Positions 1 to 64,000 of a DNA stretch of 64,000 nt are shown piece after piece (position 1 is the stretch's first letter; every line of letters starts with the position of its first letter). The notes below the pieces were generated by a model, which saw nothing but the letters and a program-made list of their open reading frames with translations, was not told the origin of the DNA and did no database searches. Origin of the DNA: Undaria pinnatifida (Eukaryota > Sar > Phaeophyceae > Laminariales > Alariaceae); NCBI GenBank assembly GCA_012845835.1, contig JABAKD010000019.1:6778994-6842993 (forward strand), in the 5' to 3' direction. Made by a program: the position numbers and the translations under genes.

Positions 1-122
1 ACGGACAGGTTGCGGACGATGCGCCCCACGAACGAGCCGGCGAGGCCCGACACCAATCGAGCGCCCCATCCAGGCTTCGCTCGGATTCCAGCCAACCGCG
101 CTTCTGCCTTGGCGAGCAACGC
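1..122 (-). CDS. VPS13: VPS13-like exon 4, cut by window edge
   Basis: Begins after a CAG acceptor (123-125) in phase 0. It encodes ALLAKAEARLAGIRAK, then SGLAGSFVGRIVRNLS, the helix and strand preceding the VHIRYED-type motif of VPS13. The exon continues beyond base 1. Confidence 0.72.
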
Positions 123-3100
123 CTGTGACCGGGGAAAGGGGACGAGCAAGCACACTCATGGTATCATGGTATCACTCATGGTATCAGAGCACGGTTCACG
201 TGCGTGTAAATGGGGAACTATTTTTTTGCCTTGAGGCATCACCCGCGCTCAGTGTGGAGAACGGTGGCTCAAGACTCTGGGAATGACGCTCGCTAGACAA
301 TACGAAGTGGATCTATGTACAAAGCAGTGTTCAACGCTCTGTAGAAGCAAGGAAATCAACGTCACAACACTCTCAGTGAAACTGATGAATCGTTTTATTC
401 CTAGTGCCACGGATGAATCGTCCTAACGAGGTATGTATATTCATCGTAAGTTTGACCGTTCATGACGGGAGGCAACACGCGCGCTCAGTGCGGGGAAGGG
501 TGGTCATAGGACACTGGGTCGACGCTCACTAGGCACGAACGGGGAGGTGTGGGCGCATGTCCGGCAGGGCTAGAACACCAGTGACCTTGCGATTTTTTCC
601 GAGCAATATTTGGACACATGATGCCCTTTTCTCTGCACTCGGGCTAGTGAGCGCTGCGAGTGCAGTCAGTGACCACAATCAGCACAATACCGGCACAGCA
701 TTATTATTGCTGCCCCTCTTGTGTTGTAACGGTATCCAACACCGAGCATGGTGATAAGTTAATGTGAGAACGACAACAACAGCTGTTATAATTGTACGCC
801 CTACCTGTTGATTTGGAAAATATCGCGTGCTGTACACAGGACCCGCTCTATCAATAAACTGAACACAATACCGGCACAACAGCACAGCAGTACTATCATT
901 ACTCCATCTCTGAGTTGTACCGGCAGGAATACATATTCACTATTGTAATCATAGTACCGCAGTACCATACCTGTTTTTTGGCAAATATTGCGTGCCGTAG
1001 GGCCCGCTCTATCTCGTCCTCGTAGTTCGCGCTGCCAAGTGGCTCCAGCACCAGGGTAACGCCAGAAATGTGCAGGCTGGCCCTCCCGCTAGCGAAAGTT
1101 TTCCACGGGACCTGTCGACATATTATATATAATGCAAAAAAAAAATACACCAGGCATGAACGCTCGTTAATATCGTGTCGGTCGGTAGCGTATCGGTTGG
1201 TAGTGTATCGGTCCGTAGCGTATTGGCCGGTAGCGTATCGCATCGGTCGGTAGCACATCGGACGCTAGCGTGTCGTTCCATAACGTATCAATCGGTGGCG
1301 TAACGGCCGTGGACGTATACGACGGAAACGTATCGGTCAGTAGCGTATCTCACATCTCATGGTCGGCAGCGTATCGATCGATAGCGTTTCGGTCGGTAAC
1401 ATATCGGTTGTGAGCCTATCGGTCGGTGACACATCGGTCCGCATCGTCTAGGTCGGTATCGTATCGGTCGGTATCGTATCGGTCGGTATCGTACCGGTCG
1501 GGAGCGTGTCGGCCGGCAGTCAATCGGTTGGTAGCGTATTGGTTGGTAGCATATCGGTCGGTAGCGTACTGGTTGGTACCGTATCGGTCGGTAGCGTGCC
1601 CGTCGGAAGGCATGAAAAGTCGGCCAATCCTGGGGGATAAACAAAAAAAGCGAGGTCTCACCTGGATCCTCACGAGCTCAACAGACCCTTGTTTCAGAAC
1701 GACCGGCAGGTGCAGCTTGCGGGATACGTCTGCGCGCACATGCAGGTCATGCAGAACCAAGTCGCCACTCCATAGCCCGGCCTTCCAAACAAACAGACCA
1801 CAGCAGCAATTTCATATATATACGAGCCGCGGAAATGAGAGACGAAACAACACACAAGCACGAGCAAACGCCATATGTGCCCGTATGCAATATGTACGTA
1901 CATGGGTAGGGTTAACACACACCAGGCACGGTAGCGGTAGTGTCGTATATACCGGTCGCGAAATGACAGAGTTAAGAACGCAAACACGAGCAAACGCAAT
2001 ACCAGGTATGCAGCAATATACCAGGGTATGTATACACGTAAACGGTTAGCCATCACATCTACCAGTGGCGAAATGAGAGAGATGTAAGACAGACGAACAC
2101 GAGCAAATGTAAACCAGGCATATGATACCTGGTATACAATACGGGGTGGTAAGCGGCAGGGGACCGGGCGAGCCGGGCGCGGTGCTTGTGCCTCAAAGGT
2201 TGGTGGAATCGACTACTCAGTATTCCGCGGTCACCACCACGGTTGCCACCACTGCTCTGAGGTGTTGGTGTGTTGATACTCGGGTTTGATGACACCTATT
2301 GCATAATAGAGTGCTTGCGAAAATGTTCTTTGCAAAATTACTTTCAAAAAGTCTCCCCCGGAGGTTATTGGAGGTATTTTTATTACAAAAAACGGCAAAA
2401 CACGTATTTTGTCGAAGGTACGATTTGATCAAAAGTTGCGGTGCTTTTAGTCTCTTTGATTCGTTGGCCTACAACGCACCGAGCTTTTGCCCGACGCATC
2501 TTCCTTGCCTGGCGCGCACGACCGCCTGCTGCTTGTTGTATCGACACAGCACAACTACCGAGGAGAGCACACAGACTCGAGAAGTGAAGCTAGACTATGA
2601 AGCGGAGAAGCGGCGTTGGAGTGTGCCAGCGGGCTACCTGGTCGCGCGCTGCTGCGACGGTGCGCTCCCGCCCGCTTGGTGTCGTAGAGAACGCGTCGTT
2701 CCGAAATGGCTACTCGTACTCGTGCTCGTACCGCTATGCTGGCAGACCGTGACAACATGACAACTCGTGTACACTTTCAATTCCACCACACTGCGATAGC
2801 AGCAGAGGCGGCGGCGGCGGCGGCGCGGTGTGAGGCTGCTGCGGTGTAAGCGCCGGGCGCCGGGCGTGCTTGAAGCGGACCGCGCCGGCGCGGTAGCGCG
2901 CGTACGCTGAGCGCGCCAGCAAGCAGAAGCAGCAGCACACGACGAAAATAATGCTTGTACAAAGCCGGCCTCAAAATTGGGGGGGAAAACATGGAAGCTG
3001 TTGGTGTTGCCGGTGCCGGTGCGGCTTGTTGTTGCAGAAGCTGATGCTGCCGATTAATAGGTATGCTGCTACTTGCTGTGGTGGGATGGCAGCAGCATCA

Positions 3101-6100
3101 CTACGGTTAACTTTGCCGCCGTGGCCGTTGCTTGGCTGCCGTCGCTACGCGTTCGCTGTTTTTAGCTTTTTTAATCGTTTTTCTCTTTTATCTTGTTGCC
3201 GGATATCCCCGCTTTCCCCCTCAACTTTGGAGGCATCGCCCGCAGGACTTTGTTTGCTTCCATCGCAAACCCGCCCAAATCATAGTGGGACGGGCATTAA
3301 ATATTTTTTGCGGAAGGAAAGTATTTTGCCTAAGAACGTTTTTCGCAGACACGCTAACATGACATGGTACCGTACCGTATCATACGAGCTACAAGGGTCC
3401 CGTTCGGGATTGTGGTTGGCTTGAAATCCCAGGGGTGTTGCAAGTTGAAAAGGGGGAACATGGGCGTTCCTATGAGCGATACCAGGTACGATAACAATAT
3501 AAAAGCTCTTGAAAACCAGACAAAGAAGGGAGAGTAAGCTGGCAGCAAATAACACCGGCCAGCCCAAACGGGAGTATAGTCAGTTCTTATTCCTATAGGC
3601 TTCGTCCTGAGTGATATCGGCAGTAGGTAACCTGTGCTTATCGTGTTCAAGGATACTTCCCACATCTACCGCGAGCGCCCACACGGTCTACTACAGCAGC
3701 AACAATACCTATGAGTATCACAGCAGGAACGCAGTCGGACAGCAGCACCAGTACGAGAGTGCTGCAACTAGATACTTGTACGTACGCAGGACAATGATTC
3801 TGCCCGCCAATACTCAACACCCTTAGACACGGAGCAGGCAGCCATCGACAAATCTGCCGGCTAGGCTTGTGCTTCCCTGCCAAATACCACATGATACCCT
3901 TGTACCTGGTATCACATCAGCTTGTTTTTCCTGAGGTAGGCTTTTACCCCAGAGTGATTGGAGCATGTCCCGTGACCGCGGACGGCATTCGGGCAATGAG
4001 ATAATGTGAGAACAAAAACCAGCATATATGCCAGTACTATTTATAGGGCGTGTGGACTCAGCAGACGCTCGAATTTCTTCCACGCAATCTCGCTGTCTTT
4101 GTCTACCATACTGGGATACCTGGTACATTACTATCAGTAGATGTATGTTCTGGCCAACGCCTTTACACACCACCACGCACGCCCTCGAACTGGCAGACTG
4201 TGCGTTGGAACCCAACCGTCGACACATCAGCGGGCGCCCCGCTCTTAACAAATTGGTCCGTACATATGTGACGCCCATTTTCTCAAGATAAATACCTGGT
4301 AAGACCGTTGATGGAAGAAACGGTGCTCAGGGTCGGGTGCCATACTAAATCCCACACATACACATCATAGCCTGTGCTCAATGATGGTGACAAAATAAGA
4401 AGTCGAGCCTTGACGCCAAATAGACGTTTCCTATAGTTAGCAGCGGGCACCTTCTGTATACATGCGAGAATATTAGAAATTTGTATGTCGCTCGTGTGTT
4501 ACATACCAGGTATGCATATTTAACGAGTTTTCTAGTGTGAACGCGTGTTCTTTATACTAAACTGTTATTTCCACCTATTGAACACCAGCAGCACACCCAG
4601 CGTTCGCGCCGACTCATCGTCATGAAGAGAGACAAGCTCTGACCACGAACTACTGTACGACACAGACATCCATCGCAAGTGCACTAAGGAGACTTGATAA
4701 ATAATGTCAACCGTACCGCATACGAAAAGCGGAGCATACACATGCAAACGTATACGAACGTGTTTCAGGTACGTAATACCGTATAACACAGAAGTAACCC
4801 CCCCCCCTTATATAACACGCCCCCCCAATATGAGCACACCCGATGATACAGTTTTTCAAGTTCGTTTTTCGACCGTCACTTTATCACCCGGGGTACGTCG
4901 AATGCCACACCCCTTACGGAGGTGCGCCTGAAAACAGCATCAAACTCCAAGGTTGTAACACCACCTGGTGGATACCACTCATCCACATCACTGCTATTAC
5001 TACTCCTAACTGCGCCGCCGCCCCCGACAACCGGCGCCCGTAACGGTAATAGGTTTGTCGCCAATAACGGAACTCGTCCCGTGCCGTTGTACCGTTATCT
5101 TGAAATCAGCGCGCAATGCTACGGTGTGTTGTTGTGTGAGGTGTCGGCTAGCCAAAAATGTTTCATATGATTACGGCAGCAGGCCGTTTTTCGGCGGGGC
5201 AAGGCGCTCTGAGGTGCATTTTTCGGGAGGTTTGATATCACTGAATACTTATCTATGGTGAAACCTGTAACCAGGTCATACGGTGATTAGGGTTTCGGCA
5301 CCTGTTTTGTGAAGCGCAGCGTGAGCTAGAAAGCGTGATGCGCTGACGCGCCGCAGGCGTGTAGCCCCTCAAAGCGTCCCCCGGAGCCCGGAGGACCGCC
5401 GGAGGCAACCCCCCCCCGATACTTGCATTAATATAGCCCCGAAAAATACTTGAAAAAGTGCGTTTAGGCACCGAAAACACTCGTTTCGACCACAGCGAAA
5501 ACACAATGGTGCTTCATTTGGCTTCCCACCGCCACCGTCGGGAAGGTCACGCCCAACAGGTTTTTTACACGCCTTACAGCGCATGTTGCGCTTAACCGCA
5601 TTAAAATGCAACCCGAAAGTTGCGACAGCGTCACAGCCAACTAATGCCCCGCCGTTAACCCTTCTCCGGCATCGAAGCAAGGGGGGGAAATCATCTCCGG
5701 GTTCAGCGTGGGTGCTACCATCACCGGCATTGTTGGGTGGGAATGAAAGATCAAGCACATTTAGAACAAAACCTCTCACGTGTAGGCACAGCCCTTCTTA
5801 TTTTTATTTCCTTTTTTTGCATCCCATTTATTATCCTCGCACTCCTCTCGCCCTCCCTCCCAGTAGTAACTCAGGTCCGGGGTCACATAGCGGGCCCTTC
5901 TCCCCCCTTCCCACTACGGAACGTGCCTTCATTTTATCGCGACAAAAATTCAGCATTTACTTCCCTCGTCGACTCCCGTCGAATTGATATCACACCCTTG
6001 TTGCCGGTATCACCCCCTATGGTGTCAAACCCCTTGATATCACACCCTCTTGCTATCACGCCATCTGCAATCTGCCCGTAACGTGCCTTCATTTTATCGC

Positions 6101-9100
6101 GAGAAAAATTCAGCATTTACTTCCCTCGTCGACTCCCGTCGAATTGGTATCACACCCTTGTTGCCGGTATCACCCCCTATGGTGTCAAACCCCTTGATAT
6201 CACACCCTCTTGCTATCACGCCATCTGCAATCTGCCCGTGGGCCGTTAACGCTTCTTAACCATCACAAATACCGTCAGCGCACCCTTTCATTATCACCCC
6301 CACCCGAAATATAATATAATAGTTGGATTCGGTTGGAACCGACGCTGTAAAACATTATGCGTATATTGGGGTTGGCGTTGGTTGGCCATGACGCGTAAAA
6401 CATGCCAATCACTGCGTGAGCTAGACAACCAGGGTACCGTTTTTTTGTTTTCGTTTTGGCGGTCACGGTGATGGTTATCGAGTTGGATCATATTGTGCGG
6501 GGTGGAGCACCCAGACTTTGAACAAGGGGAATGATCGCATCGCGTAGTGCGAATAAGATAAAGCACCCACGAGGCAGTTACATAGTAACACCCAATGCTG
6601 TCTCTGGAGTGGCCACACCAGAAAACAAAGTAACCCATTGGCGCTGTCATCTATAAGCAAGAAAGTAGGCACAAGGTGCCGACGTCCGTCTTATGAACGG
6701 TTCTTGGAAGGATGCAGTTCACTCTTCATGCGACTCGTCGAACACCTCACGGCGCTTCGCGCTTGGTACAAGCAATGTCTGCCTGGTTGGTGAAAACCCC
6801 ACGTGCTCCGTCCCGGCATAGTAGGGATGCGAGGGTCTATGGTCATACGACTACGGCCATGCACAAAACTGAGTACACTTCGCCACCCGCCCGTTACATG
6901 GATGAATGTAATTGTACCAAAGCTAGAGTATGCAGGAGAAGTATGGGAGGGGAACGCGAAGTTCGTAAAACAACTGGAAACAGTGCAGGTGACAGCAGCT
7001 AAAAATATACTAGGATGCTCAAGTTCGACGAATAATACCGTTTTAAGAGCAGAGTTAGGAATCACCCACTAAAAATAACTAGAGACGTGAGAAAGTTGAA
7101 ATGGCAATACAAAGAAAAGGGTACGCCAGAAAAGAGGTTGCCAGCCATAGCTGATAGGGCTGTATGGGAAAAAATAACAAAAGGGCGGGCTGAAATAAGA
7201 TGGGATAACGTAGTCGAAAAAATATGGAAGGATTTAGGGGAGACCAAGAAAAGATACTGCTGTCTATAGAGAAGTTTGGCGGGTACAAGCCAGACGTAAA
7301 AAATAATAAAAAAAAGGGAGAAGCTAGCACAAATAAGGTGAAAGAGGAGAAGCACCTAGAGATATCCGGGGGGTTGAGGGAAGATATTGGAATAAAAACG
7401 TATTGGCACGGCCCAATGAACTACGCGAAAACGCTGAAACTGCGATTTCGTGTAGGGGACCCGGACCTACCAGAAAGAAGAAAGAGATATAACAGTAGTC
7501 GGGAGGAGGGCGTGGTTACACATAAAATATGTGCCCGTGTGGCACAACAATAGAGAGTAGGAATCACATAGAAGGACAATGTGAAATATACAAGGAGGAA
7601 CGGGATGTGTTAGAGGAGGAGATGAGCAATTAAGACGTATGTGGCATGGAAGAGTTTAGTAGACTAGAGAGTAGCGAGAAAACGATCGCTATCCTAGGAG
7701 ATAGATGATGGCCGCAGACGGCGGGGATAGGATAAGCAAACAGTTTTTATGTAATACCTGGTATATGGAAAAAGCACAATGAGCGCCAAAATGTTGGAGG
7801 TGTCTCTGTAAGGAGTAGGAACGGTGCTCCGTCTCGAAAGGGATGCGCGGTCAATGGTCAAATGACTAAGGCAAGAAACAAATGAGTACCCCCCCCCCCC
7901 CCCCCGCCGCCCCCGTTACGTGGTCGGTGAAAACCCGACATGTTCCGTCCCGTCATTGTACGAGGGATGCGAGGGCCTATGGCTATACGTCTACGGTCCT
8001 GCATGAATATCGAGTACACCCCCCCCCGTTACCACCCCCCCTAGCTGCGGGGCTCACGTGCATGTTACTTATCAGAGGATGCGTTAGATGGCACACCGCT
8101 CCACGACAGCACACCCGGTGATAATATTTTGAAAGGTGAAAAAAGTCATCACTGGGGTGTGCTTTCTGCCGTGTCATACGATAAACACACCAGTACACAA
8201 ACTTGATGCATTGCCTCGAAGCCAGCGGACTCTCGGCTGCTGCAGGTGCAGGGGAACTATTAATACTACAGCAGTACTACGAGGATCAACGCCCGAATGA
8301 GAAGGGTAGACCGTAACTGGTCCAAGTCAGGCGGAAGGCGCTGTTTTCTCATGGCCAGGGGTTTGTCAGTGGGTGAGCTCGCGCAAGTCCCACACTACCC
8401 GGAGGGTTGACTTCCCGGGGTGGCTATCTCCACCGCGCCTGATCCCGGGGATCAAGTCCTGTCGACATACTCACGCATCCGTATACACCGGCAGCTTGCG
8501 CTGCTGTAGTAACGGTGATCGCCGATAGGGACAACTCGCGCTTTTGCTACCACGGGAACTCAAGAATACGCCCGCTAGCGCTGGATTGCAAATACAATTG
8601 AGCCAAGCTGACGCACATGTATGACGAATACGAGGAAGTGTGGTGAGTTTAACCTTTATTTTTCCCGTCCATCGGAAGACAAATAAATAAATAATGATAA
8701 CGATAATAATACTGTTAATACTGCTACTCTGTAGATTGCTGTCGACTACCCCGCAGCCTACTCGTATAGTTTAAAAAATGAAAAATACATTTCAGCTGTG
8801 AGATCGACCAAAAATGATTTTTTGATCTCGTATGTACAGTACCTGACCACAAATACTGACCAAATCACCTTGCCTGTTGCATTCTGCAATGTGTATCTCT
8901 TTCTCATAATTAGCGATGTCAGAGCCCCACACCGGCACGGTAAAATCATGGTAACTACATGGTTTTTACCTATTTATTGAAATATTCTATCTTGCGGTCC
9001 ATGCACAATAACAAATTATGAAGCTATAACACGTTGTATACCACACCTAAAAATTGTGTTGTGTACCACACCTAACATCAAATCTGCTACGCCCCCTCTT

Positions 9101-12100
9101 TCCCCACCACCCGCACCATCGCCTAGACCTAGCACCACGCGTATAGCAAAGCCCCTACATTCATGCGACCTAAACCTGTTAAACACCCTTCCCCCCCCCC
9201 CCCCCCAACCCCCTCTCTTTTTCCCCCGCTCCCTCTTGCTCAAAGGCCCCACCTAAAATCGAAGTCTGTCAAAGTAATAAACACTTCCACGCAGTTGATA
9301 TCACCTCATTATCTTTCTAGCCATCCATGCCGGTGCTCCAATTCATCCGCCCCCCCCCCCTCAACGCCCCCTCCTTCCCCACCACCCGCACCATCGCCTA
9401 GACCTAGAACCACGCGTATAGCAAGCCCCTACATCTATGCGACCTAATGCTGGTAAAAAACCCTTTTGTCCCGACTCCCCCCCACCCCCAGCCCCTCGAA
9501 CACTCCGCCCTCTCATCACTGGTTGTACGACTTACAGGATATACACGATAAACTGGTGCATTCCTTCCAAAACCGTCAGATTTGTCCCCTTGAAGGATTT
9601 ATAGTTTCCACGCACAGATTGAGTTGCCCCCCCCCCCCCTCCCCCCCGCGCGCTCCCTCTTGTTCAAACCCAGGCTCCCACGCCCTTAAAAACTCCGCCC
9701 TCCCCTCACCGTTTATACGACTTACAGGATACACTTGATGAACTGATACATTTCCTTCCACAGCTGTCAGATTTTGTTCCCCTCGAAAACGGGTCTTATA
9801 GTTTCCGCGCACAGACTAACATCACCCAGTTGACCCTGATAAGCTACACTGTAGTTCCAAGGGGAGTCGCCGACCTATATCCTTGATGAGGACACACAAC
9901 CCGTAATACGCGCGATCGGAGTAACACACACAGCTTGCAAAGATGAGTTTCGACAAAATCTTCGATCTCACAGCTGGGGCGTGTTCTTATTTTCATAATA
10001 TGTTGTTGTTTTTCTCACATTAACTCGCATAATCAAGTCCGTGGTCACAGGACAGGCTCCAGTCACTCTGGAGCTGAGGAATACCCCAGGAAAAAACACA
10101 CTCAACCCAAGGTGGTACACGCATATATCACAGCTGACGCAATTCATGCCTCCACCAGAAACATATAAAAGTATAACACCTGGTGTACGGTTCGTTCGCC
10201 TTTAACAATGATGACTCATGACAGCATACTAAAAACGGGCGGCCGGTGTATTACGCATCTTGAAAACACGAGTATCGACGTATCGACCCTAAATTTATCG
10301 AACTCACAGCTGACGTTGCTAGAATAATTTTATACAAACAACAGCAGTTGTCGTGTCCGTTGATGGCGCCACCTTGGCTATCGGCAGCAGATTCGTACCT
10401 GGTACAAAACTTTCGATGCTTGTTGGTAGTTGGTACGGTTGTCGTCTGTAGATATTTTGAAAAACAACTTCTAAGGCCATTTCTTACACAGTCGGATTCC
10501 GCCAGTCGAAAACGGCCCTTTTTTGACTGGACTGTTTTTTTACTGGGTTCTTCTGGTCCTCCTCCTTTTTGTCAGCCGAGTCGACTTTACAGTTTTTGTG
10601 CTCTTCCCAGAAGCTGCTGGTGTGAGGGAGTACTGCTGCACTGCTGTATGGCAATCCAAAATCGGTTGGCAGCTCTGTGCTTCGCTACGTTTGTGGCATT
10701 GCAATCAGCCGAGAGCCGCCAAAGCTACAGCAGGCGTACCCGTTGTTGGCAAAATGGCATCGATACTGGGCGCTGCTGAGGTCGTGTGATACACGCTGCT
10801 GGCGAGCGGAGCTAGGAATGCGCTACGCTGACGTGCGATGAGAAGCAACAGTAGTGATAGCCAAGCCAGCGCCGGCGCTGTGGTGTGATACTGCTGTGTG
10901 GTACCTGGTATGAGTGTGTGGGTGTGTGCTTTGTGGTGGGATGAGCAATGCGAAAACCACGTGTAAACTTTTTCGACTGAGTTTTTCCACTCCCAGACCC
11001 AGTTGAAAAAGTCAAGTTGTTCGACTGGATCCCCCAGTCGGAAAACTCAGTCGAAAAAAGTTGAGTCGAAAAAGCTCTTTTTCGACTGTGTAAGAAAGCC
11101 TGATTTGGGCTTCAGTCGAAAAGGCCGTTTTCGACTGACAAATCCGACTGCTGTGTAATAAATAAAAACTCATCTATATTGTATATTACAAGTACCAACA
11201 ACGCGGCTTGCAAACATGAATACTGACCTGAAATTCGTCGAACTCACGGCTGACGTCCTTGATTTTTTTTTATAAAATAGCCTAACACGTCAGTTGTGAG
11301 TTCGATGAATATAGGGTCGACACTCACCTTTGCAAGCTGCATGATACATTTTTCTCCTATTAATACGGTATTATAAACGTACGTACTGCTGCTGCACGAA
11401 GTCACATGAGATAATACTGTACATATACAGCTTGTACCGGTCCGCAGCGTAATAATACGTATGAGTGTATCGTATTGTTACGAGTGAATCGTAAGGCTCG
11501 TGCGAGTAGTAGATGAGCTGCCCGTACAGCAGCAGTAGTAGAATGTAGGTGTGTAATAGAGATGACGGAGTACACGCTCGGTCAACGGCTCGAATGCTAC
11601 AAAATTCTGGTCGTATACAGCACAGGACACCTGTTGATACTGAGAACCCAAGCAATAAGGCCATTTCTTATACAGTCGGATTTGTCAGTCGAAAACGGCT
11701 TTTTTCGACTGAAGCCCAAATCGAGCTTTCTTATACAGTCGATAAAGGGCTTTTTCGACTCAACTTTTTTCGACTGAAAATTCCGACTGGCGGATCCAGT
11801 CGAAAAAGTCGACTTTTTCGACTGGATCCGCCAGTCGAAAAACTCAGTCGAAAAAGTTTTACCAGGTACACGTTTTTTGAACCGATTGCATCGTTCATCC
11901 CAACACCGAACACACATCCACACGGCCACACGGCCACACACCCATACCAGGTACCACACTGCAGCATCATACAAGGCGCTGACGCTGGCGTGGCTATCAC
12001 TGCTGTGGCTTCTCGCAGCAAGTCAGCGTGGCGCATTCCTTGTTCCGCTCGCCAGCAGCGTGTATCACACGACGGCAGCAGCGCGCGGTATCGATCCCAT

Positions 12101-13269
12101 GCTGCCAACAACGGCTGCGCCTGCTGTAGCTTTGGTGGCTCTCGGCTGAGTGCAACTCCACGAACGTACGAAGCTTTGGCGGCTTTCGGCTAAGCCCAAA
12201 GTCACCAACTCGCTGGGACGAGGGTTCGTCGAGCCTTTGCTCGCGGAGAAAGCGCGAAGCACAGAGCTGCCGACCGATTTCGCCTGCTGTACAGCAGTAC
12301 TCCCTCACACTAACTAAGGAAGAGCACAAAAACTATGAAGTCGACTCGACTGACGATAAGAAGAAGGATCAGAAGATTCCCGTCGAAAAAAGGTCCAGTC
12401 GAAAAGGGCCGTTTTCGACTGGCGGAATCCGACTGTATAAGAAACGGCCTGCGTAACGATATCAATTGACTGTATATAAAAATAAGAAAATCGTCTTTAG
12501 TGTATGTAGAACGCACCCTTTTCCCAAATAAGAAACCCAGGCAGGGGTCAGCATGCCTGTTTCTTACTATGATCAATATGTGATGCTACAATGGTACGTA
12601 CTTTTTTTTTCTTTTTTTTTCACACACATCTACTTTCCAGCTTCAGGACAAGCCGTGGTCACAGGTGTCGTCCCTTCTTCCCCCCGGTTCTTGCCTTCAA
12701 TTTTTATCGCGCATACGGTTCAGCAATCCCACTACTCGACGATCTTTCATCGAGTGTTGCTAACTCACGCTCTCGCGCTTTCGGCAACTCAATCTGTGCA
12801 CAAGCAAAAGTCCCCACGAATTTATACGAGTATGCACTCGGGGGGATTCGAACTCACGATACTGACCTATACCAGGCTCGAGCATACAGTAACCTGGTAC
12901 GCCACCGGGGCGACCGGCTTCTGTGCACTGCTGCGTTTACTCTACGACACGTACTAACTACTCCGTTGCAACGTGAAAAGCTATCTCAAATACGTCCACT
13001 GTGAGTTCGTCCGGGTGAGTGGTCGATGCTCACCTTTGGATGTATTCGTATGACAGAATACGCTGTTACTTTTTTATGTTACTTCTTTTTTTTGTGCAGA
13101 GATGCTGGCGTGACAGCGGAGACCGGTGTTTTTTGTTTTCGTACGAGTGTGGATGTGTAGATGTTCAACTGACGATCGGCCGTACCTGAAGCGAATCGGT
13201 GTCCACATTCTCCACGTACTCCCCGAGCTGCCCTCCAAGCCACTGAGCGAGCCTCCTCGAAGGGTTCAT
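1..13269 (-). CDS. VPS13: VPS13-type bridge-like lipid transfer protein, N-terminal part (gene span, exons 1-4)
   Basis: VPS13 proteins are very long rods that carry phospholipids between membranes at contact sites; the extreme N-terminus (chorein_N) is the lipid entry end. Four exons at 13,269-13,186, 1,781-1,662, 1,111-971 and 122-1 join in phase 0 at every junction, giving 155 complete codons. The start peptide MNPSRRLAQWLGGQ is followed by LGEYVENVDTDSLQ, matching the family's N-terminal helix and LGDYV-x-LDTSQL motif at the same distance from Met. Next come LWSGDLVLHDL (family: W-x-G-D/E-V-x-L), then VPWKTF (family: IPW) and a V-x-L-x-x-P strand, and in exon 4 the V-G-R-I-V-R-N-L stretch typical of the segment before the first repeating-groove element. 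The rest lies beyond the left edge. The isoform (A/C/D-like) cannot be told. Exon reading is direct; the family call is from knowledge of VPS13 sequences. Confidence 0.82.
803..850 (-). repeat. Echo copy of VPS13-like exon 3 donor end
   Basis: Matches the last ~45 bp of exon 3 (GATAGAGCGGGYCCT, then CACGCRATATTT, then ACAG|GTA) with several substitutions. It lies about 125 bp downstream of the real donor in the next intron. It still carries a CAG|GTAGGG donor. Confidence 0.75.
971..1111 (-). CDS. VPS13: VPS13-like exon 3
   Basis: 47 codons, phase 0, CAG acceptor and CAG|GTATGG donor. VPWKTFASGRASLHISGV matches the family's IPW...P-V-x-V-x-I-x-x-V strand. It ends in a charged helix (YEDEIERALRHAIFAKKQ), as VPS13 does before its first linker. 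A decayed copy of its last ~45 bp and donor lies at about 803-850. Confidence 0.8.
1165..1612. repeat. 15-bp minisatellite in VPS13-like intron 2
   Basis: About 29 degenerate copies of a 15-mer close to GTATCGGTCGGTAGC. All frames stay largely open with a 5-residue periodicity (RYRPI-like), which explains several long but meaningless open frames here. The array fills most of the 550 bp intron. Confidence 0.9.
1662..1781 (-). CDS. VPS13: VPS13-like exon 2
   Basis: 40 codons, phase 0 at both ends, from an AAG acceptor (weak; no strong pyrimidine tract) to a CAG|GTGAGA donor. It encodes LWSGDLVLHDLHVRADV and KQGSVELVRIQ, the second beta-strand pair of the chorein_N domain. Confidence 0.8.
1782..5920. 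other. VPS13-like intron 1, first part: no gene recognised
   Basis: Intronic. It holds a CGG microsatellite near 2,806-2,835 and six exact TACCWGGTA motifs between 2,130 and 4,510. A fragment related to the AAC-tailed repeat family lies near 3,950-4,015. The open frames are low-complexity or unsupported. A 135 bp minus-strand stretch at about 4,565-4,700 looks slightly exon-like but matches nothing I know and is not needed to join exons 1 and 2. Confidence 0.5.
5921..6240. repeat. Recent 160-bp tandem duplication
   Basis: Bases 5,921-6,080 and 6,081-6,240 are almost identical (two substitutions seen in 160 bp), so this duplication is young. It contains repeated GATATCACACCCT blocks. Confidence 0.92.
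6298..6890 (+). mobile_element. Poly(C)-tailed SINE-like element (family A), near full length
   Basis: About 590 bp, starting after a C-rich stretch and ending with CTCCGTCCCGGCATAG, then GGATGCGAGGGTCTATGG, then ACTGAGTACAC. Best matches are 47,175-47,765 (minus, full length), 20,474-20,840 and 35,500-35,875. No Pol III boxes were recognised. The last ~90 bp resemble the 3' end of the neighbouring LINE, so this is probably a LINE-dependent parasite. Confidence 0.8.
6893..7905 (+). mobile_element. LINE fragment: C-terminal reverse transcriptase region and 3' tail
   Basis: Three overlapping frames encode IVPKLEYAGEVWEGN and VLRAELG (thumb region after the RT domain), then KRLPAIADRAVWEKITKG and RFRVGDPDLPERRKRY, then a CPCG...H...C zinc knuckle near 7,530-7,600 and EKTIAILGDR. 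The frame is closed by a stop near 7,070, shifts near 7,225-7,270 and has a TAA near 7,633, so it is dead and 5'-truncated. The 3' end (about 7,795-7,905) reads AGGAGTAGGAACGGTGCTCC ... AATGAGTAC followed by a run of C. The clade is not determined from sequence alone. Confidence 0.78.
7915..8028 (+). mobile_element. Family A 3' end copy
   Basis: The last ~100 bp of family A (GAAAACCCGACATGTTCCGT ... CGAGTACAC followed by C9), directly downstream of the LINE's C-run. LINE end, C-run and SINE-like end are stacked in one orientation. Confidence 0.75.
8450..8850 (+). repeat. Repeat shared with 24.9-25.2 kb and 29.7 kb
   Basis: 8,458-8,512 matches 29,742-29,797. 8,625-8,670 (GAAGTGTGGTGAG, CTTTATTTTTCCC) matches 25,110-25,150. 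The segment after the AAT-rich run begins CAGCTGTGAGATCGACC, the head of the AAC-tailed family B. A non-coding mosaic. Confidence 0.6.
9050..9800. repeat. Two interleaved long tandem duplications
   Basis: A block at 9,087-9,180 recurs at 9,361-9,450 (274 bp apart; shared CACCACCCGCACCATCGCC). A second block at 9,500-9,600 recurs at 9,690-9,790 (190 bp apart; shared ACGACTTACAGGATA). C-runs separate the copies. Confidence 0.82.
9690..10065 (-). mobile_element. AAC-tailed repeat family B
   Basis: In minus orientation it carries CAGCTGTGAGATCGA, CTTTGCAAGCTGTGTG and GATCGCGCG. Next to it lies GAGCCTGTCCTGTGACCACG ... GCGAGTTAATGTGAGAA, followed by AAC repeats. The inverse copy at 17,835-18,095 shares about 250 bp; 25,170-25,440 is the copy with the longest AAC tail. 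The simple-repeat tail suggests a retroposed SINE-like element; no coding capacity seen. Confidence 0.68.
10474..11158 (+). mobile_element. CAGTCG inverted-repeat element, copy 1
   Basis: Ends are AGGCCATTTCTTACACAGTC and its inverse, followed inward by repeated CAGTCGAAAA / TTTTCGACTG blocks, i.e. long imperfect terminal inverted repeats. The interior has no coding frame with recognisable domains. It is probably a non-autonomous DNA transposon. Copy 2 lies in inverse orientation at 11,658-12,450. Confidence 0.75.
11200..11345. repeat. Head-to-head pair of ~60-bp family B cores
   Basis: 11,205-11,262 (GGCTTGCAAACATGA ... CACGGCTGACGT) and 11,288-11,345 (ACGTCAGTTGTGAGTTCG ... TTTGCAAGCTG) are inverse copies with a ~25 bp AT-rich loop. 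They form a foldback between the two CAGTCG elements. Confidence 0.75.
11658..12450 (-). mobile_element. CAGTCG inverted-repeat element, copy 2
   Basis: Inverse copy of 10,474-11,158 along its full length, with about 100 bp of extra sequence. Both copies contain the motif GTACCTGGTATG at the same internal place. Ends read AGGCCATTTCTTATACAG and CTGTATAAGAAACGGCCT. Confidence 0.78.
12604..12925 (-). mobile_element. tRNA-derived SINE, copy 1
   Basis: In minus orientation the head GGTCGCCCCGGTGGCGTACC contains a near-consensus A box (TGGCGTACCAGG) and, ~40 bp on, a B box (AGTTCGAATCC). A ~220 bp unrelated body ends in an A-rich tail (T-runs on the plus strand at 12,601-12,625). Two more copies lie in this window. 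Confidence 0.85.
13186..13269 (-). CDS. VPS13: VPS13-like exon 1 (start codon)
   Basis: 28 codons from ATG at 13,269-13,267 to a CAG|GTACGG donor. The start is chosen because Met stands 14 residues before LGEY, exactly as in known VPS13 N-termini, and an in-frame stop lies a little upstream. It is too short to stand out as an open frame; longer frames over the same bases are chance. Confidence 0.8.
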
Positions 13270-14003
13270 GCACTCCACCAGGGGCCCTCTCCACGCAGGT
13301 CCTGGTACACCTAGTCACGAGCCTTTCACACAAGCCCACCGGGACGTTCTTCACGATCCTTTTTTGGGTGATATTAACATTCACCAGCGATGCAGCCAAT
13401 TGCAAAGCCGATTGCAGCAGCCCTCCACGTTCCCGTCAACGACCAATCACCCCTTCTTTTCAGCCTATGTGACCACTTCCTATCATTCACCCCTCTGCGA
13501 CCTCCCGTTTCACCTCCGCAGCCCACTGCTCCACTATGCTGCAGGAAAAGATCAATGCCATTTTCGAAAGTTTTCCCTGGCCCAGGCGCTTCACCATCCC
13601 CGCACAAGACAAGCAAATGAGAGGTATGGAAACCCTGTATTTTTTTGGATGATGATGACGAGTGCTGCTCCTTGTCCAATCGTCACGAAGGATCTATCAT
13701 CGTACCCATCAACCCAGGTGTGCACTCCTCTTCACCGCGGGGAAGCGAACAACATTTTTTGTGGTCGCGGACTCCCAAAAGCGACCGCGACCACCGTCGA
13801 CACGAAACGCATTTTGACCGCCCCTCCACTTCTCAAAAAGTCGGTAAAAAAAAGCGGAAGCAAACCAGCAACAAAGCACCGCATCGCACACCCGCGCTGT
13901 GTGTGTTTGAACGTAGACCTACCCAAGACAAGCCGGGCCGGGTAACCTTGTACCCCCTGGCTGGTAACGCACGGGCAGAGCCTTGGGGAAATAGCAAGGA
14001 ATC
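13270..14003. promoter_or_regulatory. Divergent upstream region shared by the VPS13-like and mitoferrin genes
   Basis: The two start codons are 734 bp apart and point away from each other, so both promoters must lie here or overlap it. Visible sites are CCAAT at 13,444-13,448 and 13,676-13,680, and a perfect 10-bp inverted repeat GTGGTCGCGG / CCGCGACCAC at 13,761-13,770 and 13,785-13,794. No TATA box is convincing. Open frames across this region are unsupported. Promoter role is inferred from position. Confidence 0.55.
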
Positions 14004-14297
14004 ATGGCCGATCCTTCGGACTGGGAGGACTGGGACCCGTCGCAGGGGAACTTTTTGCACCACATGGTGGCGGGGTCAATCGCGGGCATCACAGAGCACA
14101 CGGTGATGTACCCCGTCGACACTTTCAAGACCTATGTGCAGTGCATGCGCGAGTGCCCGGAGTCCGTAGCTGGGAGGAGGTTAATGGAGATGGTGCGAGG
14201 GCAGGGATTACTCCGTCTTTGGCGGGGGGTGGGCACCATGTTCACGGGCTGCGTGCCCGCGCACGCCCTATACTTCAGCGTTTTGGAGCATTGTAAG
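14004..14297 (+). CDS. MFRN: Mitoferrin exon 1
   Basis: 98 codons, ATG to AAG|GTAAGC. It holds helix 1 (HHMVAGSIAGITEHTVMYPV), the first P-x-D-x-x-K signature and helix 2 ending in YFSVLEHCK. Confidence 0.9.
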
Positions 14298-15795
14298 GTA
14301 AGCAAGAGTACGATGTTTAGTTTCTCTTGTATTTTAGTACTTTTGTGGACGAAACTTAAGGACCGTTCGATATGGATATTTATGATATCGCGTGTCTTAT
14401 ATTTCTGTCCTTGCGGATGTACTGGTTTAGCTGCGCTGCTGTAGTTATGAAGTACATACGTATTGGAGTCGAAACGTTGTATTTGAAATAATATGTTCCA
14501 ATCGTTGTGTTTGATTTCTGTTCGCAATGATTGTATCATATGGTTCGGTTGCCCTGCCACCTCGTCCACCTCGCACCTCCTCCCCTTTTCAAATTTGATG
14601 TGCGCGCAAAAACAACGGAGCTGCAAGCACCCTAGAGAGAGTTCGCTCACTCATCGAACATATTTGGCTGCGGGTAGATGTGTGTTGCCGGCTGGGTATT
14701 GTGACCGCTTCCTTTCAGTGACTGGTACACACGGCTGCTGCTGTGATGCGGTTGAAAACTGAGAGAGATTTCGCAAAATTGCTACCTGCATTATACCTGG
14801 TATCCTTTTTGCACTATTTTCCCGCGGGAAAACGCAGTAACAATCTTCGCTCGTACAAAAGGTACACGTTAGATTTATCCTTGAAGCAGCAGTAGAGTCT
14901 CGCTGCCTGCAGTTCGTTTCCCAGGAAATTCTTGGGGACGGAGAAGTACTGCCCCGTGCGAAAACTCTAGCAAAACTCACCTTATCGGCGTCATACAAAT
15001 ATGGTTCAGCAGGCTGCGCGCGTTGTCACCGTAAATGTAAAGTAAATGCTCAATAAATGCAGGTTGCAAAGTTGAGTTTCAACTATTCAGTCGATCGTAC
15101 TCACAGCTGACGTTTTTCAATTTTTATAAAATTATCCACTGCGGGAGATGGTGAGTAATCGGTCTGCTGGTGCAGCAGTTAGTACCTATGCCATAACCAG
15201 GGTATCATACACTACACATCGCAACCGAAAAAACAAAAACGGCTATTAAACACGTACGTACCAGGTATGATTGATACCAGTATACCTGGTACTATATACG
15301 AGTGCGCGCTTGTTATTCACCAAACTTCTGCCAAACCCTTCAGCCGCCAAACCTAGTTTATGCATGTCGGTACTTTTTCGGGACTCTGGCGGATGCTTCG
15401 CTTCTCGAACGCATTCAAACCTCACCATGTCACCCATGCACTGGCTCTATCCAACACATGTATCCCGTATCACCTGCCATTGCTCAACCACGCCTCTTAT
15501 ATTGAATTGAACCCGAACGATCACAATCCACGACACGGCGTTATTAATCCTGCGAGCGGGGCTCCTTGGATGAAGTCGATCCTTGACCCTGCAAGCTCAA
15601 GCCAGTTTTCATTGCCTCTCACACCCGCCACCCTCCCTACACAACGACAACGATATAACGTCCTCCTCCGAACGCTCTACATCAATCACCACCCAGCCCT
15701 TTCGGGTACGGACACGAGAGGTAGATGATGTGGCTGCCACCATAGCAAGGCCGGGAGGACCCTCTCGGCTGCGCTGTCGTGGGCTACTACTACTA

Positions 15796-15829
<34 letters not shown>

Positions 15830-18800
15830 CACTACGCCTGCCCTTGTTTTGCCCATAACGTACGTGTCTCGCGTTTCCCGTCACCTTCATGCTCAGGCAC
15901 GCGCATTCTCGCGTCCTATTTATAGCGGCAGACGGCAACCAATGCTGCGTGAAAAGCTGCCGTACAGCAGCACGGGTGAAGTTGTGTGAGGGGCCGCGTA
16001 CGTGCGCACACGGTACTACTCCAGCGCATCTCGAGGGTTGCCCACAAAACGAACGCCGTCTGTCCCCAGTTTTCAGGACACAACATCTCGATCTACGGAG
16101 AAGGCGCATTGATTTCTGCTGTGTTCTCCAAGAATTTTGCCGGAATTTTCAAGCAAGAATATTCATACGTAGTGGAGAAATTTATTCAGGGATGGGAAAA
16201 AAAACCAAGAAAAGGTTTTTCCAAATACATCATAGGCAGTTTTCCTATCGTACCTGGAAGGCGTTTTACACTCTCGATTTGTTCTACAACCACCCCAAAT
16301 GGATTATACGTCGACCCAGCGATCTTAGTTTCACCAAACATACTGCCAAACCCTTCAGCCGTCTATCCTCACAGCAGTAGCTGTGGTAATTTGTGTCAGT
16401 CGGTTGCCAAACCAAACCAGCTTCCGGTATATAAGTATAATACTCTGCCGGATGCTTGGCTTTTCGAACGCCCGTCGTGTCCTTGTTTCTCTCTAGTCAC
16501 CCACGCGCTGGCTCTATCCAATGTGTGCATCCCCTGTCCCCTATCAATCACGTCTCTTGTGTTAAAATGTATTACACCAAAGCGTCAAAGCGATATTTAC
16601 CTTTCATCAAACTTCTGCCAAACCCTTGAGCCTTCAATCCTGACAGCAGCAGTAGTTTCTACTAGGCCGTTACCAATCGAGCTTTCGATACCCTCTACGG
16701 AATGATTCGCTTCTCGAACACCCGTCGTGTCCCGGTTTCCTTCCTCAGTACAACCTCGTAGATGCACTGGCTCCATGTGTACGAAGAGTGTGCAGTCGCA
16801 CGACTGCCAACATGTTGCTTGCGTTTCTTGCAGATGTTTACCTGGTAAGTTGTGGTTCGGAGACACTCCCGAGCTCATCAGCTCGAGTTGCTTCGCGCGG
16901 CCGCTGCTGCTGTCGTTATTTCCTTTTATACCGGTAAGAAATATAGAAAAGCTGGACCGTTCCGCAAGTAATGGATGGAGGCGGTGTCCAAGTGGAACCC
17001 CCGGGGATGCCAGGGGTGCACCAACCCAGCACCAACTGCTGAAAGATGAAAATATATATATCTATTACGAGTACGTCAGCTGTAAGCTCGACGAATTGAG
17101 CGGTCGGTACTCATCTCTGCAAGCTGCGTGATAAATCGGCCGCGCGTTTGTACAGATGCGTCCCTCTTTGCAGCAGATGACCCACCTGGATGCTGCCAGG
17201 GGCCAAGAAGACATTTACCAAACCGTATTTCCCTCCATGAAGTCATTCTGCGCATTGATACTACTAGTAATACTAGTATTGTTGCAACCCGCATGGAGAG
17301 GGGCAAAAGTTTAAGAAATATCATACCCACTTACCTGGTGCTGTTTTCGGCGTTTGTTATCTAGGGGGGTTACGTTTATAAATATGCTAATGGTATATGA
17401 GGCGGCGTAAATTCCTAAATTCGGCACAACCAAATGCATGCCATGCGTGTATAATGACTCGTAACACGTTTCACAGTTTTCACTTGGGTTATTCGCCGCC
17501 TCGCCAAATTAACCGGCACAATGAATCCTAAGCCAAGTTAACCCCGTTAGACCCCCATAATCCCTCCCTATACTAACTTCAAGTACATTTGTAAAAGAAA
17601 TGTTTCCAGTAGGGAAGGCGTTAAGCATATGGAGGTTATTCGTGAAAGACTCAAAGAGATCTTGTTGTCCCGTTTTTTCGAAAACTTCCCGGCCGATCAT
17701 CTGTCATCGGGCACTTGACCAAAGCGCGAGTATCTTTTTTTTTGTTTTCCCGAACTTTTTATTACCGCTGTCGTGGTTTGGCAGGAGTATAGAGCAGTGG
17801 CTATGGACTATGACAATAGAGCCGCCCTATATTATAAAAATAACAATACACTCCAGCTGTGAGATCGAAGATTTTGTCAAAACTCATCTTTGCAAGCTGT
17901 GTGTGATACTCCGATCGCGCGTATTACGGGTTGTGTGTCCTCATTAAAGATATAGGTCGGCGACTCCCCTTGCAACTACGGTGTAGCTATCAGGGTCAAC
18001 AGGGTGATGTTAGTCAGTCTTGTGCCCGGAAACTATAAAACCCGTTTTTGAGGGGGACAAAATCTGACAGCTGTGGAAGGAAATGCATCTAAATTGTACT
18101 AACGTGCGTATGGTAGCTGCAGTATAGAAAACGGGGCTATTTTTTTTTTTTTTGTTCACACACATCTACTTTCCAGCTTCTGGACAAGCCGTGGTCACAG
18201 GTGTCGTCCCTTCCCCCCGGTTCTTGCCGTCAATTTTTATCGCGCATAGGATTCAGCAATCCCACTGCTCGTCGATTTTTCATCGAGTGTTGCTAACTCA
18301 CGCTCTCGCGCTTCCGCAAGTCGATTTGTGCTCAGAAAAAGTCCCCACGAATTTATACGAGTATGTACTGGGGGGGATTCGAACTCACGAAACTGACCTA
18401 TACCAGGCTCGAGGATAACCTGATACGCCACCGGGGCGACCGGCAGGCAATAAAATCTGTTAATTGGTGAAGTGATCCAGCATTTGGCGACGAAACAATA
18501 CTGGCTGGGTTTAAACGGAACATAACCGATCGGGTAGGGCAGCGCCAGGGGACGGGGCTCACGGAGGTTTCATGTCATGCCGAGGCCGTGGCACCTGTGT
18601 TGCATTGCCCACAAAAAAAAATTGAGGTATAACCAGATAGTGCGAATGTTATTGGAACCAGGACGTGGCCAAAATCAGCCCCACGCAACGCCTTTTGAGG
18701 CACTCTTCTGGGTCACCGTGCTCCCCGCTGGAGCCTCCAAGTGACACACCATGCTCAGAGGAACCCGCTCAAGTCATGGCAGTCTTTTCTGTAGCTGGTT

Positions 18801-21800
18801 GGCGCTTGACCCTCGTGCGGTTGGGTAACTGGCAAACTCGGTGTCACCGCAGCTTCGAGCAGATGGCGGCTTCGGTCGAGGCAATTGCGCCGCCCGATTA
18901 GGCCGTTTTTACGGCCGAGATCCGACTCGAAGACCTGGGCGGAGTTGACCGCAAGTCCGCCGGTATGCTTGTATATGACCAGGCATGTCATTTCCACCTT
19001 GCGATATTAGGGGTCTAAACCCCAGCTGCCACGATCGATTTGAGTAGGTGCCTAGAAAATCACCCAAGGCATGCGCAAAACGGCTCCGGCTCTCGCTTGT
19101 GCCGACAGTCGACTCACGCCAAAGGAACTCGGTTTTGTATCCCGATGCCTACTCAGACAGGCAGTACGGTGCTGGCTTTGCTGATACAGCAGTAGGCCCT
19201 GTGCTCTTTGGAAGAGCTCAGCGAGATAAAGACAGAACACAGTCTTATGCTTCTGCTGCCGGAGCTGAAAAAAAATATCACAAGAAACAATTTTACGAAA
19301 AATGAAGGAAACGTGTACGAGTACGATACGAGCATGTTTTTCTACAGCAGCGAACAAACCGGGGCACCACACCCAGCCGGGGTAGCCGCACCGGGCGCCG
19401 GGGCCACAGCGTTCCACGGCGCGAATATGACGCCCGCCAAGTGCCTGACCTCTCCTCGCCTCTTACTAATATAAGAACCCTCCACTCTTCCTACTCATGA
19501 CGAGTCTCGATCCTCGACTATCGATTCTCGACCCTCAACTTTCTCGCGCAGTTTCGTTTCGGGGTGAACAAACCGAAGCGCGGCCGTCGCGCGTGCCGCG
19601 ACGACGGCATTCCACGGCACAATCATGCCACCACTGGGCGCCCTGCTCATAGTGATTCTCGATCCTCGATCCTCGGTCTTCGATTTTCGATCCTCGGTTC
19701 TCGAATCTCGATTATCCATCCTACTCGCGTCCCCTACGAGTACTCATCACGATTATCAATTTTCTCGCGCAGGATCGTTTCGGGGTGAACAAACCTGGGC
19801 ACCACCCTGCCGGGGCGGCCGTAGCGGGTGCGGCGGCGACGGTGTTCCATGACGCGATCATGACACCAATGGATGTCGTCAAGCAGCGCTTGCAGCTGGG
19901 TTATCACAAGGGGATGCTCGACTGCGTGTTGACCATTCGACGAACAGAAGGCGCACAGGTGGGTGGTGTGTTGCGCCTGGTTTGTATGGCTTGCCTTTTT
20001 TTTGTTTTTCGCGTTCTTTGTTTTCGTGTATTGAACGTGTGCTTCCTTGTTTGGGTGTGCTGGCTTGCTTGCCTGGGTGTGTTTTGCTGCGTGTGTTTTG
20101 CTGCGTGTGTTTTGCATGCTTTCGTGTGTTTCTTTGCGTGTGCTTTGCTGGCATGTGCTTGTTTGCTTGCATTTGCTCCGGTGTGTGTTTCGCGTGTGTT
20201 TTGCTTGCTTGGTTGCTAGAAGTCTACCGACCGCGTTGCCACAGGTGTTTTACCGTAGCTCCCCGCCGGCCCTGGTCATTGGCTACCCCGACGTGCGCCA
20301 TTACGACTATGCGGGGGGATGAGTCGAAGCATCCAAGTATCTAACACCTACTGTAAATTATGCTCAACCCCTCCTCCCCTCTCCCCACGTCCATCCCCCC
20401 TCCCCCCTCCCCCTCACCCCCCCTTCTCGACCTTTTCCACCCTTCCTGCTGCCCCTCCAACCCCCCCCCCCCTTCGCACGAGGGGAATGATCGCATCACG
20501 TAGTGTGAATATGCTAAGGCACCCACGAGGCAGTTACATAGTAATGCCCATTGCTGTCTCTGGAGTGGCCACACCTGAAAACAAAGTAGCCCATTGGCGC
20601 TGTCATCCATAAGCAAGAAGGTAGGCACAAGGTGCCGACGTTCGTCTTACGAGCGGTTCTTGTAAAGATGCAGTTCGCCCTTCATGCGACTCGCCGAGCA
20701 CCTCACGGCGCTTCGCGCTTGGTGCAAGCAATGTCTGCCTGGTTGGTGAGAACCCGACGTGCTCCGTTCCGGCATAGTAGGGATGCGGAGGTCTATGGTC
20801 ATACGACTACGGCTATGCACAAACTGAGTGCACCCCCCCCTCCCCTCTCCACCCCTGAACCTCGATATCCTTGTGCCCCCCAGGCGTTTTACCGTAGCTT
20901 CCCCACTACCCTGTTCATGAACATCCCCTACGGATGCGTGATGGTGGCGGTCAACGAGAGCCTCAAGCAGGCCATGCGACCGGCCGGCGACTACGACACA
21001 CGAACGTACCTCTTGGCGGGGAGTGGGGCGGGGGCCGTCGCCGCAGTCGCGACTAATCCGCTAGACGTTGTTAAGACGCGGTTGCAGACGCAAGCCTTAA
21101 GGGCGTCCCACGAAGGCGTCCCGTCTTTCGCCTTTTCTGGAGGAGCTTCAGCAGCAGCGGCGGCGGGAGGAGGGGGGGGGCGTGTAGTGGGAGCGGGAGG
21201 AGGGGGGGATGGGGGGAAGGCGGTAAGGGGGGGGCTGGGACTACCGCAGTTCTTGCGGGCAGGAGGCGTGGGCGGCGCGGCGGCGGGCGCGGGCGCGGCG
21301 CAACACCCCCACGGGTTTTCGTCCGGCTTTGGGCCGGTGCTTGGGGCGGGGCAGGGGACGGGGCTTCACAGCGCGGCGGCACGATGCGCGACGGGGCGGT
21401 GCCGTTTGGAGAAGCCTGTTGTGACCCTGCAGTACCAAGGATTGCTAGATGCGGTGAGAGGAGAAGGAAGTTTCTTGTTGGGGGGGCAGGGGCAGTACCA
21501 GGATCTGCTAGATGCGGTAAGAAAAGAAGTGTTTGTTTCTTTTGTGAGGGAGACAGTGCCAGGGCCTGCCGGATGGGATGCGTAAGAGGAGAAGGGAAGA
21601 GGGGGGGGGGGGGGGGGGGGGATGACATGCAGTGCCAGGGGCAGCTTGATGCGCCAAGAAGGGGAATCTTTGGGGGGGTCATTTGAGAACGCATGTAGGG
21701 GAACGACCCTTGCCCAACAACTGATTTTGTTTTGGCAACATGCTACGACGGAGGTGCACCCATTATTTATTTATTTTCCAACGCTCCTGACCACTTGAGG

Positions 21801-24800
21801 AGCTCGGTACTAATAGTACTAATATTACCATTAGTACCTCACCCACAGACCGATTTTGAAGAAACTTGGACGTGCAACTCGATGAACAAAACCATGACCT
21901 AGGTGATAGGTGTATAACAGAAAAACTACCAGGGTACCAGGGTATTGTAAAGCATGAGTTACGTTCCCGACGATTTTGGGTTACAGTATAGGGGGCTCCG
22001 TCATTCAGAGACATAATTCCTACAAAGGCTATGTCTCCGTAGCTCGCGTCTTTTTGGGAGGGGGTGCACTCGATATTCATGGGAGGCGGGGGGGGGGAGG
22101 GGGGGGGAGGGGGGGGGGGGGAGGGGGGGGGGGGGGTCTCACTCGCAACAGGTTTGAGAGGACGACGCGTGTCGCTCAAGTGCTTTTTGTTTTGAGCGTA
22201 TTGACTTGCGGGCTGTAGGCCACGCTATCATAGCAGCTCGTTTAGTATTCGATGTTCGAACTGAGTTGTACGACACGCGCGCTGCGCGATAGTACTTGAA
22301 AGCGCTGCTCACTCACGGCGAAAGGAGGTGATGGTGCGATACGAGTGCTTTATCATTTTTCGGTGGCGCCGCCTAGGGCGAACAAAGGTTGATGGCTAGA
22401 TATGTAACCCTTGTTGTGTATAAGTGCAGACGACCAAGCCTACGGTCGGGGAGAGGCAACATCATTTCCTATACCCGGTACCGGTCTACGTCTAAACATA
22501 AGCTACTCTTCCTAACTACTGTTGACGTGGCTTAAACGTGGCTCAAGCCAATGTTAACGTAGCTTGTATTTGGGCCCTAGACTAGTGCCGAGTTTGTTTC
22601 AGTGGCGTGCGTGGCTCAGTACCCCACGAAAAGACGGGCTTGAAAAGGCGTGCTTGCTTGCTTGCTTGACCCAGCGTAGCAGCGTAGGAAACTATTGCCT
22701 GACGGTGAATATCGCAAAACTGGCAAGCACATTGTTTAGGTAGCCGCTCGTGCCATTCCCGCGAATAGCTGTGAATCGAAGAGAAAACCCTTACCTGGTG
22801 TCAGTTAGGACTAGGAACGGTGATCCGTCTCGAAAGGCATGCGCGATCAACGGTCAAAGGGCTACGGCAAGCGACAAAAAAAAACAACACGATATCCGCT
22901 TCCAGTTCGCCGACAAAACACCACCCACGTACCGCACGACACACCCACCCACCGACCAAGCCATCCACCCACCAACCAACGCACCCAGCATGCTACAGCA
23001 ATACAGCAGCAAACGGATGCGTTGTTTCGTACTCGAACTTCGCCAGAGCAGGTCGGTTATTTAGCGGAGAGAACAAAATACTGCTGTTGTACCAAAGAAA
23101 ATAACAGCTCCACCACCCACAGGCGCGAACGCACTCACCCACGCACGAAACGACCGCTTACCACCCACCCACCCAACCGCCCGCCAACCGACCAACCCAT
23201 CCTACCACCAAACACTCCAGCCATTATGTCCTACAGCAGTACAGCAGTACGTATCAGCTGGTACGTACACCAGCAAAACAGGGGCGCTTGGTCCGTACTC
23301 GATGTTTCATATGGAAAACACAATCATCATGGGTACGTTGCGCCTCCAGCGGAGTACAATAATGTATCAACCACCCATTCTCACCCATCCACCCGCCCAC
23401 AACCCACCCAAGAACCGGTACCGGTACGTACTTCTGCATGCTGAAGATACACGTACTTGCGATTATAACACCCACGACCAAAACAAGGCATCCTCGGTGA
23501 GGTTTACTGCGACGTGGTGGTCCGTTTCAGCTAATTCTTCGCTCAGACCATTCTCTGGGATGTTGAAAAAAAATGAAAAAGAAGCTGCAATAGTCCACGA
23601 CTAGTGCGCTACGATGTTCAAGCCGTGATCGTTTTAACCAGTCCAGCTGAAGAAGGATGCTGCTTGATCGTCGAACGTGTCTATAGTTACAATAACACGC
23701 GCTAACACGAAGCCCGCGCTTCCGTTGACCGGCAAACGGCCCAAACAGCAGCAGCGCAGACAGGCATCACAGCGACAGCACGCCTTTCACGCCTACCAGG
23801 TACCTCTAGTGCTCCAACGAGTCTGGAACGAAAGCGGCGATTTTTTTATACAATTACCACCATGAATGCGACGGTTTCCGCGGATACCACCTACGACCTT
23901 CGCTGGACGCAGCCCAATAAGAAAAAGGGAAAAAACAAAGTGCGCGAAGCGCGCCGATTTTGAGGATGCCTTACCGCTTTTCCGACAACGTGGTTGACAT
24001 ACTCTTTAAGTTATACATACCCTAACCCTAGCGGAATGAAGCGCAACAACCAACCATTGTACGGTGAAAACCTCCTCGTCTCGTACACAGTGTGCGTCAA
24101 CCATGTCGTCTGTGCGTCAACCATGTCGTCTGTGCGTCAACCATGTCGTCGAAAAAGTGGTAAGCTCTACTCTTTTTTGCGCTTGTAATAATGGCATTAT
24201 AGCAACTATACGTACTTCATCCCAAGGCAGTAACTTGTACAGTGGATACCCCAATTTAAAAGCGCCCAAGACAAGAGCATTCGGAACTTGAAAGCGGGCG
24301 AATCGACACGTCCGATCTATACGAAGAGCTATGTATTTCCCACTACAGATGAGAGCAATGCGTAGTATTTGCGAACGCTAGTTTCCGCTTGTCACAGGGC
24401 GCTCTTAAATCGGGCTATCCGTTGTAGGCACACGCTATTATTACTTGGAATAAGTGTGGGAGGGTTACAGTGGTAAACGGGTTGTTACTATCTTATGCAT
24501 GTATGATACGGGGGAAACATGCTCTAGTATTCCGGGCCAAATATGGTTACTCGTACTAGTATTAGTATTGATAAGAAAACGTTGGAAAATTTAGGTATGT
24601 GTGTGTGCGTACCTAGAAAATGAAAAGTGGAAGATTGGGACGAAGTATCAATCTGGATTTTGTTGTAAAAGAGAGAATTGAGGAGTTCTTATTAAGTTGG
24701 AAGGCGTTCTTCCGCGACGAGCCAACCGTTTCGATCACCCAACTGCGAGCATTCGGGTTTTCTGCCGTGGTATACAATACGTAGAGCAGAAGAAGTGGTA

Positions 24801-25381
24801 CGCGTAGGACCGCCTACTTGCACGATTCGAAGACAGTGTGCAGTGGGGAGAACAGGCGGTGGAAGCTACGTAAGAATAGTGACTGGCTAATCAGTGGAAA
24901 ATGAAAAAACACAGTTTGATCTGTGTGAGATCGACCGAAAAGTTTTTCTTGATCAAAACTCAGCTTTGCGAGCTGCGTGTGATACTTCGATCGCGCATGT
25001 CACGCATATATCGCTATACCTACAATGGGACCCGAAGGGTGCGCCAGCTAGCGTTGGGCTGCGAAAGCAACTGAGTTAAGTCGACACACGACGCGTATGA
25101 AAATACGTGGAAGTGTGGTGAGCTAAAGCTTTATTTTTCCCCATCCGCCGGAGGATGAAAAAAAAAAAAAAAAAAAAAATCGACCGAAAAGGTTTTTTTG
25201 ATAAAAAGTCAGCTTTGCGAGCTGCGTGTGATACTTCGATCGCGCGTGTTGCGCATATATCGTGGTGGGTCCTGATGTGGTTCTCCGTCGTGTATAGATG
25301 TATCGCTTTTTGGGCACATATTGTATACACCTGGAGCCTGTCCTGTGTGACCACGGACTTGATTATGCGAGTTAATGTGAG

Positions 25382-25436
<55 letters not shown>

Positions 25437-27563
25437 CCACAAAGAGACAAAAACTGACGACAAAATGTGTGACTTCTTCAGCATCGGCTACTGCCTTTGG
25501 TTGACGGGGGTGATACAACAATCCGAAGTGCAGCCTTTACCGGTATCAGTCACTGCGCGCTCACACTTCGCACTCCTAGACTTTGCACGGCGCCTATTTA
25601 CAAGCTATGCACTGCGGAACTTGAGCACAGTCCGCACCCTGTCATCGTGTTTTTCATGTTGTAGGCTTGAAACGGTTGGAATGGGGTGGTCAGTAGACCA
25701 CACCTCAGTTTTTATTGGTCAGCACCTCTACCCTTACGAATCCCTTTTTGGCACCGTGCTCCCACTTGGTAGGTGCACAGCAGGAATAGGGCTGGGGTTG
25801 GGGTCAGGGTTAGGGTTGGTGGAATGACGTATGGACTGAAGGCAAGAGCTGCGGTCCATGGGCTGTAAATTGTTGCTCTGAAACCGTTGATAAGCTGGTA
25901 AGACCAAAGTTGTCACGGTGTTTTGTTCGCTATCGGTGCGTCCCAAGAGAACCCTTCTTCTGGGACTTGAGGGGGTTAGAAAACTGACCAACACCACTTC
26001 GGACGCTCCATGTACAGCATCGGCCACAAGCTATAAACCTCGTCCAAGACTGGAAACCGCTTTTGGAGAGACAAATTACTCGTGATTTGTATAGGGAGGG
26101 GTTTGGGGGCTCTTAAGGGGGGTAAAATGTGGTTTTGGTTTATTTGAAGGCTCCTACGGTAGACGTTGCACCACACGCGCCTAGCATCAACTGCAGTGTC
26201 GAATCAGTTTGTCGCGCGATCCCAATATCGTTAGTACCCGCGTTTTCTGATTTGCTGTATCGCTGTACATGCACCCCTACACGGTTGCGATGGTCGCGTC
26301 AACGCGGAGCCTGCACTGGAATGTCACCAGGGGATGTTTTTTGTTCTTGTCTGGGTTTTGCTCTCGTGCTGGAGGCGGGGGGGAGGGGGGGGGAGTCGAT
26401 TTCCATCGTGTCTACGTAGTGTTTGCCCTTGCACACCTCGGATATGTGAGATCAGATCCCTGTTCGCGGTCTAATGTTGTCAGGGCTTTTCACGGATCGG
26501 ATCTCTTCTCGCGAGTCGGATTGGGTCAGGATGACCGGACCCTACCCGACCCGACCCGTGAGATTTTGAAAAGTTCCTGACCCGGTCCGACCCGGTCCGT
26601 GATTTTTTTTAAAGTTCCTGGCCCGATCCGACCCGACCCGACCCATGAGATTTCGAACACCTCGTTACCTTATACCCGACTCGACCCGCGAGTTTTTTTT
26701 CACTTCCTGATGCGACCCGCGGGCCAGATCACGACCCGTGAACAGCCCTTATTTTTTTTCAAGGCAGACAGATCCCTGGTCCATCTGGTGTGATCTGGAT
26801 GGCCTGTAGTGTGGGTCATGTTGCTGGGTGAGAGCTGCACGATCTGAATGACCTAGCACATGCTCTCTGTCTTGGATCTGTACTGCACAGATCCCGGTCG
26901 ACATATCATAAGATGTGCAGTAGATCATCTAGATCATGATCTGGGCGCAAAACGATTCAAAGTTGAAAGGGAGACTCTTCTCGTATTCTTTTCCGCCGTA
27001 TGGTGTTGTTTCGTTCCTGTGTTGGATCTGTACTGCACAGATCTTGCGCACTATATCATAGCAACAGGTAGAGGATCTTCATGATCTACATTATATAGAT
27101 TAGTGATCTGTCCGACGAGTGCATGGTAGCTTGCGTGCACCGCGAGAGGCACGCTTCCCCCGCCCTCATGGACTAGGGCCATTTCGTCCCCTCCCTCTCC
27201 CCCGCTCCCCTCCTCACAACATGCTGCCGTGGGTTTGTATGTGGAGTGGTCGTCGCCAATTATGCTATGTAGTATATCGTAGAACGTTGTTTGATGCCTT
27301 AGCTGGCCGTCGATTTCGAACAAACCCTAACTTGGACCCTTCCTTCGTTTTATTTTTCATTTTTTTTTCTTGTCGTTTTTCCTTTTTATTTTTCTTCCTT
27401 TTCGCAGGCGCGTCAGATTAAGGCGACGGAGGGCGTAGGAGGGTTTTTCCGAGGAGCTTTGCCGCGGTTACTCGTTCACATGCCGTCGGTAGCTATCTCG
27501 TGGACCACGTACGAGACTGTCAAGATCTGGCTTTCAGAAGGCTCATTTAGAGGGAACCTCTAG
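14004..27563 (+). CDS. MFRN: Mitoferrin-type mitochondrial iron carrier (SLC25 family), four exons
   Basis: Mitoferrins import ferrous iron across the inner mitochondrial membrane for haem and Fe-S cluster synthesis. Exons 14,004-14,297, 19,773-19,958, 20,884-21,453 and 27,408-27,563 all join in phase 0, giving about 401 residues. The three SLC25 signatures are present: YPVDTFK (residues ~36-42), TPMDVVKQRLQ (~125) and NPLDVVKTRLQ (~218). Mitoferrin-like context includes HDAIMTPMDVVKQRLQ, LFMNIPYG and FRGALPRLLVHMPSVAISW. The protein exceeds the usual ~330 residues because exon 3 carries a ~95-residue Gly/Ala-rich loop before the third repeat's matrix helix. ATG at 14,004 is the first in frame and gives a normal short N-terminus (MADPSDWEDWDPSQ). 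The last codons run into an inverted-repeat element that seems to supply the stop. Assignment to mitoferrin within SLC25 is from sequence resemblance. Confidence 0.88.
15060..15130 (+). repeat. Family B core copy
   Basis: GCAGGTTGCAAAGTTGAG ... ACTCACAGCTGACGT followed by an AT-rich stretch; same ~70 bp core as at 11.2, 30.2 and 34.9 kb. Confidence 0.65.
15315..15490 (+). repeat. Repeat family C, copy 1 (mitoferrin intron 1)
   Basis: Shares CTTCTGCCAAACCCTTCAGC, GGATGCTTCGCTTCTCGAAC and GCACTGGCTCTATCCA with copies at 16,322-16,560 and 16,608-16,780; an inverse relative lies at 55,515-55,670. No coding or structural clue to its nature. Confidence 0.7.
15785..15835. repeat. (TAC)n microsatellite
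   Basis: An interrupted trinucleotide array of about 15 units inside mitoferrin intron 1. Open frames through it are low-complexity. Confidence 0.9.
16322..16780 (+). repeat. Repeat family C, copies 2 and 3 in tandem
   Basis: Two units (16,322-16,560 and 16,608-16,780) repeat the order CTGCCAAACCCTT, CAGCAG-rich, CGGTTACCAA-like, CTTTTCGAACRCCCGTCGTG, GCACTGGCTC. Confidence 0.7.
17070..17150 (-). repeat. Family B core copy
   Basis: ACGTCAGCTGTAAGCTCGAC ... CATCTCTGCAAGCTGCGTG, the inverse of the GCAGCTTGCAAAGATGAG core. Confidence 0.62.
17538..17624 (+). mobile_element. TTAA-flanked mini-MITE, copy 1
   Basis: 87 bp including TTAA at both ends. Termini are TTAACCCCGTTAGA and AAGGCGTTAA. It shares its interior (ACTTCAAGTACATTTGT) with 38,372-38,463. 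The TTAA target points to piggyBac-type mobilisation (inference). Confidence 0.7.
17835..18095 (+). mobile_element. Repeat family B
   Basis: Inverse copy of the 9,760-9,980 segment: CAGCTGTGAGATCGAAG, CTTTGCAAGCTGTGTG, GATCGCGCGTATTACGGG, then the TCGGCGACTCCCCTTG block. Confidence 0.75.
18140..18447 (-). mobile_element. tRNA-derived SINE, copy 2
   Basis: Same head and body as 12,604-12,925, with about 20 bp missing in the head; A-rich tail on the minus strand (T-run 18,140-18,154). Confidence 0.85.
18450..19325. other. Mitoferrin intron 1, 3' part: nothing recognised
   Basis: Unique-looking sequence. The open frames on both strands over 18,665-19,000 match no family I know and have no splice-site support. 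Confidence 0.4.
19330..19440 (+). repeat. Echo copy 1 of mitoferrin exon 2 start
   Basis: Follows a CTACAG acceptor-like site and resembles exon 2's GAACAAACCTGGGCACCACC and GCGACGGTGTTCCA stretches, with indels. It is 440 bp upstream of the real acceptor. Confidence 0.8.
19525..19650 (+). repeat. Echo copy 2 of mitoferrin exon 2 start
   Basis: Preserves the acceptor (TTTCTCGCGCAG at 19,539-19,550), then TTTCGTTTCGGGGTGAACAA, before decaying. Spacing to the real acceptor is 222 bp. The intervening intron (CGATCCTCGA-type repeats) is also duplicated. Confidence 0.85.
19773..19958 (+). CDS. MFRN: Mitoferrin exon 2
   Basis: 62 codons, acceptor TCTCGCGCAG, donor CAG|GTGGGT. It encodes HHPAGAAVAGAAATVFHDAI (helix 3), the second carrier signature and the matrix helix. 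Two decayed echo copies of its 5' end precede it in intron 1. Confidence 0.9.
20230..20320 (+). repeat. Echo copy of mitoferrin exon 3 start
   Basis: GCCACAG|GTGTTTTACCGTAGCTCCCC parallels the real CCCCCAG|GCGTTTTACCGTAGCTTCCC 638 bp downstream. The match continues weakly for about 45 bp. Confidence 0.8.
20365..20475. repeat. C-rich tract preceding a family A element
   Basis: About 110 bp of C/T with C-runs, ending in C11 right where the 5'-truncated family A copy begins. Confidence 0.85.
20476..20845 (+). mobile_element. Family A element, 5'-truncated, in mitoferrin intron 2
   Basis: Starts near GAGGGGAATGATCGCATC, ends CTGAGTGCACCCCCCCCTCC. Highly similar to 6,530-6,885. It sits 40 bp before the exon 3 acceptor, so its C-rich tail provides the pyrimidine tract there. 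Confidence 0.85.
20884..21453 (+). CDS. MFRN: Mitoferrin exon 3 with Gly/Ala-rich insertion
   Basis: 190 codons, acceptor CCCCCAG, donor GCG|GTGAGA. Conserved carrier sequence (YRSFPTTLFMNIPYG ... NPLDVVKTRLQTQ) covers the first ~75 codons. The next ~95 are Gly/Ala/Arg-rich and in frame, then PVVTLQYQGLLDA resumes the family match. A spliced-out segment within the low-complexity part cannot be excluded without transcripts. Confidence 0.82.
21485..21665 (+). repeat. Three echo copies of mitoferrin exon 3 donor end
   Basis: Real end: CAGTACCAAGGATTGCTAGA, TGCG|GTGAGA at 21,430-21,459. Copies: CAGTACCAGGATCTGCTAGA with TGCG|GTAAGA (to ~21,525), a weaker one ending GGATGCG|TAAGAG (~21,588), and CAGTGCCAGGGGCAGC after a G22 run (~21,630-21,660). 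Confidence 0.82.
21600..21621. repeat. Poly(G) run
   Basis: A run of more than 20 G on the plus strand, embedded between two echo copies of an exon end. Confidence 0.95.
21957..22025 (-). repeat. Repeat family D fragment
   Basis: CCGACGATTTTGGGTTA ... GGGGCTCCGTCATTCAGA; the inverse of the CAACCCAAATTCGTCGGAAT core found at 52.1, 54.5 and 60.2 kb. Confidence 0.6.
22082..22137. repeat. G-rich tract
   Basis: Over 50 bp of G with scattered A; candidate quadruplex-forming DNA. Gly-rich frames across it are artefacts. Confidence 0.9.
22140..24890. other. Mitoferrin intron 3, middle: repeats only
   Basis: Holds a LINE-type 3' tail fragment (22,800-22,875), ACCC-rich stretches (22,918-22,990 and 23,110-23,215), and three 20-bp units of GTGCGTCAACCATGTCGTCT at about 24,087-24,150. 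No gene recognised. Confidence 0.6.
22795..22880 (+). mobile_element. LINE 3' tail fragment
   Basis: GGAACGGTGATCCGTCTCGA ... GGTCAAAGGGCTACGGCAAG matches the LINE end at 7,800-7,880, but is followed by an A-run instead of C. Confidence 0.7.
24905..25010 (+). repeat. Family B core copy
   Basis: GTGAGATCGACCGAAAAG, TCAGCTTTGCGAGCTGCGTG, GATACTTCGATCGCGCATG; nearly identical to 25,178-25,250, so a local duplication. Confidence 0.72.
25170..25440 (+). mobile_element. Repeat family B with (AAC)n tail
   Basis: Head ATCGACCGAAAAGG, body GATCGCGCGTGTTGCG, then GAGCCTGTCCTGTGTGACCA and GCGAGTTAATGTGAG, closed by about 18 AAC units (25,381-25,437). The most complete copy for the tail. Confidence 0.75.
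26482..26748. mobile_element. GGGTC-rich inverted-repeat element, copy 1 (mitoferrin intron 3)
   Basis: Ends AGGGCTTTTCACGGATC and GACCCGTGAACAGCCCT are inverted. The interior is mostly GACCC repeats with TGAGATTT spacers. Non-coding; probably a MITE. No clear target duplication. Confidence 0.7.
26760..26960 (+). repeat. Repeat family E (GATCT-rich), copy 1
   Basis: CATGTTGCTGGGTGAGAGCT, CTAGCACATG, TTGGATCTGTACTGCACAGA and AGATCATCTAGATCATGATC. Copies: 49,785-50,010, 56,670-56,900, 30,505-30,625 (inverse) and a partial at 27,005-27,115. Confidence 0.7.
27005..27115 (+). repeat. Repeat family E, partial copy
   Basis: Repeats TTGGATCTGTACTGCACAGA and the following TATATCATAGCAACAGGTAG block; a tandem partner of the preceding copy. 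Confidence 0.68.
27408..27563 (+). CDS. MFRN: Mitoferrin exon 4 with stop
   Basis: 51 codons plus TAG, acceptor TTCGCAG after a long T-rich tract. ARQIKATEGVGGFFRGALPR and HMPSVAISWTTYETVK form the last matrix helix and helix 6. The tail is short (IWLSEGSFRGNL), and TAG coincides with the first bases of a GGGTC-rich inverted-repeat element. Confidence 0.88.
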   Translation, partial: ARQIKATEGVGGFFRGALPRLLVHMPSVAISWTTYETVKIWLSEGSFRGNL

Positions 27564-27747
27564 GACTTTTTTCACGGGACGGGTCGAGTCGGATCGGGTC
27601 ATCGGAACGGGTCCGGTAGGGTCGGGTCCGGTCAGAACGGGTGGGATCGAGAGATTTTGAAAATCTCACGGGGTCGGGTCGGGTCGGGTCAGATGTCGAC
27701 AACCCTTTTATTTCGCGGGTCGGACCCGACCCATGAGAAAAACTCTA
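27561..27747. mobile_element. GGGTC-rich inverted-repeat element, copy 2, abutting mitoferrin stop
   Basis: Begins TAGGACTTTTTTCACGGG and ends CCATGAGAAAAACTCTA, inverted to each other, with GGGTC repeats inside. Related to 26,482-26,748. The mitoferrin TAG stop (27,561-27,563) coincides with its first bases. Confidence 0.68.
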
Positions 27748-27749
27748 AT

Positions 27750-28190
27750 TTTTTCTCGACGGCCGCCGCTGCAACGCTGAAATCGTGGCGTAACATTTTT
27801 TTTATATATACTGAGTACCTGGTATAATTTATTTTGTTGTAACGCGTTTGGAGGGGGGGGCTATCATGCCTTTTTGTGCCGGAGCGGGGTTTGTTCTTCT
27901 GGGCGGCTGTTTGTCTCAGCGGCCAGCGTAGGTATGATCCGCGAGCGGCTTCAGGTCGGTGAACAATGAAGCCCTTGCCCTTTTGCTTGCGCCGTCTGTT
28001 TGTTTGCCGAAAGATACAGACGAATGAGATACTATCAAAACGTGATTTTTAGATACATTCTTCGCTTCTTTTTTTTAGTGGCCCAGTATATGTATTACGT
28101 ACGACGTGTACCTGGTATCATGACTATTCGGGCACACAGATATACGCTCCTCTTTTTTTTTTCGTGAGTTGTTTTTTTTGCCTATCTGGA
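27750..28190. other. Intergenic, nothing recognised
   Basis: Contains two exact TACCWGGTA motifs (near 27,820 and 28,111) and T-runs. No gene or polyadenylation signal convincingly visible. Confidence 0.4.
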
Positions 28191-28975
28191 GGGGGGGAGG
28201 GGGGGGGGTCAGGCGGGGGGGGGGGATTCCCTCTCGAGAGCTGAAACGTCATTTTTTCTGCTGCAGCTTGTAACCAATTTGTACCGGTTCTTAGCGCACA
28301 GGGTGCCTTTTTGGGCGAACACATATCTTCTAGGTTCTAGGTTTTGGATGCAGAGGGGAAGGGGAGGGATGTGGGGGGGGGGGGTATCTCCTCAGAAGAT
28401 TTTTAAAGCGCCCTTTTCGCTGCTGCAGCTCGTAGCGCCTTGGTGAACACATTTCTGTAGGTTGTACGTTTTGGATGGAGAGTGGGAACGGAGGAAGGTA
28501 GGCGGGGGCATACCCCCCCCCCCTATGGCTATGCATAAAATGAGTACCCCCCCCCCCTTTTCCTTAGAGGGCAGGGGTGGTGGGTCCCCTCGGCATGCTT
28601 GAAAGCGCCCTTTTCGCTATTGCAGCTCTTACCGTTTGTAACGGACGCAGTGCATAGGGCGCCGCGGCGTGACCCATCTGTCTCTTGAGGGTTTGTATGG
28701 AGAGAGGAAAGGGAAGGGGCGGGTCCCCTCGGAAGCTCGAAAGCGCCTTTCCCTTCTCGCCGCTGCAACTCTTACCGTTCGTGCCCGACGTAGCGCACAG
28801 GGTACCGCGGCATGTCTAGGTTTTGGATGGAGAGAGAGGAAGGGGAGGGGATCTCGGGGGGAGGGGGTTGTGTATCCCCTCGGAAGCTTGAAACCGCCCT
28901 TTTTCCCTTTTTCGATGCTACAGTTCTTACCATTTGTATCGGACGTATAGGGTAGTGCTCAGGGCCACCGCGGCT
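28190..28975. repeat. Five-unit long tandem array, ~150-190 bp period
   Basis: Units recur at about 28,241, 28,400, 28,597, 28,734 and 28,887, each with GAAAGCGCCCTTTTCGCTGC, then a GCAGCTCTTACCGTTTGT-like stretch, TAGGTTTTGGATGGAGAG, and a G-run. A family A tail remnant (ATGAGTAC followed by C) lies at 28,515-28,556 inside it. Convergent intergenic region. Confidence 0.85.
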
Positions 28976-28979
28976 TAAC

Positions 28980-30140
28980 CGCTCTAGAACTGTAACCACA
29001 TTTTTGCCAAGGACTGACTGGGAATATGAGTGGGATAAAATTTGCAGTTCTGTAAGGGCTAGGGTTAGCACATCTATCTCTATTTTTGGTGGGGAGGGGG
29101 AGGAACGCCGCGTTTGCTGCTCGCTCCTCCTGTTAGTGGTATAATATTAATATTAGTCAGCCGAATTTTGGCCAAGGAGTACTTGCGTGCCAAAGAGAGG
29201 TACTCGTATGGGCAGGGGAATTAGGTCTCACCCTAGCAGTGCCCCCCCCCCTGCCTCTGTTTCAACCAACCGCGAGCCCATGGGTTTTCCATTTAGTAGG
29301 GCGAGGCATGTTGGGACCGAGGGCTTTGGGGGCTATTTATTTGCCGAGTGCAGCGTTGCTGTTGATTTTTGCGACCGATGCGTTTGGGGAGTTGCAGGCA
29401 AGGCGTTGCGCCGCACGTAGTGCGCTTGCTGTTGCTCCGCGATATTATTAAACTTTGAAATGAACTATAGTGAACGATGAAAAATGGAAAGTTGAAAATC
29501 ACACCATACGCCGCGCGCTATGTGGTATCATGCCGCCCCAGCATATTTTGCTGATCCTCCAGAGCCGGTGAAGCTATTGCGACAGCACGCAAATTCCTTT
29601 GGCTGGCGGCCAATAGAGTGCTACCGTTGTTATCGTTGTGCGGTGGAACGACTACAGGTACATATCACCATGCTGCCTACACGCATGTCGCCCAACTCCT
29701 TGCATGGTAGTTCGGACACGTCTCCGGCTCCCAAGGATCGGGTCGACATACTCACGCATCCGTGTACAATCACGAGTATAGCTTGCGCTGCTGGATAAGA
29801 CTAACCTTCGGCAGGTGGGGGGGTCTCTAGAACCAAGTCATCTAAAAATGGAAAAGTGGAAAAAAAAGGTGACTTCTTCTAATGGTCCTGCGATCACAGC
29901 GCTCCGGTTAGTTTTCCATTCTGACCATTTTTTATGTGAGGTGTATGCTATCCCGATCCCCGGGCACTCGCACCAGCCGAGATTCGAAGCCCAGCGACAA
30001 GCGTAACGGCCAAAGAACACCCACCGTTATTATCATTGACAACTTTTTGTAGGATTGCATTTTGTTGTTGATGTTCACTCTTGACCACATCCATAGGAGT
30101 CATAGATACTCAAAACGATAATACAAGTGTAACAACGAGC
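28980..30140. other. Intergenic, mosaic of repeats
   Basis: 29,742-29,797 matches 8,458-8,512. 29,935-30,015 read on the minus strand carries a weak B-box-like GGCTTCGAATC but no complete tRNA shape. No gene recognised. Confidence 0.45.
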
Positions 30141-30149
30141 CGCCGGTAT

Positions 30150-30235
30150 ATCACGTAGCTTGCAAAGATGAGTATCGACGCGAAATTTATCGAACTCACA
30201 GCTGACGTGTTAAACTAAAGACAATCTTATAAAAG
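30150..30235 (+). repeat. Family B core copy
   Basis: GTAGCTTGCAAAGATGAG, TATCGAACTCACAGCTGACG, then an AT-rich TCTTATAAAAGAG stretch. Confidence 0.7.
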
Positions 30236-30504
30236 AGGCACCAGGTATCACTTCATCCGTTAAACTACAGCAGTCAATCCCATTACCTTGACGACGTCCC
30301 ATAAAGCAGCGTTACAGTTTATCGGTCAAGAGGACAGTCAACCCCGCTACCCTCAAGCCCCCAACAGATGTTTACCCAAACCCATGCAGCATGTAACCGT
30401 CTTGCCAGCAGTAAAGTGGTCGTGTGCCCTTGACCCCCTCCAACGGCGCCAGGCCACAACAAAGCACAATACTACTATTACGCTGCATATAGTGTACACG
30501 TCGC

Positions 30505-30625
30505 ACTGATAACGATCTAGATCGTCAAGATCCTACATCATCTACCTGACGCTATGATGCGCTGTGAAGGGTCTGTACAGTACAGCACCAACCCAGGAAA
30601 CATAAGTACAAAACCAACCTAGTAA
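30505..30625 (-). repeat. Repeat family E, inverse copy
   Basis: Minus strand reads TTTCCTGGGTTGGTGCTGTA, TAGATGATGTAGGATCTT and GACGATCTAGATCG, as in the 49.8 and 56.7 kb copies. Confidence 0.65.
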
Positions 30626-30884
30626 ACATGCGCCAATAATCCAGTCATATCACCCTGCTATCACCCGGAAACATGATATAATAGGCCACGCAGGTAACAT
30701 AAACCAGGGATACGTCTGCCCAAAAAGGCAAATACTATCATGACCAGGAATCTGACGTGCTCGATGCCTGCGACTGTAGCGCTCGCATCACATATGACGA
30801 TGTGCCCCTGTACCCTTTTGCCTTTTACCGTACTGCAAAAAAAATCTTTCTAGCTTCTCAGAACGAACTCCGCTCTCACGGAAG

Positions 30885-31140
30885 TCCGATGGGACTCACA
30901 CGGAAGCACTGCAACTCTACGCAAGTACCACAGAAGCCCCATGGGAATCCAACAGAAGCACCGTGGAAGTCCCATGGGAGCTTGGAAGTCCCACGGAAAC
31001 GTCCCATCGGAGCTTGGAAGTCCCATGGAAAAACCCTACAAGACTCCCACGGAATCCATCCTACCGGGAAAAACAATCCGCGGAAACTTCCCATGGGAGC
31101 TTGGAAGTCCCATGGAAAAATCCCATGAGAGCCCCACGGG
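30885..31140. repeat. Degenerate minisatellite
   Basis: Variants of GGAGCTTGGAAGTCCCATGG recur at irregular 27-75 bp spacing. Open frames on both strands are repeat artefacts. Confidence 0.8.
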
Positions 31141-31274
31141 AACTACCCTGCCGCACAAAAAAATTCCAACTCTGAAAGCATTTCTCCGAAAAACGCGCGA
31201 AGAAACCATATTCGTACCAAGGGGTAAGAAAAGGAACAGCTCTATAACACTCCCCCCCCTCCCCCCCTCCATAG

Positions 31275-31512
31275 GTCATACGACGACGGCCATGCACAAA
31301 CTGAGTACACCCCGCGCCCGCCCCCCCGTCCCCCCCTCCACGAAGGCCATCCTTCATGCGACTCGAAACACCTCGCTGCGCTTCGACGTTGGTGCACGCG
31401 ATGTCTGCCTGGTCACGGTGAAAACCCGACATGCTCCGTCCCGACATTGTGGGGATGCGAGGGTCTATGGCCATACAACTACGGCCATGCGTGAAGTGAG
31501 TACACGCCCTCC
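31275..31512 (+). mobile_element. Two stacked family A 3' ends
   Basis: 31,275-31,340 carries only the terminal ATGCACAAACTGAGTACACC plus a C-rich tract. 31,345-31,512 repeats the last ~165 bp (CTTCATGCGACTCG ... GTGAGTACACGCC). Confidence 0.75.
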
Positions 31513-31639
31513 ATGGAAGCCGCCCTGCGGCAAAAAAACGTCGCTACTGCAAAGAAAGAAAAAACAATGCAACGCTGAAGCCAAGAAATTGTCCCAGAAA
31601 CGCGAGAAAGCGCAGTCCTACGCGGGCTCAAGATAAGTA

Positions 31640-32370
31640 ACAGCATCAGTAGAACACATCCCCCCACCCAGACCCCCAAATCCCTATTACGGGTAAAACT
31701 CCGATTTTATACGTATACACTGCCGTACAAGGGTGAAGACAAGCAACAGCGCCATCATAGGTCTCCTCCATCCTCAAATCCCTACCACGAATGCAACTCC
31801 CCATTTATAAGTATACATGTAGACAATGGTATATCAACATCAGTACGCATGTAGACTACGGTATATCAACAGCGGCCATGTTTGGCCCCACGCCGCTCGC
31901 GAACGTCGAGCATTCCGCCTAACAATACGTCAACAACACAGCCACAGCATGACCAGGTATATAATAGGCATACACCAGTCTAATCGAAAAAACAAGTGAT
32001 ATTGGAGCCAATCAGCGGGAAACACGCGTTGGGACAGAAAGTGGTTCCAGCGGTTTGGTGCGATAGTCTGGTTTAGAGTATCGCTACCGCGATCATTGGT
32101 CTGAGACGAGCGGCAAAGCGAAGAACAGGGTAGGCACCGGAAAGCATACAGGGGATTGAGCGCACCATGCCTCACCGGTAGGTAGCGCTAAATAATACTG
32201 TAATAATACTGGAACATTTCGCGGCTTGCACAAAAGTCCCTTTTACTCCGGGTGAAACTGGTATCACACGAAGTAGATAGAACTGTAGATAGGTAGCTAT
32301 CATAGATAGCCATTTTTCCCCACAAAAACAAGCCTCCAAAATCACCCTGGCTGATGACCGTCCCCAACAT
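31640..32370. other. Region downstream of KNTC1: nothing recognised
   Basis: Intergenic on the 3' side of the KNTC1 stop; no clear AATAAA near the stop on the minus strand. A small duplication (TACACTGCCGTACAAGGG-like blocks) lies near 31,700-31,870. Confidence 0.4.
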
Positions 32371-32375
32371 TACTT

Positions 32376-32646
32376 TCAGTTCCCTGCCAAACCAGCAGAT
32401 CTTGACCCTTCCTCCGCGGACGGCAACTTCAACCCGAACTCTTTAGCAAACCTCTCCAGAGCGGTCCTCGGATCGTTTTTCGCCGCGGCGGGGCGATCGG
32501 CGGAGAGCCCCCCCTTCTTAACGGCGTCGTAGTGCGTCCGGCATAGGGCCTGGGCCTCGTCGCGGTTGCCGAGGGACAGGCAGTCGACCACTAATCCGCG
32601 AGCGCGACCCGCCCGGGCTAGCGAAGCCGCCACAGCGTTGAAATGC
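32376..32646 (-). CDS. KNTC1: KNTC1 last exon with stop
   Basis: Acceptor GGTATCAG. HFNAVAASLARAGRARGLVV and NRDEAQALCRTHY match the end of KNTC1 (family: T-K/R-x-F-x-x-L...DEA), then a variable tail ending GLAGN and TGA. Confidence 0.8.
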
Positions 32647-35600
32647 CTGATACCGAAGCAAGATGGACACACACAGATCATCACGTATTACTAATAGATT
32701 ACACGCCACACATGCGCGCATTTAGCATATTGCCGCACATTGTTACCCACGCACATTTACCGGTATATGCATGAGATTTCATTCGTCGAAAGGCCTTAAC
32801 GCCGTGGCAGCATGGACACGCGTACATACACTATACCAGTACCTGGTATGACAAATCGCATGTCACAGCTACATGTGTACATATTCCCGCAATGTGACAC
32901 TCGTATACATTACCTGGTATACCCATCACGCATCATGCAACGTACCACACATTTTCATACATGAGGTATCTACATAAACCTCCCGCGTAACCCACCTTGT
33001 GCCGCGAACATCGCCCCACGCGCAACGCCTGTCGATACTTAGGAAAACCGCCTCGAGGGCAGCCTGCGAGCGATTCCACATAGCCACAACCGGGAGCGGG
33101 GATGTAGCACATGGTCAGATTTATAACTATTTATCAATGTACCATAAGCCGTCGAAATAAAATCAGGCACTGCACAAGTACAGTATTCCTCGTTCCCCCA
33201 ACCCCCGCCCCCATTCCCGCCCCCCACCGCTAACCCCGACCTCTACTCCCTCCCCCAACCTCGACATAATTCCGGATCCCGACCTCAGCCCTCTACCTCA
33301 CCTCCGCCTCCGCCACGAAGTCCTTTCCCCACATCGACCTCGGGCCCCGCCCAACCCCAATCCCCGACCTACACGCATGCCAAACTTCACCGAGCGCCTG
33401 ATTGGCCAACATTGTTTCCAACAACCCCCTCCTGTCCATAGCCTACCACATGCGCGCCCACCCCAACCTCCACCCCACAGTTCACCGTGCACCCACTTCA
33501 TTGGCCGACGCTTCCCGAGACTCCTCACCCAACACCAACACTAACACCAACACCAACAAAAACAACAACAACAACAACACCAACAACAACACCATCCAAC
33601 CCTACCCCACACAGACCCAACCTAGCACGCGCCCCACCTTCCACCGCGGACGCGTTTTGTGATACAGTAGGGATAACAGTTTATGGCAAAATATTTATGA
33701 CTGGGGGAACTCCTATATTAGAACTACCGAACTGCTCAATATCGTTGGAATGCAGCTTATTATTTACATTACTTCTAGCTACATATTTTTTCCATGTGAT
33801 GACACCGGTAAAACTGTTCATCGGGTTCGGTTTAGAGCAATATTCGCTACATACCTTTCCATGTAATCATAACTGTTCCTTGGGTATGATTTAGAACGGT
33901 ATTCGCAACATACTGTTTCCCTATCATGATGAGATTCTTCAACGGGTTGCACTTCCATTGGTTAGTATAGAGCTTTTCGAGTGAGGGCCACCAGAAAAGT
34001 CAGGTGCATCCCTCCGCAGCATGCATCCATGCATCTATCTTATTGGCCAACACTTCCCCAGACCCCATGCCGCCCCCGCCTCCACCGCCTGCCATGGCCC
34101 GGCGCATCTCTTCAAGGGTCACTGCGGCAGCCCCCCCCCCCCCCCCCCCCTCCCTCCCTCCCCCCCACGCCACTCCCCGCCAACCCCACCCCACCCCTCG
34201 ACCCCACCCCCAACCCAACCCACCTCAACCCCGACCCCACCCTACCCAACACTCCAGCGCCGACCCCACCCCACATGATTACCCCAAGATTCGCCAGACG
34301 CCCCCCCCCCCCGAACCTCCCGCCATGGCCGGGCGCATCTTTTCAAGGATCACTATTGCAGGCCCGCCCCGCCCCGCCCCCCCCCCCAACCCCGCCCCAT
34401 GCCACCCCACCAAAACGCTCACCGCCACCCCAACCCGAAGCCAGCACACCCCACCCACCTGATTAGCCAGCGTTGCCTCAGACCCCTCCTCCACCCCGCC
34501 TCCTGCCATGGCCGGGCGTAATTCTTCAAGGGCAACTATAACAGGCACGCCACCCTCCTCTATAGCCATTAGCAACGACACGGTTCGAGCTTCGGGGGAG
34601 GGGATGCAAAGCGCTGCCCTCACGGCATGGGCGTGGAAACGGGGGCCTAAGGCCGCCAAGGTGGTGGAAAACCACTGCAGGTCCAGGCGCTCGGGGAAAG
34701 GGCACGCCCCAAGCAGAAGCACCACCTGTAACGTGTGAATACAATTACATGAGGAGAGAGGATATTGAAAATTGAAAAAATTCAGCACAAGAAATAGAAA
34801 AAAAAGCATGAAAAAAAAAAAACTGGAAATACCTGGTACAACATGTAAGTAATGTAATACAATGTAATGTGATACAATGTAATGTTATTACTAAAAACGG
34901 TGATCGATGTAGTACGCAGCTTGCAAAGATGAGTATCGACCCTAACTTCGTCGAACTCACAGCTGACGTCGTTAGAATAATCTTGTGAAATAAAAATAAA
35001 GTAGCAATTGAACATGAAAAACAAAACGAAAAATGTGAACGAAAAAAGAAATTGAAAATAAAACAGGTAGATTTTTATCTGTGGGGGAGGCGGTTTGTGA
35101 AACGAAGAGGAGGTTTAAAAATTCGAAGAGGCGGTTTTGTTAGCTGAAGAGGCGGTTTCGGGAATCGACGGGGCGTTTTATTTTAGTAAAGAGTTACCGA
35201 GGCGTTTTGTGATTCAATAAGGCGGTGTCAGGAGGCAAAAAGGAGATTTTGTGAATTGCGGAGGCGGCTCTGTGAATATAGCAGCGCTTTTAGTTGTTGC
35301 TGAAGACTGGGTTTTGATAGTTAAAGGGGAAGGCTTAGCTAGTTGAAGAGGCAGTTTCGTGAGCCGGGGGACAGTTTCATTAGTGGGGGGCGCGCGGTTT
35401 TCGTGTATTGGAAGCGGTGTGTGGCTTGCGCCATGAGGTGGTTCGCCGCTTGGGTGGGCGTTGAGGCGTATTGTGCGTGTGTGTTGTTCGAGGGCGGCGG
35501 GGTGTACTCAATTTGTGCATGGCCGTAGTCGCTTGACCATAGACCCTCGCATCCCTACTATGCCGGGACGGAGCACGTCGAGTTTTCACCAACCAGGTAG

Positions 35601-38600
35601 ACATTGCTTGCATCAAGCGCGAAGCGCCGTGAGGTGTTCGGCGAGTCGCATGAAGGGTTAACGGTATCCTTCCAAGAACCGCTCGTAATACGAACTTCGG
35701 CACCTTGTGCCTACTTTCTTGCTTATGGATGACAGCGCCAATGAGTTACTTTGTTTTCTGGTGTGGCCACTCCAGAGACAGCAATGGGTATTACTATGCA
35801 ACTGCCTCGTGGGTGCCTTACCTTATTCACAGCACGTGAAACATCATTCCCCTTGTCGGGGGGGGGAGGGGGGGGGCGTTTTCTGTGCTGGAGCAATTTT
35901 GTGTACGGAGCGTTTCCGTGTGCATGTTGTCGAGTCGTTGGAACGGTCATCCCTCCCCCCCCCTCCCCGAAATTCCAGGGTAACTCACCTGATCAACCAC
36001 CGCCATAATTTCTTCGTGGGGCAGCTCCCCCTCACTCCCACCCCCACCCTTCCTCGCGTCAATCCCATTCCCAACATTCGCCAACGCAGACCTGCCCGCG
36101 CGGCCCGACGTAGTTGAGGCACCGCGGCCGCTAGTCATGGCAAACAGGGAGGCACCAAACGAGGAGGACGACGCGCCGGGGAAAGCTGAGGCGAAGGCGG
36201 GGTTGGACCCTGCAGAGGTAGTGCTAGCTGCTGCTGCTGCTGCTGCTGCCGTTGCTGCTGCGGCTTCTTTTCGGCTGCGGGCTTCTTCGCGAGCCTGGAG
36301 CTCTTCCAGAGGGGAGCGTAGGGCCTGCAGGGGAGAGGGGGGGGGGGGGGGGAAGGGAAGAAGAGGTGGGGTAGGTGGTTCGGGGACATTTAGTTCAAAG
36401 CGCCAGAAACGTACAATACATACCAGGCATCGATTGCAGCAGCTTATTGCCAAGCGAACAGAAAGACGCACATGCTGACGCAACAATGGAAGACTGCTGT
36501 ACGATCTATTCAGCGCTTTCTCTCCTGTTCGAGTGCGCCTATGATACTGCTGTACCTGTGCGCGATCCGATTAGTAAGTGGATTGCCCTCATTAAAAGTA
36601 CGACCCGATTAAGAATATGATTACTTGAACACCAACCATGGATACCAGCCGGTCGCCCCCGGTGGCGGTTTATCCTCGATCCTGCTATAGGTCAGTTTCG
36701 TGAGTTTGAGCCCCCCCGTGTGCATACTCGCATAAATTCGTACTTTTTCTTGTGCAAAAATTGACTTGCGGAAAGCGCGAGAGCGTGAGTTTGCAACGCT
36801 CGATGATAAACCGACGAGCAGTGAGATTGCTGGACACTCTACAAGGTACGCGATAAAAAGTGGAGGCGAGAATCGGGGGGGAGAAGGGGCGACACCTGTG
36901 AACACGGCTCGTCCAGAAGCTGAAAAGTAGAAGTGTACTAAAAAAGAAAACAGGCCCCTTTCCCCCACAGTAGATAGTACCGCCTCATTACACACAAGTT
37001 CAAGGCCACCAGAGGACCCGCCACCCCGTTCTGCCTAGACCTGAGGTACCGACCGACTCACCTCGGTGTGTCCTCCACACCACAACCACACAAGGAATAA
37101 CCTGCCAGGGGCAAGGGCCCACATTTGGCGTCATCGGCAGGACCCCACGTCACTAAAAAAAAAACAACGCACTTCGTGTTAGGACTTGCCTCCTTGTAGT
37201 TATCCTACCTCTTCCCACAATGGAGCCAGCCTTGCACCGTTCCTAGCGAACGCATCAGCCACCCTTGAGCGCACAAGACGCGGGAAGACCCTCATGATAA
37301 GGGCGCGACGGAGTCCATGGTGTCTGCACGCGTCGGTCAAGATAGGGGCCCATAATCCAACGTCCCCTGATCGCGCATCCAGCAGCATATCACACATAAT
37401 AGGGATCAAGCTCCGCTCTCCCCTGCTTGTATTATTCGATAAAGGTGATAAATTGGGAGGGAGGGAGAGGGTGGGAGGGGGGGAAGGGGGGTGGAGGGGG
37501 GCAAGTAAGGTTACAGCTGTGCACAGTATGGTGAGGAGCGATGGAAATGGGCACGAAACGTAGAAGGGGGGGGGGGAGCTGAATCCACGTTATGTGGCGA
37601 GAAATTCTTGGAATTAGTGAGGAATATCCAAAACCAAAATTGCAGCAGCACACGAGGGTTAATGGCCGCGGCACCTGCAATCAACCGGCCGCTTGCCTGT
37701 GGTCCCTACGGAGCGCGCGTACGATGTCCTCCGCAGGGCAGTTTGCCAGCTCATTGAGCTTGTGTGGCAACCTAGCCTCCTCCAGCTCCGACATGTAGCC
37801 CACGTTCCTGCTCAAGGAAAAACATCAAGGGTAAGGGCGAGCAAGGGCAGGACAAGGGCAAGGATGAGGATATGGGTAAGTAAAAAGGGCAAGGGTAAGG
37901 GTAAGGGCAAAGGTAAGGGGGCAGGCGCGGACAACGCCGTCGGCGCGGGGGCAAGGCCCAGCACCAGGGGACGTGCTGGGTGTAGCCCTCGTCGATGTGA
38001 GCGAGGCCTTGTGTAACTTCTCCGATTTTTTCCTGCGCCTATTTCCCTGCTTGTGCAGGGAGACTAGGCTTGAACGGAGTGACCGGCGATTGCGTTCATT
38101 TTTTGGTGACGCACGAGTAAGAAAACGAAGCAAGTGGTCGCCCCACCCTCCACGTCTCGGACAACTTTAACAAACAGAAAAAACAGTCCATGGGAAAGGG
38201 TGAGAACAAGCAGTAAAAGTTGAAGGGTACCAAATAATGAATTCACGAGGGAAACGGAGAAATATGACGAGGAGAGGTCAGTTGCAAGGGCAAGAAAGAA
38301 GACCGTTCGCCAGTCTCTTCTCGAGGCCTCGCCCGAGCCTTTTTCCCAGTATGCGCTTTGCCGAACATCTCTTAACCCCTTTAGAGCCCCAAAATCTCTC
38401 CATACACTAATATCAAGTAAATTTGTCCCAAAAAGGGTTTCCAGTTGTAAAGGCGTTGATTAATGAGTAGGAGGCAAGGACATCCGGCTCAGGGACGCCG
38501 GCGGAAGCAGCAGCAGCGACAACACCACCAACAACATCCACAACAAAAACCCATGCTAACAACCCCTCTCAAGGGCGACACCAACAATTCTCAACGTTAA

Positions 38601-38809
38601 GCCAACAACATCCAACGCTAGCACACAGCTTTCTATGCCGACAACAATAACAACAGCACAACAACGTTGACCCCTATTCTACGACACCAGCAACAACAGC
38701 ATTAACACCAGCAACAACACCACCCTCCTGCTACGACAAACCCGCGCAAGCCCCAAGGAGCAACAACAACAATAACAACAACAACGACGACAACAACCAC
38801 AACAACAGC

Positions 38810-38855
<46 letters not shown>

Positions 38856-41800
38856 GCACCGCTCTGCTGCCACAAACCTTCGCAAGTCCGAGAGCGAGGA
38901 CAGGCCCTCCCCCTGCCCCTTCCACCCATCCTTATCACCGGCCAAAACTTCCGCCACCAGGGTAGACGGAGCTAGCGCTGACAGCGCCAAAAGCGCGCGA
39001 AGCCTCCACCGGAACTTTACCCTGCCGTTCACAGCACCGGACACAAAGCAGTGGTACGGAAGGAGGGGACGCGGGGGAAGGATGGGAACGCGGCACGGGA
39101 GGGACGGGGGGCGGGGGGAGCCGGGGCGGGGGGGGGGGGGGAGGCGGGGCGGGGGGGGGGGGGGGGGGGGGGACGACGACAGGGTTAGCCGTGTCAAAAA
39201 AACAATATTCTACCAGCTGGTCTACTGTTTAGTTTACCAATAGGTCCATGACATTGGTCGATTCACGACTCACTGATGTTAATAGTATGTGACGGGCGAC
39301 ATGATTCATAAACCCATACGATATGCTCTTCATACCTGCCCGCTCAGCCACCCTTGCAACAGTTCTTTGGCGATGGCCACCAGGAACGACACCCGCGACT
39401 TGAGGTTCATGAAAATGATTTAATCGCCCATACTAGCGTTTCCGTCTTCCTATTTAACCCCTTTAGAGCCCCAAAATATGTCCCTATACTTACCCCTAGT
39501 AGTTTATCCCTGAATTACGGGTGCAAGAAATCATTCCTTATATTGTCATACATGGTGTGACAATATGAATCTATGCCACGAATGAAGTACGCCCCTAGCC
39601 TATCAATAGCCTCCATTATGAAAAATGAAATGTACCAGGTAGTGATCATGTTAAAATGCGATGGGTGACACGTTAGTTTTCACAAAGAAAAAGGCATGTT
39701 CTTTGTCTTCTCACCTCCTCATCCTGCCATCCTTGCGGATGTCTTTCGCGATGCCCAGCAGCACCGATACCCGCGACTTGAGGTCCATGAACACGATAGA
39801 GTCGCACACGCTAGCGTTTGCGTCCTCGTCCTCCTCTTCGTCAGAAAAGGTAACCGTCAAAACAAACGCCGCCTGCAAAGCCAGGGTCGCATCTTCCACC
39901 ATCCGTTCCTAAAAAACAGCAATGCACGCAACGTAACTATTTGTTCGTGTTTTCATGTTAAGAAGTTTTCATTATGTTGCGTTCTCAACCAGTACCAGGC
40001 ATGTCTTTACTTCGTACTTGTGTATGGCCCTTACTCTGATACGTTCCTCGTGTTTATTATATTTATTTCCCATGTTTTTACGATTGTGGGTGTTTACGTT
40101 TTTTGTTTTTAATGTTTCTACGTTGTTGTTATGTTGCAGAAATGAAACCGCTAAAACGAATGACGCCTGCAAGGCCAGGGTAGCGACTCCCATATATAAT
40201 CCTGAAAAAACAAAAAAAGGCAAAAAAAAGGGCAACACATAGGACAAAAAAAGGCAAAAAAGGACAGCAACGGTCTCGTTGGTTTGGTGTTATGTTTTTT
40301 CTGTTTTACTTTTCTGTTTTCTGTTTGGCATGTACGTTTCATGTATTTTATGTTCTTCAGTTTTCTGCTTCTTTTTTTCTGTTTTCCATGTTTTTATGTT
40401 TCACGTGTTGGTTGTGGTGGTGTTGGTGTTGGTGTTGGTTGTTGTTGCTACTTCTATTATCCTAATATACCGGTACATGTTACAGTTGGCGTTGGTGTTG
40501 AAGTTGGTGTTGCAGCTATTGTTTCACACACACTCGCACAAAACACCAACAACTCCAAACAAACAAAAAAGATAAAAGACAAACGTCATTCACCCCTTAC
40601 CTCTCTCGCGTCCTTCACGAACACCGACTCCCGCCCCTCGCTCCCCCTCACGCCTCCACCAACAAATAGCCCCTCCCCTGCCGTCATCCCCTCACCCCTC
40701 CCGCCTCCTCCTCCCCCACTCTTAGGCTGACAGATCCATCCCTTCGCGAGCCGAAGGATAATCGTCTCCACATCATGGGGGTCAATGCCCCTCTGGTCAG
40801 CGACCGACCTAGCAGCCCTGAGCGCGCGGGAGGCTTTCTGGCGAAACGTAGCCATATTGCCTCCCGAAAATGTTTTAGGCATACCATGCTCGACCCTCAC
40901 ACGCCAAGAAACAGTGGTACCAACGCCAGTGTTGGCGGTGGTGGTGGTAGGGGAGTTGGAGGAGGTAAACGGGGCGGTACGGGAGTTGGTAGAGGGTGGG
41001 GAAAGGGGGGGCGAGAGGGCGTCTTCGGCTGCGCTCTCCGCCGCAAACAGAAGGATCTTCGTCAGGAGTTCCTTCGAGCTGTGGCGGCGGCCGGGGGCGG
41101 GGCGTGGGGGGGGGGGGGAAGGAGAAAAATAGAGGGAGGATGGGGCGATATGGGGTTAGGGGAGGGGGAAGAGGAGGAGGAAGAGGGGAGACGAGGGGGG
41201 AGGGGTGAGGGAGGATGTGGAGGGGGCGGGGGGAGAAGAAGCAGGGAGCATCGCGGGCGGGGGGGGCGGGGGCGAGGGCGGGGGACGCGGGGGACGCGGG
41301 GGGGGGGGTAAGAATGAAAGCGAGGCGGAGAGAGAGGGAGAGGGAGCGATCAATGGTTACACAACGCGAAAAAAGAGCAAACTGTTATACTGCGTTCACG
41401 CGAACCGGAAATAAAAAACAGCTCCGAGAAGAAGTCGGTACTCACATAAAACACTACTACTATTACTACCGCCACGATAACTCACTACTACCACCATCAC
41501 CACTACTACTACTAACTACTACTGCTAGACACACCTGGAGGAGAAGAATGGGAGCAATTTTTCCGCCATGTCCACTCCGACGCAATCCTTCGCGGTCATG
41601 TGGTGCTCCAGTCGCAACGCGCGCCGCTCTAGCCCCTCCACCACATCTCCGCCTTCTGCCACACCACCATGACCATGTGCCCCAGCCTGATCACCGTCAC
41701 CATCTCCGACATCGTCACCTTCACCATCATTGTCATTGTTGTTGTCGGCGCGGGACAGGGGCAGAAGAGTCACGGACAGCGACTCTCCCTGGCAAAGACA

Positions 41801-44800
41801 GCACAGAGAAAGATATGCACGCGGTGGTGTTACGTTAGCCAGCGACAGCGCACATCACGATTTCGCGCGCGGTGGTGTTACCTAAGACAACGCACAGCAC
41901 GGTTTCGCACGCGGTGGTGTTTCGCGCCATCAATAAGGACGGGTCTTCGATGGACTTTACTGGCGAGTTACGAGTGGTTGGACGACGAAGCAAACCAACT
42001 AGCTGACCTACACTAGTATGATCACCATCACCAACGCCAAAGTCATTAGTCACCTCACACTAGGGGTGCAGCAGATTCTAAGAAATTTCCGAGCTCCTAA
42101 CGCACGAGGAGCTCAACATCTCACCCGAAACACGCCGTCGAAGCCAGTCGTTCGCGCAATCCGACCGACACTTTTATGCGCCAGTTCTCTAAAGCAATTT
42201 GCTCGTAAAGATATCGTACGCAATGACCGGAAGTTTCACACTTGAGTAGCTCAACCGGTTAGAGGTATACCTTTTTTTGGCTCAAGAAGTACAATCTTTA
42301 CCGTGGGATGACTCAAACGTTACCGCCACCATCACCACTGTTCTTGTCGGCGCGGGACACGGGGGAAAAAAACACGGAAAAGAGACACTCCCTATCAGAG
42401 ATAGCTAGCGCACAGCACGAAGCAATCGTGTGGTGGGGGCAGAGCGAGGTATGCTCTGCGTGGCCAAGAAACGCAAAGCCGGTGGACAAAACAACTGTAC
42501 TCGTGTTGCTGCCGCTGCGTCCCGCTACCCACTGGCACACAGCTCGGGCCTCACCATGAGCCGATGGGATCGGATAGCGATGGTGACGACTACGAGGAGG
42601 GCCTTGCCACTCTCCTCGCAGTCACGATTGCAACATTCGCCAAACACGAAACACACGGTACTCATACTGTCGTCTAGGACAAGGACAGCCGCCGTCTGCG
42701 ACATGTCGTTGCTGATACACGAGATCGACGGGAGCGAGGGGGAAGACAACACTCCTCGCGTGAAGCGCACACGGCGGGTTTTCCCTCGCCCCACCTACAA
42801 CGCTTCATTCGCATGCGCTGAGATGCTCTGGCGTGGCGAACTCGTACGAGTACGTTGCCGACCGATCGCCGTTGTCGATTTATTTCGCGAAAACCTTGTC
42901 CATCAAACAAACTGTAATTCGGGTTTTATTGTAAGGGTTGTCGATCCGATTCTGCCCGTCAGGTTCTGAGACCCTAAAACACATCTCATTTTCGGATTCG
43001 GACACGCTATTTTAAGAAATGGACTGTTACCCAAAACCTAATTTTGAGAAAAAATGGCAGCGCAACCTGATGAAGAATCCCATCGCCTACGTAGGTATAA
43101 AAAAAAATGCATATTGCAAACCGAGAATGACATCCCGACGATTTTCGGTCAAGGAACCAACCGCGTCATTCAGAAAATGTTTTAGCCAAAACTTGCCGCC
43201 CGTATCGTAGCACGCGTTTACTGCTGGGTAGGGGGTGTTTCCGGACTGCAAAATAAGGAGGCTTGCGTAGCATATAACCACACTCCTACTGATGCGCGCT
43301 ATTGATGGGTTCTTGGCGAGATCACCATCGGTGTATTCGTTTGTCGTTACTGTAGAGATCCCTCTATAGTGCCGGTTGACTGCTATAGTGCCTGTGAAAT
43401 CACTTCGCACAGATGGGAATAACCAGTAGCGGCAGTAAGCAGAGTAGGGCCGGTTGCCGCTATAGTGCCGGTAGTTCCGGCTGGCACATAGCGGCACCAT
43501 AGAGGGCCCACTACCGTCTACATGGGCCCAATAAGGGATAACAAAGATTGTTTTGGTAGAAAACGTTGTCCTTGTCGGTGTGGACTGACATCGCGTACAT
43601 ACCTCAAGACGGGCTTCCTGGGCCTGAGGCGACCTAGCCGCGACGGCGTGTCGAATCGCCACCCTCAACGCTTCCAGACGATCTTGGTCCCTGCAAAAAA
43701 ACAAACACACAAACACCATATTTCAGAAAAATATTCTAAAAAACAGTGCGGCAATTCTGCTGGTCAAGATCGCTTTGCCACTAGCATCGGTTTTGCCGGT
43801 ACAGGTGTACCATGTACCAGGATGCTAATTGTCCCGTGACCACGAACTACAAGTGGGTTAGAGCCATGAGTGAAAACAAGAGCAACGATAACGCCATGAC
43901 AACAAAAAAACAATACCGAACTAAAACAGTAGCAACGGTATCAATAGCAGCAACAAAAAAAGACCACCACGACAACACCGCCGCCACCACCCCCCCCACG
44001 CCCCCACACTACAACCATCACCACAAGCCGGCGCTACCGGCGCCACCACCACCACCGCCACCACCACCACGCCCACCACCAGCACTACATACTGCTATTG
44101 CTACGGAGCACTGCTACGAGTACTACCAGTACCACTAGTACTATACTACCAGGTATATGCTACTGCCACCATTAATAATAGTACCTGGTATTACTACTAC
44201 GACTACTACCATCACCACCACTACTGTTACCAATACCACGACTGTACTACATGTACTATCACCACCACAACCATCACTACTGCTACTCCTAATGTATCTC
44301 ACCGCGTCATACAAGAAGCTACTCGCTGCGCGGTCATACACGCCAGCGCCGGGTTCTTGATTTTCTCCAGCCAAGGTTGCAGCGTAGAGAAGACGGGGAT
44401 GGGCCCCGGAGTTCCATCTCCAAGCGTCCCCGGGTTGAGCATGCACATCACGAGACGCGAGTAGAACTCTCCCACCGTCAACCCCAGCGGATCTTCCAGA
44501 ACAGGGATAACATCACACGGGCCGGGGGGGGGGGGGGGAGGCGGGGGCGGCGAGGGGGTACTAATTCATCCAGAGCCGTAGTCGTATGGCCATAGCTATT
44601 AGACCCTCGCATCCTTACAATGCCGGGACGGAACACGACGGGTTTTCACCTACCAGGCAGACACCGCGTGCACCCAGCACGAAGTGCCGTGAGGCGTTAC
44701 GCGAGTTGCTTGAAGGGCGAGCTCAACACCGACAGGGAGTGGGGGGAGTCGTCGGTCGGTGGTCGTACAATAGCATGGGCTTCAGCCAGCTCGAAAGGGG

Positions 44801-47800
44801 TCCCCACGTTTCCGCGGCGCATATATTAGTAACTCAAATTCGCTCCTATGGTGATTACAATAGGGTGTTTGAGATTTTCAACCTCTGTTGGGTTGGAAAA
44901 ATTGTGAAAACAGTGTTGAAACCGCCGAATGCCATAACCCAAGGCCAACCAACTCCCAAAAAGAATAGGAAAAAAACAAAAAACAAAAAAGTAAGAAAAC
45001 GTATTTCTTAACCATTTATTTTGCTGATTTTTCGGTCGAGTTGGCCTTGGATTGTGACGCTCGACGGTTTCAATACTATTATTAATACGTTTTCCTACCC
45101 AACACATACCTAACTAAAAGCTGGCACACTGCAAACACCCCAACATCGCAAGTTCGAATCCAACCTTCCACCACAATTATTCACAGTTTTGGTGTATTGT
45201 TTAGACCGCCGCGGGAAAAAAACATACTGCACTGTTTCGTCCAATCAATGCGGTTTCAGAGTCCCAATTTCCAAAGCTCCGATGAACGGGAATATCGATC
45301 GATTGTGCGCGTCGATCCTTACTGGGCTGACCGCAAGGTCACAGGGTGCAGCACCCAAAACCGCTGCGAAATATGATGTAAGGCATGTACTTATTCAACG
45401 AATCTTGAGGAAACACCCCCACGGCGTTCAAAGTCATGCATTTCCGCCCGACGCGTCCAAGTGGTTAGTCCGCTGTGGGAAAAAAACATACTGAGGAATG
45501 TTTCCATTCCAGACTTGATTGGAGCCTGTCCTGTGACCATGGACTAGACTATGGCGACAGTCGGTTGACGTGAGAACAGCAACATGATGCTTCGCAGTAC
45601 CTGCCAAGGGAACCAGCTTGGAGACGGAATGGACCCTAAGCTGTGGCTCCAGTAGCCCCCACGGGTCTCGAAGCAGAGCCATGAACGGAAGCCTCCTGGC
45701 GTATTCCTGCTTTGATAAGGCCGCGTTCAGTCAAAAATCAACGTCAAGCTTTGCCAAAAATCAAGATTCACACTTGTGCAAAGATTAAAACAACCCAGCA
45801 CAAGCCAAAATCAAATTATCACGTAGAAAAAAAAAACAGCCTCAGCAAGGCGGTGGCGGTGTGCCATTAGACATTGGAGCAAAGTGACCGCCTTATTGAG
45901 GGAAGCCGCCTTATTCATTCCGGGTTATGAGTGCAATTCCCAAGTCGTGCCAAGCGATTTCGAGCGCCTTATATCGGGATACCACCTTACTCAGACCGTC
46001 TTATGGCGGGGTCCCTACTGGACTGCCAACCGTCTAACTTATAACTACTGCTGTAGACTACAGTCGTAAGTATTCAGTACATCTGCTGTATTCATCAGGC
46101 CTGTCTATTGTAAATGACAGTGAGGAAACCCAACAGGTCGAATACGAAACCACTCTCAACATCTATCCTGCTCACCGCGTTGGCACCATCTCCAACGGTG
46201 GACAGCGCCACCACCCCCACCCCCGTAGCAGTGCTGCCACCATCCACAATCGGCAATCCATCACCGTCGAGGGGCCATGGGCTAGTGTAGTCTTTCAGGA
46301 TGGCGAGTGCTTCCAGACAATCCTCCAACTGCTTTATCTCTTCCTCAGAGCTTTCTTCCTCGCTCTGGTCGAAGGGGGAGGCGTGTGTGTTGGAGGGGGG
46401 GATTGATCCCTTTACAATTACGCCCTCATTTAGGGAAAACCTTCTTGGAGTTACTGTGGGACAATTTTTGCGATATCATAGTAAAAACCTTCAACCCAAT
46501 TAGGACTTCGCCCCAGTTTTCGGACACAAATTTCTCGGAATTAATGTAGGATACTTTTGCTAGAGCTGAGAGTCGGCAACATTTCACGACTAATAACCAA
46601 TCGGTAGGTGCCGTTAGCCAACTAACTGACTTCTAGTCAGCAAATCGGCGGGCGAAGTCAGCTGATGGCCAGCCGACCTGCCGACTTATTATGTCGAGCG
46701 AACTCTACAAGCAGGTAAAACCAATAGTTCGGATAGTCGGCACCTCCGGGAAACAACTAACGATTTGTCCGACTAAAAACTTAGTTGGTGACTCAAGTCG
46801 TGCCGGCTCACAACTCTACTTCTCGCAATATCACAGCGAAAGGGGTGCGTGGTTATTATCTCGTGAAAATCGGCGCCCTTGAAGGCAGCACTCACCAGGT
46901 ACCACTTTAAATAGTACAGCTGCCAACATTATAGGAACACGCGCAGCGGGACACCTGCAACGCGCTTGAGCACGGGCACCCCGCCAAACGCTTTTTGCAC
47001 CTAGCAGCTGCCTGGCAGCAAGCTACCGCAGACGGGCGAGAGAATCTCGGAACCCGACACCCCCACACTTACACCCAATGACCCAAGCACTGCGGGGCAT
47101 GGATTCCATATACCCAGTGACCAAAGCATGCGGGATAAGGATGTGGTGTCTCCAAATTGCGTGCATCCGCCAGGCCGGGGTGTACTCAATTTGTCCATGG
47201 CCGTACGAGTAGTCGTTTGACCATAGACCCTCGCATCCCTACTATGCCGGGACGGAGCACGTCGGGTTTTCACCAACCAGGCAGACATCGCTTGCACCAA
47301 GCGCAAAGCGCCGTGAGGTGTTCAGCGAGTCGCATCAAGGGTTAAATCCTTCCAAGAACCACTCGCAAGGCGGACTTCGGCACCTTGTGCCTACTTTCTT
47401 GCTTATGGATGACAGCGCCAATGAGTTACGTTGTTTTCTGGTGTGGCCACTCCAGAGACAACAATGGGTATCACAATGTAATTGCCTCGTGGGTGCCTCA
47501 CCATATTCACACTACGTGATGCGATCATTCCCGTTGTGCGGAGTTAGGGTTCTCCATTTCGCACAATATAATCTAACTCGATAACCATCATGGTGACCGC
47601 CCAAAAAACACAAAAAAAAAAACGGTACCCTGGCTGTCTAGCTTACGTAGTGATTGGCATGGTGTACATCGTCGTTGCCAACCAACGCCAACCCCAATAT
47701 AAAATAATGTTTACAGCGCCGGTGCCAACGGTGGCCAACTATTCTATAAATACTTCAGTGGGGGGGGGGGGAAGGGGGAAGAGGGGGGGCAGGCACGGGA

Positions 47801-50800
47801 ACCAGGGCACCCCGCGAAACGCGTTTTTTCGTACCTGGAACTGCCCGACAGCAGAGTACCATACACGAACGAAAGACGCTCGTAGCCCCAGCCCCCGCTT
47901 TCCCTACCCCCCTACACCCAGTGACCGACACATAGCGGAAACACAATGGCGTGTTTCTAACTTGGGAGCATTCCCAAGGCGTCCTGGGGGGGGGGGGGGG
48001 GGAGCAGGCACAGGCACAGGCACTCCGCAAAGAGCGCGTTTTCTCACACCTGGCAGCTGTCTGACAGCAGTATCCCGTATATGAAGGAGAGACGCTCGTA
48101 GTCTCGTTCGTCGATCATGCCAGGCGTCTCCAGCATGTGCCGAAGCATCCTCGCCAGCAAGATCCCGTGCACTGACGGCAGCACCCGTGTGATGTTCTCC
48201 TGCAAACCATGGAAACAATCCAAAAAGGGAAAATTGGAAATTGAAAATCGAATAAGAAGAGAAAAAAACAAACAACTTCATAAATCGAAAAGTGAAAAAT
48301 GAAAAATGAAACTTTCGAAAAGTACAAACATCCAAAAAACAAAGTAGCAATACATTATAAATCGGAAAATCGGAAATTGAAAATGCACAGTCCAAAAATC
48401 CAAAAACAGAAATCGATCGCACAAACCAGCGTGAACCAAAAACAAAGGCCTTCTCCCCACCTCCACCAACCCCAACCTCTCCTGCCACCCAACGGAAAAT
48501 CGTGGGGGGACACGCACGGCCGGGCAAGCCGATTATCAACAGATCACACAAGGAACCCCCCCCGCCCTTCCCCCTAACCCCTCTCTCCACTCCCGCCACC
48601 AACCCACCTGACAACATGTCGTGAGGGTACACGCACGGTCGCCCAAGTTGATTGTCGGCGTAGAGCAGACAACGAAACACCCCTCCCCCACCCACCAACA
48701 ACCACGATCGCAAAACCCCAACCCCAACCCTAACCGCTACCCCGCCACCCACCCACCCACCTGGTAGGACACGTCGTGAGGGGACACGCACGGCCGCGCG
48801 AGCTGGTTGTCGACGAATAGAAGGCAAGGAAACGCCTCCCCCACCCCGTAACGCTCGCAAAACTCCATGGTCAGGGCTAGGTCGCAGCCTGACCTCTCCA
48901 ACAACGCAGGAACGAGGGACTTCTGGTATTCCCCCGGCACCTCAGACCTGTCAGTACGGGAGAAGCTGGTGCAGTGGGGTGGGGTGGGATGGGCTAGGGT
49001 GGGATGGGGTGTGGTATGGTGGGCTAGGGTGGGATGGGGTGTGGTGTGGTGGGGTCGGGTGGGAGGTGGGTGCGTTGAGAGTACGGTGCTGACGATCATC
49101 ATGACAACCACGAAATCGGAAAAAATATAAACATCCAATCCGCGCCACATCCACTAGTATCGAAGGGGATGCCAGGATAGTAAGCAAATGTCACTGCAAC
49201 CACTACCACCACCACTACCACTACCACCACCAGCAACACCATTATCACGATCAACGCCACCATGGACCTCATCACCATCAACACCAGCACTAGCACCAGC
49301 ACGAGCATCAGCACCAAACCTCTACACACCCCTCACCCTCTATTGTCGAAGGGGATACCAAGGCTAGTGAGCACATGCCACCAATGAGCGTCCCGCTCCA
49401 CCTCCATGCACTGGTGCAGAAGATCGTGGTCATCCCAAGCACGGGCAGCGTACATACCCACCCGCGCCAGTATTCGCAGCCTTGTCAGCGTCAAAAAGAG
49501 GCGGGATGGAGACATGACAGAGGGGGGGGCGGGGGGGGGGGGGGGGGATGGGGCAAACGACGCATGTACAAGCGTTCGCAGTGCCTTCCAGCGTCATCGG
49601 TGTCGAGTAGCAGAATAGCTAGTCTATCAGAACAGGCAGCCTAACTTAGGCTGCAGGCAAGCAGTTATTAACAGTTTCGTTTGCTGCAACTAAACACAGT
49701 CACTGCTCGAGCAGCAGAACAGTTAATGCTAACAGCATAGTCAGCCAATAAAAAAAACACACACACGTCGGACAGATCACTGATCCCCACCTGATGATCT
49801 AGATCTTTCCGGGAAGATCTGTATGATGTAGCTCATGTTGCCGGTTGGGAGCCGTACGATCTGCATAATCTTGCACGTGTTTCCTGGGTTGGATATGTAG
49901 TCTACATATACAGGCCCTGCACAGCATTTCATAACGGAAGCTATAGGATCTACTGTAGATGATATAGATGATCTGTCTACTGTAGTTCGTGATCTGCGCG
50001 TGGTGTGAAATAGTCAGCCTATCAGAGTAGATAACCTAGCCTGCGTAAATCAGTGCGACATCATCCCTCGAATAGCGGCATAGTTCGTCTAACAGGATAG
50101 TTCACCAATAGATAGCTTAGCTTAGCACCTTCCGTAGTCGTCGCTGGAGTAGCGGATGGTGCGACGGAAGGCATCGAACGCCTGCCTTGTCGGCAGAGCC
50201 AGCATGTAACCGACAGCCAACGGACAGTCGATATGGTTAAACTCCAGAACCTGAAAAATCAAAAGGGGGCGATTAAAGGTGGAGGATGGATTAGGGGGGG
50301 GGGGGGGGGGGGGGATTGAAAACGAAGCAACACCAGACTCCAAGCGGTGTAAGGGAAAGGAGTTGGGGGGGAGGGGGGTACTAATTTCATGCATGACCGT
50401 AATCGTACGACCATAGATCCTCGCCTCCCCATAATATCGGGATGGAGCCCGAAATAGTAAAGAGAAAGCAGCACCGGACACCAAGCGACATATTGCATAT
50501 TAGTTCTAGCCTCGCATGGATAGGCATCGCATTACAATCACATCCAAGTCAAACCAAAAACTCAATCCAACCAAATCACTCAACTGAACCCAACTGAACC
50601 GACCCAAACCCAAACACCTAGCCCAAACCAAATCGCACGGACCTTATCCGTTAGTCCGGAAAAGGAGTCACCCAGCGAATCAACAGCACATAAAGGAGGA
50701 AGCGCCATCCCCGCAACCACCCTGAGACACAGCTGCTGTGCGCCCATACCCTGTAGGAACGCCAGCAGCGGGGAAGTCGCGTTCTCCAACCCCTTCTCCC

Positions 50801-53800
50801 ACCTCGAAGACAGCAACGCCTCCGTTGAGTCTGCAACTCCCGAGGAGGTGAGAACGGTGAGTTAACGGAATTATAATTAACCCACGCAGAAACAGCGTTA
50901 TTTTATTTAGCACGGTGTTTGCGAACTGCCAACTTTAGTTGGGTAGACGTGGAGTTGGGTAAGAAAACCTTCCATATTTTTAATAGTATTGAAACCGTCG
51001 AACGTCACAATCCAAGGCCAACCAATCACGAAAAATCAGCGAAAAAATACAGTAAGCTAGAAATACATTTTCTTGCCATCGTTTTATTCTAAACTAATTT
51101 TCTCGTGCGTTCGAATACCTTAGGTTGTGATGCTCGTCGGTTCCAGCACTATTTTTACATATTTTCCATCCCAAGCATAGTTTGGAAATCGCAAACGCCT
51201 TATTATGTAGGCGGTCGACTCGTACCTGAAGCAGGGGCTGCCGCGATTGCGTCCCCGCTAACAAGTGCTGCTCTGAGGCGCATTTCCTGCCTAACGAAGA
51301 GCGACACCAGCTTCAACGCCTCCTCAAGGGGAAGAACTCGCCCGTCCCCGGGGTACCACTGATTCCCAGCGTGCACGGCGAGGGGGGACACAAAAAATGA
51401 GGTATGGCGTTATCTCCTTAAGATACCAACACAATATTTCACCCCAACACTACGGGTGAGCATCGCAGTAGCATAACTTTATCGATACGGGGAACGCAGC
51501 GATAGCATTACTAGTGGCACACTGGTAAGGTGAACACAACAGTACAATACATAATGGCCATAATGGGTACTCAGCAGCACTTTGAGTAATTATAGCCATA
51601 TTCGTAGAGTCAACACAGCACTAGCACAATAGTACCAGGTATAATTTAGTGTGATATCATAGGGGGTCGAGAAAATCACATATATGAATATTAAAAACTG
51701 CTCCTCAAGTACGTACCTCGTAAAGGCCGGCAAGTGAATCTGCGTCGGAGTCTCCATCTGATCCCGACAGAAGAGAAGAGCGCGACGACATCCGGCCAGC
51801 ATCCTGGGACTTAGATGTGGACGAAAACTCGGGCGTCATGAGAGCCTCAAGCTCCTCCCCCCCCTCACACCTGGTACACCGCAGGAGTACCGCAGGATTT
51901 TTCGAGTGTCCCAGATGCGACAACGTGGGAAACAATGGCATCCACGGAATCCCGAAAGATTTTTGGATTGTCCCAGACGCGAGAGTGGCGGGGAAGGGAG
52001 GGGGCGGCACGTACGAACAAAAGGGGCGTCGGCGGGGCAGGGGGGGTGGGGGTGGGGGGGGTAATCCGCGACTGAGGTATTGTTGGGACGCGCGCTAAGA
52101 CAGTGGCAAAAAACTTTTGCCACTTTTTTTTCGGAATGAGGGGACTCCTCAACCCAAATTCGTCGGAATGTCACTTATTGTTGCGCGGTTTTATACATTA
52201 TATACCTTGGGCGCGGGATTGTTCATTGGGTTACCATTTCAGTTTGCTCACAAAAAAAAAAAAACGTGGGTGCGGAACAGGGCTTCCGAAGCGAGTAAGC
52301 CTCAGAAATAAATTGGTACACCTTTACAGTAGCACGCGTCTCAGCGTGTGGTTGCAGTGGTCAAATGAGACGCGTCCTATGATAGAGGAAGCAGTTTCGT
52401 CTGAACCGGTTTTTGGATGACAGGGGCTTCTTGACCCCAAATCGTCGAAATTTCGTCATGTTATGGCACGATTTTCGCTGTGTACCTAGGCCATGCGATT
52501 ATCCATAGGGGATCATAGCACGAGCATTTTTCCCGAAATATTTTTTCAGAGAGGCCTAAAGCTCCTCCGGTGAAGAGCCCAAGAAAAAAATGGTTCACCG
52601 CCACCTTTCAGCCAGTGGTGATGCTAGCGGCGCTATGGGGATGCTAGCTCCTTGTCAATAATCGTACGATGCGCACCCTCGGTGTGTCCTGGGTTGGTGT
52701 TTGTTGTGCAGAAACGGCGGTTTCGAAGCGAAACACAATAACAGAAAAAGGACTGCAGCGACGGCCTGAATATTGAAAAACAAAAAAATGGGCTTCGTAT
52801 TTCAAACGATACTGGACAGTTTGTCGGTTGAGGGCAGTTGAGGAGGGACTCCCGTTAGTCAGCAGCATTCTGATCAAAATTTCAACGATATTAGGCAATT
52901 CTTCAGTTGAGGAGGCCATCAGTCCGCAACCTTCTGGCCATGAAGTGCTGAGATCCCTTATCGTTGCACACGCACCAAAACATTTTGTCATCACGCTCGC
53001 ACGCACGCACATACCTCCTTAGCACCGCAGCGACAGCCTCCGATCCCTGCAGGAGGTCCATCGTCAGAGGAAGCTCCGGCCCAGCGCACAGCGCTGCGCT
53101 CTGCCTGAGCCCCCTCACCGACTGAGCCATGGCCTGCACAACAAGAACAACATCACGGTAGCGACTGACTTCAAAATATGATGTCGCGAATGGCAGCAGG
53201 GTACATGAGAAGGATAGCCGTTGCTAGGACCTCGCGCCGTAGGAGATTTGTTCGTAACTATCATGTCATCAACTAGTGTCCGCGCTATTAATAGTGGTCG
53301 ACGGTCGTAATAGCCATCTGGAAAAGGGTACGTCAACAACAACGACAACGACAGCAACAACTCGAGGCTACCCGACATGAAAAACTAATTTCCCACACCT
53401 GAAACAAGCCCACGTTCAAAGGCCATGCATGCATCGCACCTTTTTTTCCCATGTATCGCGTCACTAAGCTCATGAGTATATACTTTCGATGGAGCGAAGC
53501 ATCCTTTTTTCCGCACATCGCGTCACTGCAGTAGTATGGTACAGTAGGGGTCCACCAGTAAGGCGGTGATGTAACAGAGCAACATGACCGCCTTATAGAG
53601 GGAAGCCGCCTGATTCATTCCACGTTATGAGTGCAACTCCCCAGTCTCGCCAACCGATTTCGACCCACTTGTATCGGGATACCACCTTACTCAGACTGCA
53701 TTTTTCATTATTCTAGTTTTCCATCGAGCGAAATATCATTTGTTTTTCCACGTCCAACGTCAATGCTCAATATCCTTGTTTTTCGATCTTGCGAACTAAT

Positions 53801-56800
53801 ATATACTTCGAAGTATATTACTTTTACGCACCTGGCGCACGGCTGTCCTAGCCTTCGCACCCGCTTGACCATCCGCCCCTAAAGAGCCGGAGTGCGCCTG
53901 GTTCGCGACAAACCTGTTTTCAGTTTTAGGTTTTATCCAATCAACGATCGGTGGCGGATTTTGTTAGTTCTTATACAATCAACGATCGGTTCCGGCTTTT
54001 GATACCTGGTAGATGTTATCCAATCCCCGATTGGGGGCGCATCCCGTCTTCAAGGCCTTCCTCCGCACCTTTACCTGACATTCCAATACAGAAATGTAAA
54101 CACGCTAACCAAAAGCACACATTTAGATGGACAAGGCCTTAGACGTGTCCCTCAGGGCCAAATCGAAGCGGCCGACAAGCCAACGAGCAACAATAAAGAA
54201 TAAAACTATGCATGCATACACGCAAAACGCCCTCGCTAACACGCGAAAACAATGAACACAAGAGAACTCCGCACCACAACAGAACAAAACCGAAATACTC
54301 CGTCCCGGCATCGTAGAGCTGCAAGGGCCTATGGTCTTAAAACTACCGCGATGCATGAAATGAACACACGCCCGTCCCTCATCGTCCTCCTCCCGCATAA
54401 AACCTCCTTCCGCTCACGACGCGTGCTACGATGTCGGTATTAAGGTGTACAACCTTTTGGCATTTTTTTTTTGTGAATGATGTTCCTTGACCCAAATTCG
54501 TCAGAATGCCATTCACTTTATGCAATATCTACTTGTTTATATACCTAGGCCATGGATTTGTTCATGGGTTTGCATTTTCGGTTTACTCAAAATCAGTTTT
54601 TGCCTCATTTTGCCTCAGAAGGCAAAAATAAATAGAGCTCTGCAATATGTACTTGGTACTTGTTTGTGTACCTAGGCCATGGATTTGCTCATGGGTTTGC
54701 ATTTTCAGTTTACTCAAAATCACTTTTTGCCTCATTTTGCCTCAGAAGGCAAAAAAAAGAGATCCTCAGGTGAAGAGCCGCAGAACCGAGCTGGAACATA
54801 TCTACCCTAGCACGTGTCTCACGTGGATAAGGCCTTAGCTGTGTCCCTCAAAGCCAGGGCGGCAGCTTTCTCGTCCATCGTCGCCTGGTCGCGGAACAGC
54901 ATGTGGCAGAGACCGATCGCCTCGGGCACCTTGCCTCTGCTAGCGGCCTCATTGGCTAGATGGGATATCACGCTAGGCCACGCCACCCCCAGCAGCTCGG
55001 AAAGCCGCCTCGCCCTGCACAAAAAAAAAAAATGGTTTGATTTTTACGGTGCGGGGGCGGGGGCGGGGGGGGGGTTGGGGGGGGGGTAGGCGGTCGTGAT
55101 ATTTGAGTTTGATTTCGGTGGCGGAGGTGCCATGTGCGGGATGTGAGCGAAGGGGAGGGGGGATAGGGGTCGGACGAGGGGCGCGAGTGTGAGGGGGGGG
55201 TAGGCGGGGGAGGAGAGGATGGGAGGGGGCGGGCGCGTATTGTTATAGTTTGATTTCGTCGAAGGAGGTGGCGGAAAACCTCTTGAGATCCGAACACAGG
55301 GTTTTAGGGGGAAATCCCTTGAGAACAAAGTAGAAACTGTTTTGCAGTAGTAAAAGGGAAAAGGGATGTGGGGGGAGGGGGCGGGGAGAAAGGAGAGGCG
55401 GAAAAGTGGAAGATTGAAATTGATAAATCTGGAGTATCTGGAGCGGTATTGGATCTTACCGATATGGAAGGCGTGTTGGTTCGGTGATATGTACGTAGTT
55501 TATCCAGCAAGCACGTGTAAGGGTGAACTTGGGCACGACAGGTACTAGAAAAGCAAAGCGTACGGCAGAGTACGGGAAGCTGGTTGGTAACCGACTGGCA
55601 GAAACTCCTGCTGCTGCGAGGATTACGGGTGAACGGGTTAGCAGAAAGTTTAGGGAGAATATTTATATTGATTTTGGTTCCGAAACAACCATAACCCGAG
55701 GACAGCTGAAAACAGCAACAACTGCCGCCAAAGCCTCCGAGGCTTCCAGAATCTCCAACAAAAAGCCTGAAGCGTCCCTCCTCACCTGTGCAAAAGTCGG
55801 GGAAGCGCGTGCATGGTCGCCTTTCGAGCCCCTCTGGTAGCACCGCCGGCCTTCTTAGCACCGCCCTTCTTAGCACCAAGTGGGGCCGGCGCAACACGCA
55901 TGGGCTCACGCTCAAGCCCACGACCACTCGCACCCCGCCCACCTACCGCCTTCTGAAAAAACAGCAAAACCCCACGGTAGGGAAAATGATTCAGTTAAGG
56001 CGTACCAGCGTGTAATCCTCATGCTATTGCATGCTCGTTTCGCGTACTTGGGTGTTTTCAACAGCATAAAAAGCAGCATCATTGAGTGAATTTTCGCAAG
56101 GATAAACCGGCATAACTGATAAAACGTCGTATTACTAGCAACTTCTTTTTGTGTTTAGTCTCCCGCCCACCTGCCGCCTTCTAAAAGAAACGACACCCCC
56201 CCGCCGCGGAAAGGATAAATCATAACCGAGGGGGTGCATTACATAGCGTTCGCGAAACAGCAGACACGGTACACCGATCCATCCTTGAAATACGAAGTAC
56301 AACTATTGATGACGCAGTGGTATATCCATTTTTAAGACCATCCATCTTAAGACTTTCCGGTGGATAAGACCAGGCTTATCCCTTTAAAAAAGACTACTTG
56401 GAGTTAATACGGGACCATTTTTTGCAGTAGGAAAACACAAAAACTAACACGGAAACAAGCAATGGCCCGTCCCGAGGGGGTCTTAACGGACTGGGTATAC
56501 CCCTGTAGTTTGTTTCGTGTTTTCGATCTACCACTCGCGCCTCTCCCACCTGCCGCCTTCTGAAAAACAACGAAACCCAGACCACCATGGTAGAAAAGTT
56601 TTCAACGAAAACGAGGCGTTGACGGGTACTACGATGGGGGTATAGCACATTTTGGTCAAAATATTCACGGCCTGCAGATCATCGATCCCCATTTGATGAT
56701 CTAGATATTTCAGGGAAGATCTGTAGGGTTTAGCTCATGTTGCCGGGTGGGAGCCGTACCATCTGCATGATCTAGCACATGTTTCCTGGGTTGGACGCGT

Positions 56801-59800
56801 ACTCGATAGACTCAGATCCTGCACAACATCTTATAACGACAGCTGTAGGATCTACTGGAGATGATCTAGATCACGACCTGGCCGAGGCGTGAAACATTCT
56901 AACAAGGATGAGGGAGCCACACCACGCTAGGGTTGCGGCAGACGTTCCTAAGCTCCTGACATGAGGAGTGAGGAGCTCAATATCTCACCCGACACATGGC
57001 TTTCGAAGACAGACATTCGTTCGCGCAACCCGGCCAACAGTTCTATGCGTCAGTCCTAATGGCAAACATACCCGCAAAATATCATAATAACCGATAGTTT
57101 CCCACTTGAGGAGGACAACCGGTCAGGTATACCTTTTTTTGTCTCAAAACGTGTACGCCCTACCGTGAGATGATTCGAGGCTCCGCAAGCGAGGAACCCC
57201 ACCAAAACCGTTGGAATGGCTCGCGCTGCGGTAAAGGTTGTACTTTGAGTGCCAATATTTTTCTGAAAGGATGGGCTGCTCAACGAAGAGACCACCCAAT
57301 ATCTTGCCATTCCAATTTACATTCTGTGAGTATGCTAGGTGTGCACGTTGTGCATGGGAACGTTCCTCGGATTGAGCGAACAGTGTTTCTCAAGGTCGAG
57401 TTGTGGGGGAGGTTTTGGAGCTCCTCGAATGGGGAGCTTGACAAGAAATTGAGCTGTACCTCCACCGTACCATGCGCAGAATGCTCTATCGTAGCACGCC
57501 TCAGGCGCAGTCCTAAAAGGGGTCAATAACGGCCCTCAGTTGCACCTGGTCTCCGTGGAGATGCTCTTCCAGCCCCACCAGGCCCTCCCTCATGATGCTC
57601 CAGCACGCGTGACTGTGCGGTCGGCCGAGTGTCTCGAGCGACGTGAACACGCCGAACTCCGTCTGCAACGCAGAGATCCGCCGAAGGTCGTTCGCCATGC
57701 CAACCAGGTCCCTGTTAGGCCCGCCCCCGACATATAAGAAGCAAGCATAACACGCCTTATTATAGGGCCGTCATTAGCCACATGGTACAAATGGCAAAAA
57801 AAATGAAAATTTCGGCAACTTGTTTTTGTCAAGCCTGATCCCTCCCCCACCCACCCACATGCGAGGCGTTAAGAGCGCCTAACAAGTGGTACTTAATACG
57901 GTGCAGCCCCCCCTTCGCGCGACTCGCCGAACACTTCACGGCGCTTCGAGCTTGGTGCACGCAATGTTTGCCTGTCGTCGGTGACAACCCGGTATGCTCC
58001 GTCCCGTCATGGTAGCGATGCGAGTGTCTAAAGTCCTACGGAGTACGACCATGCATAATACAATGATTATTCCCCCCCCCCCCCGCGTTCCCCTCGTCCG
58101 TACTCCCCCATACTGTAGGACTGTAGGCTCACACCACGCAATGAATAAACACACTTGGAAGGCAAAAATAACATGAAGCACCCAGAGCATGCTTACCCGG
58201 CAGTCTCCTGGCCTCCGCGCTGCTGGCCCCGCCTCTCCCTTAAAAAGCCCACCACGGCAGAAGCGGCAGCGGCAACCAAAACCGCCTCCTCCGCCTCAGA
58301 CCCGGGATCAAGAACCACAGCATCCCCTCTGCTGCTGCCCTCTTCATTATCCGTGGAAAACTTGCACCCCCAGAGCTATATCGAAAAAAACATGGGCACA
58401 CGTGTTTCGGGAAGGAACAAAAAGAGAGTGAAAAATACGTGCACACGCGTTTTAGGAAGGAAAAAAAAAACGAAATTCGGGCACACGCCTTTTGGGAAAT
58501 AAAGGGGGGGCGTGCCAGGGCAAAGGTGTACTCCTAGTTCAGCGTAGAGTCAACCTCGACGTACATGCCGTTGGTCGGGGAAGCTGTGACTGCCGTTCAT
58601 AAGATTTACTCGGGTACATGCAGTTGGTTGGGATTGCGTCCATGCACCTGCGGAACAGTGGCGTTCTACGTACGGGTATCCTCAAAGTACATACCTGGTA
58701 CGTGTGATATGTCCATAGGACTCGTTTCAGTGGAATCTACCGCCCTTGAGGTACTCGTAAGGAATCCATGTTTTCGAGACACACTAGGGCGTTTAGCGAT
58801 TTCCACAATTCTGTTGGGTAGGAAAACGTTTATTAATAGTATTGAAACCGACGAATGTCATAACCCAAGGCAAATCAAACCAACGAACAAATTACTTTAG
58901 AAAAAAAAACGAAAGGAAAACATATTTCTAACCTAATGTTTCGTTGATTTTTTGTAGGTTGAGTTCGGTTGGCCTTGGATTGTAACGTTCGACGGTTTCA
59001 ATACTATTAGTAGTATTAAATGTTTTCCTACCCAACTCCTGCCCAACTATAAGTTTGCCGTTCGCAAACACCCTAATGCACCCACGTTCTAGAGACAAAC
59101 TGTTTGAAGCTAGTGTGGGATCATTATTGCACCAGGTAAAGGGTCTGTAGGGTTATCCCTTTCCCAACTCCTACAATAATCCTATTAATAGTCTAACCCC
59201 AAGTGGTTTGTGCTCAAAACGGGAGTGCGGCGTTAAAAGGGGCCAATATGGGCATCACCAGCAACTCACTCGTCCGGGGTTGAGTCCGGCGTTGACGGCG
59301 TCGAGCTCCAGGTCTTCTAACAAGCGGACCAGGTACAGAAGGACCTCCTCCGCCACGCGCCTTGTCGGGACACGCAGAGCCAAGATCAGCAAGGGAACGA
59401 ACACAAGGAGGTAATTTAGGGGGCGCTTGCCACCGCAGGAAGGCATCAAAAGCAGTAAGACTCCTCGTTTGAGTAGCTCTGTTGTTGTTGTTGTTGTTAA
59501 TGTTGTTGTTGTTGCTGTTGTTGTTGTTGCTGTTGTGGTTGTTGTTGTGGTTGTTGTTGGTGGTGGTGTTGCGTTCTCACACAAACTCTTGTAAAAAAAT
59601 CTGGAGTCCGCCGTTGCACAAAGGTACTGGAGCCGCAAGAAGATCCGAAAACCCATAATGAAATCAAAATTCGGCCGGGAAACACTACGCTTTCCCGCCT
59701 AAAACACACGAGGCGAAGACGGCGCACAAGTGAAATGAAATTAATGTGCAAACTGAACTACACAAACTACAGCTCTATGCTTACACACAAACTGACTTTT

Positions 59801-62800
59801 GACAAGGAAAAAAAAAACACTTGTGTGCGACCCAATGACGCATGCAACAGCGGTAGAGGTGTACCATATCTTTACATAGGCTCCTGATTTAACGCCTTTA
59901 CAACTGGCAACTCGTTTTTGGAGACAAGTTTACTAGGAATTAGTATAGAAAGGGCTTTTTGGGGCTCTGAACGGGTTAAAGCTCCATACCCAACCCAAAA
60001 ACTGATTTGGAGAAAATAATAGTTCCGCTCTATGAACAGACCCATGGGTTACTAACAGGTGCACGAACAAAAAATAATGCAGCCAAAAAACAAAATGGCC
60101 AATTTCCGAGGATTTTGGGCTAAGGAGCCCCGTCATTCACAAATAATTTAGCCAAAAAAATTGCTACGCCTATCGTGTCCAATGAACAATCGGCGCGCGC
60201 TACGATGCATGTCGTACTTTTGGGCTGAAACACTGTCTGAATGACGGGGAGCTCCTTAACCCACAATCGTCCAAATTTCATTCATTTTTTCGCAGCTTGC
60301 TTCGTTGCATCTCAAGCAGCCCGTGGGATTCATTGCTCATCGGAGAGAAAAAATGTTCTTCTCCAAATCAGATTGTGGGTGAGGTATGAGGTATAACAGA
60401 GATCCTCAGGCGAGGAGTCCCGGATGAAAAAAAAAGGTGTACCTCTGTCTTAGCATGCGGTAATTTTCCAAGGCCTAGACGTATAAGGCACAATTTTTGG
60501 CAAAACACGAATCGTATTCCGATGATGTTGAGTATTTCTTCACATGGGGAGCCCCGACAGATAGGAATATCTTGTTCAAAAGTGTGACCCCTACCGAAGC
60601 CGGTGCCCTAAGCCACCACGCCCTCACAAAAACAAAAAAATCAATCCAAGGAAGCTATCATCCATTGCAAGAAAGCACGCACCAGGCGCGGAAGCCCCGC
60701 CCCACAAGCGGTTCATAGCAGTATGCGACTCACCCTTCATGCTACTCGCCGAAAACCTCACGGCACTTCGCGCTTCGTGAACGTCATGTCTGCGTGGTCG
60801 TGAAAACCCGCCGAGCTACAATCCAGCATTGTAGGGATGCAAAGATCTATGGTCATATGACTGCGGCTATGCATGAAATGAGAACACGCTCCGCCCCTCA
60901 TAACAAAAACGCCTGGCAGAACATACCTCGAGTCTATGGCAGGCAACTGCCCCAGCACGTGCGCCACCCGCACACGATGAGTCGCCAGATCCGCAGCAAG
61001 CTTAGCACCACCACCATCACCGCCACTAGCACCGCCATCACCACCACCCCCAACGCCCCCTGCCCGAGCGTCCAAAGCGCCCCCAGACGTAGAAACTCCT
61101 TCGGGTAACGCCTGTTCGACACGGGATCCCTCGCCCCGAGACCTTGCTACCTGGGAGGCATTACCACCATTACCGGTACCGGCTTCTGGGAAGGCGGGTG
61201 CGGCGGTGGAGGCAACCCTCATTGGGTAAGACCCCGCTAAATTCTGTAGGAACTCCACGTAGACGCTCCGGTCGTTGAGATGGCTGTAAGCTTGGGCCAC
61301 CTAACAAAACATATTAAGTGCATGATTACGTACCGGTGCGTATCAGCATTGTGTCTGTCACCCGACAACGGGCCGCATGAGTTTCGACGTCGATAACTCA
61401 AAAGCATTGCCCGAAAAAAAACAAGAAAACCAAGAGAGGCAACCAAAAAAAAACGTTTGCACATCAAAGTATGCTGTAACGAGCACAGCGCCGCACGGCA
61501 CAGCAGTATATACAACACAATGCAGCACACACTTCCACTGGACTGCAAATAAAGCTACACTGTGTGAGGTACGCGATTTAAGAGTCCTCTGGAAGGGGCC
61601 AGCGTTACCGCCCTTATCTCCGTACTGCTCTTATCTCAGACTGGGTATCTTATATGCTGAACACTGTGATCGGGAGGCCACCTTCGGGGCAACCCCAGCT
61701 GCATTATCGGTGTGAACAAAAAAGACTGCACACCGACTTAGGCAACTGCTATCTTGCAAGTCGGCCCAAACCCAACCCGATCCCAACCACAACCCTAACC
61801 GTAACCCCAACCCTTTGGGGGGTTCGAGGTCGGCAGGGGCGGTCCCGCGGCTCCGCCGAGTGTTTCGTACGCGTTTTTCCAAAACTAGTCAGCGGGCCGA
61901 AAGGCGGGCCTCAACCAATCAGACACAGGTGTGCAGTCATTTTTTTTCACACCAACGCAAATAGGTGCCGTTTTCTGGGCCTCTCTTTTCAGGGGCTCAG
62001 AGAACCATATTTGCTTAATTTGCTTCTGAGTGAGATGCAGAGCCGCTCGCGCGAGTAGCGGTGAACTCGGTAGCGATAAATAGGCGAATCCTCACTACCG
62101 TATCCTCGGCCATGACATGTTAGATAAGGCGTGACAAACATGTACCAGGCAGGCTTTAGTACAGGCGTCACCGGGTGTGACAAGCCGGTTTGACCGCTCT
62201 TAAGACCGTTTTCTCTTATCTTGGACGCTCTTAAATCGGGTATCCCACTCCATACCCTTCGAGATGAGGCAAACGATGCAGCAAAACAACGAAGCACCAA
62301 ATATTTTTACCAGGTACCTGGTATAAGGTTTCGCTTGATCATGAAAATAGGTTATTCGTGCAACGCTTCTCGCGGTTATGCGGTTTAACCCTTGTTCAAC
62401 TCCGAAATTATCGCAGTCAAAGTCCGAGCGCTTTTCCCCTACATCGGGAGTGCGATGCTTAAAGCGTTGAACTCGAAAAAAGCCCCCAAGGATTGCACTG
62501 TAATACTGTTGGAACGGCAATTACACCAACATATTCGCTAGCAGAACGGATACAAGCGTGAACGCACCTGGAGTCCGTCGTCAAGGGCAGTCGAACAATG
62601 GACCTGAGCGAGCACATGCCTGCGACAAGGGTGAGCGAGCACAAACGAAAGGCCACGGAAGGCGTTAGGGGGTAGGGCCAACGCAAACGCTAACGCTAAC
62701 ACTGCCGCTGCCGCTACCGTTAATAACGCTAACCTCAACGTCAACGCTAATATTAACGCTGACTCGAACGCCAACCCTGATCCTAGAGAAAACGTAAACG

Positions 62801-63610
62801 CTACCGTAATGCCAACGATCACACTCGCGCTTCAGCCAACACTAATCCTAGCCGCTAACACCAACGCCAACGGTATCACCGTCGCTAACGCTGTCGTTAA
62901 CAACGCTGACTCCAACACCAACGCTAACACTACCGCGAACTCGAACACTAACCCAAACCCCAATGCAAACGTCAACGCTACCGCTATACCTAATGCCAAC
63001 GCGAACAGTCTCGCTTCCGCACACACTAACCCTAGCCGGTTACACTAACGCCAACGACAACGAAAACAACTAGCGCTAGCACTAACGCCCACGCAACGCT
63101 GACACTATCACTAACGCTTACGCCAACGCTTACCCTACCTCCAACCCTAAGCCAAACGCCGGCACCGACACTAACGCAAACGCAAAAGATAGCTGCAACC
63201 CTAACTCTAGTTTTACCGCTTCCGTTACCACTAACGCTAACGCCAACCCTACCGCAAAACACTACTGATACTACTACCACCGACGCTATTGCCAACGCTG
63301 TCACCAACGCTAACGCCAACCCTACCGCTAATCCTGACCCCAACCCAACGCAAACGCTAATGCTAGCGCCAACGCTATCACTTTCGATTCCAACAGCACT
63401 AATCCGAACGCTAACCGTTAACACTAACACCAACCCTAACGCCCAACAACTTCCCGGGGGGTTGTTAAACCTGAGCAGGCGCGTTGCGCGCGGGGGGTCG
63501 CCAAGGTTAAACCCGGTGACGTGATACCGCTGCACGATCTCGGACAGGTTCAGAGTGGTGGCCGCGCGCCTCAGTTCTTCGTCGAGTGCGCCTCCCCACG
63601 ACAGCGCTTC
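32376..63610 (-). CDS. KNTC1: KNTC1/Rod kinetochore protein, central and C-terminal part (gene span, 32 exons)
   Basis: Rod is the scaffold of the Rod-Zw10-Zwilch complex. This complex forms the fibrous corona on unattached kinetochores, recruits dynein through Spindly and supports Mad1-Mad2 checkpoint signalling. Exons join in compatible phase at every junction except exons 3/4 and 23/24, which are unresolved. The ~1,850 residues follow KNTC1 order: LDEELRRAATTLNL and FNLGDPPRATRLLR; LDDGLQVAQAYSHLNDRSVY; LQTEFGVFTSLE; HIDCPLAVGYMLALP; WWHVLTSLGIPFD; CDLALTMEFCERYGV; ERDYERLSFIYGILL; RRLPFMALLRDPWGLL; WLEKIKNPALACMTAQRVA; then the C-terminal KFRWRLRALLAL and HFNAVAASLARAGRA. The N-terminal propeller lies beyond the right edge. 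Inserts: acidic loops in exons 18 and 25, an Ala/Ser-rich one in exon 29. Family call rests on remembered KNTC1 sequences. Confidence 0.78.
32996..33063 (-). CDS. KNTC1: KNTC1 exon 31 of window
   Basis: 68 nt, acceptor CTCGCAG, donor ACAAG|GTGGGT; AALEAVFLSIDRRCAWGDVR, in phase with exons 30 and 32. Confidence 0.75.
33390..33520 (-). repeat. Two short echoes of KNTC1 exon 30 donor end
   Basis: GTTGGCCAATCAGG (near 33,403) and GTCGGCCAATGAAGTGGGTG (near 33,505) resemble the real GCTGGCTAATCAG|GTGGGT. Confidence 0.6.
33525..33600. repeat. (AAC/ACC)n microsatellite
   Basis: Interrupted CACCAA/CAACAA repeats next to an exon-end echo. Confidence 0.85.
34010..34370 (-). repeat. Two long echoes of KNTC1 exon 30 donor end
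   Basis: 34,280-34,370 keeps CCTTGAAAAGATGCGCCCGG and CCATGGCGGGAGG. 34,030-34,130 keeps CCTTGAAGAGATGCGCC, GGCCATGGCAGGCGG and TTGGCCAATAAG|ATAG. Both translate like LEE(L/M)RPAMAGG of the real exon. Confidence 0.85.
34131..34152. repeat. Poly(C) run between exon echoes
   Basis: A run of about 20 C; a similar one lies at 34,301-34,310. Confidence 0.9.
34459..34725 (-). CDS. KNTC1: KNTC1 exon 30 of window
   Basis: Acceptor GTTACAG, donor AATCAG|GTGGGT. VVLLLGACPFPERLDLQWFS and HAVRAALCIPSPEARTVSLL align with KNTC1's ECP-x-x-x-DL...ALACLM. Several decayed echoes of its donor end follow. Confidence 0.8.
34905..34990 (+). repeat. Family B core copy
   Basis: GCAGCTTGCAAAGATGAGTA, then CGTCGAACTCACAGCTGACG, then TAGAATAATCTTGTGAAA. 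Confidence 0.72.
35080..35360. repeat. Short tandem-like 'GAGGCGGTTTTGTGAAT' array
   Basis: Variants of GAGGCGGTTTTGTGAATTG recur every 30-45 bp between 35,085 and 35,375. Non-coding. Confidence 0.65.
35500..35878 (-). mobile_element. Family A element, 5'-truncated (KNTC1 intron)
   Basis: Starts on the minus strand after a C-run at the same position as the 20,476 copy (ACAAGGGGAATGAT) and ends with TTGAGTACACC followed by C/G-rich sequence. Confidence 0.85.
35989..36324 (-). CDS. KNTC1: KNTC1 exon 29 of window, Ala/Ser-rich
   Basis: 112 codons, acceptor CCTGCAG, donor GATCAG|GTGAGT. SPLEELQAREEARSRKE leads into a poly-Ala run coded by CAG/CTG-type repeats, a Ser/Gly-rich loop, and GELPHEEIMAVVDQ. 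Mostly a lineage-specific insert. Confidence 0.72.
36648..36951 (+). mobile_element. tRNA-derived SINE, copy 3
   Basis: Full element with a diverged head (GTGGCGGTTTATCC; GAGTTTGAGCCC in place of the B box) and the body GAAAGCGCGAGAGCGTGAGT. It ends in GAAAAGTAGAAGTG and an A-rich tail. Antisense to KNTC1. Confidence 0.82.
37209..37422 (-). CDS. KNTC1: KNTC1 exon 28 of window
   Basis: Acceptor CAAGCAG, donor GAAGAG|GTAGGA. IPIMCDMLLDARSGDVGLWA, ILTDACRHHGLRRALIMRV and LAPLWEE; LW-x-x-x-L is shared with KNTC1. Confidence 0.82.
37697..37807 (-). CDS. KNTC1: KNTC1 exon 27 of window, GC donor
   Basis: Acceptor TTGAGCAG. NVGYMSELEEARLPHKLNEL and PAEDIVRALRRDH align with KNTC1. Only a GC donor (CACAG|GCAAGC) keeps phase with the next exon and avoids the in-frame stop 8 nt on. 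Confidence 0.78.
37840..37925. repeat. Hexamer repeat (AAGGGC/AAGGGT)n
   Basis: About 14 degenerate hexamers just upstream (transcript sense) of KNTC1 exon 27. Confidence 0.85.
38372..38463 (+). mobile_element. TTAA-flanked mini-MITE, copy 2
   Basis: TTAACCCCTTTAGAGCC ... AAAGGCGTTGATTAA, 92 bp with TTAA at both ends; interior shared with 17,538-17,624. Confidence 0.75.
38690..38860. repeat. Echo of KNTC1 exon 26 donor end plus (CAA)n microsatellite
   Basis: 38,700-38,757 on the minus strand (TTGCGCGGGTTTGTCGTAGC, then GGGTGGTG) parallels the real end (TTGCGAAGGTTTGTGGCAGC, then GAGCGGTG). The two are separated by about 30 CAA units. Confidence 0.78.
38860..39021 (-). CDS. KNTC1: KNTC1 exon 26 of window
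   Basis: Acceptor ACGGCAG, donor AGCG|GTGCTG (non-optimal). VKFRWRLRALLALSALAPST matches TFRHRARALRCL of KNTC1. A (CAA)n run follows the donor. Confidence 0.78.
39105..39175. repeat. G-rich tract
   Basis: Long G-runs upstream of exon 26, giving a C-rich stretch in the transcript. Confidence 0.92.
39335..39430 (-). repeat. Echo of KNTC1 exon 25 3' part
   Basis: TTCATGAACCTCAAGTCGCG, GGTGTCGTTCCTGG and ATCGCCAAAGA, ending at GGGCAG|GTATGA. About 75 bp at high similarity, so one of the younger echoes; it still carries a donor. Confidence 0.85.
39454..39535 (+). mobile_element. TTAA mini-MITE, copy 3 (one end unclear)
   Basis: TTAACCCCTTTAGAGCCCC followed by a diverged interior; the second TTAA end is not evident. 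Confidence 0.5.
39715..39908 (-). CDS. KNTC1: KNTC1 exon 25 of window
   Basis: Acceptor TTTTTTAG, donor AGGAG|GTGAGA. EDATLALQAAFVLTVTFSD, an acidic loop, then FMDLKSRVSVLLGIAKDIRK. Echoes flank it on both sides. Confidence 0.76.
40135..40200 (-). repeat. Echo of KNTC1 exon 25 5' part
   Basis: GTCGCTACCCTGGCCTTGCA, then GGCGTCATTCGTTTTAGCGG, parallels the real exon's GATGCGACCCTGGCTTTGCA. It lies upstream of the exon in the transcript. Confidence 0.82.
40601..40905 (-). CDS. KNTC1: KNTC1 exon 24 of window (5' end unresolved)
   Basis: MATFRQKASRALRAARSVAD, QRGIDPHDVETIILRLAKGW, then a Gly-rich insert up to donor GAGAG|GTAAGG. The GID-x-x-x-VE...L...W pattern matches KNTC1. Confidence 0.7.
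40970..41078 (-). CDS. KNTC1: KNTC1 exon 23 of window (3' end unresolved)
   Basis: Acceptor GCCACAG; SSKELLTKILLFAAESAAED, then a Pro-rich run. The donor lies in low-complexity sequence and could not be fixed. Confidence 0.62.
41535..41788 (-). CDS. KNTC1: KNTC1 exon 22 of window
   Basis: Acceptor TTTGCCAG, donor CTCCAG|GTGTGT. An Asp/Gly/His-rich loop, then LERRALRLEHHMTAKDC and MAEKLLPFFSS. Its 5' end is echoed at 42,335-42,440. Confidence 0.76.
42085..42312 (+). repeat. Repeat family G, copy 1
   Basis: Shares with 56,950-57,178 the blocks GAGGAGCTCAAYATCTCACC, TTCGTTCGCGCAAYCCG-like, CACTTGAG...CAACCGGTTAG and GTATACCTTTTTTTG. It contains a palindromic GAGCTCCT ... AGGAGCTC. Confidence 0.7.
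42335..42440 (-). repeat. Echo of KNTC1 exon 22 5' end
   Basis: The minus strand reads GATAGGGAGTGTCTC ... CGTGTCCCGCGCCGACAAGA, paralleling the real acceptor and CCTGTCCCGCGCCGACAACA. It is about 550 bp upstream of the exon in the transcript. Confidence 0.78.
42550..42960 (+). pseudogene. Possible PIF/Harbinger-like nuclease N-terminus, decayed
   Basis: Two plus-strand frames in a KNTC1 intron carry GSDSDGDDYEEGLATLLAVT and, further on, PRVKRTRRVFPRPTYNASF with AEMLWRGELVRV. An acidic start followed by R-x-x-x-x-F-x-RP-x-Y is common before the DDE nuclease in Harbinger-type proteins. No catalytic domain remains. Weak resemblance from memory; a chance frame is possible. Confidence 0.25.
43325..43520. 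repeat. TATAGTGCCGG short repeats
   Basis: CTATAGTGCCGGTTG, GCTATAGTGCCTG, GCTATAGTGCCGGTAG and inverse forms within 190 bp. Non-coding. Confidence 0.65.
43603..43690 (-). CDS. KNTC1: KNTC1 exon 21 of window
   Basis: Acceptor TTTTTGCAG, donor CTTGAG|GTATGT; DQDRLEALRVAIRHAVAARS (family: P-x-G-x-DK-x-x-AL-x-x-AL). Confidence 0.8.
44303..44492 (-). CDS. KNTC1: KNTC1 exon 20 of window
   Basis: Acceptor CTGGAAG, donor ACGCG|GTGAGA. PLGLTVGEFYSRLVMCML and PWLEKIKNPALACMTAQRVA. Confidence 0.82.
44560..44725 (-). mobile_element. Family A 3' end copy
   Basis: The last ~150 bp of family A on the minus strand, ending AGTACCCCCTCGCC and a G/C-run. Confidence 0.78.
44873..45140. mobile_element. Foldback MITE (TA target), copy 1
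   Basis: 268 bp. GGGTGTTTGAGATTTTC ... GTTGGGTTGGAAAA on the left is the inverse of TTTTCCTACCCAAC ... GCAAACACCC on the right, so most of the element can fold. A TA precedes the left end. Confidence 0.78.
45205..45495. repeat. Direct repeat flanking unique DNA
   Basis: GGGAAAAAAACATACTG occurs at ~45,213 and ~45,477; the stretch before the second reads GTCCAAGTGGTTAGTCC, faintly tRNA-like. Confidence 0.5.
45601..45706 (-). CDS. KNTC1: KNTC1 exon 19 of window
   Basis: Acceptor AAAGCAG, donor GGCAG|GTACTG. EYARRLPFMALLRDPWGLLE matches the R/K-LPFHLLF...W-x-I region of KNTC1; the phase fits both neighbours. Confidence 0.8.
45845..46010 (+). repeat. Repeat family F, copy 1
   Basis: GACCGCCTTATTGAGGGAAG, GGTTATGAGTGCAA and GGGATACCACCTTACTCAGA; copy at 53,555-53,700. 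Confidence 0.78.
46176..46364 (-). CDS. KNTC1: KNTC1 exon 18 of window
   Basis: Acceptor GACCAG, donor AACGCG|GTGAGC. The acidic SEEESSEEEIKQLEDCLEAL is followed by AILKDYTSPWP and a Gly/Thr-rich stretch. Confidence 0.72.
46970..47035 (-). repeat. Echo 2 of KNTC1 exon 17 donor end
   Basis: The minus strand reads GCTTGCTGCCAGGCAGCTGC, TAG|GTGCAAAAAGCG, GGGGTGCCCGTGC; a distant copy of the exon 17 end and of the intron after it. Confidence 0.72.
47175..47770 (-). mobile_element. Family A element, full length
   Basis: Inverse of 6,298-6,890 over its whole length with high similarity. The 5' end abuts a G14 run on the plus strand (47,760-47,773); the 3' end is AATTGAGTACACCCCGG. Confidence 0.88.
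47780..47895 (-). repeat. Echo 1 of KNTC1 exon 17 donor end
   Basis: CTACGAGCGTCTTTCGTTCG, TGTATGGTACTCTGCTGTCG, CCAG|GTACGAAAAAACGCG. Real: CTACGAGCGTCTCTCCTTCA, TATACGGGATACTGCTGTCA, CCAG|GTGTGAGAAAACGCG. It keeps a plausible donor. Confidence 0.87.
48050..48199 (-). CDS. KNTC1: KNTC1 exon 17 of window
   Basis: Acceptor TTTGCAG, donor TGCCAG|GTGTGA. ENITRVLPSVHGILLARML and DERDYERLSFIYGILLSDS (family: YDYERI-x-F). Two echoes of its donor end follow. Confidence 0.82.
48480..48695 (-). repeat. Two echoes of KNTC1 exon 16 donor end
   Basis: 48,610-48,690: GACAATCAACTTGGGCGACC, GTGCGTGTACCCTCACGAC, TCAG|GTGGGT. 48,490-48,560: GATAATCGGCTTGCCCGGCC, GTGCGTGTCCCCCCACGA. Real: GACAACCAGCTCGCGCGGCC, GTGCGTGTCCCCTCACGAC, CAG|GTGGGT. 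Confidence 0.88.
48761..48947 (-). CDS. KNTC1: KNTC1 exon 16 of window
   Basis: Acceptor TGACAG, donor TACCAG|GTGGGT. YQKSLVPALLERSGCDLALT, MEFCERYGVGEAFPCLLFV, SPHDVSYQ. Two echoes of its donor end follow. Confidence 0.82.
49140..49260. repeat. Echo of KNTC1 exon 15 donor end plus (ACC)n
   Basis: The minus strand 49,195-49,140 reads CCTGGCATCCCCTTCGATAC, paralleling CTTGGTATCCCCTTCGACAA of the exon. ACC/ACT repeats at 49,195-49,255 separate the two. Confidence 0.75.
49337..49480 (-). CDS. KNTC1: KNTC1 exon 15 of window
   Basis: Acceptor TGACAAG, donor AGAGG|GTGAGG. LRILARVGMYAARAW and WWHVLTSLGIPFD. One echo of its donor end lies at 49,140-49,195. Confidence 0.8.
49785..50010 (+). repeat. 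Repeat family E, copy 2
   Basis: TGATGATCTAGATCTTTCCG, GGGAAGATCTGTATGATG, TTTCCTGGGTTGGA and GATCTACTGTAGATGATATA. Confidence 0.78.
50129..50250 (-). CDS. KNTC1: KNTC1 exon 14 of window
   Basis: Acceptor TTTTTCAG, donor CGGAAG|GTGCTA. EFNHIDCPLAVGYMLALPT matches the D-x-x-L-x-x-x-YLLALP motif of KNTC1. Confidence 0.82.
50297..50316. repeat. Poly(G) run
   Basis: About 18 G just upstream (transcript sense) of KNTC1 exon 14. Confidence 0.92.
50345..50455 (-). mobile_element. Family A 3' end copy
   Basis: The minus strand CTCCATCCCGATATTATGGG ... TGAAATTAGTAC followed by C-rich DNA. Confidence 0.7.
50643..50830 (-). CDS. KNTC1: KNTC1 exon 13 of window
   Basis: Acceptor GTTGCAG, donor GATAAG|GTCCGT; LLSSRWEKGLENATSPLLAF and SLGDSFSGLTDK. 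Confidence 0.78.
50914..51199. mobile_element. Foldback MITE, copy 2
   Basis: GGTGTTTGCGAACTGCCAAC ... TAATAGTATTGAAACCGTCG on the left; the inverse arm ends ATCGCAAACGCC. It lies between KNTC1 exons 12 and 13 and its right end is only 26 bp from the exon 12 donor. Confidence 0.75.
51226..51358 (-). CDS. KNTC1: KNTC1 exon 12 of window
   Basis: Acceptor GAATCAG, donor TTCAG|GTACGA. WYPGDGRVLPLEEALKLVSL matches KNTC1's Y/W-x-x-GDG-x-LLP motif. Confidence 0.8.
51717..51870 (-). CDS. KNTC1: KNTC1 exon 11 of window
   Basis: Acceptor GTACCAG, donor TACGAG|GTACGT. A Glu-rich start (GGEELEALMTPEF), then a Ser/Asp-rich loop (SLLSGSDGDSDADSL). Confidence 0.72.
52107..52595 (+). repeat. Repeat family D, two copies
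   Basis: 52,107-52,325 begins CCACTTTTTTTTCGGAATGA and CTCAACCCAAATTCGTCGGA. 52,418-52,595 has CTTGACCCCAAATCGTCG, TACCTAGGCCATG and a CTCCGGTGAAGAGCC end. The ends look like inverse GAGGAGTC/GAAGAGCC variants. Confidence 0.65.
53015..53133 (-). CDS. KNTC1: KNTC1 exon 10 of window
   Basis: Acceptor TTGTGCAG, donor GGAG|GTATGT; AMAQSVRGLRQSAALCAGPE and DLLQGSEAVAAVLR. Confidence 0.76.
53555..53705 (+). repeat. Repeat family F, copy 2
   Basis: TAAGGCGGTGATG, GACCGCCTTATAGAGGGAAG and GGGATACCACCTTACTCAGA; about 85% similar by eye to 45,845-46,010. Confidence 0.78.
53832..53913 (-). CDS. KNTC1: KNTC1 exon 9 of window
   Basis: 82 nt, acceptor AAAACAG, donor CGCCAG|GTGCGT; FVANQAHSGSLGADGQ, in phase with both neighbours. 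Confidence 0.72.
54122..54170 (-). repeat. Echo of KNTC1 exon 8 donor end
   Basis: TTGGCCCTGAGGGACACGTC, TAAGGCCTTGTCCATC versus real CTGGCTTTGAGGGACACAGC, TAAGGCCTTATCCAC|GTGAGA. The echo has lost the GT. Confidence 0.85.
54290..54378 (+). mobile_element. Family A 3' end copy
   Basis: CTCCGTCCCGGCATCGTAGA ... GCATGAAATGAACACACGCC. Confidence 0.68.
54450..54780 (+). repeat. Repeat family D with internal 120-bp tandem duplication
   Basis: Two units (54,519-54,638 and 54,639-54,765) share CCTAGGCCATGGATTTG, CATGGGTTTGCATTTTC and GCCTCATTTTGCCTCAGAAG almost exactly, so a young duplication. Confidence 0.88.
54823..55014 (-). CDS. KNTC1: KNTC1 exon 8 of window
   Basis: Acceptor TTGTGCAG, donor CCAC|GTGAGA. 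RRLSELLGVAWPSVISHLAN and KVPEAIGLCHMLFRDQ are helical-solenoid repeats. Confidence 0.8.
55045..55215. repeat. G-rich tract upstream of KNTC1 exon 8
   Basis: Repeated G4-G9 runs; on the transcript strand this is a long C-rich stretch before the acceptor. Confidence 0.88.
55515..55670 (-). repeat. Repeat family C, inverse copy
   Basis: The minus strand reads AACTTTCTGCTAACCC, CAGCAGCAGGAGTTTCTGCC, AGTCGGTTACCAACCAGCTT and CTTTGCTTTTCTAG, as in the 16.3 kb copy. Confidence 0.65.
55786..55952 (-). CDS. KNTC1: KNTC1 exon 7 of window
   Basis: Acceptor TTTTTCAG, donor CACAG|GTGAGG. A basic, Lys/Ala/Gly-rich linker ending in MHALPRLLH. Its 5' end has two echoes upstream. Confidence 0.7.
56160..56195 (-). 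repeat. Echo 1 of KNTC1 exon 7 acceptor end
   Basis: TTTCTTTTAGAAGGCGGCAG then GTGGGCGGGAG, versus real TTTTTTCAGAAGGCGGTAG, GTGGGCGGGGTG. Confidence 0.8.
56530..56580 (-). repeat. Echo 2 of KNTC1 exon 7 acceptor end
   Basis: TTTTTCAGAAGGCGGCAGGT, GGGAGAGGCGCGAGTGGTAG; the match runs ~35 bp into the exon and retains the acceptor. Confidence 0.85.
56670..56900 (+). repeat. Repeat family E, copy 3
   Basis: TTGATGATCTAGATATTTCA, GGGAAGATCTGTAGGG and TTTCCTGGGTTGGACGCG. Confidence 0.78.
56950..57178 (+). repeat. Repeat family G, copy 2
   Basis: Partner of 42,085-42,312 (GAGGAGCTCAATATCTCACC, CAACCGGTCAGGTATACC). Confidence 0.72.
57546..57711 (-). CDS. KNTC1: KNTC1 exon 6 of window
   Basis: Acceptor CTAACAG, donor GACCAG|GTGCAA. 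MANDLRRISALQTEFGVFTS is among the clearest KNTC1 matches (family: L-x-x-LQ-x-EF-x-V/I-Y/F-LSL). Confidence 0.8.
57905..58085 (+). mobile_element. Family A 3' end copy with C-run
   Basis: GCGACTCGCCGAACACTTCA ... GCATAATACAATGATTATTC followed by 12 or more C. Confidence 0.75.
58197..58375 (-). CDS. KNTC1: KNTC1 exon 5 of window
   Basis: Acceptor GATATAG, donor CCGG|GTAAGC. LWGCKFSTDNEEGSSRGD, an acidic Ala-rich stretch, then FLRERRGQQ. Confidence 0.68.
58797..59073. mobile_element. Foldback MITE, copy 3, with TA duplication
   Basis: 277 bp flanked by TA on both sides (58,795-58,796 and 59,074-59,075). GGGCGTTTAGCG and CGCAAACACCC ends; arms fold over ~100 bp (TAGGAAAACG ... AGTATTGAAACCG). 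TA target suggests Tc1/mariner-type cross-mobilisation (inference). Confidence 0.8.
59270..59425 (-). CDS. KNTC1: KNTC1 exon 4 of window (5' boundary unresolved)
   Basis: LNYLLVFVPLLILALRVP and VLLYLVRLLEDLELDAV before donor CGA|GTGAGT. The AAG acceptor chosen gives phase 0, which does not match the preceding exon's phase, so a small exon may be missing between them. Confidence 0.62.
59478..59572. repeat. (TTG)n microsatellite
   Basis: Interrupted GTT/GCT/GGT trinucleotides just upstream (transcript sense) of KNTC1 exon 4; poly-Gln/Thr frames are artefacts. Confidence 0.9.
59889..59979 (-). mobile_element. TTAA-flanked mini-MITE, copy 4
   Basis: 91 bp, TTAACGCCTTTACAAC at one end and CGGGTTAA at the other; inverse of 38,372-38,463. 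Confidence 0.75.
60064..60445. repeat. Repeat family D, inverted pair
   Basis: 60,064-60,152 (minus: CGGGGCTCCTTAGCCC, ATCCTCGGAAATTGGCC) faces 60,222-60,445 (plus: GGGAGCTCCTTAACCC, CGTCCAAATTTC). The second ends GATCCTCAGGCGAGGAGTCC. Confidence 0.62.
60725..60900 (+). mobile_element. Family A 3' end copy
   Basis: CTTCATGCTACTCGCCGAAA ... GCATGAAATGAGAACACG; 27 bp from the donor of KNTC1 exon 3. Confidence 0.78.
60927..61300 (-). CDS. KNTC1: KNTC1 exon 3 of window
   Basis: 124 codons + 2 nt, acceptor TTGTTAG, donor CTCGAG|GTATGT. VAQAYSHLNDRSVYVEFLQN is followed by a Gly/Ala-rich insert and RVRVAHVLGQLPAIDS. Confidence 0.78.
62568..62619 (-). CDS. KNTC1: KNTC1 exon 2 of window
   Basis: A 52-nt micro-exon between GTCGCAG and CAG|GTGCGT. 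It completes an Arg codon and gives HVLAQVHCSTALDDGLQ; the phase fits both neighbours. Confidence 0.72.
62675..63450. repeat. Telomere-like degenerate hexamer array
   Basis: About 775 bp of AACGCT/AACGCC/AACCCT hexamers filling the intron between KNTC1 exons 1 and 2. Asn/Ala- or Val/Ser-rich frames across it are artefacts. Confidence 0.9.
63471..63610 (-). CDS. KNTC1: KNTC1 exon 1 of window
   Basis: 46 codons + 2 nt, acceptor CCCAG, donor CTCAG|GTTTAA. Encodes ALSWGGALDEELRRAATTLN and VTGFNLGDPPRATRLL. Confidence 0.78.
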
Positions 63611-63634
63611 CTGGGTTTCCAAAGGCGTCGGGAG

Positions 63635-63835
63635 GCCGGGGGGGGGGGGGGGGGGGGGGGGGGTTAGGGGGACATGCTCGTTTATTGTTAGCCTTAGCTG
63701 TTTGACCATTGACCACGCTTCCGTTTCGAGACGGGGCACCGTTCGTACTCCTAATAGCGGCACCTCCAGCATTTGGGTGCTCACTACGTTTTGTCCATAC
63801 AAGTATAATACATGGAACAGTTTTGCTCATCTTGA
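63635..63835 (-). mobile_element. LINE 3' end, second copy
   Basis: The minus strand repeats AAATGCTGGAGGTGCCGCTA, AGGAGTACGAACGGTGCC and CGGTCAATGGTCAAAC-like blocks of 7,730-7,905, and runs into more than 25 C. Coding similarity (MSKTV, PNAGG) extends 60 bp upstream. Confidence 0.8.
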
Positions 63836-63930
63836 TAGGAGGAGGGGGGGTGAGGTGAAACAACATAGAACAGTTTTGCTCACCTTGATAGGAGGAGGGG
63901 GGGGTGAGGTGAAACACATGGAAGGGGGAG
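63805..63930. repeat. 58-bp tandem duplication
   Basis: GAACAGTTTTGCTCATCTTG, then ATAGGAGGAGGGGGGGTGAG, occurs twice in direct orientation. It includes the LINE copy's inner edge, so it arose after insertion. Confidence 0.85.
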
Positions 63931-64000
63931 GTTGACAAAACTAGGACGTATAATACCTGGTGCTGGCAAAACCAACAAAATAGACCCCTCCCCAACCCCA

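Follow-up and report, generated by a model that had tools for sequence, protein, structure and literature searches.

Exon-edge echoes in Undaria pinnatifida as the probable outcome of neutral local duplication and selection on exons

The window analysed here, a 64-kb stretch of the Undaria pinnatifida genome, contains a mitoferrin-like gene on the plus strand, recognised by Pfam Mito_carr matches ('mitoferrin' being the name used in the preliminary description), and KNTC1 on the minus strand, recognised by ARM_KNTC1_3rd (E 2.2e-12) with three exon matches. Exon ends of both genes recur with adjoining intron in the flanking intron, and these local copies are referred to below as echoes. The exons and echoes of the mitoferrin-like gene are as follows.

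19773..19958, plus strand: mitoferrin-like (mitochondrial carrier) exon 2 (Pfam Mito_carr, E 2e-9; gene model)
19535..19637, plus strand: exon 2 acceptor echo, a copy of 19756-19872 located 221 bp upstream (self-BLAST, E 9e-14)
19352..19432 (ends approximate), plus strand: second exon 2 acceptor echo, 435 bp upstream (self-BLAST, E 6e-10)
20884..21144, plus strand: mitoferrin-like exon 3, 3′ end uncertain (Mito_carr, E 2.4e-14)
20239..20279 (ends approximate), plus strand: exon 3 acceptor echo, 639 bp upstream (E 7e-3; alignment score 42)

An apparent series of donor echoes lies 3′ of exon 3, where the gene finder apparently accepted an echo as the donor of this exon. The KNTC1 exons with echoes are listed next; the best case is the exon ending at 48794, whose last 53 exon bases and first 45 intron bases align 153 bp downstream with the GT retained.

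48794..48940, minus strand: KNTC1 exon (ARM_KNTC1_3rd, weak alone; Pfam matches, E 0.04-2)
48596..48693 (ends approximate), minus strand: donor echo of the 48794 exon, CAG/GTGGGT kept (alignment score 91)
49342..49485, minus strand: KNTC1 exon, Pfam-verified (ARM_KNTC1_3rd)
49144..49194 (ends approximate), minus strand: donor echo belonging to the 49342 exon, at a distance of 187 bp downstream (alignment score 44)
39715..39908, minus strand: predicted KNTC1 exon with echoes of its 5′ edge and 3′ part (gene model only)
40146..40212 (ends approximate), minus strand: acceptor echo belonging to the 39908 exon, at a distance of 294 bp upstream (alignment score 45)
39364..39449, minus strand: duplicate of 39742-39827, a segment from the 3′ part of the 39715..39908 exon that ends 27 bp before the exon edge (self-BLAST, E 8e-15)
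54823..54934, minus strand: predicted KNTC1 exon, approximately the last 33 bases of which are repeated about 696 bp downstream (alignment score 41)

KNTC1 was searched for first on the plus strand of the window, which gave no match. The Rod_C profile had a single match in the whole genome, under the cut-off and on a different contig, and a PDB search with the minus-strand frames of 43001-57999 returned no match, while ARM_KNTC1_3rd did match KNTC1. The exon numbers of the gene are uncertain because a weak KNTC1-type match (E 2.4) was found past the window end, beyond which the gene may run. The gene finder, when retrained on the window, drifted into simple repeats, and the KNTC1 exon calls are therefore weak; they were counted in the window tally and kept out of the control-locus statistics. 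A Pfam search of the window gave no match for VPS13-like pieces, and ARAGORN found no tRNA genes in it.

The window also carries non-exonic duplications and dispersed repeats. A dispersed family is represented on both strands by ten or more copies or fragments, and several copies have a common end and a variable other end, as in a truncated retroelement. A further element of about 290 bp occurs in three copies, two of which (over 44886-45104 and 58813-59036) match themselves when reverse-complemented, which is foldback- or MITE-like. These features are given below.

5917..6239, no strand assigned: tandem duplication of recent origin outside exons, with a 160-bp unit and 98% identity, an example of the general process (self-comparison)
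54530..54762, no strand assigned: direct duplication in DNA not predicted as exonic, with 127-bp spacing and 93% identity (self-BLAST)
6297-6878, 7921-8019, 20472-20833, 31352-31505, 35492-35856, 44575-44723, 47180-47764, 54298-54369, 57902-58061 and 60654-60887, both strands: copies of the dispersed family (self-BLAST)
44857-45143, 50914-51208 and 58779-59076: the element of about 290 bp (self-BLAST)
12601-12918, 18137-18444 and 36647-36950: dispersed repeat of about 310 bp, three copies 80-90% identical

The window tally comprised 50 edges of 25 exons, seven of which were Pfam-supported (four mitoferrin, three KNTC1) and the other 18 called by the gene finder only. At a score of at least 40, an echo on the right side, namely downstream of a donor or upstream of an acceptor, was found at 7/50 edges, one of these seven being a TTG simple repeat (at 38877); a wrong-side match was found at one edge, a poly-C run (at 50262), and an inverted match at one edge. 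The clearest echoes were those of the mitoferrin exon 2 acceptor (two echoes) and exon 3 acceptor, and those of the KNTC1 donors at 48794, 49342 and 54823 and the acceptor at 39908. The exon-edge echoes in the window are real. The preliminary description had listed thirteen or more cases of exon ends recurring in the flanking intron; the direct orientation and the placement of donor echoes downstream and acceptor echoes upstream held, and several mitoferrin and KNTC1 cases align clearly, but the full list was not confirmed, as neither exon 3 of the VPS13-like gene nor the greater share of the KNTC1 exon numbers could be anchored.

The wider genome was sampled from 511 Mb on 68 contigs, with 25 control stretches outside the window, of which 20 (including one adjoining pair) had matches to mitochondrial carriers and five to kinesins; gene family, rather than repeat content, was the basis of the choice. 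A simple gene finder was trained on Pfam-matched exons and recovered 66/66 training matches (window included). In the echo test, 80-base segments centred on exon edges were compared with 1.5 kb on either side at a score cut-off of 46. One doubtful exon, the second predicted at control stretch L014 and lacking Pfam support, was counted in the predicted-edge echo tests and in the donor and acceptor cover, and was left out of the distance-cover, dinucleotide and mismatch analyses and of all verified counts. As a separate observation from the same genome, EsV-1-7 cysteine motifs were very numerous (2159 first-look candidates; 150 scored and 150/150 over the cut-off), with many of the 150 scored motifs on one contig (C30). 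The EsV-1-7 family is described as expanded in brown algae (PMC7457493).

Echoes at the control loci were one-sided. Among the verified exons of the 25 stretches, 10/106 edges had a right-side echo, with no wrong-side and no inverted one (10 versus 0; sign test 0.001); by class, 7/53 donors had an echo downstream and none upstream, and 3/53 acceptors had one upstream and none downstream. Among all predicted exons, right-side echoes were found at 17/151 edges, wrong-side ones at 2/151 and inverted ones at 0/151, divided into 11/75 donors downstream with one upstream, and 6/76 acceptors upstream with one downstream. Equal numbers of echoes on the two sides of exons, the outcome named beforehand as contrary to the idea, did not occur, and the one-sidedness of echoes is real. 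The word 'always' in the original claim holds for the verified exons but is too strong for the full set of predicted ones.

Local duplication extended well beyond exon edges. In the window and the 25 stretches together, 200 direct and 19 inverted local pairs were found (direct pairs merged, inverted ones unmerged), and 51/200 direct pairs were contiguous tandems, a share that was 5/14 at an identity of at least 92%. When pairs were also at least 60 bp long, 5/8 were contiguous tandems (units of 118, 65, 160, 72 and 97 bp) and 2/8 were nearly so; the six other pairs at this identity were short, non-contiguous matches of 25-37 bp. Non-contiguous pairs may represent tandems eroded by divergence, or copies that landed a short distance away. 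The unit was 63-193 bp in 39/42 contiguous arrays and 283, 394 and 579 bp in the remainder (window plus L002-L026; spacings below 60 bp uncounted). The upper edge of unit length at around 195 bp may stem from the detection method or from a limit set by nucleosome size. For the eight contiguous pairs of at least 88% identity, the match exceeded the unit by 0-4 bp in five and by 10 bp in one, fell short of it by 2 bp in one, and one was a three-copy array. Some arrays were iterated. At L014 a single donor region was repeated at +194, +394 and +596, followed by a fragment at +744; at L019 copies stood at +283 and +565 and fragments at +870 and +1078. This agrees with the earlier proposal that local direct duplication, in places iterated, operates genome-wide and lengthens introns. 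Slippage at C/G runs, proposed as its cause, was not borne out, as homopolymer runs lay near 77/760 copy ends (10.1%) and near 336/3495 random points (9.6%).

Detectable local copies were an equal load in introns and flanking DNA, covering 8.46% of 81,675 bp of the former and 8.77% of 112,104 bp of the latter, and the cover per side in non-coding DNA was 4.4-5.1% for direct copies. Cover on the right side of 148 exon edges was 8.6% at 0-20 bp, 7.0% at 20-60 bp and 7.1% at 60-100 bp, and farther out it went from 7.4% (100-200 bp) to 6.3% (200-300 bp) and 4.6% (300-800 bp); on the wrong side it was 0-0.3% up to 60 bp from the edge and 5-7% between 100 and 300 bp.

It has to be considered whether exon–intron junctions, chiefly donors, are hot spots at which duplication begins near splice sites, for example through transcription- or splicing-linked breaks. 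The raw frequency of right-side echoes at predicted edges exceeds that of random non-coding 80-mers from the control stretches (3,306 points), of which 5.8% had a direct echo per side and 0.8-1.1% an inverted one, and donors exceed acceptors at a score of 40 (12/75 versus 7/76 predicted edges). Donor cover was 10/74 at the edge, with the doubtful L014 exon included, versus 5-7/74 at +100 to +280 bp and a background of 4.4% (about 3.1-fold), whereas acceptors had no peak (5/76 versus 5.1%, about 1.3-fold). Relative to random points, the ratio was 1.94 for all predicted edges (95% locus bootstrap 1.06-2.94), but 1.62 for verified edges with an interval that includes 1 (0.77-2.69), so that the expectation of more matches at exon edges than at random positions holds for the former and is modest and not significant for the latter. 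An early test on 92 edges, with the window included and earlier gene models, had given an apparent 2-3-fold excess, which shrank with verified exons and the kinesin loci. The nearby intron at 100-300 bp is a fairer comparison for edges than random non-coding DNA, and here the cover ratio was 1.25 (0.61-2.40; 148 edges, one doubtful exon dropped); moreover, some predicted exons, such as the second at L014, may be echoes themselves. In simulations of uniform tandem duplication with exon-breaking events removed, the edge/background ratio was 0.56-1.19 (seven settings, two without exon constraint), and the observed echo count was nominally high against the simulated expectation: at edge factors of 0.8, 1.0 and 1.2 the nominal P, which ignores clustering, was 0.03, 0.09 and 0.21 for verified edges and 0.001, 0.009 and 0.04 for predicted edges. 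Donor cover exceeds every simulated value, and a mild donor hot spot is therefore possible in the 25 stretches sampled. Taken as a whole, the edge/intron comparison does not show that duplication is aimed at exon–intron junctions, despite the higher donor value, and we regard junction hot spots as the source of the echoes as quite unlikely. A broader form, in which splice junctions and chiefly donors are mild hot spots, perhaps via transcription-linked breaks, with intron growth in this lineage proceeding outward from the exon edges, is likewise unlikely.

Another reading is that selection for alternative splicing keeps the echoes as duplicated exons or reserve splice sites. When an echo drifts and its exon is held, constrained exon sites differ by one branch, and third codon positions and intron by approximately two. 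For the 13 junction echoes outside the window (best match per edge, at least 25 exon bases, low-complexity matches such as that at L018 excluded), the mismatch was 76/575 (0.132) at codon positions 1+2, 75/289 (0.260) at position 3 and 366/1386 (0.264) in the intron part, with a ratio of intron part to positions 1+2 of 2.0 (1.5-2.8); the seven echoes of verified exons gave 0.136, 0.253 and 0.251, respectively. The lower mismatch at positions 1+2 than at position 3 could be taken for coding constraint on the echoes, yet a value half that of the intron part is what one free copy predicts. Four window echoes were without this contrast (positions 1+2, 26/152 versus intron part, 13/87), with few intron sites. 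The GT or AG was kept in 6/11 echoes, and in-frame stop codons were few (2/276 codons); however, 6.9 retained dinucleotides are expected from identity by chance, gap totals were not a multiple of three in 5/13 echo exon parts, and none of the 13 echo spans covered a whole predicted exon. The echoes thus differ from tandem exon duplications, which have coding constraint and keep both splice sites. The decoy splice sites once attributed to the echoes do exist as dinucleotides, but persist only at the neutral rate. The divergence fits neutral decay, with change at constrained sites seemingly confined to one of the two copies, and gives no sign that echoes are maintained; selection for spare exons is a very improbable account. 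Finally, the matches could reflect chance, low-complexity or transposable-element similarity, since the two simple-repeat matches and the dispersed families of the window do exist. Against this, inverted matches were absent from all 151 predicted edges at a score of at least 40 (one appeared at 36), direct copies covered about nine times as much non-coding DNA as inverted ones (approximately 0.5% per side), and the L014:2900-3250 array, the sole array searched genome-wide (E 0.001), matched only its own locus, in which it also differs from a dispersed or introner-like element. Such similarity is scarcely credible as a general explanation.

We consider it likely that the echoes result from neutral, short, local direct duplication acting genome-wide, with the polarity imposed by purifying selection on exons. 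Short stretches, mostly 60-200 bp among contiguous arrays, would be copied locally and directly throughout non-coding DNA, sometimes repeatedly, and the copies indeed proved to be local, direct and present in all sampled non-coding classes. By analogy with rice, their origin is probably error-prone repair of staggered breaks. Where the copied stretch happened to span an exon–intron junction, the event would be kept only if the original exon stayed in use and the extra copy fell in the intron, leaving donor echoes downstream and acceptor echoes upstream, and wrong-side events would presumably be purged. Because a junction-spanning copy survives only with its extra copy in the intron, the one-sidedness observed at verified exons needs no special mechanism. 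The extra copy would then drift neutrally and the real exon be held by selection, and the decay observed is neutral.

An exon edge and its echo could serve as an internal clock, with one constrained and one free copy: each event would be dated by how far its constrained sites have diverged, and the intron part copied along with them offers a cross-check. In the sampled non-coding DNA, 8.5-8.8% of bases fall in a detectable local duplicate pair. Caution is also needed in annotation, as echoes resemble coding exons and may be mistaken for them. At L014:3324-3378, a gene-finder exon is situated within an echo array, where echoes may fool annotation.

No description of exon-edge echoes in brown algae was found in the literature, judged by titles and abstract openings; they are a clean example of an already known kind of process. 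The closest parallel is in rice, in which duplications of 10-1000 bp, tandem or partly tandem, and non-tandem copies of sequence within 200 bp were ascribed to patch-mediated double-strand-break repair of staggered breaks (Vaughn and Bennetzen 2014, as summarised in PMC7407515). As in that summary, the copies here are local, direct (200 direct versus 19 inverted pairs, as in the short-tandem-duplication class) and both tandem and nearby non-tandem; the organism is different, however, and the events here are mostly old and recognised from divergence within one genome rather than from polymorphism. Intron gain by tandem duplication, as outlined in PMC4974935, likewise involves a duplication that reaches across exon and intron and copies splice signals, but in the present case the extra copy makes an existing intron longer, and no new intron is seen. 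Pervasive local duplication in non-coding DNA is also shared with fly regulatory DNA, in which, according to PMC3188502, the similarity is of shorter range (about 50 bp) and located in regulatory modules.
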